A stretch of 64,000 nucleotides of DNA, from contig NZ_BBWV01000004.1 of NCBI RefSeq assembly GCF_000974785.1, forward strand, positions 186,001 to 250,000, read 5' to 3'. The DNA comes from Flavihumibacter petaseus NBRC 106054. Its GTDB lineage: Bacteria > Bacteroidota > Bacteroidia > Chitinophagales > Chitinophagaceae. Made by a program: the position numbers and the translations under genes. The notes under the pieces are model-generated. The model did no database searches, had not been told where the DNA came from, and saw only the letters and a program-made list of their open reading frames with translations. Below, one piece after another: positions 1 through 64,000 of the stretch. Each line of letters begins with the position of its first letter. Position 1 is the first letter of the stretch.

Positions 1-1
1 G

Positions 2-91
2 AATGCAGACGACGAGGCACTGATCGCTAAAGTGCGCAAGGAAGTAAACGGCTTTATGGAACAGTTTCCGTTATATCCCGAACTCGGATAA
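2..91 (+). CDS. glyA: Serine hydroxymethyltransferase, C-terminal end (partial)
   Basis: The window opens inside a reading frame that gives 29 residues and then TAA at 89-91. The peptide ends in MEQFPLYPELG, which matches my recollection of the C-terminus of bacterial serine hydroxymethyltransferase (GlyA), the PLP enzyme interconverting serine and glycine while charging tetrahydrofolate with a one-carbon unit. Only the tail is visible, so no catalytic residue can be checked. The identification rests on this short motif; the next base upstream of the window would settle it. Confidence 0.7.
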   Translation, partial: NADDEALIAKVRKEVNGFMEQFPLYPELG

Positions 92-137
92 CCGTTTTCT
101 CTTCTTTGTTTTAACTTCTTCCTGTTAACTTTATGCA

Positions 138-153
138 TGACCAGTTTTGGTCA
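138..153. other. Short perfect hairpin between glyA and the DUF4293 gene
   Basis: TGACCA (138-143) and TGGTCA (148-153) form a 6-bp stem with a 4-nt loop. It is flanked by two copies of GTTAACTTTA (124 and 155). No T-run follows, so it is not a convincing terminator; it could be a regulator site for the downstream gene or an mRNA-processing structure. Confidence 0.3.
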
Positions 154-168
154 GGTTAACTTTACGCT

Positions 169-594
169 ATGATCCAACGTATACAAACTGTATGGCTGGC
201 ACTGGCTGCTGTTTGCGGCTTCCTGATGGCCCGGGTTCCCTTGTTCAGCGCAACCCTGGCAGATAAATCGATCCGGTCTTACCTGGCTTCTGAGAGCCTG
301 TTAAGCTTCGCCCTCATTATCGGAGTCGCCTGCCTGGCTACTGTTGCAATATTTCTCTATAAAAAACGGCCCACACAATACAATATGGCCATCATTGGCG
401 CCCTGCTGTCGATAGTGGTGATCGGCCTCCAGGTTTATGCCGTGGAAGGGTTCAAGAAATCAGTTCCCCTGATGCAAGGCACCTATAAATGGGGCGGACT
501 GCTTCCAATTGCCATGGTGATCTTCCTGTTCCTGGCTGCGCGTGGCATCAGGAAGGATGAGAAGCTGATCAAATCGCTGGACAGGCTGAGGTAG
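169..594 (+). CDS. DUF4293 family integral membrane protein
   Basis: This 141-residue protein has four hydrophobic segments (about residues 5-27, 44-64, 72-92 and 108-126) and begins MIQRIQTVWL, the hallmark start of the Bacteroidota DUF4293 family. The C-terminus is short and charged, probably cytoplasmic. The function of the family is unknown. The start ATG is supported by the conserved N-terminus. It stands alone between glyA and a convergent gene group on the other strand; family membership is fairly sure, the role is not. Confidence 0.8.
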   Translation: MIQRIQTVWLALAAVCGFLMARVPLFSATLADKSIRSYLASESLLSFALIIGVACLATVAIFLYKKRPTQYNMAIIGALLSIVVIGLQVYAVEGFKKSVPLMQGTYKWGGLLPIAMVIFLFLAARGIRKDEKLIKSLDRLR

Positions 595-614
595 TTTAGT
601 TGTTGAAGAGTTTA

Positions 615-687
615 CCCACCTACGCTAAAGCTTCTGTGGGCGAAGGAAGTGTGGCTGTTTCACCCCCTGGGTTATAGATACCCGGGG
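615..687. repeat. Two REP-like hairpins in the 595-937 intergenic region
   Basis: CCCAC at 615-619 pairs with GTGGG at 636-640 around an internal AAAGCTT palindrome. A second hairpin pairs CCCC-GGGT (664-672, with one bulged T at 668) with ACCCGGGG (680-687). Neither is followed by a T-run. Both resemble dispersed short palindromic repeats of the REP type, and the first resembles an extragenic sequence I recall from other genomes; copy number cannot be judged from one window. Confidence 0.4.
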
Positions 688-724
688 CCTTGTAGGTAAT
701 CACATCGATTAACTGAGCAAAACC

Positions 725-784
725 TCACGAAAGCTCTGTTTTGACTAATGGGCTCCTCTGAAACTATTCACGAAAGCCTGTTTT
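725..784 (+). repeat. Imperfect direct repeat, about 20 bp, two copies
   Basis: TCACGAAAGC at 725-734 recurs at 768-777, each followed by a closely similar CTGTTTT tract. The offset is 43 bp, near four 11-bp units, and the second copy leads straight into the 11-bp phased array described next. It is probably an older or more diverged part of the same array. Confidence 0.45.
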
Positions 785-787
785 ACC

Positions 788-930
788 GGAATGATACCGG
801 ATTGAAGCTGGAATGGTCCTGCAATGGCATTGCAATAGGTATGCGAAATCCGCGGTTGCGTCCACCTGGCATCCCCTTACCAATGAGTTACCATCGAGTT
901 ACCTTTGAGGTGGCATGCAGGTCTGATTGG
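788..930. repeat. 11-bp phased degenerate repeat array, inverted halves (array A)
   Basis: Consecutive 11-bp units start at 788, 799, 810, 821 and 832 with GGAAT/GCAAT-like beginnings. After a transition around 843-875 the units starting at 876, 887 and 898 share a core of TTACC in the same 11-bp phase, roughly the inverse of the left-hand core. TGCAATG and CATTGCA (819-833) form a near-perfect local palindrome. The array fills the rest of the 343-bp gap between the convergent DUF4293 and PhyH genes and ends about at the PhyH stop codon. No open reading frame worth annotating runs through it. Confidence 0.6.
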
Positions 931-937
931 CCCCGGA

Positions 938-1654
938 TCATCTTCTATGGGTGGAAACAGGAACCAGCCTTTCCGACCATTGCAAGGGAGCGGGTAACTC
1001 CTGCCGGCTGAATTCGAGGTGTATGACCCTTCTTCCCTTTTCATTACTGGTGCGGAATGTACCGTGGGCCAACAGAGGTTTCATCAGCATCACACCACCC
1101 GAACTAACCCTGCAGGTAACTGTTTCCGACTGCTGAACCTGATTGCAATCCCGCCTGATCCCGGATAAATGGCTCCCCGGAACAACGTGAAGGGCGCCGT
1201 TCTGTTCATCTGTTTCATCCAGGTGTATGCGCACCGTAATATTATCTTCCAGCAAAGCAACCGGCGGCTGCACTGCGTATTGGTCCTGCTTGACGGTCCA
1301 CGGGCCAAAACCGGTTGCTTCGGCCTTTTCAGCAACGGAGATGGTCAGGTCCTGGTGAAAGGCGACGAACCAGTTGGAAGCAGGCGGTTTGTCGAAGTAG
1401 ATTGACTTCACCAGGAAATATCCTTTGCCGGCCCGGTCCCCGATCAACCGTTTCAATGCAGGGGTAAAAATCAAAGGGATGGCTGCAGGAATTTCCTTCA
1501 GCAATTGCCGGACGGCAAATAATGCAGTTGAACGCCGAAAGGTGGGACGGGAAGATTCCTGCTTTTTCAACAGATTACCAATAGCGGCAATTTCAGCTGG
1601 CGCATAAATACCATTTACAATTTCAAACCCATCCCTTGAAATTTCAGCTTGCAT
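938..1654 (-). CDS. Phytanoyl-CoA dioxygenase (PhyH) family protein
   Basis: The 238-residue product has the layout of Fe(II)/2-oxoglutarate-dependent PhyH-type oxygenases. A metal-binding HQD motif sits in WFVAFHQDLT, a jelly-roll core contains IHLDETDEQNGALHVVPGSH, and a distal histidine lies in LLAHGTF, followed by the Arg of GRRVIHLEF that would bind 2-oxoglutarate. The substrate cannot be told from sequence. The ATG at 1652-1654 is chosen because the domain starts there and the preceding gene ends only 8 bp upstream, suggesting an operon with it; a longer frame to 1750 would overlap that gene. Confidence 0.85.
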   Translation of the reverse strand: MQAEISRDGFEIVNGIYAPAEIAAIGNLLKKQESSRPTFRRSTALFAVRQLLKEIPAAIPLIFTPALKRLIGDRAGKGYFLVKSIYFDKPPASNWFVAFHQDLTISVAEKAEATGFGPWTVKQDQYAVQPPVALLEDNITVRIHLDETDEQNGALHVVPGSHLSGIRRDCNQVQQSETVTCRVSSGGVMLMKPLLAHGTFRTSNEKGRRVIHLEFSRQELPAPLQWSERLVPVSTHRR

Positions 1655-1662
1655 ACAACAAT

Positions 1663-2286
1663 TCAATTGTCGTTGGTTTCCCTGGAGACGCCATACCGGA
1701 TACCTGCGTCTGCAAAAAATTGTTTGATCAGCGCCCATTTCTGATTGCAATCCTCTCCTAAGGTCATCCCATCATGACTACCCCTGAACCTCCTGCATTC
1801 AAAACAGATCTCCAGAAAGGCGATCACCTGCCTGTCTTCTCCCAGGAACAGGATGGCATTTCTGGGATTATAGCACATTTGGACAGACCCGATCGTGTTA
1901 ACACCTTTCGGTACCGTGTAGCCTCCCCTGAATCCGTAATTAACAAGCAGGTCAGACAGCCGTTCAATCTGCCGCAGGGTCAGTGTTTTAATTTCTGAAA
2001 GCTTTGCATAGCAAACGGTGTCTTTTTGCCGCGGAAGACTATCCCTGTATTCGCTACCATCTTCTTTAACACCCGTATGCGGAAAGGAAACCAGTTGAAT
2101 ACTGGTCGCATTATTGAAAGGGAATCGCTTCATCCGTGAAGCAAAGGATAGCGATGGCTTTTTGACACAATCCTGGCTTTTATTGATAAGCGCCTGTTCC
2201 TTCGCAGTTGGTTCCCGACCGGAAGGTTGGCCGGCAACAAAGTAAGGGACTGTCGCCAGCAGAAATAATCCAATGATATTTTTCAT
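1663..2286 (-). CDS. Secreted protein of unknown function
   Basis: This 207-residue protein has a clear signal peptide (MKNIIGLFLLATVPYFVAGQ, cleavage probably after VAG). The mature part contains several cysteines, including a C-F-E-C pair near residue 165 and further Cys at about 121 and 183, so disulfides are plausible in the periplasm. I recognise no domain. It lies 54 bp after uvrA's stop and 8 bp before the PhyH gene on the same strand, so co-transcription with the latter is likely; the pairing gives no functional clue. Confidence 0.7.
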   Translation of the reverse strand: MKNIIGLFLLATVPYFVAGQPSGREPTAKEQALINKSQDCVKKPSLSFASRMKRFPFNNATSIQLVSFPHTGVKEDGSEYRDSLPRQKDTVCYAKLSEIKTLTLRQIERLSDLLVNYGFRGGYTVPKGVNTIGSVQMCYNPRNAILFLGEDRQVIAFLEICFECRRFRGSHDGMTLGEDCNQKWALIKQFFADAGIRYGVSRETNDN

Positions 2287-2313
2287 AGAAACAGGTTATA
2301 TCGATTAAATCAA

Positions 2314-2345
2314 CAACCAAACAACCAAACTACCAAACTACTAAA
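2314..2345. repeat. 8-bp tandem repeat running into the uvrA stop codon
   Basis: Four tandem 8-bp units begin at 2314, 2322, 2330 and 2338: CAACCAAA twice, then CTACCAAA and CTACTAAA. The last unit contains the uvrA stop codon (TAG on the minus strand, 2341-2343). Slippage here could move or remove that stop. Confidence 0.75.
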
Positions 2346-5142
2346 CTCCCAGACTCTTCCCCGTCACACTTCCCTTCGCCTTCACTATACCCGCTGGCAC
2401 ACCCGCATACACCAGGCTTCCACCGCCATCGCCGGCCTCGGGCCCCAGGTCTATCAGCCAGTCTGCGCACCGGATCACATCCGTATTGTGCTCAATCACC
2501 AGGATGGTATGCCCCTGGGCGATCAGTGCATTAAAGGAGGTCAGTAATTTCTTGATGTCGTTAAAATGGAGGCCGGTGGTGGGCTCGTCAAATATGAACA
2601 GGATATGCCCCTGCGCACGGCCTTTGCCCAGAAAGGAAGCCAGTTTAACCCGCTGCGCCTCTCCGCCTGATAATGTATCAGAGGATTGTCCCAGTTTCAC
2701 ATATCCCAACCCCACATCACTGAGTGCGCGGATCTTATTGACAACATCCTTCTCGTCGGCAAAAAACTCAATAGCGTCATCAACACTCATTTCCAGTATA
2801 TCGTAAATGCTTTTCTCGCGGTAGGTCACTTCCAGCACCTCTTCCTTGAATCGCTTGCCGCCGCATACTTCGCAGGTCAGGTGGACGTCTGCCAGGAACT
2901 GCATTTCCACAACCTGTTCGCCTTCTCCCTTACAGGCGTCGCAACGCCCGCCATCCACATTAAAGGAAAAATGTTTGGGTTGAAAACCGCGCATTTTACT
3001 CAGCGGCTGAGACGCGAAAAGATCACGGATCTCATCGTACGCTTTGATATAGGTTACCGGGTTACTCCGGGAAGATTTGCCGATCGGGTTCTGATCCACC
3101 AGTTCAATCTGGGTAATAAAATCGATGTCTCCCTCCACCGAACGATGCAATCCTACCTTTTCCGAACTCACTCCCTTGATTTTTTGAAGGGCGGGATACA
3201 GGATCTGCTTGACAAGGGTTGTCTTGCCACTGCCGCTTACGCCGCTGACCACCGTGAAAATGCCGAGGGGAAATTCAACATCAATATCTTTCAGGTTATG
3301 CTGCCGCGCACCCTTTACTGTAACGGACCGTTTCCAGGGTCTTGGTTTGGCGGGCGGATCGATGGTCAGCTTACCGGAAAGATATTTCCCGGTCAGGCTG
3401 TTCTTGTTGGCGATCAGCTGATCATAGTTTCCCGCTGCAACCACTTCCCCGCCGAGATGGCTGGCCAGTGGCCCCATGTCAATGATATAATCCGCCTCGC
3501 GCATCATCATTTCATCGTGCTCCACCACTACAACGGTGTTGCCCAGGTCACGAAGGTGCTTCAGCACTTTGATGAGGCGGCTGGTGTCGCGGGCATGCAA
3601 TCCGATTGAAGGTTCATCGAGGATATAAAGCGAATTGGTGAGATTGCTTCCCAGGCTGCGGGTCAGCTGAATACGCTGGCTCTCGCCGCCGCTGAGGCTA
3701 TTGGCCAGTCTTGACAAAGTAAGGTAACCTAGCCCCACATCCATGAGCGTACTGATGCGTGTTTCCACCTCCTGGAGGATCCTCTTGGCAACAGTACGGT
3801 CGTAATCGGAAAGTTCCAGTTCACTGAACCAGGTCTGGAGGTCGCGGACGGGCATTTCACAAAGCTCACCGATATGTTTCCCGCCGACTTTTACATAGAG
3901 CGCTTCTTTCCTCAGGCGGTAGCCGTGGCAATCCGGACAGATAGTCCGGCCACGGTAACGTGCCAGTAATACCCTGTACTGCACCTTGTAGAGATTCTGC
4001 TCCACTTCCTTAAAAAAAGCATGAATGCCGAGCGCTGCTCCTGCGCCATCCCAAAGCTGGCGGTATTGTTCTTTGGTGAGGTCGATGATGGCCTTATGGA
4101 TCGGGAAACCGTTGGCTTTGGCAGCTTTGATAAACTGTTCTTTCCACCAGCCAAGCTTCTCACCTTTCCAGGGAGCGATTGCTCCTTCGTAAACGCTTAA
4201 CCGGCGATCAGGGATCACCAGGTCTTCGTCTATTCCAAGCACCTGGGAGAATCCTTCGCAGGTAGGGCAGGCACCGAACGGATTATTAAAAGAAAAAAGA
4301 TTGGGAACCGGTTCTTCAAATACCAGTCCGTCAAGTTCGAAACGATTGCTGAAAGGCAACCATTGCTGCTCGTTGACCAGCAGCTGAATCTCGCCTTCAC
4401 CTTCATAAAATGCGGTACCGACAGAGTCGGCAATCCGGTGAAGGTCATCTTCTTCAAAATCTTTCGCTACGAGGCGGTCGATCAGCAGGTAGGCCTGCTT
4501 TCCTTTTGCCGGTTTCCAGTAGTCACCCTGCGCCATCTGTTGAAGAATATCATCAATGGAAAGTACGCCGCCCTCATACAAGCGGCTGAATCCTTTCTGC
4601 AGGAGAATACTCAGCTCTTCTTCAACCGAACGGTTCTGGTGCTGACGGAATGGAACGAGAATATGGATCTTGTCTCCTTTGGGAAGATTGCGGATCACAT
4701 TCACCACATCCGTGACGTCATCTTTTTTCACCACGCGGCCAGATACCGGTGAGATCGTCTTTCCTGTTCTCGCGTATAATAACCTGAGGTAATCGTAGAT
4801 TTCCGTCATACTCCCCACGGTCGAACGAGGTGTTCGGGTGATCACTTTTTGCTCGATAGCGATCGCGGGGCATAAACCGTGTATATAATCCACATCGGGT
4901 TTGTCCATCCGCGTAAGGAACTGTCGGGCATACGCGCTTAGGCTTTCGGCATAACGCCGTTGTCCTTCTGCAAATAAGGTATCAATTGTTAAAGAAGACT
5001 TGCCGGAACCTGAAACTCCCGTCACCACTACGAGTTTGTTGCGGGGAATACTTACATCAACGTTCTTGAGATTATGCACCCTTGCACCCTTGATAAAAAT
5101 GTCCTGAACCCTGTGCGGTGCGGTAGAAATCGAATTGCTCAT
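2341..5142 (-). CDS. uvrA: Excinuclease ABC subunit UvrA
   Basis: UvrA is the damage-sensing ATPase of nucleotide excision repair; it loads UvrB on damaged DNA. The 933-residue protein has two ABC modules, with Walker A motifs GVSGSGKSS (about 42-50) and GVSGSGKTT (about 630), two LSGGE(S/A)QR signatures, and Walker B/D-loop segments [10 protein letters not shown] and [10 protein letters not shown]. The second zinc module is complete (CDACKGEG and CEVCGGKRF). The first keeps only the CPTCEG pair: the usual preceding CxxC is replaced around [16 protein letters not shown]. Length is normal. It is transcribed divergently from an ECF sigma factor gene with 212 bp between them. Confidence 0.97.
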
Positions 5143-5152
5143 ACTAGTATTA

Positions 5153-5160
5153 CAAAAGTA
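5153..5160 (-). promoter_or_regulatory. Candidate -7 element upstream of uvrA
   Basis: On the minus strand TACTTTTG matches the Bacteroidota -7 consensus TAnnTTTG. It lies only 10 nt before the uvrA ATG, so transcription from it would give an almost leaderless mRNA. No well-spaced TTG at -33 was seen, so this is tentative. Confidence 0.25.
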
Positions 5161-5195
5161 TGAAGGGCGGGTTCAAAAAAAATTTTGGGGAAATA

Positions 5196-5224
5196 TTGTT
5201 TATTAGAAAAATATATTATCTTGG
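5196..5224 (+). promoter_or_regulatory. Candidate promoter for the ECF sigma factor gene
   Basis: TTG (5196-5198) is followed after 18 nt by TATCTTGG (5217-5224), one mismatch from TAnnTTTG. This fits the Bacteroidota primary-sigma promoter pattern and would give a leader of about 125 nt before the ATG at 5355. Confidence 0.35.
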
Positions 5225-5354
5225 TAGTCATAAGCGTCCTAAACGAAAAACCAAAAACTCACGCCTATAGTAATACTACTACTCTTCCCATCGTCTTTTC
5301 CCTAATCCAGTATACCAATATCCATTTTTAAAATTCAAAAAACCGTAGAAGTTT

Positions 5355-5936
5355 ATGAAATCACTCTGCATTAAAACCGACAATGAACTCATCCATCTAT
5401 TTATGGATGGTGACATGAATGCCCTCGAAACTTTGATCCTTCGTCACAAGGACAAACTCTACACTTCCATCCTTTTCCTTGTCAAAGACAAATACCTTGC
5501 CGAAGACATCTTTCAGGATGTTTTAATTAAAATAATTGATACCCTCAGGGGTGGACGTTATACAGAGGAAGGCAAATTCCTTCCCTGGGCAATGCGTATC
5601 GCACATAATCTTTGCGTGGATCATTTCCGTAAAGTAAAGCGTACACCTGCCATCAAAACCAGCGATGAAAGAGACATCTTCGAGGTGATCAATTTCACCG
5701 AAGAAGGTGCTGATGTAAAGATGATGAAAAGACAAAGCCATGACCGCGTTCGCAAGATGCTCGACCTGCTGCCGGAAGACCAGCGCGAGGTGATCATCCT
5801 CCGTCATTATGCAGAACTGAGCTTTAAAGAAATCGCTGCGCTGACCAATTGCAGTATCAATACAGCACTGGGTCGGATGCGTTATGGCCTGATCAACCTG
5901 CGTAAAATGATGTCAGAAAAAAATATTGCACTTTAA
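5355..5936 (+). CDS. RNA polymerase sigma factor, ECF/sigma-70 family
   Basis: The 193-residue protein has a sigma region 2 (about 25-90, with DIFQDVLIKI and AHNLCVDHFRK) and a region 4 helix-turn-helix (about 135-185, LPEDQREVIILRHYAELSFKEIA then CSINTALGRMRYGL). The two DNA-binding domains are joined by a short linker, as in ECF factors. No anti-sigma gene is adjacent, which differs from the second ECF gene in this window at 29.8 kb. It is monocistronic by context, with a strong terminator 145 bp downstream. The regulon is unknown. Confidence 0.9.
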   Translation: MKSLCIKTDNELIHLFMDGDMNALETLILRHKDKLYTSILFLVKDKYLAEDIFQDVLIKIIDTLRGGRYTEEGKFLPWAMRIAHNLCVDHFRKVKRTPAIKTSDERDIFEVINFTEEGADVKMMKRQSHDRVRKMLDLLPEDQREVIILRHYAELSFKEIAALTNCSINTALGRMRYGLINLRKMMSEKNIAL

Positions 5937-6005
5937 CATACAAATTGTCAAGCCACACTGTACTTTTACACTACGAACCGAGCATAACATTACAAGTAAG
6001 ATAAT

Positions 6006-6071
6006 GTCATTCTGCTCCTCCCTCTGACAACTATGATTCGCTTGCCCGTCGGAAGGCTGTTGCAGAATGAC
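6006..6071. repeat. Long-range 10-bp inverted repeat
   Basis: GTCATTCTGC (6006-6015) is the exact reverse complement of GCAGAATGAC (6062-6071), with 46 bp between the arms. These termini resemble those of short dispersed inverted-repeat elements I recall from other genomes (memory only). It lies just before the terminator at 6081 and may be a small non-autonomous repeat element inserted downstream of the sigma gene. Confidence 0.45.
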
Positions 6072-6080
6072 GCCAAATTG

Positions 6081-6110
6081 AAAAAACCCCGCGATGCGGG
6101 GTTTTTTTCT
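6081..6110. terminator. Bidirectional intrinsic terminator between sigma factor and dsbD
   Basis: AACCCCGC and GCGGGGTT form a GC-rich 8-bp stem with a GAT loop. The stem is bounded by an A-run on the left and a T-run on the right. It can therefore end the plus-strand sigma transcript and the minus-strand dsbD transcript, which converge here. Confidence 0.9.
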
Positions 6111-6111
6111 T

Positions 6112-6239
6112 GCTTCAATCATGCTAAAAAATTGCTTTATCCTTGCTTTAACCTTGCTTTAAACCGGCTTTATCCCTATAAGAACCTTGCTTCCAAAGCA
6201 AGGTTAAAGCAACTATGAAGGAGTTTTAAAGCCTGGTTA
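6112..6239. repeat. 11-bp phased degenerate repeat array, inverted halves (array B)
   Basis: Forward units start at 6112, 6123, 6134, 6145, 6156, 6167, 6178 and 6189, nearly all beginning GCTT, with consensus GCTTTAACCTT. Inverse units start at 6196, 6207, 6218 and 6229, nearly all beginning AAG, with consensus AAGCAAGGTTA. The halves meet in a strong hairpin: AACCTTGCTT (6183-6192) against AAGCAAGGTT (6196-6205), loop of three. The array lies between the bidirectional terminator and the dsbD stop, so it would be in the 3' untranslated part of the dsbD mRNA. Confidence 0.75.
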
Positions 6240-6253
6240 AGGACCCGCCGGAA

Positions 6254-8224
6254 CTACCGGTTAGCTGTTTTCTTCCCCAGGCCGCAACGCAGCCATTCAG
6301 CATAAGCTTTTGCATCGGGCATATAACCCACAGGCTGGTTCAACAGTTTCTCGTCAGGAGAAACGATGGCATATAACGGTTGAGAAGCATTACGGAAGTT
6401 CTCCGTCTGGAAATTCAGGTACCGGTCTCCGACAGTTTTGATTTCCACTGGCTTACCTGCTTTATTGGTATACAGGAACTGCTGGGCATCCGGTAATGCC
6501 TTACGGTCATCAACATATAAAGACACCAGTACAAAATCTCTTTCGATCAGTTCCTTTACTTCGGGTTGCGTCCACACATTCTCCTCCATTTTGCGGCAGT
6601 TCACACAGGCCCAGCCGGTAAAATCCACCAGGATCGGTTTGCCGGTCTGGCGGGACAATTCCAGGGCTTTTTCATAGTCGTTAACCACATGTGACGATTC
6701 CTTTGCATATACGCTGTAGGTCAGCGGTGGCGGAAAGCCGCTCACCAGCGCCCGGTTGGCATAAGGTGTATTGGTCAGCCCGGGAACGAGGTATAGGCCG
6801 AACAGCAGGAATGCAGTGGCCAGCGCCAGCCTTCCTTTACTCAGTTTGGGCGGCGGCGGATCGTGCCTGAACTTCAGTATTCCGAACAGGTAGAGGCTGG
6901 TTGCCAGGGCGATCAGGATCCACAAGCCAAAAAACACTTCCCGTTTCAGCAGTCCCCAGTGTTTTACCAGGTCTGCATTGGAAAGAAACTTGATCATCAG
7001 GGCAAGTTCCACAAAGGCAAAAACGATCTTAACGGTATTCATCCAGCTGCCGGAACGCGGCAGGCGGGAAAGCCACTGCGGGAACAAAGCGAACAGGCCA
7101 AAGGGAAGCCCCAGGGCAATACCAAATCCCGACATGGCAACTGTCAGCTGCATCGCTCCGCCGTCACGGTTAAGCGCTCCCACCAGAAGGGTACCCAGGA
7201 TGGGTCCCGTGCAGGAAAACGATACAATGGCCAGCGTCAGTGCCATAAAAAAGATCCCGCCGGTGGTTCGCATGTTCGACTTCTCATCCACTTTATTCGT
7301 CATGCTGCTCGGTAGTGCGATTTCAAACAGTCCGAAAAACGACAGCGCGAACACAAAGAAGACTGCCGCGAAAAAGAGGTTGAGCCAGGCGTTGGTGGAA
7401 ATATTGTTCAGGATGCCCTCATTGCCGGCATCCAGGAAATAAAAAGGCACACTGAGCAGCACATAGATCAGGAAAATAAAGAAGCCATAGAGAAAGGCAT
7501 TGCGGATCCCCTGTTGCCTGCTCTGTGCCCGCTTGGTGAAAAAGCTCACGGTGAGCGGGATCATCGGAAAGGTACAGGGCATGATCAGACCGATCAGTCC
7601 GCCCAGGAATCCCAGGGCAAAAATTGACCAGATACTTTTGTGTTCTGCTTTTTCGCCACCGGTTCCGCCACAGTCTGACACAGGATTGTCCATATCAATA
7701 GCGGGGCGGTGGATGGAAGCGGCAGCGGCCTGATCGCCGGAAAGTGTAGTGGCCATAGTGGTCAGTTCCCCTTTGTCATTCAGGGAAAATCTGAAAGGAA
7801 CGGGTTCCGGTCCGACTATTTCATCTCCGCGAAGCGCCATAAACCAGACATTGCCTGAAACATTCTGTCCGGGCTTCAGGCCGCTCACCGGAATTTCCCA
7901 CTGAACGGACTGCTCAAAAAAGCGAAGCCTGGCATTATCGAAGAGCGGTTCCGGCTTCTCCTGGAGGTTGCCGGATTCAGTTGTCTTTCCAGACTGACCG
8001 CTGAAAGAAGAGTCCAGTATTATGCGCGTATTGGGCTGGTCGTCTGGCGCGGTAACAGAATATACTTTCCAGCCCTGCCGGATAGCGGCATTCAATTCGA
8101 TCACCCAGCCTTCTGCTGCCTGGCGGGATTTTCCTGTCAGTTGTATTACCGGTAAACTATCCTGCGCAAAACCAATGACCGTGAAGGCCATGGCAAGTAG
8201 CGCCATCCCAATTTTTTTCAGCAT
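6254..8224 (-). CDS. dsbD: Thiol:disulfide interchange protein DsbD
   Basis: DsbD carries electrons from cytoplasmic thioredoxin across the inner membrane to periplasmic partners. The 656-residue protein has a signal peptide (1-20), an N-terminal beta-sandwich domain (about 25-150), a CcdA-like membrane domain of about eight segments (about 200-490) and a C-terminal thioredoxin domain with WACVNCRKM (C540, C543). Both membrane cysteines are present (C217 in [11 protein letters not shown]338 in [10 protein letters not shown]). The N-terminal domain lacks the redox pair, with Leu131 and Ile136 where cysteines are expected. A separate DsbD-N protein with the pair is encoded 3 bp upstream, and the two probably work together. 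Confidence 0.93.
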
Positions 8225-8227
8225 GGA

Positions 8228-8680
8228 TTAACCCCCGATGGGGACCTTGAAGTTAACTGTAGAAGGTGGCAGGCATTCGCGGTCATTGCAAACAATAAAT
8301 TCCACTTTACCTGCAAGGTTGGTTTTGGCTTTACCCTTAATTTTTACCACCTGTGTGAAAGCGACCTTCTGCTCGTAGTAGCGCACTTCTGATTTGAAAA
8401 CCTCTTCGTATTTCTTGATCTGCTTTCCGGATTCCTTCACCTTGCCGTTCAGACTGATCAGTGGGTTTTTGGTGAATTCAAAACTCGTGGGCAGTGGTCC
8501 GTCGCCCGCTTCCTGGGCATAGATGTGATAATTTCCGCCTACCTCTGCCAGCATCTGTACTTCATAGGTATCAGCGGCAATTTTTTTGGCAGTGAAAGAC
8601 CATTTCACCTGCTTTTCACTTTGGGCAAATACTGCCAGTACGGCCACCATCAGGGAAAGGGTGGTAAGTAGCTTTTTCAT
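8228..8680 (-). CDS. Stand-alone DsbD N-terminal domain protein (DsbC-corrector family)
   Basis: This 150-residue protein has a signal peptide (1-20) followed by one domain resembling the periplasmic N-terminal domain of DsbD (PF11412-like). The redox pair lies in C131-NDRE-C136-LPP, matching the CxxxxxC-YPP region of enterobacterial nDsbD closely enough to infer an active disulfide. The gene ends 3 bp before dsbD starts. Its alignment with residues 120-150 of that dsbD product is good, but only this copy has the cysteines. I infer it is the electron-delivering terminal domain supplied in trans. Confidence 0.85.
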   Translation of the reverse strand: MKKLLTTLSLMVAVLAVFAQSEKQVKWSFTAKKIAADTYEVQMLAEVGGNYHIYAQEAGDGPLPTSFEFTKNPLISLNGKVKESGKQIKKYEEVFKSEVRYYEQKVAFTQVVKIKGKAKTNLAGKVEFIVCNDRECLPPSTVNFKVPIGG

Positions 8681-8740
8681 TTCCCAAATTTGGGTGAAAT
8701 TCTTCTAATGTTATGGTAAAAATGACCCCTAAACCGCCAG

Positions 8741-9400
8741 TTACATCAGCAGGGTTTTTAATATGACGCGCCCGTCAAGGTTTCCCAGTGCTTCGGAGCA
8801 CGCTCTTTCGGGGTGGGGCATCATCCCAAATACGTTGCCTTCCCGATTGCGGATACCTGCAATGTTCCGGATAGCACCGTTGGGATTGGATTCGGGTGTA
8901 ATCGCTCCTTTCTCATCGCAATAGCGGTAGATCACCTGGCTGTTCTTTTCCAGTTCATCCAGTACTTTATCTTCTGCAAAAAAACGTCCCTCACCATGGG
9001 CAATAGGCACTTTCAGGGCCTTATCGCTGCCGAGGCCGCTAAGGTGAATATTCTTGCAGATAAATTGCTGGTTGGCATTGCGGAGCAGCACCCCCGGCAG
9101 GAGGTGGGATTCGCAAAGGATCTGAAATCCATTGCAGACGCCGAGAACCTTGCCGCCGCGACCTGCGAAATCGATCACACTCTGCATCATGGGGCTGAAA
9201 CGGGCAATTGCGCCACAGCGGAGGTAGTCGCCATAGGAGAAGCCTCCGGGCAGAATGATACAGTCACTGGTCGCAAAGGCACTGAGGTCCTTGTCCTTGT
9301 GCCAAAGCATCACCACTTCCTGGTTAAGATCCTGGGCGAGAGCGTCCTGCATGTCGCGGTCACAATTTGAGCCGGGGAATACAACTACACCGAATTTCAT
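8741..9400 (-). CDS. purQ: Phosphoribosylformylglycinamidine synthase subunit PurQ
   Basis: PurQ is the glutaminase that supplies ammonia to PurL in the fourth step of purine synthesis. The 219-residue product has the class I glutamine amidotransferase nucleophile in GVCNGFQIL (C89) and the His/Glu pair in MPHPERA near the C-terminus. The N-terminus MKFGVVVFPGSNCDRD is typical. Presence of a separate PurQ implies a short-form PurL and PurS elsewhere in the genome. It is followed 60 bp later by the DsbD-N gene on the same strand with no functional link. Confidence 0.95.
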   Translation of the reverse strand: MKFGVVVFPGSNCDRDMQDALAQDLNQEVVMLWHKDKDLSAFATSDCIILPGGFSYGDYLRCGAIARFSPMMQSVIDFAGRGGKVLGVCNGFQILCESHLLPGVLLRNANQQFICKNIHLSGLGSDKALKVPIAHGEGRFFAEDKVLDELEKNSQVIYRYCDEKGAITPESNPNGAIRNIAGIRNREGNVFGMMPHPERACSEALGNLDGRVILKTLLM

Positions 9401-9486
9401 GAGCGGGGGTTGAAAAATTTAGCGCAAAGGTCCATCAAAAACTCAAGATTAAAAAGTGAAAATGGCCCTTGCCGGCCGGAGGGGCA

Positions 9487-10467
9487 TTACCCGAAATAGT
9501 TCGCTGCTATGGCGAAAGCAAAAATCACCCAGTGCAGCACCAGGGGGAAAGTCCTTTTCTGGGGATAATAGTAGGTTGCCGCATGAAAGCTGGTAAGCGG
9601 GATACTGCTCAGGAACCAGTGCTGGTAATTGTCGCCGGGATTCACCAGTATGATCAGCAAGCCGACCAGGAGCACCACCAGCACCAGGCTCCAGCATTTC
9701 CGTACCTGGATCAGCATTTTATTCAGGTTATCCTGCACAAACCAGCCACCAATCAGGAAGGGCACCACCAGCAACAGGATCCCGAACGTGATCCATAACG
9801 ATGCCGGGAGCCGGGGAAGGTGAAAACTGACCTTGGGAACCAGGTCATAGGGCCGGAGGTTATTGGCAAGGTATAAGATGATGAACAGGAAATAGTAGGG
9901 TGCCAGAAATCCTACGGCTGCCACGACCCACTCCCCTACCCGTAACGGCCGGGTGATGATAATGGCCAGAATAAGCAGCACGATATAGGCCACGCAGGGA
10001 CTGTAGAACAGGGGCAGCACACCCAGCAGCAGGCAGGTATTGAAAATGGCAGAAAGCGGCCTTGGACTGTTGTACCAGGTGGTGATGCCGTAAAAGATCC
10101 AGATCAGCAGGAAATTCACGATCAGGGTGCTGGAAAACTGGTTCCATTCCGGCAACAATGAGCTGACCAGCAGGAACGACATACCGACCAGGAAATTCGG
10201 TTTGGGAAACAGCTTGATGGAATTTGCCACACGGTTCAGCAGGTTGGCCTGCAGGTATAATAAAAGAAAGGCCAGGAGTCCGTAGACAAACCCCGATTCG
10301 CCGGCAAATGGCCGCAATCCATCCAGGATCAGCTTGTACAGGTAGTTGTCCTCCAGCTGCCGCAGCGGCGCCGGCCGGTGCAGAAACAAGGGAAATTTCA
10401 GGATCAGGCCGTAGATGAGCAAAATCATCGCGTTACCCGGATTCTTTTGCCGGAATATTCCTACCAC
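9487..10467 (-). CDS. DUF6427-like polytopic membrane protein
   Basis: The 326-residue protein is strongly hydrophobic, with about ten predicted membrane segments across its length and no soluble domain. The opening FRQKNPGNAMILLIYGL and overall layout resemble the Bacteroidota DUF6427 family; this is from memory and only moderately sure. It begins with GTG at 10465-10467, since no ATG suits. It follows the large secreted protein gene at 10478 by 10 bp, so the two are probably co-transcribed. Function unknown; a gliding or surface-polymer role cannot be supported from sequence alone. Confidence 0.65.
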   Translation of the reverse strand: MVGIFRQKNPGNAMILLIYGLILKFPLFLHRPAPLRQLEDNYLYKLILDGLRPFAGESGFVYGLLAFLLLYLQANLLNRVANSIKLFPKPNFLVGMSFLLVSSLLPEWNQFSSTLIVNFLLIWIFYGITTWYNSPRPLSAIFNTCLLLGVLPLFYSPCVAYIVLLILAIIITRPLRVGEWVVAAVGFLAPYYFLFIILYLANNLRPYDLVPKVSFHLPRLPASLWITFGILLLVVPFLIGGWFVQDNLNKMLIQVRKCWSLVLVVLLVGLLIILVNPGDNYQHWFLSSIPLTSFHAATYYYPQKRTFPLVLHWVIFAFAIAANYFG

Positions 10468-10477
10468 ATCAATCGGT

Positions 10478-12016
10478 TTAAAAGTCCACCTTGGCGAAGC
10501 ACAGGTAATTCCTGTACAGGCAGGGAATGATCAATTGCCTGGCACTTACCTGTTTCGCAAATCGTGGCATGAAATCGTACCCCTTGTCAAGGTTTTTGTA
10601 TGTCGGATAACGTGTGAGCTTTCCCGTTGCATCCAGGCTCTGGTCGGTCAGCACGAATGTCCTTCTTTCGAATGTATTAAAAAGAAAGTGCACTTCAGTA
10701 CCTGTATTCATATTTCCGTAAGAAATCAGGTTATCGGATTCGTCATCAAACTGGCTTTTGGTGATCACGTTGCTCCAGTCAAGTTTGTTGTCTTTGTCAA
10801 AAGTGAGCACCAGTACATTGTCGGCAAAATAACGGGTCTGGGCAGGTGAATTCCAGCCATAACGGCTCCACGGCATTGACCAGGGGCTGCTGTAGGGGGA
10901 CCAGTAGTTGTAGCTCATCGGGCTCATCCAGGGGTTGCCATAGCCCATGTAATCCCAGCGACTGAAATTGTTGTAGCGGGAAGTCGTATACAGGGCTTCG
11001 CTTACCACGGCATAACCTCCATTTTTCCGGATATAGATGCTTTTGATGAAGAAGTCATTGAAGGCGGTCTTTTTGTTGGCATCATTTCCTTTCGCCAGTA
11101 CCCGCACTTCATCGGTGAACAGAATGGCGGTATCCAGGATTTTTTCATTCATCGTCTTATCCCAGGTTACCACATACAGGCCCTCCATATTGCCCCTTTT
11201 CTGGCGGGAAAAGAAGGAGGCCAGGAAGACCTTGTTATTGTTATTGTCCACCTTCAGCACGATATTGTCCAGAATCTGTTTGCCGATATTCACCTTGCGT
11301 TCGCTGAAATTCAGAGAATCCGGGTACTTGATCAGCATATTGACACCGGTGATCGCTTCTGAATTCGAGCCGGCTTTCTGAAACTTGGCCACCACCAGTT
11401 CGCCTGCATTGCTTAACTGAAAATCGGTAAAGAATTCATTCTTTTCGTCCATCTGCACTTCCGCGCGGCTGCGGCCCAGCAGTTCGACCTGGCTGTTATA
11501 CAGGAAAGAGGATACGACAAACCTGCGGGGATCACTGCTGTTTACCTTGAAGAGCATGATCTTCTGCTTGTCATCGCTGTTCACGATAGTGTAGATCTTG
11601 TTGTTGGAAGAGTAATTCACTTCCGTGGTATCGAGGGTAAGGGGGGTGCTGTCAATTTTGGCACCTGCACCAATCGTAACCTGGTCACAATACACTACCC
11701 TCTTTTTCTGGTACTGGTAAAAAAACACTATACGATCCGGGTACGTGATATAGTCGAGGCTGATCAGCTTTTCGGGAACGAAATCAAGCGTTACCGTCTT
11801 TTTCAGCTTCATTTCGTTGTCGTATACCCCGACGGTATGATCGCTGCGATTATTTTTATATATGAAAATTTCCTGGCCAAGTTTACCCAGGATCTCGAAA
11901 TTGGTACGACGGGTGTCTTCTTTTTCCGGTTCGGTATACACTACACCGGGAGTCTGACCAAAAGAACCGGAGAAAGCAAGCAACAGGAGGCTGAATAACA
12001 CAAGCCTTATTTTCAT
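10478..12016 (-). CDS. Large secreted protein of unknown function
   Basis: The 512-residue product begins with a signal peptide (MKIRLVLFSLLLLAFSGSFG, cleaved near residue 20). The remainder is beta-rich with repeated stretches of the type found in propeller folds, and has a striking aromatic, Met, Pro and Ser-rich segment around residues 375-405. I recognise no catalytic motif. The ATG at 12014-12016 is chosen because it puts the signal peptide at the N-terminus; a longer frame starts at 12058. It is divergent from kup and upstream of the DUF6427-like gene. Confidence 0.7.
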   Translation of the reverse strand: MKIRLVLFSLLLLAFSGSFGQTPGVVYTEPEKEDTRRTNFEILGKLGQEIFIYKNNRSDHTVGVYDNEMKLKKTVTLDFVPEKLISLDYITYPDRIVFFYQYQKKRVVYCDQVTIGAGAKIDSTPLTLDTTEVNYSSNNKIYTIVNSDDKQKIMLFKVNSSDPRRFVVSSFLYNSQVELLGRSRAEVQMDEKNEFFTDFQLSNAGELVVAKFQKAGSNSEAITGVNMLIKYPDSLNFSERKVNIGKQILDNIVLKVDNNNNKVFLASFFSRQKRGNMEGLYVVTWDKTMNEKILDTAILFTDEVRVLAKGNDANKKTAFNDFFIKSIYIRKNGGYAVVSEALYTTSRYNNFSRWDYMGYGNPWMSPMSYNYWSPYSSPWSMPWSRYGWNSPAQTRYFADNVLVLTFDKDNKLDWSNVITKSQFDDESDNLISYGNMNTGTEVHFLFNTFERRTFVLTDQSLDATGKLTRYPTYKNLDKGYDFMPRFAKQVSARQLIIPCLYRNYLCFAKVDF

Positions 12017-12086
12017 GAGTTCGACTTTTGTTAAAGGTAGATCGGTATTCGCATACATAAGATACAGACAATTTTATTTTTAACTA

Positions 12087-12094
12087 TACCTTTG
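12087..12094 (+). promoter_or_regulatory. Candidate -7 element upstream of kup
   Basis: TACCTTTG matches the Bacteroidota -7 consensus TAnnTTTG exactly and lies 41 nt before the kup start. The region about 20 nt upstream is T-rich but has no clear TTG at -33. Confidence 0.4.
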
Positions 12095-12098
12095 CTTC

Positions 12099-12118
12099 CG
12101 GACGTTGCAAGCCGTCCG
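12099..12118 (+). promoter_or_regulatory. Hairpin in the kup leader
   Basis: CGGACG (12099-12104) pairs perfectly with CGTCCG (12113-12118) across an 8-nt loop, extended by TT/AA beyond one bulged C. It sits between the candidate promoter and the GTG start at 12136, so it would be in the 5' leader. No T-run follows. It could affect translation; no known riboswitch class is recognised. Confidence 0.35.
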
Positions 12119-12135
12119 AACTTAATAATCCTATT

Positions 12136-14112
12136 GTGGGTAAACATTTGAATAAAGCCACGCTGGCAGGGTTGGTTGTGGCTTTGGGTATTATTTATGG
12201 TGATATCGGTACGTCCCCCCTATATGTACTGAATGCGATCATCAAAGACAGGGAAATAACGGAAAATCTGATCCTTGGAGGACTATCCTGCATCATCTGG
12301 ACACTGACCTTGCAGACAACCGTCAAATACGTCATCCTTACTTTACAGGCAGATAACCGCGGAGAGGGTGGAATTTTCTCCCTGTACGCGCTGGTTCGCC
12401 GGCAGAAAAAATGGCTCGTGATCCCCGCCATGATCGGTGGCGCCGCACTGCTCGCCGACGGAATGATCACGCCACCCATTACAGTAACCTCTGCTATTGA
12501 AGGTCTCCGGCAGATCCCAAAACTGCACGATATCACGCAGGCTAATGTCATGTACATAGTTCTGGGCATCATTTCGGTGCTCTTTTTTGTACAGCAGTTC
12601 GGCACTGCCAATATCGGCAAACTGTTCGGGCCGATCATGGTGGTCTGGTTCGCCATGCTGGGTTTCCTGGGCAGCATGCACCTCAGTGATGACCTGGGAA
12701 TTTTCAAGGCATTTAGTCCGCATTATGCCGTTGAGCTCCTCACCACTTACCCCAAGGGTTTCTGGATCCTGGGCGCTGTGTTTCTCTGTACGACCGGGGC
12801 CGAAGCACTTTATTCCGACCTGGGACATTGCGGAAAGGAAAATATCCGGGTGAGCTGGATCTTCGTAAAAAGCTGCCTGATCCTCAACTACCTTGGTCAG
12901 GGCGCCTGGCTGCTCCGCAATTACGATGGAAAGATCTTTGATACTGCTAATGCCAACCCTTTCTATGGACTGATGCCACAGTGGTTCATCCTACCCGGTA
13001 TCGTCATTGCCACTGCTGCAGCGATCATTGCCAGCCAGGCCCTTATTTCAGGTTCCTTTACCCTGATCAGCGAAGCAATGCGCCTGAACCTGTGGCCGCG
13101 ACTGAAGATCAACTATCCAACGGAAGCCAAGGGTCAACTCTATATACCAGGCATCAACCTCATCCTGTTCCTGGGATGTATCGGTGTGGTCCTTTATTTT
13201 AAAAAGTCTTCCAACATGGAAGCTGCTTACGGACTGGCCATTACCCTGTGTATGATCGCTACGTCCATTCTGTTTGCTAATTTCCTGGTCAGCAAACGGG
13301 TCAATCCTTTGCTCATTTACCTGTACCTCGCTGTCTATTTCAGCATTGAGTTCAGTTTCCTGTTCGCCAACCTCGAAAAATTCGAACATGGCGGTTATGT
13401 CACCCTTGTTATGGCGGGTGGCCTGTTTACGGTAATGTATGTGTGGTTCCGCAGCCGCAAGATCAAGAACCGCTACGTCGAGTTCGTGCGGCTGGAACAC
13501 TATGTTCCGATGATCCAGGAACTGAGCAACGATAAATCCGTTCCGAAGCACGCGACACACCTCGTGTACATGACCAGCGCCAACAATCCCAAGGAGATCG
13601 AGCATAAGATCATCTATTCGATCCTCAATAAAAAACCGAAACGGGCCGACATCTACTGGTTCGTACACGTCGACACGCTGGATGATCCGTACACCTGCGA
13701 ATATGTGGTAGATCACATCATCCCCAATGACATTATCCGGGTGGAATTCAGGCTTGGCTTCCGCATGGAACCCAAGATCAACCTGCTGTTCCGTAAAGTA
13801 GTGGAAGAGCTGGTGAACAATAAGGAGGTCAATATCTACAGCCGTTATGAATCACTGGAAAGAAACAATGTGGTGGGCGACTTCCAGTTCATCGTAATGG
13901 AAAAATACCTGAGCCAGGACAATGAACTACCGTTGTTCGAGCGGATGATCATGAAGGTATATTTCTGGCTTAAGGATATCAGCCTGTCGGAAGAACGCGG
14001 ATTCGGACTTGACCCCTCCAATGTGGTGGTGGAAAAATTCCCGCTCATCGTCGCTCCGGTTACCAGTGTCCGTTTAAGACGGGTGTACCACAATGAGGAA
14101 GATATCTTATGA
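12136..14112 (+). CDS. kup: Kup/TrkD-type potassium uptake transporter
   Basis: Kup proteins are proton-coupled potassium importers. The 658-residue product shows the diagnostic start region ALGIIYGDIGTSPLYVLNA (about residues 17-35), some twelve membrane segments to about residue 440 (including DGMITPPITVTSAIEGL), and a long cytosolic C-terminal domain. Length is normal. The start is GTG (12136-12138), as no upstream ATG is in frame. Its stop overlaps the rhodanese gene start by four bases (ATGA), so the two are translationally coupled. Confidence 0.95.
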   Translation: MGKHLNKATLAGLVVALGIIYGDIGTSPLYVLNAIIKDREITENLILGGLSCIIWTLTLQTTVKYVILTLQADNRGEGGIFSLYALVRRQKKWLVIPAMIGGAALLADGMITPPITVTSAIEGLRQIPKLHDITQANVMYIVLGIISVLFFVQQFGTANIGKLFGPIMVVWFAMLGFLGSMHLSDDLGIFKAFSPHYAVELLTTYPKGFWILGAVFLCTTGAEALYSDLGHCGKENIRVSWIFVKSCLILNYLGQGAWLLRNYDGKIFDTANANPFYGLMPQWFILPGIVIATAAAIIASQALISGSFTLISEAMRLNLWPRLKINYPTEAKGQLYIPGINLILFLGCIGVVLYFKKSSNMEAAYGLAITLCMIATSILFANFLVSKRVNPLLIYLYLAVYFSIEFSFLFANLEKFEHGGYVTLVMAGGLFTVMYVWFRSRKIKNRYVEFVRLEHYVPMIQELSNDKSVPKHATHLVYMTSANNPKEIEHKIIYSILNKKPKRADIYWFVHVDTLDDPYTCEYVVDHIIPNDIIRVEFRLGFRMEPKINLLFRKVVEELVNNKEVNIYSRYESLERNNVVGDFQFIVMEKYLSQDNELPLFERMIMKVYFWLKDISLSEERGFGLDPSNVVVEKFPLIVAPVTSVRLRRVYHNEEDIL

Positions 14113-14399
14113 TCCGTCAGATCGACCATAATGCATTAAGTGACCTGCAGGCGGCTGACCCCTCCCTGAAACTGATCGATGTCAGGGAGGATTTTGAACA
14201 TGAAGCCTTTAATATCGGCGGTGACAATATTCCGTTGAATGAGATCCTGCAGGCAGGTAAGGACTTTCCAAAGGATACGCCCGTGGTGCTTTATTGCCGC
14301 AAGGGAATCAGGAGTGCGATAGCGATCCAGCGCCTTCACGACCGGTATGGTTTCACCAATCTGCTGAATCTCGAAGGCGGCCTCGATAAAAAGCCCTGA
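14109..14399 (+). CDS. Single-domain rhodanese-like sulfurtransferase
   Basis: The 96-residue protein is one rhodanese domain with the catalytic cysteine C63 in LYCRKGIRS and the usual LIDVREDFEHEAFNI near the N-terminus. Such proteins transfer sulfane sulfur from a persulfide intermediate; the physiological donor and acceptor are unknown. It has no signal peptide, so it acts in the cytosol. It overlaps kup by 4 bp and is followed 20 bp later by an alpha/beta hydrolase gene, making a three-gene unit. Confidence 0.9.
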   Translation: MIRQIDHNALSDLQAADPSLKLIDVREDFEHEAFNIGGDNIPLNEILQAGKDFPKDTPVVLYCRKGIRSAIAIQRLHDRYGFTNLLNLEGGLDKKP

Positions 14400-14419
14400 A
14401 TTTATTGTAGATTAGAAAG

Positions 14420-15205
14420 ATGTCACTGCTTTGGTATTTCCTTGGTGGCGTTGCCGTCTTAAGTCTGCTGGGTTATTTTCTGCAGGAAAAATTCATCTTC
14501 AAGCCGGAAGTGCTGCATTCAAGCTTCCGCTTCAGGTATGATATTCCCTTCCGCGAACTCAATTTCGACATCAGTAAGGGGGTACGCATCAATGGCCTTC
14601 ATTTTTACCGGGATCAGCCTCTGGGACTGGTGCTTTACCTGCATGGCAATACGAGGAGTATTAAAGGGTGGGCGAAATATGCAAGAGATTTTTACCGATA
14701 CAATTATGATGTGGTACTGATCGATTACCGGGGTTTCGGCAAGAGCACGGGGAAACGGACGGAAGAGTCGCTGCTGGCAGACATCCAGTTTGTGTATGAC
14801 AGGCTTCGTGCGCAGTACCCGGAACAACACCTGATACTTTATGGCCGCAGCATCGGCAGCGGGTTTGCTGCCAAGATTGCCTCGGACAACCGGCCCCGTT
14901 ACCTGATCCTCGACGCTCCCTATTACAGTTTCACCCAGGTGGTACGCCGTTTCCTGCCTATCCTGCCTGTCGGGCTCGTGCTGCGGTATCACCTGCGAAC
15001 CGATAAGTGGATCCGGAGAGTGAATTGCCATACTTATATTCTTCACGGAACACGCGACTGGCTGATTCCGGTTCGTCATAGCCAGGCGTTGCAGGCCATC
15101 AATCCTTCCAAGATTACCCTGATAAAAATTGAAGGTGGCGGCCACAACAACCTTCCCACTTTTCCCGAATACCACAATTTTATCCGGGACATCCTCAAAT
15201 ACTGA
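14420..15205 (+). CDS. Membrane-anchored alpha/beta hydrolase (paralogue 1)
   Basis: The 261-residue protein has an N-terminal membrane segment (about 3-22) and then an alpha/beta-hydrolase core of the serine aminopeptidase S33/BEM46 type. HGNTRS forms the oxyanion region, YGRSIGSG holds nucleophile S144, D213 lies in HGTRDWLIP and H242 in GGGHNNLP, completing the triad. The substrate is unknown. A paralogue at 24107-24916 shares the same layout and a similar APYYS/TPYYS segment. It forms a likely operon with kup and rhodanese and ends 5 bp from the convergent response-regulator gene. Confidence 0.88.
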   Translation: MSLLWYFLGGVAVLSLLGYFLQEKFIFKPEVLHSSFRFRYDIPFRELNFDISKGVRINGLHFYRDQPLGLVLYLHGNTRSIKGWAKYARDFYRYNYDVVLIDYRGFGKSTGKRTEESLLADIQFVYDRLRAQYPEQHLILYGRSIGSGFAAKIASDNRPRYLILDAPYYSFTQVVRRFLPILPVGLVLRYHLRTDKWIRRVNCHTYILHGTRDWLIPVRHSQALQAINPSKITLIKIEGGGHNNLPTFPEYHNFIRDILKY

Positions 15206-15210
15206 TTGAT

Positions 15211-15924
15211 TTACATGCCGAGCGCGCGCAGGAACGCTTCTTTGTAACTGCTTCCGATAGGGAGTTCAAATTTGCCGGCATACACCACGTTGCCTTCCAC
15301 CTGCCGGATAAATGCCTTATTCACAAGGAACGACCGATGAATGCGGACGAAACGTTCCGCCGGCAACATTGCTTCCAGTGCAGAGAAGGTCATGGCAGGC
15401 ATCAGCACCTGGCCGGACTCCACCAGCCGGGTATAGTTGCCATTCGCTTCGGCATAGATCAGACAGGAGAGATCAATGCGGAAAATCTTCCCATCCGTAC
15501 GGAGGAACAGTTCTTTTTCCTCATCTTTTTGTTGTGTTTTGTCTATTGATGTTCCGGTTTGGCGGCAGGCGGACACAGCCTTATCGATCGCCACCAGGAA
15601 CCTTTCCAGTGAAAACGGTTTAAGCAGATAATCGACTGCTTCGAGCTCAAATGCGGCTACTGCATGCTCCTTATAGGCGGTCGTAAAAATAATTTCAGGT
15701 GGCTGCCGGAGTGACCTCAGAAAGGACAATCCATCCAGCACCGGCATATTAATATCGAGGAGGAGAATATCTACCTTTTCTTTTAATATAAAATTCCGGG
15801 CTTCGATTGCATTGGCACAACTACCCGCAAGCCTCACTTGCGGATGATGCTGCAGGTAACCGGCGACAATATCACGGGCGATGGGTTCATCTTCCACGAT
15901 CAGGCAACTCAATAATTGCTCCAT
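15211..15924 (-). CDS. LytTR-family response regulator
   Basis: The 237-residue protein has a receiver domain (about 5-120) with phospho-acceptor D57 in LLLDINMP and the conserved Lys in YLLKPF, followed by a LytTR DNA-binding domain (about 145-237, ending in the typical FVRIHRSFLVNKAFI segment). It would bind DNA when phosphorylated by the histidine kinase whose gene ends 2 bp upstream. The divergent outer-membrane receptor gene is the obvious candidate target, but no canonical LytTR direct repeat was identified. Confidence 0.94.
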   Translation of the reverse strand: MEQLLSCLIVEDEPIARDIVAGYLQHHPQVRLAGSCANAIEARNFILKEKVDILLLDINMPVLDGLSFLRSLRQPPEIIFTTAYKEHAVAAFELEAVDYLLKPFSLERFLVAIDKAVSACRQTGTSIDKTQQKDEEKELFLRTDGKIFRIDLSCLIYAEANGNYTRLVESGQVLMPAMTFSALEAMLPAERFVRIHRSFLVNKAFIRQVEGNVVYAGKFELPIGSSYKEAFLRALGM

Positions 15925-15926
15925 AG

Positions 15927-16967
15927 TTATTTGATAGCAAGTGTCAGGTGAACCGTGTAATGTCCTTCGCCTTTTTCAACCTGCAGGTCATACTCACCCG
16001 GATATAACATATCCAGTCGTTTCTGCACATTGGCAAGTCCGAATCCGCTGTGCCGGGTTACCACGTTTTCACCTTCCGGAAAGTTCCTACACGAATTCTT
16101 TATGAAAAAAAGAATTTTCTTCCCCCATGTGGTCAATTCCATTTCAATATCAACCTGCGGATCATTCGTGTTGCGGGAATGCTTGAAAGCATTCTCCACG
16201 AATACGATCAGCAACATTGGTGCAATGAGGATATGGTCATCGCCGGTTGCAGGTAATCTTGCGTCCAGCCGGAGCCTGTCTCCCAGCCTGATCTTCTCAA
16301 AAGCGATATAATTTTCGAGGTAAGCCATTTCATCTCTCAACGGCACAAAAGTGGCCGCAGCATCATACACGCCATACCGCAGGAGCTCGGCCAGTTTCAG
16401 CAACAATTGCGGCAGCTTGTCCGGCTGGTTGAGGGAAAGGCCATACAGGTTATTCAGGGTATTGAAAAGGAAATGCGGACTCAGTTGTGACTGCAGTGCC
16501 TGGAGCTCCGTACGGCTTTGCATGGCATCCATTTCCGCCGAGCGGATCTTGTTTTCTGCGACCAACCGGATCAGCCGGACCAGCATCCCGGTAACCATCC
16601 CGGCCAGCACCAGCGGCAACCACAAAAGGAACACATTCAGGGCAGGCCTTTGCGTCAGGGGAAAATCCGCATGAAAAAAGATCCAGCAGACGGATGCGAT
16701 CAGCAAACCGGAAAGCGCAACCATCCAGGCTGCCGGAAGCTCTTTGAGGGTCGGCCCCCACAACTGCACTACATACCGGCCGGCAAAAACAGCCAGCAGT
16801 ACACAAGCGGTTGCAGCGGCTGCTACCAACTCATCCTCGTCAACATGCATGGCTTTAAGTAAGGTTTCCAGCACCACAAACAATGGTATCGCCAGCAACA
16901 GGGCCATGTAGATGTACAGCTGCCGGCCAAAGAAAGACGACCTGTTCAGATCAGTATTTTTTTCCAT
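15927..16967 (-). CDS. LytS/YehU-type sensor histidine kinase
   Basis: The 346-residue kinase has four N-terminal membrane segments (about 18-37, 50-68, 80-98 and 109-131), a short coiled linker, then the His_kinase domain with phospho-acceptor H165 in QLSPHFLFNTLNNL and an HATPase_c domain with VENAFKHS and the glycine box GFGLANVQKRL. There is no separate sensor domain, so the membrane part is presumably the sensor. It is coupled to the LytTR gene (2-bp gap) and divergent from a TonB-type receptor. Confidence 0.94.
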   Translation of the reverse strand: MEKNTDLNRSSFFGRQLYIYMALLLAIPLFVVLETLLKAMHVDEDELVAAAATACVLLAVFAGRYVVQLWGPTLKELPAAWMVALSGLLIASVCWIFFHADFPLTQRPALNVFLLWLPLVLAGMVTGMLVRLIRLVAENKIRSAEMDAMQSRTELQALQSQLSPHFLFNTLNNLYGLSLNQPDKLPQLLLKLAELLRYGVYDAAATFVPLRDEMAYLENYIAFEKIRLGDRLRLDARLPATGDDHILIAPMLLIVFVENAFKHSRNTNDPQVDIEMELTTWGKKILFFIKNSCRNFPEGENVVTRHSGFGLANVQKRLDMLYPGEYDLQVEKGEGHYTVHLTLAIK

Positions 16968-17029
16968 AGTTAGCTAATGTGGGTAATTCCCGTCAACTAA
17001 AATCTGAAAACGGACCGATTTCCGGTTCA

Positions 17030-17093
17030 GCTGACGAAAAGCTGATTCGTCCTGACGAAAGGGTTTGTCAGTCGGTATGTCAGGTCTGTCAGC
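17030..17093. promoter_or_regulatory. Nested inverted CTGAC/GTCAG array upstream of the receptor gene
   Basis: CTGACG or CTGATT begins at 17031, 17042 and 17052, then TGTCAG at 17066, 17078 and 17087: three forward then three inverse copies, spaced 9-14 bp. GCTGAC (17030-17035) pairs with GTCAGC (17088-17093) and CCTGAC (17051-17056) with GTCAGG (17079-17084). TTCGTC/GACGAA palindromes lie inside. It sits between divergent kinase and receptor genes and could be an operator array, an mRNA leader structure, or a relaxed relative of the 11-bp arrays. Confidence 0.5.
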
Positions 17094-17158
17094 CCATTGC
17101 CGGATTGAACATATTCATTTTTTCTGAGGCAGCATGCGGTGAACTTTTGAATAAAAAA

Positions 17159-19582
17159 ATGAAAGTACTGATTAACCTTATCCTGTTGCACCTGCTGGCC
17201 CTGCTGGCTCACGCACAGCAGTCCGGTTCCCCGGCAGGAATACTCAAAGGCCGGGTGACCGATGACAATCATCAGCCCCTGCCTTTTGCTTCGCTGTCTT
17301 TACTGGACAGCGCTTTGCAGAAACAGGTGATGCAGCAAACTACTGATTCCTCCGGTGCATTTCTTTTTACCCTTTCAAAGCCGGGATGGTATTGTGTATC
17401 CGCCAGCTTTGGTGGAAAAAAGACGGGTCGCAGTGAATGGATCAGCATCGACTCACTACATCATTCAGTTATGTTGCCGGCGCTGGTATTGAAGGATAGC
17501 TCCGCTGCCCTGCAGGAAGTTTCCGTAACTGCCAGGCGTCCGTTGTTGCAGTACCAGGTAGACAAGACCATCGTGAATGTAGAATCGATGGTGGGTGTTG
17601 CCGGTACAACATCTTACGACCTCCTGGAAAAAACGCCGGGCGTTGGCATTACCGCTGGCGGAGAGATCAGCCTGCAGGGCAAACAGGGTGTTACGATCAT
17701 GATTGATGGCAGAACCATTTATCTCGCAGCAGCGGAACTGACTGCATACCTCAAATCACTCCCGGCCGCCCTGGTGGACAAGATTGAACTGATTGAAAAT
17801 CCTTCCGCCCGCTATGATGCTGCAGGGAATGCGATTATCAATATCCGGCTCAAACGGAATCGTGCCGGCGGATTTACCGGCAATGTAACAATGGGACTTT
17901 CGCAGGGCCAATACGCCCGGAACAGCAATGCGCTCAACCTGAATTACAGGCGCGGAAAAACAAATGTATTCGGCAGTTTTTCCCTGTACCAGGAACAAGT
18001 TTATTCCCTTGACGAATATTACCGGGAATATTACAACGGAAATGACACGACCACCAGTTCCCTTCAGTTGAATAACTGGCAAAAATCAAAATTACTTTCG
18101 GGCAATGTGCAGCTGGGGATGGATTTCAGGCCCTCCGAAAAAACCACCTGGGGATGGCAGGCAGGGTGGCAGCCACAACAACGAAAAGGATGGCTTGAAT
18201 CAGAGAATACATATTTTCTGACTGGCGATACACCGGATGCCGGTGGCAGCGGACAGGTACAAAGTAATGAAACCCGGAACCAGTATTCACTGAATGCCAA
18301 CTGGCAGCACACCAGCGCCAACAAGGCAGAATGGTCGGCCGATGTCAATTATGTACGGTATAAAGCTAATGGTTCGCAATTACTGGAAAACCAGAACTGG
18401 TACAGCGGCAATACGCCGGTCGATTCGTCAGATTTTACTTATAATATGCCGGGCACCATCAGCATCCTGACGGTGAGGGCTGATTACAGCCATTCATTGG
18501 GCAAGCGTGGCAAGTGGGAAACCGGATTAAAATCCGGCTGGGTCAGCAACGATCAGCAGACCATCACCGATTTCCATCAAAACTCCAACCATTACCGCTA
18601 CAATGAACAGGTGCAGGCGGTGTACGGCAACCTGCAGCAACAATGGAACCGGCTTGCCTTGCAGGCGGGACTCCGGCTGGAATACACCAGTTCGGCCGGG
18701 GAACAGAAGGGGAACGACCAGGTGAGCGGCAGCAATTTCAATCAACAATACCTGAATGCATTTCCATCAGTTACCGTATCGTGGAAACTGGATTCGGCCG
18801 GCAGGAATTCCCTGTCGGGTGTAGTCACCCGGAGAATCTCAAGACCCAATTATCTATCCCTTAATCCATTCCTGTATTACCGCGATCAGTATTCCCGGTC
18901 AGGCGGCAACCCCCTGCTGACACCGCAATTCCAGCAAAGGTTTGAACTGCGTTTTGTACACCACCAGTGGCTCCGGCTATCAGCCAGCTATAATCGCTAT
19001 AAGGATGTTATTTTCCAGTTGACTTCAAATGAAAATGAGATTTTCATCACAAGGCCGGAGAACATTGCTGAAGGGTTCATGTTACTATTTGCTGTTAACG
19101 TCCAGAAGCAAATTAATCACTGGTGGTCGGTGAACTGCGATGTTTATTTGAACCGCCTTGGCGTTAACGGACAGGCCGATGGCTTACCCCTCCAACCACA
19201 GGCCACAATACTTCGGGTATCGCTGAACAATCAATTCAATTTCAAAAAGGGATGGGCAGGTAATATGGGCGGCTATTTTGCCAACAAAGACCTCAATGGA
19301 CAGTCTTTCACAGGCCCCCGATACCGGCTTCAGGCTGCCGTTCAGAAAAAAATACTACGGGAACGCGGAACATTGGGGCTGGCCGTGGAAGACATCGCAC
19401 ACAGCTGGAAACAGCGCAACAGGTCAATGTCCATGAAACAATCTGCCTTCACGCAGTACAACGAGACTGACACACAAAGGATCGGTCTGAGTTTCTCCTG
19501 GCGGTTCGGTAAGGAAGAGCAGACCAGGAAACGGAAATACCAGTCTTCAGCTGCCGATGAAGAGAAGAGCCGTGCAGATTAA
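17159..19582 (+). CDS. TonB-dependent receptor-like outer membrane beta-barrel protein
   Basis: The 807-residue product has a signal peptide (MKVLINLILLHLLALLAHAQ), a CarboxypepD_reg-like domain (about 28-100), a plug-like region with VNVESMVGVAGTTSYDLLEKTPG... then MIDGRTIYL, and a large C-terminal beta-barrel of the outer-membrane beta-barrel family (PF14905-like). This family lacks a full SusC signature and its cargo is unknown. The ATG at 17159 is chosen for the signal peptide; an in-frame extension to 16979 would cover the nested repeat array. It is divergent from a LytS/LytTR pair. Confidence 0.85.
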   Translation: MKVLINLILLHLLALLAHAQQSGSPAGILKGRVTDDNHQPLPFASLSLLDSALQKQVMQQTTDSSGAFLFTLSKPGWYCVSASFGGKKTGRSEWISIDSLHHSVMLPALVLKDSSAALQEVSVTARRPLLQYQVDKTIVNVESMVGVAGTTSYDLLEKTPGVGITAGGEISLQGKQGVTIMIDGRTIYLAAAELTAYLKSLPAALVDKIELIENPSARYDAAGNAIINIRLKRNRAGGFTGNVTMGLSQGQYARNSNALNLNYRRGKTNVFGSFSLYQEQVYSLDEYYREYYNGNDTTTSSLQLNNWQKSKLLSGNVQLGMDFRPSEKTTWGWQAGWQPQQRKGWLESENTYFLTGDTPDAGGSGQVQSNETRNQYSLNANWQHTSANKAEWSADVNYVRYKANGSQLLENQNWYSGNTPVDSSDFTYNMPGTISILTVRADYSHSLGKRGKWETGLKSGWVSNDQQTITDFHQNSNHYRYNEQVQAVYGNLQQQWNRLALQAGLRLEYTSSAGEQKGNDQVSGSNFNQQYLNAFPSVTVSWKLDSAGRNSLSGVVTRRISRPNYLSLNPFLYYRDQYSRSGGNPLLTPQFQQRFELRFVHHQWLRLSASYNRYKDVIFQLTSNENEIFITRPENIAEGFMLLFAVNVQKQINHWWSVNCDVYLNRLGVNGQADGLPLQPQATILRVSLNNQFNFKKGWAGNMGGYFANKDLNGQSFTGPRYRLQAAVQKKILRERGTLGLAVEDIAHSWKQRNRSMSMKQSAFTQYNETDTQRIGLSFSWRFGKEEQTRKRKYQSSAADEEKSRAD

Positions 19583-19663
19583 CCAGAGATCATTAGATGA
19601 TGCCACTCCTGTATACAGAAGGTGGACTGCGCCCCTCTTTTTTTTATCTTTCCGGTTAATCTC

Positions 19664-20830
19664 ATGGAGATGACAATGGAGGATAACAAGACCTGGTCTG
19701 AGTGGAGTATTATCGGGGGCGGCATCGCTGGTCTCACCGCCGCAATCGCACTGGAACGTGCCGGCATTACCGCCACACTGTTTGAGGCGGCGGATAGCTG
19801 GAAAGAAGTGGGCGCGGGAATTGCGCTGGCACCAAATGCAATGGCCGCACTGGCCCGGCTTGGTGTTGAAGCCGAAGTGATCACCGCAGGAAATCCATTA
19901 CAAAGCTTCAGCATTCTGGATGAAGGCGGGCGATGTATCACGAAAACTGATCTCCGGCGCCTGCACCAGCAGTTTGGACATGAAAATCTTACTATTCATC
20001 GTGCAGACCTGCAGGGGATCCTGTTGAACAATATCGTGGAAACAACACTCATCATGGGAAAACGTGCGATTGCACTATCTTCTACCGGTGAGGAGCAGGC
20101 GCTGACGTTTGCCGATGGCACCCGCCACCTTACCCGGTACCTGATCGTAGCAGACGGCATCCACTCCCCCATCCGCCAGCAACTCATTCCAGGATCTGTA
20201 CCGCGATATGCCGGTTATACCTGCTGGCGCGGAATAGCAGACAATACACAACTACAATGCAAAGACACATCGGAGACCTGGGCTCCCGGTGGTCGCTTCG
20301 GCATCGTACCATTAAAGCAGAACAGGACATATTGGTTTGCCTGTGTGAATGGCCCGAAAGCAGATCCATTTTTCAGATCCTGCCAGCTGGAAGACCTTCA
20401 CCGCATTTTCCGCAATTATCACGCTCCGGTACGGGAACTTCTGTTACGCACGCCTCCGGAGAATCTGGTTTGGGGCGATATTATGGATCTTGCACCATTG
20501 GACCGCTTTGCATTCGGGAACATCGTGCTCATCGGTGATGCCGCACACGCAACAACGCCCAATATGGGTCAGGGCGCCTGTATGGCCATTGAAGACGGCG
20601 AATTGCTGGGTGCCCTGCTCAGCGAGCGCATACCTTCTGATGCATTTATCCTGTTCGAAGACAAAAGGCTGAAGCGCACCCGCAATGTCGTGACACAATC
20701 GCGCCGGATTGGCAGAATGGCACAATGCAACAGACCGTTTCTTGTCCGTTCACGCAATACCCTGATGCGACTGTTGCCGGCACGAATGAATGAAATTCAG
20801 CTGAAACGCGCCTATGGCGAGATCCGATGA
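19664..20830 (+). CDS. FAD-dependent monooxygenase (aromatic hydroxylase type)
   Basis: The 388-residue product has the FAD-binding fold of group A flavoprotein monooxygenases: the dinucleotide motif IIGGGIAGLTAAIALERAG near the start, a DG-type motif in IVADGIHSPIRQ, and GDAAHATTPNMGQGACMAIED near residue 290. Members hydroxylate aromatic or polycyclic substrates using NAD(P)H and oxygen; the substrate is not predictable. Start could be ATG 19664 or ATG 19676. Its stop overlaps the Crp-type regulator gene by 4 bp, so the regulator probably controls or responds to this activity. Confidence 0.9.
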   Translation: MEMTMEDNKTWSEWSIIGGGIAGLTAAIALERAGITATLFEAADSWKEVGAGIALAPNAMAALARLGVEAEVITAGNPLQSFSILDEGGRCITKTDLRRLHQQFGHENLTIHRADLQGILLNNIVETTLIMGKRAIALSSTGEEQALTFADGTRHLTRYLIVADGIHSPIRQQLIPGSVPRYAGYTCWRGIADNTQLQCKDTSETWAPGGRFGIVPLKQNRTYWFACVNGPKADPFFRSCQLEDLHRIFRNYHAPVRELLLRTPPENLVWGDIMDLAPLDRFAFGNIVLIGDAAHATTPNMGQGACMAIEDGELLGALLSERIPSDAFILFEDKRLKRTRNVVTQSRRIGRMAQCNRPFLVRSRNTLMRLLPARMNEIQLKRAYGEIR

Positions 20831-21408
20831 AATCGCTATTGGAACATATCAGTCGTTTTGTTGCCCTGGACAATTATGAAACGGATAAGCTGTCCCATTT
20901 CGGCAAACTGCTTTTACTAAAGAAAAAAGATTTTCTGTGGAAAGAGGGACAGATTTGCCGCGCCCAATATTTTGTGATCAAAGGTTGTTTGCGACTCTAT
21001 TACCTGAACGAGAAAGGCCAGGAACAGATCACCCAGTTTGCCATTGAAAACTGGTGGATTGCTGATATCAGGAGTCTCGACATGCGGCAGCCCTCAGTAT
21101 TTCACCTGCAGGCCGTGGAGAACAGCGAAGTGCTGAGCCTCGACATCGACAGCATGAATCAATTGCTCGAAGCGGTACCACGACTCGAAAAATACTTCCG
21201 GCTTGTTCAGCAACGAGCATATGGCGCAACGCAGCAGCGGCTTCGTTTTCTGCATTCGCTCAGCAAAGAAGAACAATACAGGCAATTCATTCAGGCCTTT
21301 CCTGGTTTTACAGAAAGGATACCACAATATATGCTCGCCTCCTACCTTGGGTTTACTCCTGAATACCTCAGTGAACTGAGAAAAAAACACGCTGCTTCCA
21401 TTTCTTAA
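20827..21408 (+). CDS. Crp/Fnr-family transcriptional regulator
   Basis: The 193-residue protein has a cyclic-nucleotide-binding-like beta-barrel (about 20-120, with YFVIKGCLRLYYLNEKGQEQ) and a C-terminal helix-turn-helix ending in MLASYLGFTPEYLSELRKK. This is the common Bacteroidota Crp subfamily of about 190 residues, in which the cAMP-contacting residues are not conserved, so the ligand is uncertain. Translation is coupled to the monooxygenase through an ATGA overlap. It may act on the monooxygenase/AhpD-like cluster. Confidence 0.9.
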   Translation: MKSLLEHISRFVALDNYETDKLSHFGKLLLLKKKDFLWKEGQICRAQYFVIKGCLRLYYLNEKGQEQITQFAIENWWIADIRSLDMRQPSVFHLQAVENSEVLSLDIDSMNQLLEAVPRLEKYFRLVQQRAYGATQQRLRFLHSLSKEEQYRQFIQAFPGFTERIPQYMLASYLGFTPEYLSELRKKHAASIS

Positions 21409-21466
21409 ACCAGTTGAAGATTTCCCTGTATTGAATGATCCAGATTTGCAATACAAATCAAACATC

Positions 21467-21907
21467 ATGCAAACAAGAATCAATCTCCAGCAGCTGGAAC
21501 CTGATGCCTACAAAGCGATGTACGGGCTCGAAAAGTATTTATCAAAGGCGGGTCTGGACAGCGGCATCAAACATCTCGTCAAGATCCGGGCTTCACAAAT
21601 CAACGGATGTGCGTTTTGTATTGATATGCATACCCGGGAAGCGAGGGCAACCGGTGAAACGGAACAGCGGATCTATTTATTGAACGCATGGCGGGAAACC
21701 GATCTTTTTACCCCGAAAGAAAAGGCGTTGCTGGCTTTAACAGAATCGGTGACGCATATCAGCAATCATGTTTCCGATGATGTTTTTGCAACAGCCGCTT
21801 CATTTTGCGAACCTAATGAACTGGCACAGTGGATCATGGCCATCATTTCGATCAACAGCTGGAACCGTATTGCTATTTCCACCAGGCTCCCGGTTCCCGG
21901 CGAGTAA
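21467..21907 (+). CDS. Carboxymuconolactone decarboxylase / AhpD-like protein
   Basis: The 146-residue all-helical protein has the AhpD-type active site C48-A-F-C51-xxx-H55 in INGCAFCIDMHTREAR. In AhpD the cysteines give alkylhydroperoxidase activity; many CMD-family proteins keep them without a proven substrate. The start at 21467 removes a non-homologous extension from 21431. It is 58 bp after the Crp gene and 39 bp before the ankyrin gene, consistent with one transcription unit handling oxidative or xenobiotic stress (inference). Confidence 0.9.
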   Translation: MQTRINLQQLEPDAYKAMYGLEKYLSKAGLDSGIKHLVKIRASQINGCAFCIDMHTREARATGETEQRIYLLNAWRETDLFTPKEKALLALTESVTHISNHVSDDVFATAASFCEPNELAQWIMAIISINSWNRIAISTRLPVPGE

Positions 21908-21946
21908 TAATCAACAAAAGCGTACATTCAGGAAGGAATTGCCATT

Positions 21947-22801
21947 ATGGAATCCGCTGCAGCATTAACGAGATTGTTGGAGTCTGCCATTGCAGCCATC
22001 GGCAATGGCGATATAACCACGTTGCAAACGCTCCTTTCCAGCCATCCGGAACTCCTGGAGAAACGGAATATCACACCACGCGAAGGATATTTTGCTTATC
22101 CCTACCTGTTATGGTATATTGCCGACAACCCCATCCGGAACAATGGCTTGCCGGAGAACATCCTTCAGATCACTGCATTGCTGATCAAAGCGCTGACCGT
22201 CGCAAAAGTTGCCAGCAGGCAGGAACAGCTCGACTATGCACTGGGCCTGGTGGCAACTGGTCGGATCCCGAAAACAGCCAATGTTCAACTTGCGATGATC
22301 GACCTGCTGATTGAAGCCGGTGCCCATCCCGGCACCGGGATCGGCGCGCTCCTGAACGGTAATCCTGAAGCGGCAACCCATCTTTTGAATCATGGCGGCA
22401 AACTGACATTGGCAACATCGCTTTGCCTGGAAAGGCCGGACGATGCTGCGAAGCTTTGGAATGAAGCAACCGAAACTGATAAACAATTCGCACTTGCCGC
22501 CGCCTCCTATTGCGGCAAAGCTGATGCGATCCGGTTTCTGATCAGCCATGGCGTGGGGGTAAATGGCTTTAATCCCGAGTCAGCACATCCACACAGTACG
22601 CCGCTGCACCAGGCGGTGGCATCGGGATCGCGCGAATCCGTATCGTTGCTATTACAAGCGGGGGCGGATACACAGGTGAGGGACCGCATTTATGACGGCA
22701 AGCCGGTCGACTGGGCCATCCACCTGGCTCATAACGCGCAATCATCCGCAGAAAAACTTAACTACCAGAACATCGCCCAGTTACTTGGCGAATCAGTTTA
22801 G
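21947..22801 (+). CDS. Ankyrin-repeat protein
   Basis: The 284-residue protein has no signal peptide. Its C-terminal third carries recognisable ankyrin repeats (TPLHQAVASGSRESVSLLLQ then GKPVDWAIHL), and more degenerate helical repeats fill the middle (HPGTGIGALL, AATHLLNHGGKL). Ankyrin repeats mediate protein contacts; no enzymatic domain is present. It lies at the 3' end of the monooxygenase/Crp/CMD cluster and ends 8 bp from a convergent gene. Confidence 0.85.
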   Translation: MESAAALTRLLESAIAAIGNGDITTLQTLLSSHPELLEKRNITPREGYFAYPYLLWYIADNPIRNNGLPENILQITALLIKALTVAKVASRQEQLDYALGLVATGRIPKTANVQLAMIDLLIEAGAHPGTGIGALLNGNPEAATHLLNHGGKLTLATSLCLERPDDAAKLWNEATETDKQFALAAASYCGKADAIRFLISHGVGVNGFNPESAHPHSTPLHQAVASGSRESVSLLLQAGADTQVRDRIYDGKPVDWAIHLAHNAQSSAEKLNYQNIAQLLGESV

Positions 22802-22809
22802 CCTTGCTG

Positions 22810-24054
22810 TTACCGTGGTGTGCTGTGCGCCGCACGCGCCGAAGGGTTCGCCGGTCTTGGGACTGGCTTTGGTGCAGGTTTGGGCGCCGGCCTGGTTGCC
22901 GGTTTGGGTGAAGGATTGACGGGTTTGGGCGAAGGATTAACGGGTTTTGGTGTCGGTCTCGGATTGGTCGGTTTTGGATTGACCGGCTTTGGATTTGTAG
23001 GCTTAGGATTAACCGGCCTGGTCACCGGATTCGTTGGCCCCGGATTTACCGGACGGGGGTTGGTGGGCTTCGTTACTGGCCGTGTGGGAGTGACTGGCCG
23101 TGTTACGCCAGGGTTTGGCCGGACCGCAGGCTTGGGAGCCGGACGGTTCAGTCCCGGTTTCAATACCGGGCGGCTGGGATTAACTTTATTATAATGGGCC
23201 ATGCCATCGCGACGCATTTCCGGACGGGAATAAGTCTGCTGGTAATAACCACCCATCCTCCTGTTATACACATAAGGCGAATACCTCCTGTTCCGGCGGT
23301 AATAGTAGTCATTCCAGTATGGATAACGGTGAAAAGGAACAGGCCGGTACCAGCCCCAGTAGTAATTGTAAAAATTATAATGGTAGCCGTAATAATAATC
23401 CCAGTACCAGGGGCGCCAGGGGCGCCACCAACCGGGATAATACCCCCAGTACCACGGCGACCGCCAAACCACATAAGAAGGAACAAAGATATATTCGACA
23501 ATCGGCCAGGTCCTTATCTCAACAGTGGAAAAATGGTTTACCACGATCTCCTTATCATCGAGCTTTCTGACTTTGGCATCTCCCAGGCTACCGGTATAAC
23601 CGGGATTGGGAGTCGACCCGACCGCTGTCGTATTCGGTTCTATGATGTAATTCTTTCCATATAACTCTTCGTCACCGGTAAGCTGAATATTTACATTGCC
23701 GTCCCTGTCCTTATCTACAGTAAACACTGCCACATCCTGGTTCTCGGATTCATTCACCGCAACCTGCAGCACGATGTTATGTACACCATCCTGCACCTCA
23801 TCGTTCACTTTGATATAGTCGATCTTGTCATCTCCGTCGAGGTCCAGGTTGTTCACCTGGGAATTTTCCTCATTCAGCTTTTTCTCAAATTCCTCCAGGG
23901 TCGGCGACTCCTGGAACAAACGCATCACCGCATAAAGATTCAGATTGTCTCCGGGGAGACCAAGCTTTTCCTGGTCGCCGGACTGCGCATAACAGGGAAT
24001 GGTAGTCCATACCAACAGCAGCAGCACCAGGTTTTTTGATCGGGACATACACAT
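22810..24054 (-). CDS. Secreted protein with Tyr/Trp-rich segment and Pro-rich repeat tail
   Basis: The 414-residue product starts with a signal peptide (RSKNLVLLLLVWTTIPCYAQ). An acidic N-terminal domain (about 20-180) has an LDLDGDDKIDYI stretch like calcium-binding loops. Then comes a segment of about 80 residues (about 190-275) made almost entirely of Tyr, Trp, Pro, Arg and Asn, and a tail (about 300-414) of repeated NPKP, NPSPKP and PAPKP units. It probably works in the cell envelope or outside the cell; function unknown. ATG 24054 or 24048 are equally plausible starts. The sequence opposite the repeats encodes a spurious glycine-rich frame. Confidence 0.75.
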   Translation of the reverse strand: MCMSRSKNLVLLLLVWTTIPCYAQSGDQEKLGLPGDNLNLYAVMRLFQESPTLEEFEKKLNEENSQVNNLDLDGDDKIDYIKVNDEVQDGVHNIVLQVAVNESENQDVAVFTVDKDRDGNVNIQLTGDEELYGKNYIIEPNTTAVGSTPNPGYTGSLGDAKVRKLDDKEIVVNHFSTVEIRTWPIVEYIFVPSYVVWRSPWYWGYYPGWWRPWRPWYWDYYYGYHYNFYNYYWGWYRPVPFHRYPYWNDYYYRRNRRYSPYVYNRRMGGYYQQTYSRPEMRRDGMAHYNKVNPSRPVLKPGLNRPAPKPAVRPNPGVTRPVTPTRPVTKPTNPRPVNPGPTNPVTRPVNPKPTNPKPVNPKPTNPRPTPKPVNPSPKPVNPSPKPATRPAPKPAPKPVPRPANPSARAAHSTPR

Positions 24055-24106
24055 AAAATATATCTGCAATGTAACCCTGATCATTCAAAGCCGGTATTTT
24101 TGCCAA

Positions 24107-24916
24107 ATGAAAAAATTCGGGTGGTTAAAGCTTTTGCTGCTGCTTTATGGGGTGATCGGGATCGCAATTTATTACGGGCAGGATTACTTTCTGTTTCATC
24201 CCGAACCGATGGCCCGGAAACAGACCTATAAGTTTGACCAGCGTCACAGGGAGGTCAATATCGCGGTTTCCAAAGAAGCCAATCTGAACCTGATCCAGTT
24301 TATGCCAGACAGCAACGGCAGTAACCCCAAAGGCGTTGTACTGTATTTTCATGGCAACCGCAAGAATATCGGTTGGTATGCACGCCACACCACTGCGTTT
24401 ACCCGGAATGGTTATGAAGTGTGGATGCCGGACTACCCCGGGTTTGGTAAATCAACCGGAAAATTTACAGAGCAGGTATTGTATGAATATGCTGCCGTTA
24501 CCTATCAGCTCGCCCGAAGCAGGTTCAATGCAGACAGTATCATTATTTACGGCAAAAGCATGGGTACCGGTATTGCGGCCGAACTGGCATCGCGTAAAAA
24601 CTGCAAGGCACTTGTTCTCGAAACGCCCTATTACAGCATTCCGTCCCTGTTTAGTCATTACCTCCCGGTTTATCCCATTTCCCGGATGATTCATTACCAG
24701 CTGCCCACCTACGAATACCTTCCAAGGGTAATAGCTCCCGTCACCATCTTCCAGGGCACAGATGATGGCGTTGTTCCCTACTCCAATGCCAAAAAACTTC
24801 AACCGCTCCTGAAGTCAAAAGACACTTTCATCACCATCAACGGCGGGAGTCATAATGACCTCGCCAATTTTCCGGCATTCCGTGAGGGACTTGAAGCAAT
24901 TTTACTGAAACCCTGA
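24107..24916 (+). CDS. Membrane-anchored alpha/beta hydrolase (paralogue 2)
   Basis: The 269-residue protein mirrors the hydrolase at 14420-15205: N-terminal membrane segment (about 7-24), FHGNRKN oxyanion region, nucleophile S151 in YGKSMGTG, aspartate in FQGTDDGVVPY and histidine in GGSHNDLANFP. The ATG at 24107 gives the membrane segment at the N-terminus and leaves 52 bp to the divergent secreted-protein gene. Substrate unknown. The two copies differ enough that duplication was not recent. Confidence 0.88.
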   Translation: MKKFGWLKLLLLLYGVIGIAIYYGQDYFLFHPEPMARKQTYKFDQRHREVNIAVSKEANLNLIQFMPDSNGSNPKGVVLYFHGNRKNIGWYARHTTAFTRNGYEVWMPDYPGFGKSTGKFTEQVLYEYAAVTYQLARSRFNADSIIIYGKSMGTGIAAELASRKNCKALVLETPYYSIPSLFSHYLPVYPISRMIHYQLPTYEYLPRVIAPVTIFQGTDDGVVPYSNAKKLQPLLKSKDTFITINGGSHNDLANFPAFREGLEAILLKP

Positions 24917-24923
24917 CCCTTCC

Positions 24924-25865
24924 CTAATCCCCGACTGGCACCAGGTGTTTTGCCTTATTCTTCAGGATCTTCGCCGGCAGATTTTCGAGAATGCTTGCCT
25001 TAAGGGCAAGCAACATCTTTTGTTTGACAAATGTTTTCGGTGTAATCAGGCTGACCTCGCGCATTGGTGCGGGAGCTTTGAAATGACGCAGGAGTTTTGA
25101 CTGAGCATCCGTGAGGTCATAGGTAGCCAGTTCAGGAAGGATGGTAATGCCCCGGTTTGTTTCCACCATTTTTTTGAGGGTTTCGAGACTTCCTGCTTCG
25201 TATTCAAAAAGCAACAGGTCTTTGTGTGCCTGCTGCAGTTCACAGAGATTCAGCATCTGTGACCGGAAGCAATGCCCCTCTTCAAGTAGCCACAGCTCCC
25301 GGATGTCAATATCGTTGGCAAGCACATAACTCTTTTTAAAAGCAGCGTTTTTCCTGGATACATACGCCACCATCTCTTCATAAAAAAGCGGATGTTCCCG
25401 GATACCGGCATGCTGTAACGGCGTTACGACGAGTCCCATGTCCAGCTGGCCTTTCTGGATCGCATCCAGCAGCGCGTCAGTAGTCATCTCCTTTACCTTC
25501 AGCTGCACATCCGGAAACTGGTCCAGGAAATGTGGAAGAAATAACGGCAGAAGGTATGGCGCAAGTGTTGGAATGATGCCCAGTTTGAGTTCACCATGGA
25601 TCAGTCCCTGCTTTTCACGAATCACGTCTTCCAGTTCCGTCACTTCTCTCCTGACGCGGCGGGCATGCTGAATGACCACCTCTCCGATCGCCGTAGGCAC
25701 TACGGGTTGCCGGCTCCGGTCAAAGATTTTGATGCCGAGTTCTTCTTCCAGTTTCTGGATCTGCATGCTCAGGGTTGGCTGTGTCACAAAACAATGGGCG
25801 GCTGCGGTAGCAAAATGCCGGTAGGCATCTACGGCCAGCACATATTCCAGTTGCACCAGTGTCAT
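24924..25865 (-). CDS. oxyR: LysR-type regulator OxyR
   Basis: The 313-residue protein has a LysR winged helix at the N-terminus (QLEYVLAVDAYRHFATAAAHCFVTQPTLSMQIQ) and a C-terminal sensor domain. The segment GHCFRSQMLNLC puts cysteines at 199 and 208, the same numbers as the peroxide-sensing C199/C208 of E. coli OxyR. Redox sensing is therefore likely, with activation of catalase or peroxiredoxin genes elsewhere. The ATG at 25863-25865 is chosen because the helix-turn-helix starts there. A consensus-like OxyR half-site lies 2 bp upstream. Confidence 0.93.
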   Translation of the reverse strand: MTLVQLEYVLAVDAYRHFATAAAHCFVTQPTLSMQIQKLEEELGIKIFDRSRQPVVPTAIGEVVIQHARRVRREVTELEDVIREKQGLIHGELKLGIIPTLAPYLLPLFLPHFLDQFPDVQLKVKEMTTDALLDAIQKGQLDMGLVVTPLQHAGIREHPLFYEEMVAYVSRKNAAFKKSYVLANDIDIRELWLLEEGHCFRSQMLNLCELQQAHKDLLLFEYEAGSLETLKKMVETNRGITILPELATYDLTDAQSKLLRHFKAPAPMREVSLITPKTFVKQKMLLALKASILENLPAKILKNKAKHLVPVGD

Positions 25866-25867
25866 TG

Positions 25868-25882
25868 ATAGTTTTTGTCTAT
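25868..25882. promoter_or_regulatory. Candidate OxyR operator at the oxyR promoter
   Basis: ATAG (25868-25871), seven bases, then CTAT (25879-25882) match the ATAG-N7-CTAT half of the OxyR consensus exactly. The site starts 3 bp from the oxyR ATG and lies just downstream of the start point predicted from the -7 element, which would suit autorepression. The second half-site expected for tetramer binding is not evident. Confidence 0.55.
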
Positions 25883-25889
25883 TAAATCG

Positions 25890-25897
25890 CAAAATTA
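25890..25897 (-). promoter_or_regulatory. Candidate -7 element of oxyR
   Basis: On the minus strand TAATTTTG matches TAnnTTTG exactly, 24 nt before the oxyR start. No TTG at the ideal -33 spacing was found; a TTG lies closer. Confidence 0.4.
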
Positions 25898-25926
25898 ATC
25901 AATTCCACCAATGAGACACCCCGGTA

Positions 25927-26835
25927 TTATTGTTCCGTGAGCCGAACGGATTTCGCGCTGACAGAAAGCGTATACGTAACGCCGGTCTTCAGGGCATAAT
26001 TCTCACGGGTATGACTAACCGGGAATCCGAAGCATACAGGAAAATCGCTACCCTTCAGGTGATGCTGCAACAACTGATCAACAGTAGCGCCAAACGGCCG
26101 GTCTGTGTCTTTAAGATCGGTGAAGCCGCCCAGTACCAGTCCGCCAATACCCTCGAGCACACCAGAGCGCCTGAGCTGAACCATCATCCTGTCGATCGCA
26201 TAGAGGTATTCACCAAGGTCCTCCAGAAAAAGAATCCTTCCCCTGGTTTTCGGCATCGATGGCGTTCCGATCATATGCGCCAGCAGGCTCAGGTTGCCGC
26301 CCGCAAGCGGTGCAGTGACTTTACCCGGTATATTGAACGGATGCGGCGCTGTCGTGTACCGCCCTTTCTTTCCCGCCAGTGCGGCCTTCAGCGACTGCAC
26401 CCAGACGTTCGCAAATTCTCCATTGGCAAAAGCGCCGGCCATCGGTGCATGCATTGCTGCAATACTGTATCGGCGACCGATATGAGCCAGTAATACGGTG
26501 ATATCACTGAACCCGATCACCCATTTGGGATGTTTCCTGAATTTTTTGAAGCTGAGCCGGTCAATAATGCGGCTGGTGCCGTAGCCGCCCCGTCCGCAAA
26601 GAATTGCGGCGATGCCCGGATCATCAAGCATTTCCTGGAGGTCTGCCAGCCTTTCTTCATCAGTTCCTGAAAAATAACTGGTGGAAGTACTGAACATAGT
26701 CTTCCCGGTAACGGGCACAAAACCCCAGGCAGTCAGTTGTTCCAGGCAGGACTGGAATCGTTCTGGCGAAAGAAAACCGGCCGGACAAACAAGGCCGATC
26801 CTGTCGCCTTTTTTCAGGTATGGTGGAATGGTCAA
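25927..26835 (-). CDS. LD-carboxypeptidase, S66 family (paralogue 1)
   Basis: S66 peptidases remove the terminal D-alanine from murein tetrapeptides or act on related LD bonds. The 302-residue protein has the family motifs CGRGGYG (about 80-86), the nucleophile S110 in VIGFSDITVL, the Glu in FLEDLGEYLY and the His in VSHTRENYALKTG. There is no signal peptide, so it is cytoplasmic like LdcA and could act in wall recycling. It ends 61 bp before oxyR on the same strand and is divergent from a TonB-dependent receptor. Confidence 0.92.
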   Translation of the reverse strand: MTIPPYLKKGDRIGLVCPAGFLSPERFQSCLEQLTAWGFVPVTGKTMFSTSTSYFSGTDEERLADLQEMLDDPGIAAILCGRGGYGTSRIIDRLSFKKFRKHPKWVIGFSDITVLLAHIGRRYSIAAMHAPMAGAFANGEFANVWVQSLKAALAGKKGRYTTAPHPFNIPGKVTAPLAGGNLSLLAHMIGTPSMPKTRGRILFLEDLGEYLYAIDRMMVQLRRSGVLEGIGGLVLGGFTDLKDTDRPFGATVDQLLQHHLKGSDFPVCFGFPVSHTRENYALKTGVTYTLSVSAKSVRLTEQ

Positions 26836-26932
26836 GGAAATGATTTTCAGGCAAAATAAAGAACTGCCAAAAATATTCCGGGATAAACCGAAGGAAAAAC
26901 AACCGAAGTCCGTCCAATTAGGCAGACAAGTT

Positions 26933-29794
26933 ATGAATATGAAGAATTTTACGCTTTTACTGATCGGAGCTTTCGCTTATTTCTTTGGCCATGCGCAGGG
27001 TGGCCTCAGGGGCCGGGTCACGGACTCCAGCTCAAAGGCACCGCTGAATGGTGCAACCCTGGAATTGAAGAACAGCAATCTTACCCGCAATACCATTTCC
27101 TCCAAAACCGGGGAAATTGTACTCAACAATATCCCTGACGGTTCCTATAAAATATCCATCACTTTCGTGGGTTTCGAAACATTTGAAAAAGTAGTGACCG
27201 TTGCCGGGAAAACAGTAGACATTGGCAATATCGCGATGAAGCGGGGTGAACGCCTTGAAGAAGTGGTGGTGAAGGCAGTAACACCTCCTGCCCAGCAAAA
27301 AGGAGACACTGTTCAGTTCAACGCAAGCCAGTTCAAGGTGAATCCGGATGCCAACGTAGAAGACCTCGTTAAAAAAATGCCGGGAATCCAGGTAGATGGC
27401 GGACAGGTAAAAGCGCAGGGTGAACAGGTTAAAAAAGTGACGATCGACGGGCGTGAGTTCTTTGGTGACGATGCAACGGCAGCATTGCGTAATCTTCCCG
27501 CAGAGGTCGTAGACAAGATCCAGGTATTTGATCGCCTCAGTGATCAGGCACAGCTGACCGGTGTGGACGATGGCAATGGATACAAGGCAATCAATATTGT
27601 TACCCGTGAAGACCGCCGTAACGGGCAGTTCGGCCGCGTGTATGCCGGGTACGGTACAGACGATCGTTATCAGGCAGGCGGAGCAGTGAATTTTTTCAAC
27701 AAGAACCGCCGCATTTCACTTGTCGGTCTTTTCAATAATATCAACCAGCAGAATTTTGCAGGCTCCGACATCCTGGGCCTTACCGGTACCGGAAGCGGCC
27801 GGGGCGGTGGTGGTGCCGGCCGGGGCAGTACCGACAATTTCCAGGTGAACAGCCGGCCGGGTATTACCACAACGAATGCACTCGGTGTCAATTACAGTGA
27901 TCTCTGGGGTAAGAACTTTAATGTTACGGGGAGCTACTTCTTCAATAACGGGGTGAACGACAACAACACTATTTCCACCCGCCAGTTATTGTATGCCGGC
28001 GACTCCACCAACTATTACAGGGAAGTGGGAGAAAATCAAAACAAGAACACCAGCCAGCGCGTAAATATGCGGATGGAATACAAGATTGATTCGGCTAACA
28101 CCTTACTCATTCTGCCGACCTTTAATTTCCAGAGCAATGACAACTACAGCAAGGTGACCGGCCTGATGAATGCCCAGAACGGATCACCGATGAGCAGCAC
28201 AGACAATACTACCCGCACTACCGGTAATGGCTATAATTTCAATAACACATTTTTGTTCCGCCACAGCTTCGCAAAGAAAGGCAGAAGCTTTACAGCCGGA
28301 CTGACCACGGGTCTGAACAACCGGCAATCCACCCAAAACGTGGCTTCAATATCCTCTTTTTACAAGGGGACGATTGAATACGACTCCGTTTTGCAACAAC
28401 AACATGCAGAAACGAAAAACTATAACCTTTCCGCCAATCTCTCCTATACCGAGCCTATCGGCAAAAAAGGTATTCTTCAATTCAATTATAACCCCTCCTA
28501 TTCCAGCAATGATGCGGATCAGAAGACCTGGCATTTCGATGCCGGTACCGGGAAATTCAGCCAGCTCGATTCCAGTCTTTCCAATGTATTCAACAACGAA
28601 GTGGTAACCCATCGTGGCGGAATCACCTACCGTTTCGGCGATCGTGACAAGAACTTCAACATAGGACTTGACGGACAAAGCACTACCCTTGATAACGTGC
28701 AGACCTATCCGCAACAGGGCACGCTGAAAAAGAATTTCAGCAACCTGTTGCCTAATGCCATGTTGCGGCTGAAGCTAAGCGACAAGAGCAATATCCGGAT
28801 CTTCTACCGGTCAAGTACCAGCAACCCTTCCGTGAACCAGTTGCAGAACGTGATCAACAACAGCAATACTCTTTTTCTAACTACCGGCAATCCCAATCTT
28901 GATCAGAGCGTAAGCAATCGTCTCGGTGGCCGATACACCTATACCAACAGCCGGAAAGGAAACAGCTTCTTCATCAACTTCTTTGCAACGCAAACTGATG
29001 GTTTCATTACAAATGCTACGTACAGGGCTTCCCAGGACTCCGTGCTGACCCCAACCGTTACCCTCTACAAGGGTTCGCAGCTGTCGAAGCCGATCAACCT
29101 GAACGGTTACTGGAATACAAATACCCTGTTTACCTATTCTTTCCCATACAAGGCATTGAAGACCAATCTGACCTTCAATGCAGGAATGTCTTATATCCGT
29201 ACACCGGGTATGATCAACAACCTCATCAACCAGTCCAATAGCTATACCTATTCAGGAGGCATTGTGGCAGCCAGCAACATCAGCGAGTATGTGGACTTCA
29301 ACCTGAATTATTCCGCCAGCTACAACAACGTGACAAACAAAATTCAGCCGACACTCAACAACCACTACTTCTCGCAAGTAGCTGGACTGGGTTTTACGTT
29401 GCTGACAAAAAATGGCTGGTTCCTGCAAAATGATCTCAACAACCAGTTGTACCGCGGATTGAGCGCTGCCTATAACCAGAACTTCTGGCTGTGGAATATT
29501 GCTGCCGGAAAAAAATTCCTGAAGGATCAGAAAGGCGAATTGCGGCTCTCTGTATTTGACCTGCTGAAACAGAACAGGGCGATCAGCCGTACTGTTACGG
29601 CAGACTATATAGAAGATCTGCAGACACAGGTATTGACGCAATATTTTATGTTGACCTTTTCCTATAAGATCAAGAATTTCGGTAAAGCGCCAGAACGTAA
29701 AAGGGCGGAGGGAATGCCGGAGCCTGGTATGCCAGGCGGCTACCCTGGAGGCGGTGGTGGCAGGCCGGAGGGTGGCGGAAGGCCATGGAACTAA
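26933..29794 (+). CDS. TonB-dependent receptor-like outer membrane protein, Gly-rich tail
   Basis: The 953-residue protein has a signal peptide (MKNFTLLLIGAFAYFFGHAQ), a CarboxypepD_reg-like domain (about 25-105), a plug region with GDTVQFNASQFKVNPDANVE and KKVTIDGREFFGDDATAAL, and a long beta-barrel. The last 25 residues are an unusual Gly/Pro/Glu/Arg tail, which would lie beyond the barrel. Start ATG 26933 or 26939; the frame is open to 26681 but overlaps the divergent S66 gene. An ECF sigma gene follows 48 bp downstream on the same strand, suggesting linked regulation. Confidence 0.85.
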   Translation: MNMKNFTLLLIGAFAYFFGHAQGGLRGRVTDSSSKAPLNGATLELKNSNLTRNTISSKTGEIVLNNIPDGSYKISITFVGFETFEKVVTVAGKTVDIGNIAMKRGERLEEVVVKAVTPPAQQKGDTVQFNASQFKVNPDANVEDLVKKMPGIQVDGGQVKAQGEQVKKVTIDGREFFGDDATAALRNLPAEVVDKIQVFDRLSDQAQLTGVDDGNGYKAINIVTREDRRNGQFGRVYAGYGTDDRYQAGGAVNFFNKNRRISLVGLFNNINQQNFAGSDILGLTGTGSGRGGGGAGRGSTDNFQVNSRPGITTTNALGVNYSDLWGKNFNVTGSYFFNNGVNDNNTISTRQLLYAGDSTNYYREVGENQNKNTSQRVNMRMEYKIDSANTLLILPTFNFQSNDNYSKVTGLMNAQNGSPMSSTDNTTRTTGNGYNFNNTFLFRHSFAKKGRSFTAGLTTGLNNRQSTQNVASISSFYKGTIEYDSVLQQQHAETKNYNLSANLSYTEPIGKKGILQFNYNPSYSSNDADQKTWHFDAGTGKFSQLDSSLSNVFNNEVVTHRGGITYRFGDRDKNFNIGLDGQSTTLDNVQTYPQQGTLKKNFSNLLPNAMLRLKLSDKSNIRIFYRSSTSNPSVNQLQNVINNSNTLFLTTGNPNLDQSVSNRLGGRYTYTNSRKGNSFFINFFATQTDGFITNATYRASQDSVLTPTVTLYKGSQLSKPINLNGYWNTNTLFTYSFPYKALKTNLTFNAGMSYIRTPGMINNLINQSNSYTYSGGIVAASNISEYVDFNLNYSASYNNVTNKIQPTLNNHYFSQVAGLGFTLLTKNGWFLQNDLNNQLYRGLSAAYNQNFWLWNIAAGKKFLKDQKGELRLSVFDLLKQNRAISRTVTADYIEDLQTQVLTQYFMLTFSYKIKNFGKAPERKRAEGMPEPGMPGGYPGGGGGRPEGGGRPWN

Positions 29795-29842
29795 GCAGCC
29801 TTCAGCGTACATTCGCTTCAACCACCTTTATAACCAGCAAGT

Positions 29843-30376
29843 GTGAACGAAGCCGAATTCATTGAGCGCCTGCAGCAGGGAGACGAAACCGCATTCCGTA
29901 TGCTAGTGGAGGAATGGAAAGACAGGGTCTATAATATTGCACTTGGCCTGGTTCACCGGGAGGATGAAGCAGCAGATATTACCCAGGATGTTTTTGTGTC
30001 CATCTTCAGGAGGATCGGAAAATTCAGGGCTGACGCTGAGCTTGGCACATGGATCTACCGCATCACGGTAAACCGGAGCCTGGACCTGATCCGACAACGA
30101 AAAAGAAGAGAATGGCTCGGACAATGGATAGATTTTTTTCATCCGGGTGTTCAGCTCGAGAAGAAACAGGATGCTGCATTGTTGTTTGCAGCCATCAAAA
30201 AGTTACCCGAACAACAACAGGCCGCTTACCAGTTGCAGCAGCTGGAAGGCCTGCGGCAGGCAGATATCGCAGCGATACTGGAGATTTCGGAAGGCGCAGT
30301 AGAAAGCCTGCTTTCCCGTGCCAGGGCGAATCTCAGGAAAACATTAAAAGCACACTTTGATGAAAAAGGAAAATAA
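29843..30376 (+). CDS. ECF-family RNA polymerase sigma factor
   Basis: The 177-residue protein has sigma region 2 (EDEAADITQDVFVSIFRRI and TWIYRITVNRSLDLIR) and region 4 (LPEQQQAAYQLQQLEGLRQADIA then SEGAVESLLSRARANLRK). The start is GTG at 29843. Its 3' end overlaps by 17 bp a small membrane-protein gene that looks like an anti-sigma factor, and a Spy-like gene follows. The preceding TonB-type receptor may be part of the same signalling or target set. Confidence 0.93.
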   Translation: MNEAEFIERLQQGDETAFRMLVEEWKDRVYNIALGLVHREDEAADITQDVFVSIFRRIGKFRADAELGTWIYRITVNRSLDLIRQRKRREWLGQWIDFFHPGVQLEKKQDAALLFAAIKKLPEQQQAAYQLQQLEGLRQADIAAILEISEGAVESLLSRARANLRKTLKAHFDEKGK

Positions 30377-30701
30377 CGAAAGGCATTTGCCCGATGATGA
30401 CAGGATCGACAGAATACTGGAAAGTTTCGACGGAATCCGTCGTGCTGAAGCACCAGCGCATATTTATACCCGGATCATGGGGAAACTTACTGCAGCAGAA
30501 CCTGTCTGGTTATCGGTAGCACGTTTCATTTCGCGCCCCTGGGTGGCCGTGGGCATGAGCCTGCTGGTGCTGCTCATCAATGGCTGGTTTATCATTAGTT
30601 CCAATAGTCAACACACAGATGAAAACTCCGATCAGCTGACTGCCGTAGCCCAGGAATACCACCTGGAGCCGGCAGGTCAGTTTGATCAAAACAACAATTG
30701 A
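30360..30701 (+). CDS. Small single-pass membrane protein, probable anti-sigma factor
   Basis: The 113-residue protein has an acidic cytosolic N-terminus (about 1-50), one membrane helix (about 57-78, in RPWVAVGMSLLVLLINGW) and a short periplasmic tail. There is no recognisable zinc anti-sigma motif. The role is inferred from position: it overlaps the ECF sigma gene by 17 bp and precedes a Spy-like periplasmic protein, the usual arrangement of a sigma/anti-sigma/sensor set. The ATG at 30360 is preferred over TTG at 30357. Confidence 0.7.
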   Translation: MKKENNERHLPDDDRIDRILESFDGIRRAEAPAHIYTRIMGKLTAAEPVWLSVARFISRPWVAVGMSLLVLLINGWFIISSNSQHTDENSDQLTAVAQEYHLEPAGQFDQNNN

Positions 30702-30703
30702 TT

Positions 30704-31141
30704 ATGAACCGTATCAACAACAAGACCCTGCTCATCATAATTGGCGTGTTGCTGCTGAGTAACCTTGCCTTGTTGGCTGTTTATTTCAAACCGGCACAAC
30801 CGCCCAAGCAAAGGAATCCATCCGATTTCATGATCAGGGAGTTACAGCTGGATGAGGCGCAGGCGGCCTGGTTCCGGGTAGCGCTGGACTCGCTGCACCA
30901 ACGCAACAAGCCCCTGTATGACGGAATGCGTTCAGAAAAGGAAAAACTGTTCGGCTACCTGAAAGCAGATAGTGTTCCCGACTCCCTTGTAAAGGCTGCC
31001 ATTCAACGCGTAAACACCTTTGACGACAGCATATTACTGAACAACTACGGGCACTTCGCCCGGCTTCGCAAACAGATCAATCCTGACCAGCAGATAAAAC
31101 TCGATACCGTCCTCCTGAAAATAGCGAGGCGAAGAAAATGA
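30704..31141 (+). CDS. Spy/CpxP-like periplasmic sensor-type protein
   Basis: The 145-residue protein has an N-terminal membrane anchor (about 8-27) and then a helical periplasmic domain of the Spy/CpxP/heavy-metal-resistance type (FMIRELQLDEAQAAWF, LRKQINPDQQIKLD in place of the LTxxQ motifs). Such proteins bind unfolded proteins or metals and modulate envelope stress systems. It follows the probable anti-sigma gene by 2 bp. Start ATG at 30704 is chosen over the TTG at 30698. Confidence 0.8.
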   Translation: MNRINNKTLLIIIGVLLLSNLALLAVYFKPAQPPKQRNPSDFMIRELQLDEAQAAWFRVALDSLHQRNKPLYDGMRSEKEKLFGYLKADSVPDSLVKAAIQRVNTFDDSILLNNYGHFARLRKQINPDQQIKLDTVLLKIARRRK

Positions 31142-31143
31142 TT

Positions 31144-31902
31144 TTAATTTCCGTTGGCCGAAGTAAGCACCAGCGGTCCTTCTTCACGCACCAGGATTGT
31201 ATGTTCGTGTTGAGCTGTAAAAGATCCATCGCCTGTTATCAGCGTCCATCCATCCCCTGACTCACGTGCTTTTGTCGCACCGGTTGAAATAAAAGTTTCT
31301 ACAGCCACCACCATATTTTTACGGAACCGGTCCCGGTTGAAAGGATCAAAATAATTCGGAATGAATTTGGGGTGTTCGTGAAGGTTCCTGCCGATACCAT
31401 GCCCGGTCAGATTGCGGATTACTGTCAGTCCCTGTGCCCTGGCTTTGCGTTCAACACTGCGCCCCCATTCCGCTACGCGCATACCGGGTCGAATGGCACG
31501 GATCGTTTCCTGCAGGATCAATCTGGAAGCTTCCACCAAAGCCTGGTGGCCATGCCTGTCTTCACCCAATACAAACGAACCTCCGTTGTCTGCCCAGTAG
31601 CCATTCTTCTCTGCAGACACATCGATGTTGACCAGATCACCCTCCTGCAATATTTTATGTGATGCGGGAATGCCATGAGCAATTTCGTGGTTCACGCTGA
31701 TGCAGGTGAATCCCGGAAAGCCATAAGTAATTTTCGGTGCAGGCCGGGCGCCAAAACTGCTCAGCAATTTGCCACCATAGGCATCCAGGGTTGCGCAATC
31801 CATTCCGGGCCGGGCATAGTCGCGCATGAGCCGGAGTGTTTCGGCGACAGCTTCACTAACCGCCATTAATTGTTGCAAATCGTGCGTGGATTGAATCGAC
31901 AT
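31144..31902 (-). CDS. map: Methionine aminopeptidase, type I
   Basis: MetAP removes N-terminal methionine from new proteins. The 252-residue product has the pita-bread fold motifs: CISVNHEIAHGIPASH, the metal-ligand Asp in LVNIDVSAEKNGYWADNG, HGIGRNLHEHP, the Glu in AVETFIS and the final Glu in TAQHEHTILV. Type Ia length without an N-terminal extension. It is not next to ribosomal protein genes, where the main map often lies, so it may be a second copy. It converges with the Spy-like gene with 2 bp between stops. Confidence 0.93.
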   Translation of the reverse strand: MSIQSTHDLQQLMAVSEAVAETLRLMRDYARPGMDCATLDAYGGKLLSSFGARPAPKITYGFPGFTCISVNHEIAHGIPASHKILQEGDLVNIDVSAEKNGYWADNGGSFVLGEDRHGHQALVEASRLILQETIRAIRPGMRVAEWGRSVERKARAQGLTVIRNLTGHGIGRNLHEHPKFIPNYFDPFNRDRFRKNMVVAVETFISTGATKARESGDGWTLITGDGSFTAQHEHTILVREEGPLVLTSANGN

Positions 31903-31911
31903 GTCACAAAG

Positions 31912-32808
31912 TTACGCCTCAGGCGCCTCTTCGGTTGACTTTCTCCTCCCACTGAAGAATTTCCAGGCAGCGGAACCAAGACCGGCGACTCCCACGGCTA
32001 TCAACTTCCAGAATTTCAGCAACAGGGCAAAGAAGCCTACTTTGGCCAGAACCTTTCCGGCAACAAGGCCTCCAACCGTCCATGCGGCAACTTCGTCTAC
32101 ACCGGGAGAGTAATCTGAATACCGGCTCCCTTCGCGGAAAGCAACACTATTGATCACTGTTGCCACATGTTGCTTCACTTCCGGAAGAGCGTCCATGGGA
32201 GCCACTGCATTCAGGAGGAAAATCCCCTTTCTGCCCAGCACACGGAGGTTGTAATTAAGTGTATGTGAGGAGTCGGATCCAAACTTCAATTCCTTTGCCC
32301 AGTGGAGTGTCTTTTGTTTTCCGTCATAATAGGGAGTAGCTGCCCACTGAACGAATTCCACCGGTTCATACCCCTGCTCTACCCTTATTTTATTGGATTC
32401 TTTGGCATCTTTCTGCTGCTCTTTCAGTAAATCATCATAATCGATTTCTGCTGCGTCATCATCCTTTACGTATCCCATCGGATCATAGCTGATGGTAAAC
32501 GCCCAGCTGGATGGCGCCAGAACCCCTATATTTTCGGGAATCAACATGCCCAGTACGCTTGTATCTTCCGGGTTTCCCCATAGTTTGCTCAGTACAAACT
32601 GGGCCTGTTTGGGATCGAGATATTTGAATCCGGAAGGAACGGAAAGGTCTGCTTCACCCTGCGGCAGGGATATTTTACCAGTCTGATAGGTGAACGAATT
32701 TTCCAGGGAATCCAGCTGCCTGGCCACGTCGAGTGTATCCTGGGCAAAACCGGAAAGAACAGTAAAGACAAGGCAGAAAATGGCGGTTACTAGGTTTTTA
32801 TGCTGCAT
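31912..32808 (-). CDS. DUF2167 family membrane-associated protein
   Basis: The 298-residue protein starts with a signal peptide (about 1-22) and shows the DUF2167 pattern: ISLPQGEADLSVPSGFKYLDPKQAQFVLSKLWGNP, SWAFTISYDPMGYVKDDDA and a WAKELKFGSD segment. One membrane helix lies near the C-terminus (about 258-280), followed by a short basic cytosolic tail. The family function is unknown. It precedes map by 9 bp and follows a 64-residue membrane protein by 57 bp on the same strand. Confidence 0.85.
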   Translation of the reverse strand: MQHKNLVTAIFCLVFTVLSGFAQDTLDVARQLDSLENSFTYQTGKISLPQGEADLSVPSGFKYLDPKQAQFVLSKLWGNPEDTSVLGMLIPENIGVLAPSSWAFTISYDPMGYVKDDDAAEIDYDDLLKEQQKDAKESNKIRVEQGYEPVEFVQWAATPYYDGKQKTLHWAKELKFGSDSSHTLNYNLRVLGRKGIFLLNAVAPMDALPEVKQHVATVINSVAFREGSRYSDYSPGVDEVAAWTVGGLVAGKVLAKVGFFALLLKFWKLIAVGVAGLGSAAWKFFSGRRKSTEEAPEA

Positions 32809-32865
32809 AAGTTAAGGTTGGCACCTAAAATAAGGTGTCAATCTGAAATATGCAAGCCGCCGGGA

Positions 32866-33060
32866 TCAATGGCTGCTGCGGAGCATCCTGGCAGGCAGGA
32901 GGAAGATGCCTTTTATGAGCCCCAGCACGCCGTCTACCGCAAATCCCAGAATACGGAAGGGTATCAGCAATACCCAGACGATCGGGTAGAGGATCAGCGC
33001 CAGCAAGGCTATCGGCCAGCAAACGATGAAAAGTATTATCCAGAGCAGAAAAGTAATCAT
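32866..33060 (-). CDS. Small hydrophobic membrane protein, 64 residues
   Basis: The product is almost wholly hydrophobic, with two likely membrane helices (about 3-22 and 23-45, containing WIILFIVCWPIALLALILY) and a short C-terminal amphipathic stretch. It sits in tandem between the LD-carboxypeptidase 33070-34107 (9 bp upstream) and DUF2167, which favours a real gene. I recognise no family. Confidence 0.6.
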   Translation of the reverse strand: MITFLLWIILFIVCWPIALLALILYPIVWVLLIPFRILGFAVDGVLGLIKGIFLLPARMLRSSH

Positions 33061-33069
33061 GGCAGAAAA

Positions 33070-34107
33070 TTAAGTATTCTGGTATTCCGACAGGTACACG
33101 CCATCATAATTAACTTTTAATTGAATATTGACGCCGCATTTCAGCGCATAATTATTCCGTTGATGGCCTACCGGAAAATCGAAACAAACAGGATAACTGC
33201 AATCACTGATCTTTTCTTTCACGATCTGGTACAGGTTGCGGTTGAATTCCTCTGCAGGGTCCTCGGATGGTTTCACTTTAAAACCGCCTACAATCAACGC
33301 CGCCAGGTCGTTTAGTTTGCCACTCCGCTTAAGGTTCCAGAACATGCGATCGATACTGTAAAGGTATTCACCGGTATCTTCTACAAAAAGGATCTTGCCA
33401 TGCGTACGGATGTCAGATAAAGAGCCGGCAAGGCTCTCGATCGTTTTGCAGTTGCCGCCGATCAGCTCGCCGGTTGCCACCCCCAGTTGATTCTCAGGAT
33501 TGGCAGGGAGCGAAAATCGCATCGGTTTTCCCATCAGGGCATCACGGATGGACAAAATGGTTTCCTGCTGCAATGGCTCAGCAGTGATCCAATTGTCGGG
33601 AAAGCTGTTGCACATCTTGGAATGGATGGAGGCTACCCTTACCACCCGGTTGAGGTGTGCATGCAAAACCGTTACATCGCTGAAACCGATCAGCCATTTG
33701 GGATGCTTGCGGAACCGGGAAAAATCCAACTGATCGATCAGGCGTACCAAACCATATCCCCCGCGTGCACACATAACTGCCTGAACGGTGGGATCATCCA
33801 GCAATTGCTGGAAATCAGCCAGCCTTTCCTGGTCGGTACCGCCAAAAGTTCCATCCCTTTTGCCGATTGTGTTGCCGGGCTTTACCCTGAGTCCCCAGCT
33901 TTCCATCTGGATCTTCGCAGGCATAATTTCTTCCATGGTGATATATCCGGCTGGCGAGGTCACGGCAATCGTATCGCCCGGACGCAGGTAGGCGGGTACC
34001 CGGATGGTATCGGTACCATCAGCATCACCGGTGACGACGCCACCGGGTGGCAATAAGAATGTTGGGAGTGCAAGGGCATTCAGCCGCAGAAATTCCTTTC
34101 TAAGCAT
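33070..34107 (-). CDS. LD-carboxypeptidase, S66 family, exported (paralogue 2)
   Basis: The 345-residue protein has the S66 motifs MCARGGYG, GFSDVTVLHAHL (Ser nucleophile), LFVEDTGEYLY (Glu) and VGHQRNNYALKCG (His). Unlike paralogue 1 it carries an N-terminal export-like segment, MLRKEFLRLNALALPTFL, with an R-K-x-F-L resembling a Tat-type or short Sec signal, so it may act in the periplasm. ATG 34107 is chosen on that basis; a longer frame from 34155 would overlap the upstream lipoprotein gene. The small membrane gene follows by 9 bp. Confidence 0.9.
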   Translation of the reverse strand: MLRKEFLRLNALALPTFLLPPGGVVTGDADGTDTIRVPAYLRPGDTIAVTSPAGYITMEEIMPAKIQMESWGLRVKPGNTIGKRDGTFGGTDQERLADFQQLLDDPTVQAVMCARGGYGLVRLIDQLDFSRFRKHPKWLIGFSDVTVLHAHLNRVVRVASIHSKMCNSFPDNWITAEPLQQETILSIRDALMGKPMRFSLPANPENQLGVATGELIGGNCKTIESLAGSLSDIRTHGKILFVEDTGEYLYSIDRMFWNLKRSGKLNDLAALIVGGFKVKPSEDPAEEFNRNLYQIVKEKISDCSYPVCFDFPVGHQRNNYALKCGVNIQLKVNYDGVYLSEYQNT

Positions 34108-34117
34108 GGTTTCAAAA

Positions 34118-34714
34118 CTAGGGCTTGATCCTGATATTAAACCGGCCACCTTCAATTGGTATCATTTCACCGTTAAGCATTTTTGCTTTTCCCCCGAGGC
34201 GGCCCTGGGCTTTACCGGTATTCCTTTCATAGACGTCGATGATCAGCCAAAAATCATTTTCGGGTAGCGATTCAAAAACATGTGTATTGCCAATATTGTC
34301 ATAATATATGGCGGATGACCAGGTGGCCTGTATGGTTGTTCCATCGGATTTCAGGGGTGTTTCCGTAAAATAGGCATTGATGATCAGTCCGGAATCCCTG
34401 GTGCAGCCAGTCGGGCCAAAAAAAGTCATGGCTTCCCTGTCGTTGCTGATTACTGTACCCCTTATTTTACCGCTCACGTACCCGCCGCCCATACGAAATG
34501 ACCATGAAGAGTCCGGCAGGTAATTGTCGGACGGAAAAATGGAACAGGCACCCAGAGGGGGTGAAACAGCAGGAAGGGTGTCTTCGGTCGGAAGCGTATC
34601 CACAGGCGGGACAACCGGAGGTACAATCTGCTGCCCTTCGATGCTGTACTCCTTGATACAACCCGAAAAAACCAATAAGGCCAAAGCAATACAGAGCGCC
34701 CGCATAGCTGTCAC
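34118..34714 (-). CDS. Putative lipoprotein of unknown function
   Basis: The 198-residue product has a lipoprotein signal with lipobox LVFSGC (Cys at about 19), then a Pro/Thr-rich linker and a beta-rich domain containing FFGPTGCTRDSGL. It would be anchored to the inner or outer membrane. I do not recognise the domain. It lies 10 bp before LD-carboxypeptidase 2 on the same strand and divergent from metG with 41 bp between them. Start may be ATG 34714 or 34705. Confidence 0.75.
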   Translation of the reverse strand: MTAMRALCIALALLVFSGCIKEYSIEGQQIVPPVVPPVDTLPTEDTLPAVSPPLGACSIFPSDNYLPDSSWSFRMGGGYVSGKIRGTVISNDREAMTFFGPTGCTRDSGLIINAYFTETPLKSDGTTIQATWSSAIYYDNIGNTHVFESLPENDFWLIIDVYERNTGKAQGRLGGKAKMLNGEMIPIEGGRFNIRIKP

Positions 34715-34755
34715 TTGTCTTAAAGGTACGTCAGAAAGGGCCTATCTTTGCGCCC

Positions 34756-36909
34756 ATGCAAAACCCCAAAAGATACCTGGTAACGGCAGCACTTCCTTAC
34801 GCCAATGGCCTGAAGCATATCGGCCACCTGGCGGGGGCATACCTGCCTGCCGACATATATGTTCGATTCCTCAGGGCAAAACAGAAAGATGTTGTTTTCG
34901 TTTGTGGCAGCGATGAACATGGTACTGCCATCCCCATACAGGCCATGAAAGAGAACACCACTCCACAGGCCATAATCGACAAATACCATGGGATCATCCG
35001 TCAGAATTTCGCCGATCTCAGTATTTCCTTCGACATCTATCACCGTACCAGCTCACCTCTTCACCACGAGACCTCCCGCGAGTTTTTTACCCGCCTGAAT
35101 GACGCCGGTGAACTGGAAACCCGTGAAACAGAACAATATTTCGATGAGAAAGCCAATACTTTTCTGGCTGACCGCTATATCAAAGGAACCTGTCCGAACT
35201 GCGGCAACCCCAATGCTTATGGAGATCAGTGTGAAAAATGCGGAACATCCCTCAGCCCTGATGAGCTGATCAACCCCGTCAGCACGCTGAGCGGCGAAGC
35301 ACCGGTGAAACGCAAAACAAAGCACTGGTACCTGCCACTTAACCGTCACGAGGATTTTCTGCGGAACTGGATCGTGGGCGAACACAATGACGACTGGAGA
35401 GCGAATGTTGTGGGGCAGTGCAAAAGCTGGCTGGATGGGGGCCTGCAACCAAGGGCAGTAACCAGGGATCTCGACTGGGGGATCAGGGTACCCGTTGAAG
35501 GCGCAGAAGGAAAAGTATTGTACGTGTGGTTTGATGCGCCTATCGGCTACATCAGCGCCACCAAGCAGTGGGCGATCGACAACCATCGCGACTGGGAACC
35601 CTACTGGAATGATAAAGACACGCAGCTCGTGCATTTCATTGGAAAGGACAATATCGTGTTCCATTGCATCATTTTTCCGGTAATGCTGAAACTTTATGGA
35701 CACATCCTGCCGGACAATGTACCCAGTAATGAATTCCTGAACCTGGAAGGCGACAAAATGAGTACCAGCCGAAACTGGAAACTCGATATGCAGGATTATA
35801 TCGATGACTTTGTGAACCAGCCGAATGGCGGCCCCGCACTGGTGGATGCCTTACGGTACTACCTGACACAGATCGCTCCTGAAACAAAGGACAGCGAATT
35901 CACCTGGAAAGGTTTCCAGGATGCAGTGAACAGCGAACTGACCGACATCTTCGGCAATTTCGTGAACCGTGCAATGGTGCTCATGCACAAACTGACATCA
36001 GGCAAAGTTCCACCCCTGCATACAGAAGCATTAACTGAAGCCGACAGGAACATGCTGGCCCAATTCGATAATTCAAGGGAAAAGATCGAGAAACTGTTGG
36101 TGGGTTACAAGTTCCGGGAAGCACAATATGAGGTGATCGACCTGGCGCGTATTGGTAACCGTTATCTGCAAGGTAAAGAGCCCTGGAAGCAGGTGAAAAA
36201 TGTGGATGCAACCGGCAAAGTTTTGCCGGAAGCGCAGCAGTCTATTGACAACTGCCTCCACATCTGCCTGCAAACCTGTGCCAATCTTGCCATTTTCATC
36301 AATCCTTTTCTTCCGAACACGGCGCGAAAAATGCTGCATATGCTGAAAGTGGTGGACAAGATGCTAGAGTGGGAAAATGCAGGCAAAACCAAACTGCTCA
36401 GTGTAGGTTACAGCCTGAGGGCACCTGAGTTGCTTTTCCGCAAAATTGAAGACACGGAGATTCAGGCACAGGTGGAAAAACTGAAATCCAACAGTATTGC
36501 AGCTGCAGGTGAAACCGTTGCAACAGGAAGTGATACCGCTCCGCCGGCGAATAGCACCGAACCGGTTTCTGATCCGGTAAAGGAAATCATTCAATTTGAG
36601 GATTTCGCCAAAATCGATCTGCGGACCGGCAGGATCCTGGAGGCAGAAAAAGTGGAAAAAGCTGACAAACTATTGAAGCTGACGATAGATCTCGGATTTG
36701 AGACCCGTACAATTGTCAGTGGTATTGCAAAGGATTTTCAGCCACAGGATATTATTGGCAAACAGGTGGTGGTGGTCGTGAACCTTGCTCCGCGCAAAAT
36801 GCGCGGCATTGAAAGCAATGGCATGATCCTGATGGCCCAGGACGAGCAGGGCAAACTGCATTTCGTGCAGCCTGAGAACACTATTAATGCCGGTGCAGGT
36901 GTAAGCTGA
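34756..36909 (+). CDS. metG: Methionyl-tRNA synthetase with C-terminal tRNA-binding domain
   Basis: MetG charges tRNA-Met for initiation and elongation. The 717-residue protein has the HIGH motif at 21-24, a zinc-binding insert with CPNCGNPNAYGDQCEKCG (about 151-175), the KMSKS-equivalent GDKMSTSRNW (about 333-342) and an anticodon-binding helical domain. After a short Ala/Thr/Pro linker near residue 600, a C-terminal EMAP/TRBP domain (about 610-717, IDLRTGRILEAEKVEKADKL) binds tRNA as a dimerisation module. Normal length. A strong terminator follows 21 bp after the stop. Confidence 0.98.
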   Translation: MQNPKRYLVTAALPYANGLKHIGHLAGAYLPADIYVRFLRAKQKDVVFVCGSDEHGTAIPIQAMKENTTPQAIIDKYHGIIRQNFADLSISFDIYHRTSSPLHHETSREFFTRLNDAGELETRETEQYFDEKANTFLADRYIKGTCPNCGNPNAYGDQCEKCGTSLSPDELINPVSTLSGEAPVKRKTKHWYLPLNRHEDFLRNWIVGEHNDDWRANVVGQCKSWLDGGLQPRAVTRDLDWGIRVPVEGAEGKVLYVWFDAPIGYISATKQWAIDNHRDWEPYWNDKDTQLVHFIGKDNIVFHCIIFPVMLKLYGHILPDNVPSNEFLNLEGDKMSTSRNWKLDMQDYIDDFVNQPNGGPALVDALRYYLTQIAPETKDSEFTWKGFQDAVNSELTDIFGNFVNRAMVLMHKLTSGKVPPLHTEALTEADRNMLAQFDNSREKIEKLLVGYKFREAQYEVIDLARIGNRYLQGKEPWKQVKNVDATGKVLPEAQQSIDNCLHICLQTCANLAIFINPFLPNTARKMLHMLKVVDKMLEWENAGKTKLLSVGYSLRAPELLFRKIEDTEIQAQVEKLKSNSIAAAGETVATGSDTAPPANSTEPVSDPVKEIIQFEDFAKIDLRTGRILEAEKVEKADKLLKLTIDLGFETRTIVSGIAKDFQPQDIIGKQVVVVVNLAPRKMRGIESNGMILMAQDEQGKLHFVQPENTINAGAGVS

Positions 36910-36930
36910 TGTTAAACATGACTTCGCATA

Positions 36931-36965
36931 AGGGAGGATGTTGCATAACATCCTCCCTTTTTTTT
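36931..36965 (+). terminator. Intrinsic terminator after metG
   Basis: A perfect 12-bp stem, AGGGAGGATGTT (36931-36942) against AACATCCTCCCT (36947-36958), with a 4-nt loop and a run of eight T (36958-36965). It lies in the 70-bp gap before the AsmA-like gene, so that gene needs its own promoter or reads through. Confidence 0.95.
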
Positions 36966-36979
36966 GTAATTTGAGGAGT

Positions 36980-39900
36980 ATGACCTGGCAGCGGCTGAAA
37001 AAGTTTGTACTTATCCTGATGGCGGTCCTTTTCCTGGGATTCATCTTATCCATCGGTCTGTTCATCCGACTGCAATCCGTCGCTGCCGTAAAGCAGATCG
37101 TTTCCACCTTATCCAATGATCAGTATGCCTTTGATGCCACCAGCATCCGTGTCGACCCCATTCACCTGCTGGTTAAAGTAAAAGGTTTGCGCGTAGGTCC
37201 CACTCATCCCGGCGACAAGAACAACGAATTCGAACTGAGGGCTGACGCCATCACCCTCAAGATCTCCGAAGTTTTCCGGCTGATCTTTCAGAAACAACTC
37301 CGGGTGGATGAGTGCACGCTGGTCAATCCGGCCCTGACCATGAAAGTGTATGAAAAAGACAGCACACGCCGTCAGAAAGAAGTGGTACCCCTGCACCACC
37401 AGGTGGCCAAAATGCAGGAGATATTTTTTAAGGTCCTGCAATCGCTGCAGGTACAGAAATTCCAGCTGATCAATGGGGCGGTTGCCTTTTATCCCGACTT
37501 TAATGCGAACCGTAGCCGGTACTTCCTGAATCACATCAACCTTTCCATAAAGGATCTGCACCTCGTTAAACGCATTGAAGAGTGGGATAACAAGAACAGG
37601 GTAGCGATCCGCTTCGAACTGCTCCACCCCACCATTAACTATCCTGACAGCACCATTGTGGTTCAGCTGGAAAGCATGTTATGGGATTCCCGCGAACGCA
37701 AGTTTGATATGAACGGACTGGGATTCCACAAACAGTTGCTTGAAAAAGGCGACAGTTCGGGCTTCCGGCTGGAAGGTATTGAACTTGACTCCCTGAACTG
37801 GAACCGCCTGTTGATGGAGGGAAAAGTTGAACTCGGCGCATTGAAAGCATCCCGCGGATATTTTTCCAGCAATGATTTCAATCTCAAAAGAAATCGCGAC
37901 AGCAGCGTCGACAAACCGAAAAGCAATCTCCTGGAAGTGATCGGGCCCATCCTGATCAGGAACCTAACCATCAGCGAAATCGACTTTACCGGGAACACCC
38001 ATACCCGGCGGGGAAAGGAAAGCCTGAGCATTAATGGCGAACATTTCTTTGTGAAGAATCTTGTGATCGATAAGAACCTGCCCCATAAAGTAGAACTTGA
38101 TGAGTTGCAGTTAAAGGTTAAGGCATTCCTGGAATCTGACAGCAACAGAACCTTTCAAAGTGGTTTCAACGAACTCAGTATCAGCAAAAATAATCTCGTC
38201 CTGAAAGATTATTTCCTGCATTCGCTTCGCCCATCGTCATTTGGAGAGAACAAAATAGATGTGCGGGAACTCTCCCTGGTCGGATTGTCAATCAACGATC
38301 TGATCAATGGAAAACTGAAGGCCCGGGCCCTGGTGCTCACAGATCCGGTGATCAGGGTGGTGCTGGCAAAGGGAAAAGCCAAGAAATCCGATTTCAACTG
38401 GCAACAAATCCGCCGGCAGTTGTCGAAGAAAATGGAGATCGGAATATTGCGCATCAATAATGCAAAGGCATACGTGAACCAGGCCGGAAGAAAAACTCCA
38501 TACGTCAGTACTGATTCTTTTTATGCCGTTATCAGCAGCAGTTCGTTATTACGATCCAGGAGTCTGGAGGAATTGTTTGGTGGAGAGAATAGTATCTCCA
38601 TGCCCCGCCTGGCCATCCGGCATCCCAATCTCTGGGTAGACTGCCGCAATGCCACTTATATTAACCAGGATTTTACCGCAGATGCCGCAGTCGGGGGAAC
38701 AACAGATGGTAATATGCGCTTTAAGCTGCGCAATGTCAGGGCGAACGACATCAATACTGCAGGTATTATCGAGGGATCCGACTCTACCCTGTTGCGGGTG
38801 CTGGAGATCGGCAGTGGTGATTTTTATCTCCGGCTGAAAGACAACCCGAACAAAAAGAATGGCGAGCCCTCCAGGGATTCAAGGTTTGTCAGAACCATAC
38901 ACTCCGGAAAAGTTCAGCTGCACATTGAAGGACGCGGAATGGATATCCGTTCAATAGCCGATACGCTGGTACTCGAAAAGCTGCATCGCATCAATGGCCA
39001 ATGGACCTGGGATAGCCTGCTGCTTGCCGGCAGGAACCTTCGCTTTACCAAGCCCAGGCTTAGAGGAACGGCGGGACAGTTTCTGCTCAGCAATTTCCGC
39101 GAAAGCCAGATCCGCAATGCCCAATGGGAACTCGACACGGACCAACTGACTGCCAACCTGCAACTTCCTGACGTACAGTTCCGAACCGGCATCAACAATA
39201 CCCAACAGATCCTGGAAGCCTTCAGGGAAGTGAACCTTAAGCATCCCGGTATCAATCTGCTGCTGAAAAACTCAGGCGGTGGCCATTCAGCGGCGAAAAA
39301 TAACAAACCTATAGAACTTCCCGTGTTCAGGCTGACTGATCCTGTCATTACAATCAGGAAAGAGGACAGCAGTGGGATTACAAAACTTGCGGCATTGGAA
39401 GACGGGCAGATCACCATCAATACGATCTCACTGCAAGGCAAAAGAATCTCTACAAAAGGGCTGTCGCTGGACTTAAGAAAAATTGCCACCCACCGTGACA
39501 AATTTGATCTGCAGATACCTGAACTGGAGCTGGTGACCGGGCCAATAGCCATTGATGCCCGTGAACCGATCCACACGGTGCTGGAGAAACTGCGCGTAAC
39601 TGGCGGAAGATTCAACATGCAGAATGAGAACAAAAAGATTGCGCTCAACCAGCTCAATATCCGCCTGGAAAAAAGTTTCAGGATCAATACTTCCCCTGAT
39701 TCCCTGAAAAAATTGTTGTCGAGCCTTCCGCATCTGCATCTCACTGCTGCTGAATTACTCTATGAAAAAGCAGACCGCACGCTCGACATGCATGGCCTGA
39801 AGGTTGAGTCGACCGATAAAGAGATCGCATTCGACAGCCTGAGCTGGACGTCAAACCTTTCCAGGGACAGCTTCTTCAAAGCTGCCGGCGTTCAAAAAGA

Positions 39901-40771
39901 TTTTATTCAGATGCGCACCGGAGCAGGAAAGTTATCCGGCTATGAAATGATCCGGCTCGATAATGATACCGCCTGGAAAATCAGTCGCCTGGAACTGGAC
40001 CGGCTGAATTTGTTGGTGGAGCGGGACAAGAGGTTTCCGACAGACAGCGTGCGTTTTCGTCCACTGCTCTCCGGAAGCCTGCTGCATATCCCGCTGCCGG
40101 TTGCTGTCAACCGCATTGATCTGACCCACGGCAATATCCGATATAACGAGATCAGTGAAAAGAACGGGCGGGAGGGTCATATTTTCTTTTCCGACCTGCA
40201 GGGATCAGTAAGGCAGGTGCGCAACTATGGTATCCAGCCCGAGGATAGCCTGCGGATCAATGTCCGTTCCAAACTGATGGGGCGGGGTGATCTCCGCGTT
40301 TCGTTTGCCGAATCCTATACGGACAGCCTAAGAGGATTTTACTTATTTGCCACGATGGGCCGGATGAATTTTGATGCGCTTTCCCCCCTGCTGCTGCCAA
40401 TGTTCAACCTGCGCATCAACAGGGGATTTGTAGATACACTGACGCTTCGTGTGAAGGCAAACGACTACATTGCTTTCGGTAACATGCAGATGCAGTACCA
40501 GCATCTAAACTTCAGCCTGCTGCGCGAAGACGGCAAAAAAAGAGGTTTCCTGAGCCGCGTGGCCAATACTTTTGTGCGCACCAACAATCAAAAGACGGGA
40601 AGGATCTTCAGGGAAAGGTTGCGCAACAAATCGACATTCAACTATTGGGGCAAGATCGCATTAAGCGGACTGCTGACCAATATGGGTGTGCAACGCAATA
40701 AGAAAATGGATAAAAAGTACCGGCGTGAAATGTCTAACCTTCATCTTCCGGAGACGCTGTTGCAGGAATGA
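36980..40771 (+). CDS. AsmA-like very large single-pass envelope protein
   Basis: The 1263-residue product has one N-terminal membrane helix (about 9-30, LKKFVLILMAVLFLGFILSIG) and then over 1200 residues of repetitive beta-strand sequence with alternating hydrophobic residues, resembling AsmA/TamB-type lipid-transfer proteins (weak, by style only). Such proteins bridge the periplasm and help outer-membrane lipid delivery; that role here is inference. The ATG at 36980 is chosen because it starts the membrane helix. The last 38 bp overlap the 3' end of the convergent glycerate kinase gene. Confidence 0.7.
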   Translation: MTWQRLKKFVLILMAVLFLGFILSIGLFIRLQSVAAVKQIVSTLSNDQYAFDATSIRVDPIHLLVKVKGLRVGPTHPGDKNNEFELRADAITLKISEVFRLIFQKQLRVDECTLVNPALTMKVYEKDSTRRQKEVVPLHHQVAKMQEIFFKVLQSLQVQKFQLINGAVAFYPDFNANRSRYFLNHINLSIKDLHLVKRIEEWDNKNRVAIRFELLHPTINYPDSTIVVQLESMLWDSRERKFDMNGLGFHKQLLEKGDSSGFRLEGIELDSLNWNRLLMEGKVELGALKASRGYFSSNDFNLKRNRDSSVDKPKSNLLEVIGPILIRNLTISEIDFTGNTHTRRGKESLSINGEHFFVKNLVIDKNLPHKVELDELQLKVKAFLESDSNRTFQSGFNELSISKNNLVLKDYFLHSLRPSSFGENKIDVRELSLVGLSINDLINGKLKARALVLTDPVIRVVLAKGKAKKSDFNWQQIRRQLSKKMEIGILRINNAKAYVNQAGRKTPYVSTDSFYAVISSSSLLRSRSLEELFGGENSISMPRLAIRHPNLWVDCRNATYINQDFTADAAVGGTTDGNMRFKLRNVRANDINTAGIIEGSDSTLLRVLEIGSGDFYLRLKDNPNKKNGEPSRDSRFVRTIHSGKVQLHIEGRGMDIRSIADTLVLEKLHRINGQWTWDSLLLAGRNLRFTKPRLRGTAGQFLLSNFRESQIRNAQWELDTDQLTANLQLPDVQFRTGINNTQQILEAFREVNLKHPGINLLLKNSGGGHSAAKNNKPIELPVFRLTDPVITIRKEDSSGITKLAALEDGQITINTISLQGKRISTKGLSLDLRKIATHRDKFDLQIPELELVTGPIAIDAREPIHTVLEKLRVTGGRFNMQNENKKIALNQLNIRLEKSFRINTSPDSLKKLLSSLPHLHLTAAELLYEKADRTLDMHGLKVESTDKEIAFDSLSWTSNLSRDSFFKAAGVQKDFIQMRTGAGKLSGYEMIRLDNDTAWKISRLELDRLNLLVERDKRFPTDSVRFRPLLSGSLLHIPLPVAVNRIDLTHGNIRYNEISEKNGREGHIFFSDLQGSVRQVRNYGIQPEDSLRINVRSKLMGRGDLRVSFAESYTDSLRGFYLFATMGRMNFDALSPLLLPMFNLRINRGFVDTLTLRVKANDYIAFGNMQMQYQHLNFSLLREDGKKRGFLSRVANTFVRTNNQKTGRIFRERLRNKSTFNYWGKIALSGLLTNMGVQRNKKMDKKYRREMSNLHLPETLLQE

Positions 40772-42065
40772 GTATCATCACATCCATCACATTCGTTAAA
40801 GTAGGGCCTGTTTTCACCAGGCCGCCTGTTTGTTCAAAGAACGCATAGGCATCATTGTTATCGAGGAAGGGCTGGGGATCCGGTCCTGTATTGCTGACCT
40901 GCTGCAACCAGCCGGCATCGATTGAAGCGCCCGCGGCGTCAGTGGGTCCGTCTGTTCCGTCAGTTCCTGCACACAACAATGCAGGACAGGGAAGATCCGG
41001 ATGCAGCATCAGGTGATTGACTGCTGCCAGAACGAATTCCTGGTTGCGGCCGCCTTTTCCCCTGCCCTTCACCGTTACTGTCGTTTCACCGCCGGCGAGG
41101 TAACAGACACCTTCACGTTTTGTTGCCGCGGAAAGTTGTGTAAGCAGCTGAACACTTATCTCCCGCGCTTCGCCGGAAAGCGGAACAGGATGGATAATGG
41201 CCCTGTAACCCAGCTGCTCCGCAGACAACGCCGCAGCTTCCAGTGCCATCCGGTTGTTACCGATGATGGTATTGCGCACCCTCTCGAAGGCGGGGTCGCC
41301 GGGCTTGGGTGTTTCCGGTATCCCACCATTTAATCCTTTGTTCAGGTATTCCTGCAGGGAAGCCGGCAGTCGCCAGTCACCAATAAACTTTTGCAGGATG
41401 CTTTCTGCCTGTTGCCAGGTAGTTGGATCCGGCACCGTCAGGCCACTTGCAATTACAGCAAGATCATCGTCAGGAACATCGCTGATGATCAGACTATGCA
41501 ACTTCGCAGGCTGGGCAAGTACAGCCAGTCTTCCCCCTTTTAACAGGGAGAAATGTTTTCGAACTGTATTTAAGACATCAATCGGAGCGCCGTTACGGAG
41601 GAGGGTGTTGGTCAGCTCCCGCCAGTCGGCTAAAGGAATTGTATCAGGCAGATCTGCAAGTAACGCAGAGGCGCCACCGCTGATCATTACCAGCAGCAGG
41701 TCTTCTTCTTTTGCGTTCCGAACAAAATCATTCACCCTTTGGGCAGCGGCTACACTTCTTTCATCAGGAAGGGGATGCCCCCCATCATACACAGGCCAGG
41801 GCAACAACTCCAGTTGATGTCCTTCCTTGGTGATCACGAGCGCTTCTGAGATCCTTCCGCCGAGAACTGCAAAAGAAGCAGCCGCCATTGCTGTCGCTGC
41901 CTTGCCGACAGACAACATCCTGATACGGCCGATAGTATTGACGGCATATTTTTCGTCTGCAACAACAATAAATTCATCGTTCGCACTGATCCATTGTGAT
42001 ATCAATGACGAAGGCTGAACAGCTGTGCAGGCAGCCTGAAATATAACAGCCAGATCCTTTCTCAT
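40734..42065 (-). CDS. Glycerate 2-kinase, MOFRL/DUF4147 family
   Basis: The 443-residue protein has the two-domain GckA/TtuD-type layout: DUF4147 N-terminal domain with VGKAATAMAAA and MISGGASALLADLPD, and a C-terminal MOFRL domain with GRGKGGRNQEFVLAAV and CAGTDGTDGPTDAAGA. The enzyme phosphorylates D-glycerate to 2-phosphoglycerate, feeding it to lower glycolysis. The start at 42065 trims a non-homologous extension. It is divergent from the FadN-like gene (89 bp apart) and overlaps the AsmA-like gene by 38 bp at its 3' end. Confidence 0.92.
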   Translation of the reverse strand: MRKDLAVIFQAACTAVQPSSLISQWISANDEFIVVADEKYAVNTIGRIRMLSVGKAATAMAAASFAVLGGRISEALVITKEGHQLELLPWPVYDGGHPLPDERSVAAAQRVNDFVRNAKEEDLLLVMISGGASALLADLPDTIPLADWRELTNTLLRNGAPIDVLNTVRKHFSLLKGGRLAVLAQPAKLHSLIISDVPDDDLAVIASGLTVPDPTTWQQAESILQKFIGDWRLPASLQEYLNKGLNGGIPETPKPGDPAFERVRNTIIGNNRMALEAAALSAEQLGYRAIIHPVPLSGEAREISVQLLTQLSAATKREGVCYLAGGETTVTVKGRGKGGRNQEFVLAAVNHLMLHPDLPCPALLCAGTDGTDGPTDAAGASIDAGWLQQVSNTGPDPQPFLDNNDAYAFFEQTGGLVKTGPTLTNVMDVMILIPATASPEDEG

Positions 42066-42116
42066 CTTGTAAACGAATATCTGAGGAAATATCAAATTTC
42101 CTTACCTTCGGTTAGA

Positions 42117-42136
42117 TTAGTTGTTTAGCTAACTAA
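42117..42136. promoter_or_regulatory. Candidate palindromic operator upstream of the FadN-like gene
   Basis: A 20-bp imperfect palindrome has arms TTAGTT and AACTAA around an 8-bp centre containing TA, with a smaller TTAGCTAA palindrome inside. A -7-like TACCTTCG (42103-42110) precedes it, so the palindrome would sit at about +1 to +20, a typical repressor position. TetR-family regulators often control beta-oxidation genes through such sites; no regulator gene is adjacent. Confidence 0.4.
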
Positions 42137-42154
42137 TTTAACGCGTACAGTCAT

Positions 42155-44533
42155 ATGAAAAGAACGATCAGGAAAGTTGCCGTTTTGGGCAGTGGCGTGA
42201 TGGGTTCCCGTATTGCCTGCCATTTTGCAGGCGTCGGCCTCCAGGTTTTGTTACTCGACATGGTTCCTAAGGAAGCTGCAGCGGTACAGGACAAGTTGCT
42301 CCGGAACAAGCTGGTTAATGACGCTTTGCAGGCAGCTATTAAAAGTAACCCCTCCCCCCTGTATACCAAAGATGCGGCGAAACGCATCCGCACCGGCAAT
42401 TTCACCGACGACATGAAAGCGATATCGGGCTGTGACTGGATCATAGAAGTAGTGGTAGAAAGGCTGGACATCAAAAAAATGATTTTCGACCAGGTGGAAG
42501 AACACCGCAAGCCGGGCACGCTGGTCAGTTCCAATACATCAGGTATTCCCATTCACCTGATGGCGGAAGGCAGGTCTGAGGATTTCAGAAAGCATTTCTG
42601 CGGAACACATTTTTTTAACCCGCCGCGATACCTCCGGCTGCTGGAGGTTATTCCAACTGCAGATACTGATCCGGAAGTAGTTAATTTCTTCCTGGAATAC
42701 GGCAGCTTGCAATTGGGCAAGACGACAGTGCTTTGCAAAGACACGCCGGCCTTTATCGCCAATCGTATTGGTGTATATGGCATCATGTCCATCTTCCGGC
42801 TGATCGACGAGTTGCAGTTGACAATAGATGATGTGGATGCGCTCACCGGGCCGGTGATCGGACGTCCCAAATCGGCAACCTTCCGTACGGCGGATATTGT
42901 CGGTATCGACACACTCGTAAAAGTGGCGCAGGGCGTTGCAGCGAATTGTCCGGCTGACGAGCAGAAAGATATATTTCAGCCACCTGTCTGGCTGAGTAAG
43001 ATGGTGGGAGATAACTGGCTGGGAGACAAAACCGGTCAGGGATTTTTCAGGAAAAGCAAAAGTGCAACCGGTGAAAAAGAGATCCTTACCCTGAATCTGA
43101 AAACAGGCGAATACGCTCCGCGCCAGAAACCCCGTTTCGCTACCCTCGAAACAGCCAAACCGGTTGACGACCTGAAAACAAGGCTTGGCATGGTGGTGCA
43201 GGGCACCGACAAAGCAGGTGAATTTTACCGGCTATTCCACTATGGCCTTTTCTCTTATATCTCCCATCGCATTCCGGAAATTGCAGATGAACTGTATCGT
43301 ATCGATGATGCTATGATGGCCGGCTTTGGCTGGGAAATCGGCGCCTTTGAAAGCTGGGATGTGCTGAATGTCGGCAAGACAACGGAAAAGATGAAAGCTG
43401 CTGGATTTACAGTGGCACCCTGGGTGGATGAAATGCTGGCCGCCGGAATAAAAAGTTTTTATACCGTACAGAATGGCAAGCGACTGTTTTACGATATAGC
43501 ATCAAAAAGTTATCGTCCCATACCCGGCGCAGATGCTTTTATTGTGATGAAGAACTTCGAAGGGGAAACAGTCTGGAAAAACAGTGCCTGTCGCACTTAT
43601 CACCTGGGCGACGATGTATTGGGATTGGAATGGTACACCAAAATGGGAAGTATCGGCGGGGAAGTACTGGAAGGAATACAGAAATCGATTTTACTTGCTG
43701 AAGATAAATACAAGGGACTCGTTATTGCCAATGATACAACGAATTTCAGTGCCGGGGCCAACGTGGGAATGATCTTCATGTTTGCGATCGAACAGGAGTA
43801 TGACGAACTGGATATGGCGATTAGGCAATTCCAGCAGACTATGACGCGGGCGCGTTTTTCTGCTGTTCCGGTAGTGGTGGCGCCCCATGCACTGGCATTG
43901 GGCGGCGCCTGCGAACTCACACTGCATTCGGACAGGGCCTGCGCTGCTGCCGAAACTTATATCGGGCTCGTTGAACTTGGCGTAGGATTGATTCCCGGCG
44001 GTGGAGGCACCAAGGAATTTACGTTGCGTGCGGCTGATGAAATGCACGAAGACGAACCCGAAACAATCACTTTAAAAAACCGCTTCCTTACCATTGCAAC
44101 TGCGAAAGTGGCCACGTCTGCACACGAAGCCTTTGAACTGGGCATCCTGCGGAAAGGGCATGATGAAGTTGTGTTCAACCAGGGCCGACGCATTACCGAA
44201 GCGAAAAAATCAGTAATTGAACTTTACGACAGCGGGTATATCTCACCGGTAGTAAGGCAGGACATCAAAGTGTTGGGACGTTCTGCACTTGGCGCGTTGT
44301 TGACCGGCATCAACGGTATGTGGCGTGCCAACTATGCAACCGATCATGATGCCCTGGTTGCCAGGAAACTGGCTTACGTCATGTGTGGTGGCGATCTCAG
44401 CGAACCTACACTGGTGTCGGAGCAATACCTGCTGGATCTTGAAAGAGAAGCTTTCCTGTCGCTTTGCGGGGAGAAAAAAACCCTGGAGCGTATCCAGAGC
44501 GTTTTAAAAAGCGGAAAACCTATTCGCAACTGA
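42155..44533 (+). CDS. fadN: 3-hydroxyacyl-CoA dehydrogenase / enoyl-CoA hydratase fusion (FadN-like)
   Basis: This 792-residue protein catalyses the hydratase and dehydrogenase steps of fatty-acid beta-oxidation. Domain order is dehydrogenase first: the NAD-binding motif VLGSGVMGS (10-18) and GTHFFNPPRYLRLLEVIP, then two 3HCDH C-terminal domains (about 190-440), then a crotonase domain (about 500-690) with GGACELTLHSDRA and VELGVGLIPGGGGTKE, where the two Glu are the expected acid/base residues. This order and length match Bacillus FadN, not E. coli FadB/FadJ. The thiolase gene that usually accompanies it is absent here. The ABC ATPase gene starts 1 bp after its stop. Confidence 0.93.
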   Translation: MKRTIRKVAVLGSGVMGSRIACHFAGVGLQVLLLDMVPKEAAAVQDKLLRNKLVNDALQAAIKSNPSPLYTKDAAKRIRTGNFTDDMKAISGCDWIIEVVVERLDIKKMIFDQVEEHRKPGTLVSSNTSGIPIHLMAEGRSEDFRKHFCGTHFFNPPRYLRLLEVIPTADTDPEVVNFFLEYGSLQLGKTTVLCKDTPAFIANRIGVYGIMSIFRLIDELQLTIDDVDALTGPVIGRPKSATFRTADIVGIDTLVKVAQGVAANCPADEQKDIFQPPVWLSKMVGDNWLGDKTGQGFFRKSKSATGEKEILTLNLKTGEYAPRQKPRFATLETAKPVDDLKTRLGMVVQGTDKAGEFYRLFHYGLFSYISHRIPEIADELYRIDDAMMAGFGWEIGAFESWDVLNVGKTTEKMKAAGFTVAPWVDEMLAAGIKSFYTVQNGKRLFYDIASKSYRPIPGADAFIVMKNFEGETVWKNSACRTYHLGDDVLGLEWYTKMGSIGGEVLEGIQKSILLAEDKYKGLVIANDTTNFSAGANVGMIFMFAIEQEYDELDMAIRQFQQTMTRARFSAVPVVVAPHALALGGACELTLHSDRACAAAETYIGLVELGVGLIPGGGGTKEFTLRAADEMHEDEPETITLKNRFLTIATAKVATSAHEAFELGILRKGHDEVVFNQGRRITEAKKSVIELYDSGYISPVVRQDIKVLGRSALGALLTGINGMWRANYATDHDALVARKLAYVMCGGDLSEPTLVSEQYLLDLEREAFLSLCGEKKTLERIQSVLKSGKPIRN

Positions 44534-44534
44534 T

Positions 44535-45440
44535 ATGAATCCGTCACCCATCCTGGAACTGCAACAGGTCAGCAAATCCTATGGCCGCATAAAGGCGCTG
44601 AAGGCTATCGACCTGTGCATTCCGCCGGGGTCTGTATTCGGTATTTTGGGACCGAACGGCAGCGGCAAAACAACGTTGCTTAGCATCGTTCTTGATGTAC
44701 TCGCAGCCGACAAAGGCCGATATCTGTGGTTCGGGCAGGAAGGCGGGCCGGAAGTGCGCCGGAAGATTGGCTCCCTGCTGGAAACACCCAACTTCTATCA
44801 CTACCTCTCCGGTGAAGATAACCTCCGCGTCACCAGCAGTATCAGCGGTCGCGGACAGTCGCCGGAAGCCATTACCAAAGCGCTGCAGATCGTAAAGCTT
44901 GAAGAACGCCGTAAGAGCCGTTTTAGCACCTACAGTCTCGGTATGAAGCAGCGCCTGGCCATCGCCGCAGCGTTGCTTGGTGATCCCGCGGTGCTGGTAT
45001 TTGACGAGCCTACCAATGGCCTTGATCCTGTTGGGATAGCAGAGATCAGGGAACTAATACGGCAATTGCATGCTGCCGGACACACGATCATCATGGCCAG
45101 CCATCTGCTTGACGAAGTGGAAAAAGTCTGCAGCCATATGGCCATTCTTAAATCGGGACAAATCATCACAACCGGCTCGGTGGAAGAAGTACTAGCCGAC
45201 GAAGATATCGTGGAAGTATCCGCTGCCGACAACACGCAGCTTGCAGCTATACTGGATCATACTTCCGGTCTGAAGCGCCTCGAGAAAGAGCAGCAGGTAT
45301 TGCTGCTGTATTTCGAAAAGGGAATGGCGGATCCGGCAAAGATCAACCAGCTTGCCTGGGAGCGTGGTATCACACTAAAACACCTGTCAGTCCGCAAAAA
45401 AAGACTGGAGACCCGATTCTTTGAACTCACCAACAACTGA
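44535..45440 (+). CDS. ABC transporter ATP-binding protein
   Basis: The 301-residue ATPase has Walker A GPNGSGKTT (about 39-47), the signature YSLGMKQRL, Walker B VLVFDEPTNGLDP and the switch His in MASHLLDEVEKV. It has an additional C-terminal domain of about 80 residues, as in bacitracin-resistance or Nod-type exporters. It pairs with the permease gene that starts 1 bp downstream. The stop of the beta-oxidation gene is one base upstream, so transcription is shared; a link in function is not evident. Confidence 0.95.
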   Translation: MNPSPILELQQVSKSYGRIKALKAIDLCIPPGSVFGILGPNGSGKTTLLSIVLDVLAADKGRYLWFGQEGGPEVRRKIGSLLETPNFYHYLSGEDNLRVTSSISGRGQSPEAITKALQIVKLEERRKSRFSTYSLGMKQRLAIAAALLGDPAVLVFDEPTNGLDPVGIAEIRELIRQLHAAGHTIIMASHLLDEVEKVCSHMAILKSGQIITTGSVEEVLADEDIVEVSAADNTQLAAILDHTSGLKRLEKEQQVLLLYFEKGMADPAKINQLAWERGITLKHLSVRKKRLETRFFELTNN

Positions 45441-45441
45441 C

Positions 45442-46263
45442 ATGCGTAAACTGCTTTGGACCGAATGGTTGAAAATGCGCCGGTATCCTGCCTTCTGGCT
45501 GATGCTCGCGATCTGTATCCTGAGTTATCCCGGAATCAATTTTATCTTTCTCAGCATTTACCAGGATATTACTAAAAAAGACAGCATGGCCGCACAGGTA
45601 ACGGGAATGTTGTTGGGTGAACCCTTTTCTTTTCCTGAAGCCTGGCATACCATTGCATATTTTTCAAGCTGGTTCATCTTCATTCCTTCCATCCTGGTGA
45701 TCATGATCATCACCAATGAGTTCACCTACCGGACACATCGTCAGAACATCATTGACGGCTGGAGCAGGAAAGCATTCATAACAGCCAAGGCGCTTGATGT
45801 AATCCTGATTTCCCTGTTGCTGACGTTTATTTATTTCCTGGTGGCGCTGGTCATTGGCAACCAGAACAGTCCCGCTGATATTGCAGGCAAATGGTCCCAA
45901 ATGCAATATGCCGGTCTTTTTGCGCTGCAAACAACTTCACAGTTGTCACTTGCCTTCCTGACGGGTTTGCTGGTACGGAAAGCATTTATCGCAATGGGTC
46001 TTTTCCTTTTTTACGGCGTGATCTTCGAACCCGTGCTGGTTGGGTTATTCAAATACAAATGGTTCAAAAATGACATCGGCAGGTTTTTCCCTATGGAAAT
46101 TTCAGACCGTATCCTGACACCTCCGGCATTTATGATGCGATTCGATGAAAAAGCATTTGTAGCTGCCCAAAAAGCTGTCCCCTTTCACATAGCACTTTCA
46201 ATCGGCTTGTTGTTGCTGACCTGGGCGCTCATTTTTCTGATCTACCGGAAGCGGGACCTGTAA
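45442..46263 (+). CDS. ABC transporter permease, ABC-2 type
   Basis: The 273-residue protein has six membrane segments typical of ABC-2/NatB-type permeases, including WLMLAICILSYPGINF near the N-terminus and LSIGLLLLTWALIFLIY at the end, with a charged first loop. Together with the ATPase at 44535 it forms a likely exporter; substrate unknown. ATG 45442 is used; TTG 45421 would overlap the ATPase gene. Its 3' end overlaps the convergent epimerase gene by 35 bp. Confidence 0.88.
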   Translation: MRKLLWTEWLKMRRYPAFWLMLAICILSYPGINFIFLSIYQDITKKDSMAAQVTGMLLGEPFSFPEAWHTIAYFSSWFIFIPSILVIMIITNEFTYRTHRQNIIDGWSRKAFITAKALDVILISLLLTFIYFLVALVIGNQNSPADIAGKWSQMQYAGLFALQTTSQLSLAFLTGLLVRKAFIAMGLFLFYGVIFEPVLVGLFKYKWFKNDIGRFFPMEISDRILTPPAFMMRFDEKAFVAAQKAVPFHIALSIGLLLLTWALIFLIYRKRDL

Positions 46264-47188
46264 GATCGGTCAGCGCCTGTTTTATTTCAGGAAACCGGAA
46301 GACAAAACCGGCACCTGACAACTTTGCCGGACTGACAGTGCAGCTTTTCAGCACTTCGATACTCATTTCTCCCAGCACCAGTTTCAACACAAAAGAGGGA
46401 ATATGGAGCGGAAGAAAGAATCGTCCTCGTTGCAGTTTTGCTAATGTTAGGATGAGTTCGCGATTGGTTACGCATTGTTCCGTGACGGCGTTGTAGACAC
46501 CGTTGAACTGGGTATCTGAAAGTGCGGCACCGAACAGGCGGACAAGATCATCGATGTGAATCCAGCTGATCCGCTGATTTCCTTTGCCCAGGATCGCGCC
46601 GAGGCCGAACCGCAATGGTTTTTTGAATTCGGGCAATGCGCCGCCGGACGATGATAATACGATTCCAATTCTGAAAATAACCAGTCTTTTCCCCTGTGCG
46701 GCTGCTGGCCGAATAGATGCTTCCCAATCCCGGCAGGTAAATCCGAGAAAATCATTTTCCACAGGGTCGCTTTCCCGGAAAGGCCGGGTATTCGGAATGA
46801 CAGGATCAGGGCCGTACCAGCCGATGGCCGAAGCGCTGACAATGGTATCCACCTTATTGGGAATTTCTTTCAGGGCCCGGCAAATCAATTCACCCGCAAG
46901 GACGCGGCTGTTGCGGATCAGTCTTTTACGGGAGGGGGTCCAACGTTTTCCGGCAATATTGGCGCCGGCAAGGTGTACGATGTGATCGGCAGTGGAAATC
47001 GCTTCAGGATCAATGAACTGCTCATCCGGATTCCAGCGGTAGTAATGTATCCTTTCTCCCTCACCGGCAGGTTTGCGGGTACCGGATTTCCGGCTGAGGA
47101 TATTGATGGAATGTCCTTTTTCCAGCAGCCGCCGGGTTAGTGCCTGACCGATCATGCCGGTTCCTCCCGTAATGAGAATCGTTGCCAT
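46229..47188 (-). CDS. TIGR01777-type NAD-dependent epimerase/SDR protein
   Basis: The 319-residue product has an N-terminal Rossmann fold with ITGGTGMIGQALTRRLLEKG and a C-terminal DUF1731 segment (HIPSFVLKLVLGEMSIEVL then the SPAKL motif), as in TIGR01777/YfcH/SDR39U1 proteins. Substrate unknown. The ATG at 47188 puts the Rossmann motif at residues 5-15; the longer frame to 47224 is not needed. It is the first minus-strand gene downstream of the dcw cluster and is separated from ftsZ by a terminator and an 11-bp array. Confidence 0.93.
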   Translation of the reverse strand: MATILITGGTGMIGQALTRRLLEKGHSINILSRKSGTRKPAGEGERIHYYRWNPDEQFIDPEAISTADHIVHLAGANIAGKRWTPSRKRLIRNSRVLAGELICRALKEIPNKVDTIVSASAIGWYGPDPVIPNTRPFRESDPVENDFLGFTCRDWEASIRPAAAQGKRLVIFRIGIVLSSSGGALPEFKKPLRFGLGAILGKGNQRISWIHIDDLVRLFGAALSDTQFNGVYNAVTEQCVTNRELILTLAKLQRGRFFLPLHIPSFVLKLVLGEMSIEVLKSCTVSPAKLSGAGFVFRFPEIKQALTDLTGPASGRSEK

Positions 47189-47285
47189 ACTGAAAGTTAC
47201 GAAGGGTTTGCCATCCTGAAACAACAGCCTGGTTATCAGACAAGTATCATTAAACGCAACAATAACATTTCTCTGAAATCAGCAT

Positions 47286-47417
47286 CCAGCCTGCATTACA
47301 GGCTCAAACCAGGTACCAACCATGTTCCATATAAGTGCCGACCATAGGCAAAGTACCCTTTTTGCACATGGTTTGAACATGGTCTGCGCCTGGTCGGAAC
47401 CTGGTTGGCCAGGAGTT
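47286..47417. repeat. 11-bp phased degenerate repeat array, inverted halves (array C)
   Basis: Units start every 11 bp from 47286 to 47407. Those at 47308, 47319 and 47341 begin ACC(A)T/AGG; after 47352 the units at 47363, 47374, 47385 and 47396 carry the inverse core (A/C)TGGT(C/T) in constant phase. AGCCTG (47288-47293) and CAGGCT (47299-47304) give a perfect 6-bp hairpin at the left edge. The array lies between the ftsZ terminator and the epimerase promoter region, so it is outside both genes. No open reading frame is credible here. Confidence 0.7.
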
Positions 47418-47425
47418 GATATAGC

Positions 47426-47454
47426 AAAAAGGCCCCCCGCAGAAGCGGGGGGCC
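47426..47454 (-). terminator. Intrinsic terminator after ftsZ
   Basis: GGCCCCCCGC (47431-47440) pairs with GCGGGGGGCC (47445-47454) across a 4-nt loop. On the minus strand the stem is followed by TTTTT. It ends the dcw operon 64 bp past the ftsZ stop. Confidence 0.92.
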
Positions 47455-47517
47455 GGCTATCCTGGTAGGATAAACAACTAAAAACAAACAAGTTCTTGTA
47501 CGAAAGCACCTTCCCTC

Positions 47518-49467
47518 CTAGTCCGGTTTTTTACCGTCCAGGAAAGTGTTGATGGTGCTGATCTGTGTATTGTTCTGATCGTCCGTTTTCACCGTGTAAT
47601 TGCTGTAAAAGTTTTCAGCTGGTGAAACCGTGTTGTACAGTTCAAGATTGCGGCGGATATAGGCCGGCACAGTGTCAAACTCATTGTTGGGGTCTGCAGC
47701 ATTGATATTGAACGACAGATTACGTAATTTCTGTATTCTCTCAGCAGCTTTCCTTTTCTGTTCTTCCGCTTCGTCCGGCATAGCCGGTTCCTCAACTGGC
47801 GAACGAAAAGTCGGTTGAGTTGATGGTGCCCCTGGCTTATCCGCCGCGGGAGTTTCATCCTTGATCACCAACTGCATATCGAAAGCAGGATCCTCCGTCT
47901 TCTGTGGCATTGCCGGCAGTTGTTGATGGACAGGTTCGCTCACAGGTGTTATCGGCGTTTCGGCCGGTTCTGCATAAATATTGGAGGGCTTGGCCAAGTA
48001 TCCTCCGGATGCTGCAGACACCGGAGAATTATTTTCAGATAACTTGATTATGATTTTTTCTTCAGGAGGTACGGTCGAAAAGGCAGACGAATCTACACCC
48101 GCAACTGGTGAATTGGACGACAAGTTTTCAACAGTAGATTTACGATCGTAATCTTCCGAAAAGAACACCACTTTCGGTTGAGGCGCAGGCATTTCCGGTT
48201 CTACGAGACGGGGCTGCAACTCCTGTGGTAATTCTACTACCGGTGCTGGTGCAGGAGCAACCAAGGGCACTGCAGGTTTCTCCTGTACAGGTGCATTCAC
48301 TCCGTTGAAAATATTGTGTACGATGGTACCATTGGCGCCATATCCGGAATTGGCTGGCTTTTCCAGATGATCTGCACCAAAAGGCAATACAGACTGATCA
48401 TACGTCTTTGGCTCTTCTGCCTTCTGACCCAGGGTCATGAGGATCTTTTCTTCTTTTTTTACTTCCGGCAGTTTCACAGCTGACTTGCGGACAAACGGAT
48501 CGCGGTATTCAAAACCCGTAGCAATCAGGGTAATTCCGATCTCGTTGCCGAGCGTATTATCGTAACCAAGTCCAAGAATAACGTCGGTATCCTCACCAGC
48601 GTGGCTCAGCAGGTAATTCTGGATGATATCCACTTCATCCATGGTAAATTCATTTTCGCCTTCGGCAGAATTGATATTAATGAGGATCCACCTTGCGCCA
48701 CGGATATCGTTGTCATTCAGCAACGGAGAGTTGAGCGCCTCTTCAATTGCCACCTGTGCACGGTTTTCACCTGCTGCAGATGCATTACCCAGAATTGCCA
48801 CACCCCCGTTCCTCATAACGGTGCAAACATCGGCAAAGTCCACATTGATCTGGCCGGTGCTGCTGATCACATCAGTAATACACTTTGCTGCTGTAGCCAG
48901 TACATTATCTGCTTTCGCAAAGGCATCCTTCATTTTAAGATTGCCGTACTGATGACGCAGTTTGTCGTTGCTGATCACCAGAAGGGTGTCGACATTCTCC
49001 TTCAGTTTCTGGATACCGTCTTCAGCCTGGATCTGGCGCTTGCGGCCTTCATAGGAAAACGGTGTAGTCACGATCCCCACCGTGAGGATGCCGAGATCTT
49101 TGCAGATCTTCGAAATGATCGGAGCGCCACCGGTACCGGTACCGCCACCCATTCCGGCAGTGATGAACGCCATCTTGGTATTCACTTCCAGGATGCGTTT
49201 GATCTCTTCCAGGCTTTCCTCAGTGGCCTGCTTGCCAATCTCAGGATTTGCACCTGCCCCGAGGCCCTGCGTAAGGTGCGGCCCCAGTTGTATCTTATTC
49301 GGAACCTTACTCAGTGCAATTGCCTGCGCATCGGTATTACAAATAATGAAATTCACCCCGTCAATACTTTGACTGAACATGTGGTTGACCGCATTGCTGC
49401 CACCACCTCCTACTCCAATCACCTTGATGATGGATGACTTCTCCTTCGGTAAATCAAAGTGTATCAT
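47518..49467 (-). CDS. ftsZ: Cell division GTPase FtsZ
   Basis: FtsZ polymerises into the Z-ring that organises division. The 649-residue protein has the tubulin signature GGGTGTGGAP (about 107-116), the GTPase and C-terminal domains to about residue 330, then a very long Pro/Val/Glu-rich disordered linker (about 335-590) and a conserved tail with LRNLSFNINAADPNNEFDTVPAYIRRN. Bacteroidota FtsZ often have extended linkers, but this one nearly doubles the E. coli length. It is the last gene of the cluster, 45 bp after ftsA, with a strong terminator. Confidence 0.97.
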   Translation of the reverse strand: MIHFDLPKEKSSIIKVIGVGGGGSNAVNHMFSQSIDGVNFIICNTDAQAIALSKVPNKIQLGPHLTQGLGAGANPEIGKQATEESLEEIKRILEVNTKMAFITAGMGGGTGTGGAPIISKICKDLGILTVGIVTTPFSYEGRKRQIQAEDGIQKLKENVDTLLVISNDKLRHQYGNLKMKDAFAKADNVLATAAKCITDVISSTGQINVDFADVCTVMRNGGVAILGNASAAGENRAQVAIEEALNSPLLNDNDIRGARWILININSAEGENEFTMDEVDIIQNYLLSHAGEDTDVILGLGYDNTLGNEIGITLIATGFEYRDPFVRKSAVKLPEVKKEEKILMTLGQKAEEPKTYDQSVLPFGADHLEKPANSGYGANGTIVHNIFNGVNAPVQEKPAVPLVAPAPAPVVELPQELQPRLVEPEMPAPQPKVVFFSEDYDRKSTVENLSSNSPVAGVDSSAFSTVPPEEKIIIKLSENNSPVSAASGGYLAKPSNIYAEPAETPITPVSEPVHQQLPAMPQKTEDPAFDMQLVIKDETPAADKPGAPSTQPTFRSPVEEPAMPDEAEEQKRKAAERIQKLRNLSFNINAADPNNEFDTVPAYIRRNLELYNTVSPAENFYSNYTVKTDDQNNTQISTINTFLDGKKPD

Positions 49468-49512
49468 AACACGTGTTGTTTTTTTAGAATAATGGGTTGT
49501 TGTGTAAAGTCC

Positions 49513-50889
49513 TTATAAATGCTGATCCTCTTCCTCTTTGAAAAGGTCGATCAGATTGTCTTTGAATTTGCTCCAGAAACGGTTGATGCCGAGTTCTGAT
49601 TTACGGTTACTCACGGGGACGGGGGTATCTTCCACGGGAACGTTTTTTTCCACAGTGGCCGTTTTCTGCAATTCTCTGGGGATCTCTACGGGTCGGAAGT
49701 GACGTTCGAACTGTTTCCTGTTGCGCTCATAGTCGTCATATCCTTTCAGGATAAGACCGATACAGGTCGCATACATGGGCTTGGTCAGTTCGTCGATATG
49801 GCCGGAGGCGAGGTGTTCATTAGGGTATCCGATACGGGCATTCAGGCCTGTAACGTATTCAGTCAGCTGGATGAGGTGTTTCAGTTGAGAGCCGCCGCCG
49901 GTGAGTACGATACCGCCGTTCAGCATGCGATTGTCCATTCCAACCTGCTTCAGGTGATAGGTCACAAAGTCCATGATCTCACTCATGCGGGCCTGGATTA
50001 TGTTTGCCAGGTTCTTAACACTGATTTCCTTGGGCGGTAGTCCGCGCATGCCAGGAATGGTAATGAAAGCATTGGCCTTCGCCTCGTTGGAGAGGGCAGA
50101 ACCAAACTGCACTTTCATCTGCTCAGCCTGTGTTTTCAGTACGCCGAGGCCGGTCTTGATGTCGTTGGTGATATTCTCACCCCCGAAAGGAATAACTGCA
50201 GTATGCTTCAGAATTCCTTCATAAAAGACTGCGAGGTCAGTTGTACCACCACCGATATCGACGATAGCAACACCGGCTTCAATATCTTCCTGACCCATTA
50301 CTGCTGCTGCAGATGCCAGCGGCTGCAATACAAGGTCTTTGGTATGCAGGCCACTCTTTTCGACTGCACGGTTGATATTGCGAATAGCATTCTTGTCGCC
50401 AGTAATGATATGGAAGTTCGCACCGACTTTCACCCCGCCGTAACCAATCGGGTTGGGAATATTCTGAAAGTTATCAACTGTAAATTCCTGCGGAATTACA
50501 TCAATGATCTGATCACCGGCAGGGATATAGGTTTTGTACTGATCTGCTACCAGCTGGTCAATTTCACGTTGGGAGATTTCCTCTTCAGTTGTCTGCCGCA
50601 CGATATCGCCCCGGGTTTGCAGGCTTTTGATATGGTGGCCGGCGATGCCGACATAGACTTCACTGATTTCAAGGTTCGGATTGGAGGCATAGCAATTTTC
50701 CAATGCACAGGCGATTGCCTTGATGGTCTCATCGATGTTCAGCACCTGACCATGTTTTACTCCGCTGCTATTGGCACGACCAAAACCCAGGATCTCCAGC
50801 TTCCCAAATTCATTCTTTCGTCCTGCAATCGCCGCAATCTTTGTAGTACCGATGTCCAAACCTACAATGATGGGTTGTTCGTGATTCAT
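49513..50889 (-). CDS. ftsA: Cell division protein FtsA
   Basis: FtsA is the actin-like protein that anchors FtsZ to the membrane. The 458-residue product has the ATPase phosphate motifs DIGTTKIAAIAGR (about 11-23) and DIGGGTTDLAVF, the domain 1C (SHS2) region, and a C-terminal amphipathic helix RFWSKFKDNLIDLFKEEED that would bind the membrane. It follows ftsQ by 13 bp and precedes ftsZ. Confidence 0.97.
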   Translation of the reverse strand: MNHEQPIIVGLDIGTTKIAAIAGRKNEFGKLEILGFGRANSSGVKHGQVLNIDETIKAIACALENCYASNPNLEISEVYVGIAGHHIKSLQTRGDIVRQTTEEEISQREIDQLVADQYKTYIPAGDQIIDVIPQEFTVDNFQNIPNPIGYGGVKVGANFHIITGDKNAIRNINRAVEKSGLHTKDLVLQPLASAAAVMGQEDIEAGVAIVDIGGGTTDLAVFYEGILKHTAVIPFGGENITNDIKTGLGVLKTQAEQMKVQFGSALSNEAKANAFITIPGMRGLPPKEISVKNLANIIQARMSEIMDFVTYHLKQVGMDNRMLNGGIVLTGGGSQLKHLIQLTEYVTGLNARIGYPNEHLASGHIDELTKPMYATCIGLILKGYDDYERNRKQFERHFRPVEIPRELQKTATVEKNVPVEDTPVPVSNRKSELGINRFWSKFKDNLIDLFKEEEDQHL

Positions 50890-50902
50890 AAACCTGTTTA
50901 TT

Positions 50903-51775
50903 TTAGTTGTTTAGAGTGCTGCTGTTACTAACCGCTAAAGGTGGCGCAGGCGATTGGCCCAGCCCTATTTTTTTATCCACTGATGTGGATATTGGTCCGT
51001 CTTTTTCACCGACGATCTGCTTCTCAAATTGAACACTGACAGAACGATAATAATCGATTCCGGTTTTGGTCAGTACATCCCGGTAAAAAATGGCGAGCCG
51101 TTGAAATTTATCTTCCACATTCTCCCCGTTTCCGAAGTGAATAATATGCCTTCCCACAAGGGGCACCATATCAAAGTTGCCGTCTGCACCGAGATCGATC
51201 TGTGTGATCTGTGCGCCCCAGAAAGCATCACTTCCCAACTTTTCACTGATCGCTTTGATACCGGTCAGCAATATGCTGTCTTCCGCATTTTTTAGCTTCA
51301 GCTTATCGGGCATCCCGGTAAATACAGGCAGTCGCATGGCTGGCTTACCCATACCCAGCGGCAGATACTTTCCTGTGCTGTCCACATAGAAGGTGTTGCC
51401 GAGTGTAGTGAATATCCGCGCCACAGGTTTTCTTTCGGTAACCCTAACCTGCAAAACACCTTCTTTATCGATAAACAATTCTGCGTGCTGCACCCAGGTA
51501 TTGCTGTTGAGCTTTCTTTCGAGAGCAATCAGGTCAATTGCCGCAACCGGTTTACCCACAAACTGTTTGGGTCCGGTACTCCCCATCATGCTCCAGATAT
51601 CCGACTTCAGCAGAAATGAAGGGCCTTTGCCGACTACGGCAATATTGACAGATTCGCAGTGCGCGGCATTGCTTTTCCTGATCGCTGCAACCAATACCAA
51701 GATCACACCGGCTCCAACGAACATCCATAGGATGGCCAGCAGTACCTTTCTGATATTGATGCGCGGTTTTACCAT
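50903..51775 (-). CDS. ftsQ: Cell division protein FtsQ
   Basis: FtsQ links the early and late divisome. The 290-residue protein has a short cytosolic start, a membrane helix (about 10-30, VLLAILWMFVGAGVILVLV), and a periplasmic part with the POTRA-like segment (SFLLKSDIWSMMG) and the FtsQ domain (VRVTERKPVARIF and DSTGKYLPLG). Sequence similarity to E. coli FtsQ is low, as usual; assignment also uses its place between murC and ftsA. It overlaps murC by 7 bp. Confidence 0.92.
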   Translation of the reverse strand: MVKPRINIRKVLLAILWMFVGAGVILVLVAAIRKSNAAHCESVNIAVVGKGPSFLLKSDIWSMMGSTGPKQFVGKPVAAIDLIALERKLNSNTWVQHAELFIDKEGVLQVRVTERKPVARIFTTLGNTFYVDSTGKYLPLGMGKPAMRLPVFTGMPDKLKLKNAEDSILLTGIKAISEKLGSDAFWGAQITQIDLGADGNFDMVPLVGRHIIHFGNGENVEDKFQRLAIFYRDVLTKTGIDYYRSVSVQFEKQIVGEKDGPISTSVDKKIGLGQSPAPPLAVSNSSTLNN

Positions 51776-53163
51776 TTATCGTTGATCAGTGTTTCGATCG
51801 GATGAACCAATGTATCGATATCGCCGGCTCCCGCGGTGATCAGGAGTCCCCTGAAATCAGGGCGGATAGCAGGCAGAAATTTATCCTTAATGTATTGCAG
51901 CACAGCGTCCTTGTCCATCAGCTGTTTCTCCGATATCCGGAGCCGTTCGAGTATCATTTCGCTCGTCACACCCGGGATGGGCAGCTCCCGTGCAGGATAG
52001 ATCGGGAGCAGGATCACTTCATCTGCGAGATCGAGACTGGCAGCGAAACCATCGGCGAGGTCGCGCGTGCGGGTAAACAGGTGTGGCTGAAAGATGATGG
52101 TGCATTTCCTTTCCGGAAAGAGCGTTCTTGCACCTTTGAGTAAGGCTTTCAGTTCTTCCGGATGATGTGCATAGTCATCGATATAAACCAGTTCGCTGTT
52201 CTTTACCACATACTCAAAACGGCGCTTGACTCCTTTAAAAGCGGCGATGGCAGCCTTGATGGCACTTTCTTCTATACCGAGCTGGTGCGCAATGGCAATG
52301 GCAACCAGGGCGTTTTCCACATTGTGCAGCCCGCCCATATGCAGGTCGAATCCGTTCAATACTGCACCGGGAAGCACCACATCGAACCGGTAAGATCCGT
52401 CGTGCATGCTGATATTCACAGCATATATATCGGCGGCATCATTCTGAAGACTGTAAGTAAGGTGGTTGGGAGCTTCCAGTGAACGGCCCCGGGGCAGGCC
52501 GAACTTGCTGAGCAGGGTACCGCCAGGCTTCAGCTTTTTGCTGAAATCGATAAATGCATCCTGCAGCGCTTCTTCTGTACCGTAGATATCGAGATGATCC
52601 GGATCCATTGAGCTGATCACGGCAATATCAGGATGCAGTTGAAGGAAGCTGCGGTCATATTCATCCGCTTCAATCACCGAAACATTCCGCGAGTCGCTCC
52701 AGAAATTGGTGTTATAGTTGACACTGATACCACCGAGAAATGCATTACAGCCATACCCTGTATAGCGCAATACATGTGCAGTCATGGTAGTAGTAGTCGT
52801 TTTACCGTGTGTACCTCCGATGCAGATATTGAAAGAACTCCGGCTGATCACACCAAGCACCTCACTTCTTTTCATGATGGTGGTACCAAGTTGCCGGAAA
52901 TGGTTCAATTCCTGGTGGGTCACAGGTACTGCAGGTGTATACACCACCAGATCAACATTCTGCGGAAGCAAACCAATGTCATCCACGAAGTGCACGGCAA
53001 TGCCTTCCTGCTGTAATGCATCCGTGAGGGGAGTCGGTGTTTTATCATAGCCACTCACCTTCTTTCCATAGGAATGGAAATAACGGGCCAGGGCGCTCAT
53101 ACCAATGCCGCCGATACCGATGAAATAAACGGTTTGTATGTCTTTAACTGATAACAATTCCAA
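51769..53163 (-). CDS. murC: UDP-N-acetylmuramate--L-alanine ligase MurC
   Basis: MurC adds L-alanine to UDP-MurNAc. The 464-residue protein has the N-terminal Rossmann start VYFIGIGGIGMSALARYFH, the Mur-ligase ATP loop GGTHGKTTTTTM (about 114-125), and the central and C-terminal domains with YIDDYAHHPEELKALLKGA, which is the expected signature. It overlaps murG by 20 bp and ftsQ by 7 bp, so these genes are translationally linked. Confidence 0.97.
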   Translation of the reverse strand: MELLSVKDIQTVYFIGIGGIGMSALARYFHSYGKKVSGYDKTPTPLTDALQQEGIAVHFVDDIGLLPQNVDLVVYTPAVPVTHQELNHFRQLGTTIMKRSEVLGVISRSSFNICIGGTHGKTTTTTMTAHVLRYTGYGCNAFLGGISVNYNTNFWSDSRNVSVIEADEYDRSFLQLHPDIAVISSMDPDHLDIYGTEEALQDAFIDFSKKLKPGGTLLSKFGLPRGRSLEAPNHLTYSLQNDAADIYAVNISMHDGSYRFDVVLPGAVLNGFDLHMGGLHNVENALVAIAIAHQLGIEESAIKAAIAAFKGVKRRFEYVVKNSELVYIDDYAHHPEELKALLKGARTLFPERKCTIIFQPHLFTRTRDLADGFAASLDLADEVILLPIYPARELPIPGVTSEMILERLRISEKQLMDKDAVLQYIKDKFLPAIRPDFRGLLITAGAGDIDTLVHPIETLINDKW

Positions 53164-54247
53164 TTTGCTTTAGAATTTCCGCAGCGATTACAGCATCTGC
53201 ATTGCTGACACCGAGCGGAGTAATATTTTGTTTTAATGCTTTCTGTTGAAGCGGGTCACCTGCCAGTGCAATGATCGTATCCGTCAATCGCTGCTGCACT
53301 TCATTGTCCTTTACCATGATTGCTGCATTTTGTTTGACGAGCGCCATGGCATTGACCGTCTGGTGGTCTTCGGCAGCATAGGGATACGGCACCAGGATCG
53401 AAGGTTTCTGCACCACTGCAATTTCTGCAATGGCCATTGCACCCGCCCGTGACACAATTATATCCGCTGCTGCGTAAGCCCGTTCCATATCAGGTATAAA
53501 TTCTTTAAGACAAACTCCACTTTGTGACAATTTCTCCCGTTCCACCGTCAGATTTCCTTTACCCAGCTGCCAGATAAGCTGCAGATTGCTTTGCAACAAC
53601 TGTTGTAGGCCTGCACCGATAGCATCGTTAATACTTTTCGCCCCCAGGCTCCCGCCGACCACTAGTACGGTTGTCTTTGCAGGGTCAAGCCCAAATGACC
53701 GTATGGCTGATTCGCGATCTGCCGGCAGCTGAACAATATTCGTGCGCACAGGGTTACCGCTGACCCTTATCCTGTTGGCCGGGAAGAATTTTTCCATTCC
53801 ATTGCCGGATACAAAGACGAGTGAAGCCTTTCTGCCAAGCATCTGATTGGCTTTTCCGGCAAATGAATTTGATTCGTGCAGAAAACTCGGGATATTTCTT
53901 TGCTGTGCGAGCCGCAATACAGGGAAGCTTGAATACCCTCCGACGCCCACCACCGCGTCCGGAGGGAAGTTTCGGAAGATCCTTCTGACCTGGAAAAAAC
54001 TTTTGATGAGCTTGAATGGAAGACCAATATTCTTAATCAAAGAACTCCTGTTAAATCCGGCAATATCCAACCCAACAATCCTGTATCCGGCCTGTGGCAC
54101 TTTCTCCATTTCCATTTTCCCTTTTGCGCCGACAAAAAGAATTTCCACTGCAGGATATTGTTGTTTCAATGCATTGGCGATGGCGATGGCGGGGAAAATA
54201 TGTCCACCTGTTCCACCACCTGCTATGATGATCTTTTTCTGCGTCAT
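53144..54247 (-). CDS. murG: Lipid II synthase MurG
   Basis: MurG transfers GlcNAc to lipid I to make lipid II at the inner face of the membrane. The 367-residue GT-B enzyme has the GGGTGGHIFPAIAIA motif near the N-terminus, and the UDP-GlcNAc-binding region around VVGGSLGAKSIN and SRAGAMAIAEIA. Overlap with ftsW is 4 bp (ATGA) and with murC 20 bp. Confidence 0.97.
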   Translation of the reverse strand: MTQKKIIIAGGGTGGHIFPAIAIANALKQQYPAVEILFVGAKGKMEMEKVPQAGYRIVGLDIAGFNRSSLIKNIGLPFKLIKSFFQVRRIFRNFPPDAVVGVGGYSSFPVLRLAQQRNIPSFLHESNSFAGKANQMLGRKASLVFVSGNGMEKFFPANRIRVSGNPVRTNIVQLPADRESAIRSFGLDPAKTTVLVVGGSLGAKSINDAIGAGLQQLLQSNLQLIWQLGKGNLTVEREKLSQSGVCLKEFIPDMERAYAAADIIVSRAGAMAIAEIAVVQKPSILVPYPYAAEDHQTVNAMALVKQNAAIMVKDNEVQQRLTDTIIALAGDPLQQKALKQNITPLGVSNADAVIAAEILKQIGIVIS

Positions 54248-55479
54248 GCCTCCACTGTTTCCTGCCCTTCCGGTTCAGATTGTTGTTGCTGTTCGTTTTT
54301 TTCCACGTATTTGGATACGCTGAGTATTATACCGATTGCGATACAGGTAAACAGGAATGAACTTCCTCCCATACTTACAAGGGGAAGCGTTACCCCTGTA
54401 ACGGGAAACAAGTTGACGTTTACCGCCATATTGGCCATTGCCTGAATTACCAGGGTGAAACTTAGTGCGAGTGCCAGGAATGCTCCAAATGCATACGGGC
54501 ATTTGCGGAACAGCCTGATACTGCGGTAGAGGAACAACAGATACACCACCAGTACAATGGCGCCTCCCATAATTCCGTACTCTTCTATAATGATCGCATA
54601 AATGAAATCTGAATAAGGATGGGGCAGAAAATTCCTGGTTTCACTGTTACCGGGACCAAGGCCAAAGAAGCCACCCTTGGCAATTGCGATCTTTGCCTGA
54701 TTCACCTGGTAGTTATCATCCTCTTCATTTTTGCTGCCATTGTTACCATACATAAAAGCTTCCACCCTGCTCACCCAGGTAGTCACCCTGGCGGTCAGCC
54801 GTGATTTTGCTTCACTGCGTGCACGCACACCGTTGCCTTCATGGTGCTGCCAAACTGCAGCCAGGATAAGCATCATGATTGGCACCATCGCTATTGCGCC
54901 GGTCAGGAGCAGGTGTTTGATCTGCACACGACCAATAAACAACAACATCATGCTGGTGGCTCCAACGAGCAATGCCGTAGAAAGGTTTGCAGGGGCAATC
55001 AACAGGCATACCAGTACAACAGGTAAAATCACCGGCAAAAAACCTTTTTTAAAATCTTTGATATCATCCTGTTTGCGGCTAAGCACCCTGCTGATATACA
55101 TGAACAGTGCCAACTTCGCCAGGTCACTGGTCTGAAAGGTGAGATTGATGATCGGTAGCCGGATCCACCGGCTGCCTTCATTCAGGCTCACACCAAAGAA
55201 CAATGTATACACCAGAAGCGGAATTGTAATGAGAAAGAGAATCCGGGCGATCCGCGAATACAGGGTATAGTTTACCATATGCGCAAAATAGATCAGGAAC
55301 AGTCCCACGCCGGTAAAAGCTATCTGCTTAAACAAATACACTTCTGTGTTTCCCTTGTACATTTTATACGCAAGCGATCCTGTTGAGCTGTACACCACAA
55401 GCATGGACATCAGCGCGAGCAGGATCACCAGGGTCCAGATGACCTTGTCTCCACGGGTCTTATTTAGAAATTGATTCAG
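54244..55479 (-). CDS. ftsW: Septal lipid II polymerase FtsW (probable CTG start)
   Basis: FtsW is a SEDS-family peptidoglycan polymerase acting with FtsI. The protein has about ten membrane segments and the SEDS features SLNEGSRWIRLP and GVTLPLVSMGGSSFL. The only GTG in frame (55426-55428) would begin inside the first membrane segment. In-frame codons continue upstream for 17 residues (LNQFLNKTRGDKVIW then TL), which look like the normal cytosolic N-terminus. The only candidate start there is CTG at 55477-55479; an in-frame TAG lies just above it. I therefore use 55479, giving 411 residues. With the GTG start it is 394 residues. Confidence 0.88.
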   Translation of the reverse strand: MNQFLNKTRGDKVIWTLVILLALMSMLVVYSSTGSLAYKMYKGNTEVYLFKQIAFTGVGLFLIYFAHMVNYTLYSRIARILFLITIPLLVYTLFFGVSLNEGSRWIRLPIINLTFQTSDLAKLALFMYISRVLSRKQDDIKDFKKGFLPVILPVVLVCLLIAPANLSTALLVGATSMMLLFIGRVQIKHLLLTGAIAMVPIMMLILAAVWQHHEGNGVRARSEAKSRLTARVTTWVSRVEAFMYGNNGSKNEEDDNYQVNQAKIAIAKGGFFGLGPGNSETRNFLPHPYSDFIYAIIIEEYGIMGGAIVLVVYLLFLYRSIRLFRKCPYAFGAFLALALSFTLVIQAMANMAVNVNLFPVTGVTLPLVSMGGSSFLFTCIAIGIILSVSKYVEKNEQQQQSEPEGQETVEA

Positions 55480-55497
55480 TGTATTCTATTTTTCTGA

Positions 55498-56838
55498 TCA
55501 GAGATTTTTTACAGCTTCTTTGAATTGCTTTCCGCGATCCTCATAGTTTTTGAAGAGATCAAAACTCGCACAGGCCGGGCTCAGCAGAACAACATCCCCC
55601 TTGTCGGAAAGCTGGAAGGCAGAATGAACTGCTTCTGCAGCGGAAGATGTATTTACCATTACCGGAACCGTATGCTGAAATGCTTCATGAATCTTACGGT
55701 TGTCAACGCCCATACAAACGATCGCTTTCACTTTCTCCTTTACGAGGTCAAGGATCAGGGAGTAATCATTCCCCTTGTCCACACCACCCAGTATAAGAAT
55801 CACAGGCCTTGTCATGCTTTCCAGCGCATACCAGGTACTGTTCACGTTGGTAGCCTTGCTGTCATTTATAAACTCAACGCCGCGCACATTCGCCACGTGT
55901 TCCATACGATGCTCCAGCGCTTCAAAGCTCTGAATGGCTTCCCTGATCTTGTCCTTGCGCAATCCGATGACGGACGCCGCCAACCCTGCTGCCATGGTAT
56001 TATATTGATTGTGTTTGCCTTTGAGCGCGAAGTCGTAAATACTCATTTGCAATTTTTCGTCTGCTGTTGCTACGGTCATCTGATTGTCCTTTATAAATGC
56101 ACCCTGTAGAAATTCTTTTCTCATACTGGTTGGTAATAGGTTAGACTGGATCGAAAATTCATTTATATGCTGCATCGTGACCTCATCGTCCTCACAGAAG
56201 ATAAAATAGTCTGATGCCTGTTGATTCATGGTTACCCGGAATTTGCTGGCGATATATTTACTAAACTGGTAGTCATACCTGTCCAGGTGATCTTCCGTAA
56301 TATTGGTCAGTATTGCGATGTATGGTCGAAAAGTAACAATGTCATCCAGCTGGAAACTGCTGATCTCAGCAATGTACCAGGGCTTGGGATCCGTTGCCAC
56401 CTGGCGCGCGAAACTATACCCGATATTGCCCACCAATGCACAATCCAAACCGGCGTGGCGACAAATATGATATGTTAGGGAGGTAGTAGTTGTTTTTCCG
56501 TTGCTTCCGGTAATCGCTATCACCCTGCTGTTTCCGATAAACCGGAAAGCCCATTCAATTTCACTGATCACCGGAATTCCTTTAGCTCTTAGTTGCTTGA
56601 CCAGGGGATTCTTCTCCGGTATTCCCGGACTTTTGATCACCAGATCTGCTGCGAGAATCCTTCCTTCATCATGCTTTCCTTCTTCCCAATCTATTCCGGA
56701 CGTTGTTAACTCCAGCTGGTGTTTCGGATTCAGGTTACCGCTATCACTCACAAAACAGGAATATCCCTGTTGTTTCGCAAGCAACGCAGCGCCAACACCA
56801 CTCTCCCCGGCTCCTAATATGACAACCTGCTCTTTCAT
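55498..56838 (-). CDS. murD: UDP-N-acetylmuramoylalanine--D-glutamate ligase MurD
   Basis: MurD adds D-glutamate to UDP-MurNAc-L-Ala. The 446-residue product has the N-terminal domain start VVILGAGESGVGAALLAKQ, the ATP loop GSNGKTTTTSL, and the C-terminal segments EHRMEHV and DSKATNVNST, all diagnostic of MurD. The start ATG overlaps by 4 bp (ATGA) an open frame that continues past the mraY stop. It is 18 bp from the proposed ftsW CTG. Confidence 0.97.
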   Translation of the reverse strand: MKEQVVILGAGESGVGAALLAKQQGYSCFVSDSGNLNPKHQLELTTSGIDWEEGKHDEGRILAADLVIKSPGIPEKNPLVKQLRAKGIPVISEIEWAFRFIGNSRVIAITGSNGKTTTTSLTYHICRHAGLDCALVGNIGYSFARQVATDPKPWYIAEISSFQLDDIVTFRPYIAILTNITEDHLDRYDYQFSKYIASKFRVTMNQQASDYFIFCEDDEVTMQHINEFSIQSNLLPTSMRKEFLQGAFIKDNQMTVATADEKLQMSIYDFALKGKHNQYNTMAAGLAASVIGLRKDKIREAIQSFEALEHRMEHVANVRGVEFINDSKATNVNSTWYALESMTRPVILILGGVDKGNDYSLILDLVKEKVKAIVCMGVDNRKIHEAFQHTVPVMVNTSSAAEAVHSAFQLSDKGDVVLLSPACASFDLFKNYEDRGKQFKEAVKNL

Positions 56839-56939
56839 TCATTGAAAAAAGGTTTTCCACGGATCGGGGGTTCTTCAACAGTATAGGATTTCTGCACCAC
56901 AAATTCCTTTACAAGGGGTTGGTTTTTCGATACTTCGTT

Positions 56940-58214
56940 TTAGCGGATCTTCAGGGTAACGATCGAGAAAATCACACAGAATATCGTAACGATCCAAAAC
57001 CGGGTCACGATCTTACTTTCGTGATAACCTAGTTTCTGATAGTGGTGATGCAAAGGGCTCATTAAAAATATCCTTCGTCCTTCTCCATATTTCCTGCGGG
57101 TGTACTTAAAGTAACTCACCTGCAATACAACACTGAGGTTCTCCACCAGGAACACACCACAGAAAATGGGTATCAACAATTCTTTTCGAACAATAATTGC
57201 CAGTGCGGCGATAATACCTCCGAGCATCAGGCTGCCGGTATCCCCCATGAACACCTGTGCGGGATATGCATTGTACCAGAGGAAGCCGACACATGCCCCG
57301 ATCATCGCACCGATAAACACACTCAACTCACCGAGATTGGGGATGTACATGATGTTCAGGTAGTCAGCCAGGATCAGGTTTCCTGATGCGTAGGCAAAAA
57401 CACCCAGACATACCCCGATAATCGCACTTACGCCGGTGGCCAGTCCGTCGACTCCGTCAGTAATATTGGCACCATTCGAAACTGCTGTCACAATGAATAT
57501 TACTATCACTACGTACAGCAATGTCGTCAATCCGCGCAGGGCAGCAGGCAACAATTTCGCATAGTTGAACTCATGAGACTTTACAAAAGGTATCGTCGTA
57601 ATCGGTTCATCCGCCTCTACAAATGTTCTTTCCTTATCCTGAAACTTAACCGTCTTAACTTTCTCCCCTTTACTGGGGTTACCTTTATATTCCCGCCACA
57701 CTTTGGTATTATCGTTGAACAGAAGCGTTAGTCCGATAATCAGACCCAAGCCGATCTGTCCCATAATCTTGAACCACCCGGCCAGTCCGTCCTTATCACC
57801 TTTCTTATATGGAATGCCCTGTTGCTGTGCGATTCTTTTTGCCCTTAGTTTGAGGTAGTCATCGATGAAACCGATTATTCCCAACCAGATCGTGGCAAAG
57901 ATCATCAGGCGAACATATGCTTTCGTCAGATCAGCCAGTAATATAGTCGGCAGCAGGATAGCGAGAATAATGATGAGGCCACCCATGGTAGGCGTTCCCT
58001 TCTTTTGCTGTTCTCCTGCAAGACCAAGATCTCGTACCGATTCACCCACCTGTTTTTTCAGCAGGTATGTGATCAATTTTTTTCCAAAAACGGTTGTGAT
58101 GATCAGCGAAAGGCTGACGGCCAGTAACACCCGGGAAGTGATGAACTGAAACAGTGCACTTCCCGGGAACTTTATTCCTAAAGTTTTTAACCAATCAATT
58201 AAGTGGTACAGCAT
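56940..58214 (-). CDS. mraY: Phospho-MurNAc-pentapeptide transferase MraY
   Basis: MraY makes lipid I from UDP-MurNAc-pentapeptide and undecaprenyl phosphate. The 424-residue membrane enzyme has the catalytic segments TMGGLIIILAI, NITDGVDGLATG and PLHHHYQKLGYHESKI, with ten predicted membrane helices. It is longer than E. coli MraY because of an insertion at about 170-220 (charged, between helices 5 and 6), which I recall from other Bacteroidota. It is 108 bp downstream of murE and 101 bp upstream of murD. Confidence 0.97.
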   Translation of the reverse strand: MLYHLIDWLKTLGIKFPGSALFQFITSRVLLAVSLSLIITTVFGKKLITYLLKKQVGESVRDLGLAGEQQKKGTPTMGGLIIILAILLPTILLADLTKAYVRLMIFATIWLGIIGFIDDYLKLRAKRIAQQQGIPYKKGDKDGLAGWFKIMGQIGLGLIIGLTLLFNDNTKVWREYKGNPSKGEKVKTVKFQDKERTFVEADEPITTIPFVKSHEFNYAKLLPAALRGLTTLLYVVIVIFIVTAVSNGANITDGVDGLATGVSAIIGVCLGVFAYASGNLILADYLNIMYIPNLGELSVFIGAMIGACVGFLWYNAYPAQVFMGDTGSLMLGGIIAALAIIVRKELLIPIFCGVFLVENLSVVLQVSYFKYTRRKYGEGRRIFLMSPLHHHYQKLGYHESKIVTRFWIVTIFCVIFSIVTLKIR

Positions 58215-58322
58215 GATGGTTTGTTGTCTCTGGCCTACCCACCGGTGTCCAGCCGGGGGATTTGTGTTTGTAACCGTCCTAAGATTTTTATCATTACCCT
58301 TTTCAGGGGTGCTTTTCTATTG

Positions 58323-59789
58323 TCATTTATCCAACAACCCGATGAAATTCTCCAGTTCCTCCTTGTCGTCAAAGTGACTCCTCACTCCTTTAATCTCCTG
58401 GTATTTCTCATGGCCTTTACCAGCGATCAGGATAATGTCTCCCGGTCCTGCCAGCGTCAGGGCTGTTCTAATAGCTTCGCGGCGATCGGCAATTGACAGG
58501 TATTTTTTCCTTCCCGCTGTATTCAATCCCGCCTCCATATCTTTCAGTATCTCTGCCGGATCTTCACTACGGGGATTGTCTGCCGTAAATATTGCCTTGT
58601 CACTGTAATCACACGCGATTTGCGCCATTACCGGCCGTTTCGCCTTATCCCTGTCTCCACCACATCCTACCACCGTAATCACTTTCTCGTCACCTTTCCG
58701 CAACTCCCTGATCGTTTTGAGTACATTTTCCAGGGCATCCGGGGTGTGTGCATAATCGACTATGCCCATGATGTGTTCCCGCGGCGTGATCACATAATCG
58801 AATCTTCCCTCTGCTCCTGTCAATACGCTCAGGCATCTGAGCACTTCCTGCCTGTCTTCCCGCATACAACTCGCTACTCCGAAAACCGCAAGCAGGTTGT
58901 AGGCATTGAACTCTCCGATCAACCTGAAATGAACTTCCTGGTCATTGATGGTCATGATCAGACCCGTGAGACCATTCTCCAGGATCTTGCCTTTGAATTC
59001 CGCCACCGACCGCAAACTGTAATAGTATGCATTGGCAACGGTATTCTGCAACATCACCTGGCCCCGTTTGTCATCAAGATTACTGATGGCGAAAGCCTGG
59101 GGTGGCAACTGGTCAAAGAACATTTTTTTTACCCGGATGTATTCATCGAATGTTTCGTGATAATCAAGATGATCATGCGTGATATTCGTAAATACTCCAC
59201 CGGCAAATTGTAACCCTGCGATCCTTCGCTGGTGGATGGCGTGCGAGCTCACTTCCATAAAAGCAAACCTGCATCCCGCATCAACCATCTGCCTGAGTAA
59301 AGCATTGATGCTGATGGCATCGGGAGTGGTATGCGTTGCTTCGTAAACCTGCCCCGCTATCCTGTTCTGCACCGTACTCAGCAACCCGCAATCATATCCC
59401 AAAGCAGTAAAGAGCTTATACAGCAGCGTTGCCACTGTTGTTTTTCCATTGGTACCGGTAACGCCGACCAGTTGCAGCTGATGAGAGGGTTCGCCATAAA
59501 AATGGTTGGCCATCAGACCTGCTGCTTCACTGGCATTTTCTACCTGCACATAAGTGATACCATCCCTGGATTGCTCCGGGAACGTCTCACTGACGATACT
59601 GGTGGCGCCTGCCGCTATAGCCTTTTCAATGAACTGTTGTCCGTCTTGGTGCACTCCTTTTACCGCAATAAAACAATCTCCGCTGTTTACTTTCCGGGAA
59701 TCCAGCTGCAATCCGTTCACAGCTGTCTGAAGATTGCCGTTAACCGATCTGATCTTCACCTGGTAAAGTATATCCTGTAGTGTCACCAT
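58323..59789 (-). CDS. murE: UDP-MurNAc-tripeptide synthetase MurE
   Basis: MurE adds the third residue of the stem peptide. The 488-residue protein has the ATP loop GTNGKTTVATL, DYAHTPDALENVL, and the specificity motif DNPR in TADNPRSEDP, which indicates meso-diaminopimelate rather than lysine. The ATG at 59787-59789 is used because it overlaps the ftsI stop by one base (TGATG) and the MurE N-terminal domain begins there; a longer frame to 60020 lies inside ftsI. No murF follows. Confidence 0.97.
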   Translation of the reverse strand: MVTLQDILYQVKIRSVNGNLQTAVNGLQLDSRKVNSGDCFIAVKGVHQDGQQFIEKAIAAGATSIVSETFPEQSRDGITYVQVENASEAAGLMANHFYGEPSHQLQLVGVTGTNGKTTVATLLYKLFTALGYDCGLLSTVQNRIAGQVYEATHTTPDAISINALLRQMVDAGCRFAFMEVSSHAIHQRRIAGLQFAGGVFTNITHDHLDYHETFDEYIRVKKMFFDQLPPQAFAISNLDDKRGQVMLQNTVANAYYYSLRSVAEFKGKILENGLTGLIMTINDQEVHFRLIGEFNAYNLLAVFGVASCMREDRQEVLRCLSVLTGAEGRFDYVITPREHIMGIVDYAHTPDALENVLKTIRELRKGDEKVITVVGCGGDRDKAKRPVMAQIACDYSDKAIFTADNPRSEDPAEILKDMEAGLNTAGRKKYLSIADRREAIRTALTLAGPGDIILIAGKGHEKYQEIKGVRSHFDDKEELENFIGLLDK

Positions 59790-61897
59790 CAATTCAGTAC
59801 CAATTGTACGGGTTGATCTTTCTTCATCACCGATCCAGGCTGCTGGGATTGTGTAACTACCTTTCCCTTGCCTTTCACCTGCACCTTGCATTTCATTGTT
59901 TCGAGCAGGTAAACCGCATCTTTCAATCCCAAACCCCTCAGATCCGGCATCAGTTGTTTGTTGTCTGGTCTGTTTTCCAGTACGATCAGCTGATCCTTGT
60001 CTGCTACCAGATCCACCCAACCTGCGCCGTTGCTGCTGTCGCTGTAGTTATATCCAAACTGCTGCGAAACTGTCCGGATCGAACCGGCATCTCCGCTGAA
60101 CCGGTATGCGCTGCTGTCTTTCGATGGCAGTGCAGCGGTAGCTGCAGGATTCTCCTGTGCATCCATGGCAAAGAGCTTGTCGGCTATTTCCCGGAAAACC
60201 GGGCCGGCAACCGCACCGCCGTAATATTTCAATGCATGTGGTTTATTTCTGATCACCACGATGCAGCTGTATTTTGGTTTGTCTGCCGGAAAATATCCAG
60301 CGAACGAAGACTGATAAATATGGTCTGCATATCCGCGATTACCATTCGCTACCAGAGCGGTGCCCGTTTTTCCGGCTATGGTATAAAATGGTGTTTGCAG
60401 GGCTTTACCGGTACCATTGGTCAATACTGATCCGAGGCAGGTACGCAACTGTTTCAGCGTTGATTCTTTAGCAATCTTTTCAATCAACACTACCGGCGCA
60501 TGTTCCTTTACCACAATTCCGCTTTTCTGCACTTTTTCGATGAGGTAAGGCTGCATCATTTTGCCGTCATTGGCCACTGCATTATACAGCATCAGTGTTT
60601 GCAGCGGACTGACCAGTACCTCATAACCAAAAGCCATCCAGGGCAATGAAGTCGCACTCCATGTTTTTGATTTCGGGGTTTTGATCACAGGGTGGTTTTC
60701 CCCCATCAGATCAACGCCGGAAAAATCAGAAAACCGCAATTGCTTCAGGTGACCAATCAGTTGCATCGGGTTGCGCGAGTAATACTGGCTTGCCAGTTTC
60801 GCCATACCGACGTTGCTGCTCAGATCAAAGGCCTGTTGTACCGTCACTTCTTCCCTGCCATGGTTTTCGCTGTCGTACACTGTTCTTCCGTTCACTTTCC
60901 ACACGCCCTTCTCCAGGTTCACTTTGCTACTGATCGTAACCTTACCGTCTTCCAGCAGGGAGAGCAGTGTAGCTAATTTGAAGGTAGAACCAGGTTCCGT
61001 GGCGCGGATGGCATAGTTCAGGTCTTCCCAGTATTCGCCTTCTCCTCTTTTTCCAAGATTGGCGATCGCCTTGAGTTTACCGGTAGCCACTTCCATCACC
61101 AGGCAGGTTCCCTGTTCTGCTTCATTTTCGATCATCATGCGCAAGAGGGCGTTTTCAGCGATATCCTGGATGTTCACATCAATGGTGGTGAACAGGTCAT
61201 TTCCATTTTCAGGTTCTACCTCATACCCTTCCACCGGAACCGCAACCCCACCCGCAATGAACCTTACCAGGCGCTTACCAGTTTCACCTTTGAGCAGGCT
61301 GTCATAGGTTCGTTCCAGACCCACGCTCTGCGAATTTTCCCGGGCCAGCCCGATGGTGCGATTTGCCAGGAGTCCATAAGGATTCATGCGTTTGCTTTTC
61401 ACTTCTGCAATGAATCCGCTTTTATTCCTGCCCTGTCGCACCAGGGGAAACTCGCGCAGTTGCTGGTAGCTGTCAAAAGGGATATTTTTCTTCAGCAGAA
61501 AATAACGGTCCTTTTTCCTGAAACCAGCCTGCAGCTGATCTTTGTAGGCAACCGCTGTCTGGTCTCTGAACAATTTCGCAAGGCAGACACTCAGTGTGTC
61601 GACATTTTCACGAAACCGCTTTCCGTTTTTTTCCTGTAGTCCATCTGCACCGAAATCGATGTAGATGTTAAAGAATGGAATCGATGTGCTCAGCATGTTA
61701 CCGTCAGCGCTGTAAATGGTTCCCCGTTCGGCGTCAAGATTAACGATCCGGGTGTGGAGGCTGTCGCTTTTGCTCCGCCAGTAGTTTCCTTCTACGTTCT
61801 GTATGTAAAGAGCTTTACCTAATACGAATACTGCCAGCAGTATGATTCCCAGGAAGCAGAGATAAACTCTCCACAGTATGTCGCGTTTCACTTCCAC
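59789..61897 (-). CDS. ftsI: Penicillin-binding protein 3 / FtsI with PASTA domain
   Basis: FtsI is the septal peptidoglycan transpeptidase. The 702-residue protein has an N-terminal membrane helix (about 11-29), a PBP dimerisation domain, and the transpeptidase motifs S304-TFK, SSN (about 360-362) and KTGTA (about 500). A single PASTA domain closes the protein (about 648-702, MPDLRGLGLKDAVYLLE). The PASTA domain is absent from E. coli FtsI but common in Bacteroidota and Gram-positives. It overlaps murE by one base. Confidence 0.95.
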   Translation of the reverse strand: MEVKRDILWRVYLCFLGIILLAVFVLGKALYIQNVEGNYWRSKSDSLHTRIVNLDAERGTIYSADGNMLSTSIPFFNIYIDFGADGLQEKNGKRFRENVDTLSVCLAKLFRDQTAVAYKDQLQAGFRKKDRYFLLKKNIPFDSYQQLREFPLVRQGRNKSGFIAEVKSKRMNPYGLLANRTIGLARENSQSVGLERTYDSLLKGETGKRLVRFIAGGVAVPVEGYEVEPENGNDLFTTIDVNIQDIAENALLRMMIENEAEQGTCLVMEVATGKLKAIANLGKRGEGEYWEDLNYAIRATEPGSTFKLATLLSLLEDGKVTISSKVNLEKGVWKVNGRTVYDSENHGREEVTVQQAFDLSSNVGMAKLASQYYSRNPMQLIGHLKQLRFSDFSGVDLMGENHPVIKTPKSKTWSATSLPWMAFGYEVLVSPLQTLMLYNAVANDGKMMQPYLIEKVQKSGIVVKEHAPVVLIEKIAKESTLKQLRTCLGSVLTNGTGKALQTPFYTIAGKTGTALVANGNRGYADHIYQSSFAGYFPADKPKYSCIVVIRNKPHALKYYGGAVAGPVFREIADKLFAMDAQENPAATAALPSKDSSAYRFSGDAGSIRTVSQQFGYNYSDSSNGAGWVDLVADKDQLIVLENRPDNKQLMPDLRGLGLKDAVYLLETMKCKVQVKGKGKVVTQSQQPGSVMKKDQPVQLVLN

Positions 61898-61930
61898 AGG
61901 AGCCGTCGATTAGGTTTTATTTAATTCAAA

Positions 61931-62266
61931 TCATTTCTTATCGCTTTCCGCAGTGAGGGTACTATCCACCAGAATCATTGGTGGTGTAACCAGTTCTTTT
62001 AATCCCAGGGGCTCAACGGCATGCGCCAGTTCAGTCTGTTTGCTGCGGAACATCACTTCACTTTTCATTGTCTTGAACTCATATTCCAGTTCGCGCAATT
62101 CCCTGTTTGTCCTACTGATGGATTTGATAATCTTATCGGAGTAATGGCCGTTATAGATATACAACACTGCCAGTACACTGAGGAACAACAGGAAGGGAAG
62201 GTTTTTCACCACCAGGTGATTGGTGAACCTGAAACGCTTTCCTTGTATTTTACCAGGCTGTTCCAT
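61931..62266 (-). CDS. ftsL: FtsL-like cell division protein
   Basis: The 111-residue protein is a short bitopic membrane protein with a basic cytosolic start, one helix (about 24-42, LPFLLFLSVLAVLYIYN) and a periplasmic coiled coil (SRTNRELRELEYEFKTMKSE). This architecture and the position between rsmH and ftsI identify it as FtsL, although primary sequence is weakly conserved. ATG 62266 is preferred over TTG 62284. Confidence 0.85.
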   Translation of the reverse strand: MEQPGKIQGKRFRFTNHLVVKNLPFLLFLSVLAVLYIYNGHYSDKIIKSISRTNRELRELEYEFKTMKSEVMFRSKQTELAHAVEPLGLKELVTPPMILVDSTLTAESDKK

Positions 62267-62299
62267 AGTATTTTGGTAGTTCAATAGGACATTAACATT

Positions 62300-63229
62300 T
62301 CACAACTTCTTTGCTGCAACACGAAGCTTGGCGCTGCGTGCCCTTGGATTTATTTTCATTTCTTCCTGTGAGGGAAGAATTGGTTTTTTAGTAATTACCT
62401 GTAGCGGCTTCTCGCGGCTCACACTTTCAAAAGGATTGACATCAACTTCCTGTTCCAGTAATCCATCCTTAAAGAAATTCTTCACGAGCCTGTCTTCCAG
62501 TGAATGGAAGGTGATGATAGCCGCCCTGCCGCCGGGCTTCAACACTGAAGGCAACTGTAACAACAACTCTTTCAGTGCGCCGAGTTCGTCATTCACTTCT
62601 ATGCGAAGTGCCTGGAAGACCTGGGCGAAATATTTGTTCGGGTTCCCTTTCACTACCGGTTGCAGCATCGCTTTGAACTGACTGATCGTGGTAACCTGCA
62701 TTTTTTCCCGCTGCTGAACGATGGTCTTGGCCAGCGTTTTGGCATTGGTCACTTCCCCGTACCGCTCAAACAGCTTATGCAATGCTTCTTCGGAATAACC
62801 GGCGATGATGTCTTTTGCCGTAAGGGTCGACCGGTGATCCATGCGCATGTCGAGTGCTGCATCGAATCTTATGGAAAACCCGCGTTCAGCTTCATCGAAC
62901 TGATGACTGCTTACACCCAGATCGGCAAGCAGGCCATCTACAGCGGCAATTTTCTGCAACCGCAGGAACCGGGACAAATGCCGGAAATTCTGTGGTATGA
63001 AAATGAGCCTCTCGTCATCCGGCAGGTTTTGCCGGGCATCCGCATCCTGATCAAAAGCGATCAGCCTGCCCGATGGCCCAAGCCTTTCCAGGATACCGCC
63101 GGAATGACCTCCGCCTCCGAAGGTGCAATCCACGTAGATACCGTCAGGTTTAATATCCAGTGCTTCTACTGATTCCCGGAAAAGTACCGGTACATGGTAG
63201 CCTTCTGATATGTCATTTGCGGCAGCCAT
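62300..63229 (-). CDS. rsmH: 16S rRNA m4C1402 methyltransferase RsmH
   Basis: RsmH (MraW) methylates the N4 of C1402 in 16S rRNA. The 309-residue product has the SAM-binding motif VDCTFGGGGHSGGIL (about 33-47), LLADLGVSSHQFDEAERGFS, and FHSLEDRLVKNF, all diagnostic. Its start overlaps the mraZ stop by one base (TGATG). Standard length and position. Confidence 0.97.
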   Translation of the reverse strand: MAAANDISEGYHVPVLFRESVEALDIKPDGIYVDCTFGGGGHSGGILERLGPSGRLIAFDQDADARQNLPDDERLIFIPQNFRHLSRFLRLQKIAAVDGLLADLGVSSHQFDEAERGFSIRFDAALDMRMDHRSTLTAKDIIAGYSEEALHKLFERYGEVTNAKTLAKTIVQQREKMQVTTISQFKAMLQPVVKGNPNKYFAQVFQALRIEVNDELGALKELLLQLPSVLKPGGRAAIITFHSLEDRLVKNFFKDGLLEQEVDVNPFESVSREKPLQVITKKPILPSQEEMKINPRARSAKLRVAAKKL

Positions 63230-63690
63230 CAGGAAACCTTTTCTGCTACAGTTGTCATCACCTGCTGCGCCAGCGAACTGAAAGCATCAGGTGAGAACGA
63301 ATCAAAGAACTGTTTGTATTTGGCGGCATCCCATATTTCTATCTTATTCACTGCCGATACCAAAACGATGTCTTTATCGAGGCCAGCATGTTCTTTCAGG
63401 TTGGGCGGCAACAGAATCCTTCCTGCACTATCCGGTTCTATCTCCGTTGCTCCGTTGAGGAAATACCTCCTGAATTCACGAACTTTGGGGTCAAAATCAT
63501 TCAGTTTGCTGATTTCGGTGAATATCGGCTCCCAGGTTGCCAGCGGATATAGCGTAAGGCACTTTTCGAATCCCCGGTTAACAACAAAGGTGGTTGCGTC
63601 TTCCGGCATTTGCTTTTTGAGCCCTGCCGGGAGAAGAAAGCGCCCTTTGGCGTCCAGAGTAGCTTCGTATTCGCCTAGAAAACCTTTCAT
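63229..63690 (-). CDS. mraZ: Transcriptional regulator MraZ
   Basis: MraZ is an AbrB/SpoVT-fold regulator that represses the dcw operon from repeats near its own promoter. The 153-residue protein has two SpoVT-AbrB halves, with GEYEATLDAKGRFLLPAGL near residue 5 and EIEPDSAGRILLPPNLKEHAGL in the second half. The ATG at 63690 is chosen because the conserved start MKGFLGEYEA lies there; an upstream extension to 63759 crosses the operator. It is the first gene of the cluster. Confidence 0.96.
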   Translation of the reverse strand: MKGFLGEYEATLDAKGRFLLPAGLKKQMPEDATTFVVNRGFEKCLTLYPLATWEPIFTEISKLNDFDPKVREFRRYFLNGATEIEPDSAGRILLPPNLKEHAGLDKDIVLVSAVNKIEIWDAAKYKQFFDSFSPDAFSSLAQQVMTTVAEKVS

Positions 63691-63703
63691 TGATATGTAA
63701 ACG

Positions 63704-63748
63704 CCCCAAAACTGACATTTATTACCACAAAATAACACTTTTTCCCAC
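63704..63748 (-). promoter_or_regulatory. Candidate MraZ operator (10-bp phased TG repeats)
   Basis: On the minus strand TGGGA, TGTTA, TGGTA and TGTCA recur at exact 10-bp steps, ending with TGGGG. The first matches the known MraZ box TGGGN and the 10-bp spacing matches the arrangement of three boxes in E. coli. It lies just downstream of the candidate promoter, 14-58 nt before mraZ, as expected for autorepression. Confidence 0.65.
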
Positions 63749-63756
63749 GAACGGGA

Positions 63757-63786
63757 CAAATTTTGGAACCTTTATTTTTTCCACAA
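63757..63786 (-). promoter_or_regulatory. Candidate dcw promoter
   Basis: On the minus strand TTG (63786-63784) is followed after 19 nt by AAAATTTG (63764-63757), one mismatch from TAnnTTTG. Transcription would start next to the first MraZ box. Spacing and position fit; the mismatch makes it tentative. Confidence 0.4.
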
Positions 63787-63887
63787 CGGGTTTTTTCATG
63801 CAATGCAACGTAGTTCTACGTTTTACCACTTTCTCCACAGTAAGAATGGCACAACAAGGTGGATATCATGTGAATTACTGTTGATAA
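63777..63887. promoter_or_regulatory. Three DnaA-box-like sites and a 7-bp palindrome between mraZ and queA
   Basis: TTTTCCACA (63777-63785), TTCTCCACA (63831-63839) and TGTTGATAA (63879-63887) are each one mismatch from the DnaA box TTATCCACA or its complement. AACGTAG (63807-63813) and CTACGTT (63816-63822) form a perfect inverted repeat. Chance cannot be excluded in an AT-rich leader; possible regulator or DnaA binding. Confidence 0.3.
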
Positions 63888-63912
63888 CCCGTGAATAGCA
63901 CAAAACGCCTTC

Positions 63913-64000
63913 ATGAAGTCTGCTCCCAACCATCCAAAATCAATATCCATTGCAGCGTACCAATATGCGCTGCCCGACAACCGGATAGCTTCTTTCCCCC
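63913..64000 (+). CDS. queA: tRNA preQ1(34) S-adenosylmethionine ribosyltransferase-isomerase (partial)
   Basis: The reading frame starting at ATG 63913 runs off the window end. The visible 29 residues contain ISIAAYQYALPDNRIASFP, which I recognise as the N-terminus of QueA, the enzyme that transfers the ribosyl group of SAM to preQ1 in tRNA wobble base 34. Only the N-terminus can be seen. It is divergent from mraZ with a 222-bp intergenic region that contains the dcw operator. Confidence 0.7.
   Translation, partial: MKSAPNHPKSISIAAYQYALPDNRIASFP

Follow-up and report, generated by a model that had tools for sequence, protein, structure and literature searches.

Intergenic arrays of 11-bp units, mostly with two facing halves, recur in a Flavihumibacter genome and its relatives and may be helically phased protein sites

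What keeps the units of an intergenic array at a constant step of 11 bp when the sequence of the unit differs from one locus to another? The question is raised by three gaps in the window, that is, the whole stretch of 64,000 nt analyzed here, and we addressed it through the layout of the arrays, their recurrence in the genome and in relatives, and their behavior as RNA and as DNA.

Arrays in the Window

Judged by the main ORFs, the window holds three gene-free stretches longer than 300 bp (595-937, 5937-6253, and 47189-47517), and the original prediction assigned to every one of them a run of degenerate units repeating every 11 bp. Self-identity at lag 11, counted in sliding 120-nt windows across the 64,000 nt, agreed with it in 3/3 stretches, giving three outliers of 68, 66, and 63 of 120 at 781, 6101, and 47280, while the next best place reached 48. 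Identity was also elevated at lag 22 in every one of these places and at lag 33 in arrays 2 and 3 only; neighboring lags showed no such rise. The arrays and their surroundings are as follows.

169..594, plus strand: DUF4293 gene (Pfam PF14126), left of array 1
781..937, no strand: array 1, some 14 degenerate units of 11 bp by eye count
938..1750, minus strand: phytanoyl-CoA dioxygenase-like gene (Pfam PF05721), right of array 1
5355..5936, plus strand: sigma-70 family factor gene (Pfam PF04542, PF08281), flanking array 2
6081..6107, no strand: intrinsic-terminator-like hairpin with 12-nt arms 100% complementary, adjoining array 2
6117..6238, no strand: array 2, 11-bp units of the TTGCTTTAACC type, then the reverse complement GGTTAAAGCAA, about 5 + 5 by eye
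6254..8224, minus strand: DsbD-like gene (Pfam PF02683, PF13899), the other flank of array 2
46229..47188, minus strand: NAD-dependent epimerase / DUF1731 gene (Pfam PF01370, PF08338), its start downstream of array 3
47299..47411, no strand: array 3, units of the ACCAACCATG type, an A/T-rich center, and units of the CATGGTTTGAA type in opposite orientation
47347..47365, no strand: center of array 3, GGCAAAGTACCCTTTTTGC, by sequence
47431..47454, minus strand: intrinsic-terminator-like hairpin, by sequence, downstream of ftsZ with array 3 beyond it
47518..49467, minus strand: ftsZ (Pfam PF00091, PF12327), flanking array 3

Each array had also been described as a long inverted repeat. The description suits array 2 (44-nt arms, 80% complementary) and array 3 (40-nt arms, 70% complementary), but hardly array 1, which is weak in this respect and does not fold. 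Array 1 has a weak ATGGT-like core with the second half inverted; its neighbors, the genes 169-594 (+) and 938-1750 (-), converge on it, and it extends as far as the stop codon of the latter. TRF called period 11 within it at 784-805 and 877-903, and the inverted-repeat search reported no inverted repeat spanning it. Its best inverted phase class showed a fraction of 0.392 complementary letters vs 0.336 for the best same-orientation class; 0/500 shuffles attained the inverted value, a lenient null because shuffling destroys the periodicity too. An A/T-flanked center like that of array 3 was also seen at one other locus (L037), and a comparable center in the family of relative G013.

Recurrence in the Genome and in Relatives

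Array 2 matches six other places in its own genome (G000), and array 3 has one further strong match there, at C22:1372314. A wider scan covered 680 kb of the 5.69-Mb genome, consisting of sequence without known matches. At a score of at least 40, period 11 was found at 10 places; 0-2 places were found at each of the periods 7, 8, 10, 13, 14, 16, 17, 19, 20, and 23, three at period 22 (doubled units), and 0-3 at the codon-related periods 9, 12, 15, 18, and 21. At the laxer score of 32, the 16 places with period 11 come close to those at the codon-related periods 15 (14 places) and 12 (11 places), and 0/16 lie within called ORFs of more than 150 aa, which take up 83% of the bases. Weak period-11 matches (score up to 38) do occur in AT-rich loci of other Bacteroidota, in numbers similar to those at other periods, as a chance or low-complexity artefact would have it; against this, period-11 scores of 40-110 occur, and three Markov simulations of 680 kb each gave 0 places at a score of at least 40 and none even at 32. 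We regard chance as a negligible explanation: the arrays are real, and they recur across the genome. An excess at lag 11 had been named beforehand as the check on the original prediction, and in these 680 kb of 5.69 Mb the excess was found and the claim was not refuted.

The same design with unrelated unit words was found across the genus of the window, which its best named protein matches place in Chitinophagaceae, and in Chitinophaga, including the named strain Chitinophaga sp. S165, as dispersed, species-typical families. The assumption that the three loci form one family is thus borne out at the level of architecture, which is above chance in the wider genome sample and recurs in relatives. 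Copies are dispersed and intergenic, with at least several to tens per genome among the matches listed (the G013 word occurs at only seven places in G013), and as at-least counts these agree with REP/BIME-type repeats, dispersed and intergenic in tens to hundreds of copies. Facing halves are present in many copies, not in all. Even inside one genome, unrelated unit words keep the 11-bp step. That the unit word is species-typical, that copies are dispersed, and that orthologous arrays change length goes beyond what had been claimed for this locus. A phage origin was considered and rejected: three pattern scans over viral contigs matched 0, 2, and 1 times, and all three matches were runs of 2-3 units without facing halves.

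Unit Step, Core, and Linker

Units were found by similarity (at least 7/11 letters), near-palindromic units being counted on both strands, and successive steps of 9-16 bp were counted. Over five families the step was 11 in 389/406 cases (G011, 134/134; G013/G012, 49/52; G014, 108/112; G029, 56/62; G000, 42/46), with steps of 9, 10, 12, 13, 15, and 16 bp making up the other 17/406. With a constant spacing of about one helical turn, the direct repeats of the arrays resemble in this respect those of operators bound head to tail.

In G011, the core GTCWGAC was identical in 10/10 distinct 40-mers from 19 loci, the extraction of which demanded the two central cores and left the two outer ones free, and the 4-bp linkers vary, mostly by transitions. 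The TTGCTTTA family of G000 has informative columns at 1-8 and much less informative ones at 9-11. Of the five families, only these two show a clear split between core and linker; G013 and G029 do not. Across 56 arrays, the contiguity of conserved columns was about 2.8 sd above permutation. In the best-resolved families, about 7-8 bp of each unit form a conserved core and the other 3-4 bases are freer, an arrangement that would bring one core per turn to the same side of the DNA helix. Arrays reach about 13 units, and arms may be uneven: counts by eye in G013 gave, for example, 10+3 and 3+7.

Gene Context and Orthologous Slots

Among 61 copies from six relatives (G011, G014, G002, G001, G013, and G006), 8/61 lie inside called ORFs and were left out; of the 53 with callable neighbors, 30 lie between convergent gene ends, vs 31/177 gaps in a background drawn from the window's own genome only. 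Context varies by genome, G011 and G014 being rich in convergent gaps, whereas 6/10 copies in G029 lie in divergent gaps. The 34 arrays of the own genome divide into 7 convergent, 18 tandem, 3 divergent, and 6 inside genes. No common theme was found among the neighbors in the 7 window proteins and 10 G029 proteins checked (7/10 of the latter contain a Pfam family). A strict terminator-like hairpin lies within 170 bp of just 4/19 G011 copies, so the arrays are not simply intrinsic terminators.

At the ftsZ slot, the array is absent in 5/5 relatives read, and the terminator-like hairpin of ftsZ is kept in all five. The slot between dsbD and the sigma factor gene has no array in G001, G007, G012, and G013 (with a terminator-like hairpin in G001 and G007) and a different array family in G008. 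Orthologous arrays vary in length, as in the 22-nt gap between loci L185 and L192, and 2/4 orthologous pairs differ by lengths that 11 does not divide, one by 10 nt and the other by a net 54 nt between anchors. Larger duplications carry arrays along.

These phenomena are also what would be expected of non-functional, selfish dispersed repeats of a MITE- or REP-like kind, in which the step would come from one ancestral element, slippage and template switching would homogenize the units, and the word would drift. Dispersed intergenic copies, empty slots, length changes, uneven arms, passage within larger duplications, and linker changes that are mostly transitions all speak for it. However, the step persists among unrelated words of a single genome although many arrays have diverged strongly by substitution, which suggests a constraint, since free 1-bp indels should break the phase more often (an argument from expectation). 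Moreover, a search covering Y1 transposases alone gave no transposase candidate in G000, G011, and G013. We hold the selfish reading to be a real possibility, though on balance probably not the answer.

Folding of the Arrays

One turn of an A-form helix takes about 11 bp, and the original prediction accordingly proposed that a transcript forms a long A-form hairpin whose turns show a repeated face; such an element might act at mRNA 3' ends. Besides the match between step and turn, the preference for convergent gene ends in the six relatives, with its one-genome background, favors this. Arrays 2 and 3 fold above shuffles (z-scores by strand of -5.7/-3.2 and -3.5/-3.9), as do 82/111 array regions by ungapped hairpin, and one locus (L339) is paired at 49/50 positions, the single case that looks compensated. 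Yet array 1 does not fold (+0.9/-0.0), 29/111 regions show no hairpin above shuffles, and the predicted folding thus held for two of the arrays and failed for array 1. The own-genome arrays are not clearly rich in convergent gaps, array 3 sits past the ftsZ terminator, and the divergent copies of G029 fit poorly with 3' ends.

Compensatory changes between the arms, likewise anticipated, did not appear. Outer-arm complementarity was 0.420 in register vs 0.415 and 0.407 one unit off, so that the arms are not compensated unit for unit, and covariation of the G011 linkers was not above shuffles in a count whose rows mix elements of 2+2 and 3+2 units. Some G011 pairing may be hidden because both element types share one register; clean 2+2 rows have both GTG/CAC and GCG/CGC linker pairs. 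The two strands fold alike (sense 20 vs antisense 21 of 41), and hairpin mismatches of the GU and AC kinds (118:98) do not clearly favor an RNA reading. Folding without strand bias and arms without unit-for-unit compensation argue for DNA rather than RNA, and the hairpin, which was not borne out, is a weak reading that we consider quite unlikely. No named RNA family was matched by the arrays of the window or of five array-bearing relative loci: Rfam covariance models gave 0 matches in the former and only 2 tRNAs in the latter.

Discussion

We tentatively favor, at somewhat less than even confidence, that the arrays are DNA-level, helically phased sites for a putative head-to-tail DNA-binding protein, spread as REP-like repeats. 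This DNA-level alternative was also raised in the original prediction and fits better than the hairpin, the protein itself being a postulated one. Typically, two head-to-tail arrays of 11-bp units face each other across a short center and would form a landing strip, on which a small protein may assemble from both sides, one subunit per turn; the step would be held because neighboring subunits touch. The unit word differs among lineages and sub-families, copies are dispersed within a genome, and arrays change length, often in whole units. The excess of period 11 over other periods, the location outside called ORFs, the near-constant step, the invariant G011 core with its varying linkers, and the unrelated words that share one step speak for this reading. 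Effects on neighboring genes or on chromosome organization are conceivable. Against it stand the near-perfect palindromes of the inner arms in several sub-families, which are superfluous for a protein array read from one side. The same direction is taken by the core/linker split, clear in just two of five families, the neighbors checked, which have no theme in common, the gene context that varies by genome, the 17/406 deviating steps, the length differences in 2/4 pairs, and the nearness of period 11 to codon-related periods at score 32.

It is less probable, in fact rather unlikely, that the arrays make up an element class defined by a rule, in which any 11-bp word may serve as long as the one-turn step and usually the two facing halves are kept, and in which lineages rewrite the word in tens of loci. 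If so, one would expect a protein or copying enzyme that measures the helix and whose preference for a word changes rapidly in step with its sites in the genome, as a chromosomal equivalent of quickly evolving centromere or hotspot DNA. If the step stays fixed as the sequence is replaced, ordinary sequence searches would be blind across species, and the family would be visible only by its period. A protein that takes its place at every helical turn of facing arrays, in tens to perhaps a hundred gaps between genes, would amount to a new form of chromosome organization or gene-end control in a large bacterial family; if the arrays are selfish, they would be a dispersed repeat without RAYT in several hosts, and one that counts 11 bases as it grows. 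Under either reading, their occurrence in Chitinophaga sp. S165 offers a concrete testable system.

The original prediction could name no described class with these properties, which agrees with the Rfam result and with the literature matches listed; among the latter, which cover few subscription papers, no 11-bp phased inverted intergenic arrays were described in Bacteroidota. MITEs are non-coding and dispersed with inverted symmetry, and the arrays share these properties and are missing at some orthologous slots, but their arms are internally periodic and their unit number varies. ParR-parC type centromeres, as in plasmid R1, have 11-bp direct-repeat arrays in two groups, whereas the present arrays have many copies and many words per genome and, in the window, lie beside ordinary genes. 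The G011 core presumably resembles a Neisseria-type DNA uptake word, from which the arrays differ in copy number and array form.

REP, BIME, and REPIN elements, as presented in the accessible parts of the sources, are repetitive extragenic palindromes with GTAG or CGTC tags (PMC2817692, PMC3733652). Like them, the arrays are dispersed, intergenic, often palindromic, and species-typical, with tens of copies per genome; unlike them, they showed no palindrome of 20-40 bp with an unpaired tag, are built up of 11-bp units that vary in number and mostly form two facing arrays, and use words that differ between sub-families of one genome. An origin as REP/BIME of one of the established kinds (GTAG or CGTC), mobilized by RAYT (Y1) transposases, would accord with these likenesses, with the CGTC in G011 units, and with one Y1_Tnp match over the Pfam cut-off in each of the array-bearing G014 and G008. 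Nevertheless, the CGTC of G011 lies inside the repeated paired core of every unit rather than in an unpaired end tag, it is absent by inspection from the array-2 words of G000 and those of G013 and G029, and no short palindrome with an unpaired GTAG/CGTC end tag was seen among the array copies inspected; in the main text of PMC3733652, "11 bp" occurs 0 times. Y1_Tnp (PF01797) matches, weak overall, were found in 4/15 genus genomes, the two named being over the cut-off, and 11/15 have none; because Y1 is absent from G000, G011, and G013, we set this origin aside as very improbable.

PhoP, of the OmpR/PhoB type, is reported to recognize 7-bp motifs that are directly repeated and set 4 bp apart (PMC4832192), and BldC to form cooperative multimers on direct repeats (PMC5859096). 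The arrays differ from the operators described there in their two facing sets and in their many copies without a common neighbor function in the genes checked. They resemble them as direct repeats whose 11-bp step is that of the 7+4 type, with a 7-bp core and a 4-bp linker in G011, and PhoP and BldC may thus offer precedents in form for head-to-tail binding to direct repeats.

Results

Phased arrays in the window and in its genome

Calling of the main ORFs left three gene-free gaps longer than 300 bp in the window (343, 317 and 329 bp), and self-identity measured in sliding 120-nt windows at lags 7 to 33 gave one lag-11 outlier in each of them (68, 66 and 63 of 120; next best, 48), echoed at lag 22. 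The original prediction that each such gap carries one array with an 11-bp step was thus confirmed in all three cases. The arrays, and two other features of the window, are:

781..937: array 1, between DUF4293 and phytanoyl-CoA dioxygenase-like genes
2312-2355: 5.5 tandem copies of AACTACCA (period 8), close to the 3' end of a minus-strand UvrA-like gene (2341-5142)
6006-6071: hairpin (GTCATTCTG ... CAGAATGAC) distinct from array 2 and lying between it and the sigma-factor gene
6117..6238: array 2, between a sigma-70 factor gene and a dsbD-like gene
47299..47411: array 3, between ftsZ and an NAD-dependent epimerase gene

Because the array units (the repeated 11-bp words) are degenerate, Tandem Repeats Finder saw only short pieces of the arrays. 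Every array had also been expected to be a long inverted repeat, and this part stood for arrays 2 and 3, which were clear in an inverted-repeat search of the window; the same search reported none for array 1, which folded no better than shuffles and is weakly inverted (best inverted phase class, 0.392 complementary letters; best direct class, 0.336).

A predicted excess of lag-11 signal was borne out in a wider scan of the same genome. Forty stretches of 20 kb were sampled; six with strong array 2 matches were excluded from the count, and of the remaining 34 (680 kb), 10 were distant from such matches and 24 shared a contig with them and lay close by. A score combining lags 11, 22 and 33 picked out 16 period-11 places when the threshold was 32 and 10 when it was 40, against none at either threshold in each of three runs of Markov simulations. 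At threshold 40, periods 7, 8, 10, 13, 14, 16, 17, 19, 20 and 23 gave 0-2 places each, the codon-related periods 9, 12, 15, 18 and 21 gave 0-3 each, and period 22 (doubled units) gave 3; threshold 32 separates worse (14 places for period 15, 11 for period 12 and 8 for period 8, vs 16 for period 11). Though called ORFs above 150 aa cover 83% of the bases, none of the 16 threshold-32 places fell in one; in a list of 34 own places at threshold 28, which takes in the window and the six excluded stretches, 6 lay within ORFs called at 90 aa. By extrapolation from 16 places in 680 kb, the genome would hold about 130.

Anatomy and the 11-bp step

Broken into lines of 11 letters, many arrays have between two and about ten units facing one way, then a centre, then units in the opposite orientation; in others, among them those at loci L336, L018 and L235, the tests applied detected no second half to match the first. 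Some of the 34 own places form hairpins and some do not (fold z-scores -7.6 to +1.5; -3.5 to +1.6 for control gaps, 70 folded of 91), and in the relative G013 arm lengths differ copy by copy (e.g., 10+3 and 3+7 units, by eye). The unit word TTGCTTTAACC is that of array 2 and recurs at six more places in this genome, which also has GTCTGCCGTTC, GAGGTAAATCC, GTGTAGTTCGG, TAGGGTCACCT, TAGCCGTCCTA and others; centres repeat within one family, such as GCGTAAAATGGCCTGTTTTAGC in G013 and G012.

The 11-bp step is the firm result of this analysis. Between units resembling the family word, counting steps from 9 to 16 bp and entering palindromic units on both strands (so that not all are independent), the step was 11 in 134 of 134 cases in G011, 49 of 52 in G013/G012, 108 of 112 in G014, 56 of 62 in G029 and 42 of 46 in the window's own genome (G000). 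Located with regular expressions, cores were spaced 11 bp apart in 69/71 (G011) and 26/26 (G013/G012) cases, but spacings were mixed (22, 23, 33, 34 and others) in G014, G002, G001 and G006, where in our reading alternate units and the centre differ. Ten different 40-mers, drawn from 19 G011 loci by requiring the two central cores and leaving the outer two free, all had the same 7-bp core, GTCWGAC, while the 4-bp linkers varied. Conserved columns clustered mildly across 56 arrays (about 2.8 sd above permutation).

Distribution in relatives

Period-11 places per 100 kb at threshold 30, some of them marginal, numbered 3 in G013, 2 in G011 and G001, 1 in G003 and G014, and 0 in G007, G009 and G012, all of the same genus; this threshold overlooks short arrays, and a clear one in G012 was found by lag 11 alone. 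None was found at threshold 30 in four genomes of the same family or order but a different genus. The G013 word CATGTGCCAAC was present in 4 of 15 genus genomes, with seven places in G013. A G014 array query gave at least 57 matches in G014 (best 40 of 93 candidates scored) and at least 28 in G002 (best 40 of 81), and a G011 query gave at least 81 in G011, the element's two strands counted separately (best 40 of 65).

Strong arrays occurred in two of 80 loci of named relatives, L235 and L241 (scores 69 and 74), both Chitinophaga; the L241 family had 12 places in its own genome and no match among five other genomes searched. Five period-11 places lay in 160 kb of Chitinophaga sp. S165, and none in 140 kb of C. 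niastensis (L332, L341-L346). AT-rich loci of other Bacteroidota gave weak period-11 matches (up to 38), with comparable numbers at other periods. We conclude that phased intergenic arrays are a real class in part of Chitinophagaceae. As a separate observation, the 140 kb of C. niastensis held eight places at period 7 with scores of 42 or more, so that a sister species shows a different constant step.

Turnover at orthologous slots

The dsbD-like gene kept its sigma-factor neighbour in six of 14 genomes read; this slot holds array 2 in G000, an other-word array of about 13 units (by eye) in G008, and no array in G001, G007, G012 and G013. On the 3' side of the dsbD-like gene of G011 (L054) lies a different, TTTCACCCGTCGGGTGGAGA-like repeat with steps of about 21 bp. 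In the ftsZ-epimerase slot, readable in five of 14 matched relatives (G014, G009, G003, G001 and G013), the array was absent from all five and the terminator was the same in all five.

G014 and G002, whose DNA is 79% identical across the dsbD region, have arrays at four shared slots; array lengths differ by gaps of 22 nt (L185/L192) and 10 nt (L189/L180) and by a net 54 nt between anchors (L175/L194); therefore whole-unit change occurs, but so do other kinds. A 12-bp step was seen by eye in two G002 arrays. The own genome contains a 1.27-kb duplication, 90% identical, with an array at its end (L029:7909-9180, L044:12636-13901), and a piece resembling the 3' end of ribF, as read from its translation, adjoins the L044 copy, with a similar piece beside the L039 array; arrays therefore also move within larger duplications. 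In G013, a 957-bp repeat (L147 and L150, 95% identical), with a short gene lacking assigned function, adjoins two arrays.

Discussion

Two readings of the arrays had been offered, transcripts folding into long A-form hairpins and, as the DNA-level alternative, a helically phased protein site. Ungapped hairpins were indeed present in 82 of 111 array regions, and convergent gene ends were favoured, with 30 of 53 callable copies in six genomes vs 31 of 177 own gaps, a comparison in which 8 of 61 copies fell inside called ORFs and the background came from the own genome. Among single loci, L339:10290-10410 of Chitinophaga sp. S165 argues most strongly for selection on a hairpin: in this near-perfect palindrome 49 of 50 positions pair, and the units drift gradually outward and are still paired. 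However, the own arrays showed little convergent bias (7/34), six of ten arrays in G029 lie in divergent gaps, and array 3 sits beyond the ftsZ terminator. Among 65 hairpins, outer-arm complementarity was alike in register (0.42) and one (0.41) or two (0.38) units out, off-phase values being 0.23-0.28, and the in-register alignment beat the best one-unit shift in 18 and lost in 36. Tandem-context arrays folded better in sense in 20 of 41 cases and in antisense in 21, and the G011 linkers displayed no covariation. The mismatch counts, 118 GU and 98 AC, spoke for neither side. The A-form hairpin is accordingly considered unlikely, and we concluded that the complementarity is mostly a consequence of facing direct repeats and that the 11-bp step is maintained at the DNA level.

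Judging from the form of the arrays, we propose that a DNA-binding protein may assemble head-to-tail on them. PhoP-type 7+4 sites and BldC are precedents in form for such binding. An OmpR/PhoB-type response regulator (PF00072 + PF00486; L319:635-1330) adjoins an array in G029, one of ten neighbour proteins scanned; it is a single case, yet of the type reading 7+4 bp repeats.

Rfam had no match to the arrays of the window and of five array-bearing relative loci, and no description of phased intergenic arrays was found in the literature searched. The hairpin at 6006-6071, whose sequence G001, G007, G008, G012 and partly G013 retain in the corresponding slot, carries CGTC at one end and is a possible REP of the CGTC type. 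A profile search for Y1 transposases found none in G000, G011 and G013; G014 and G008 each had a match that passed the cut-off. By distribution, REPs are the closest known system (PMC3733652, PMC2817692), but the REP end tag was not found in the arrays; we regard the phased arrays as a distinct form of dispersed intergenic repeat.
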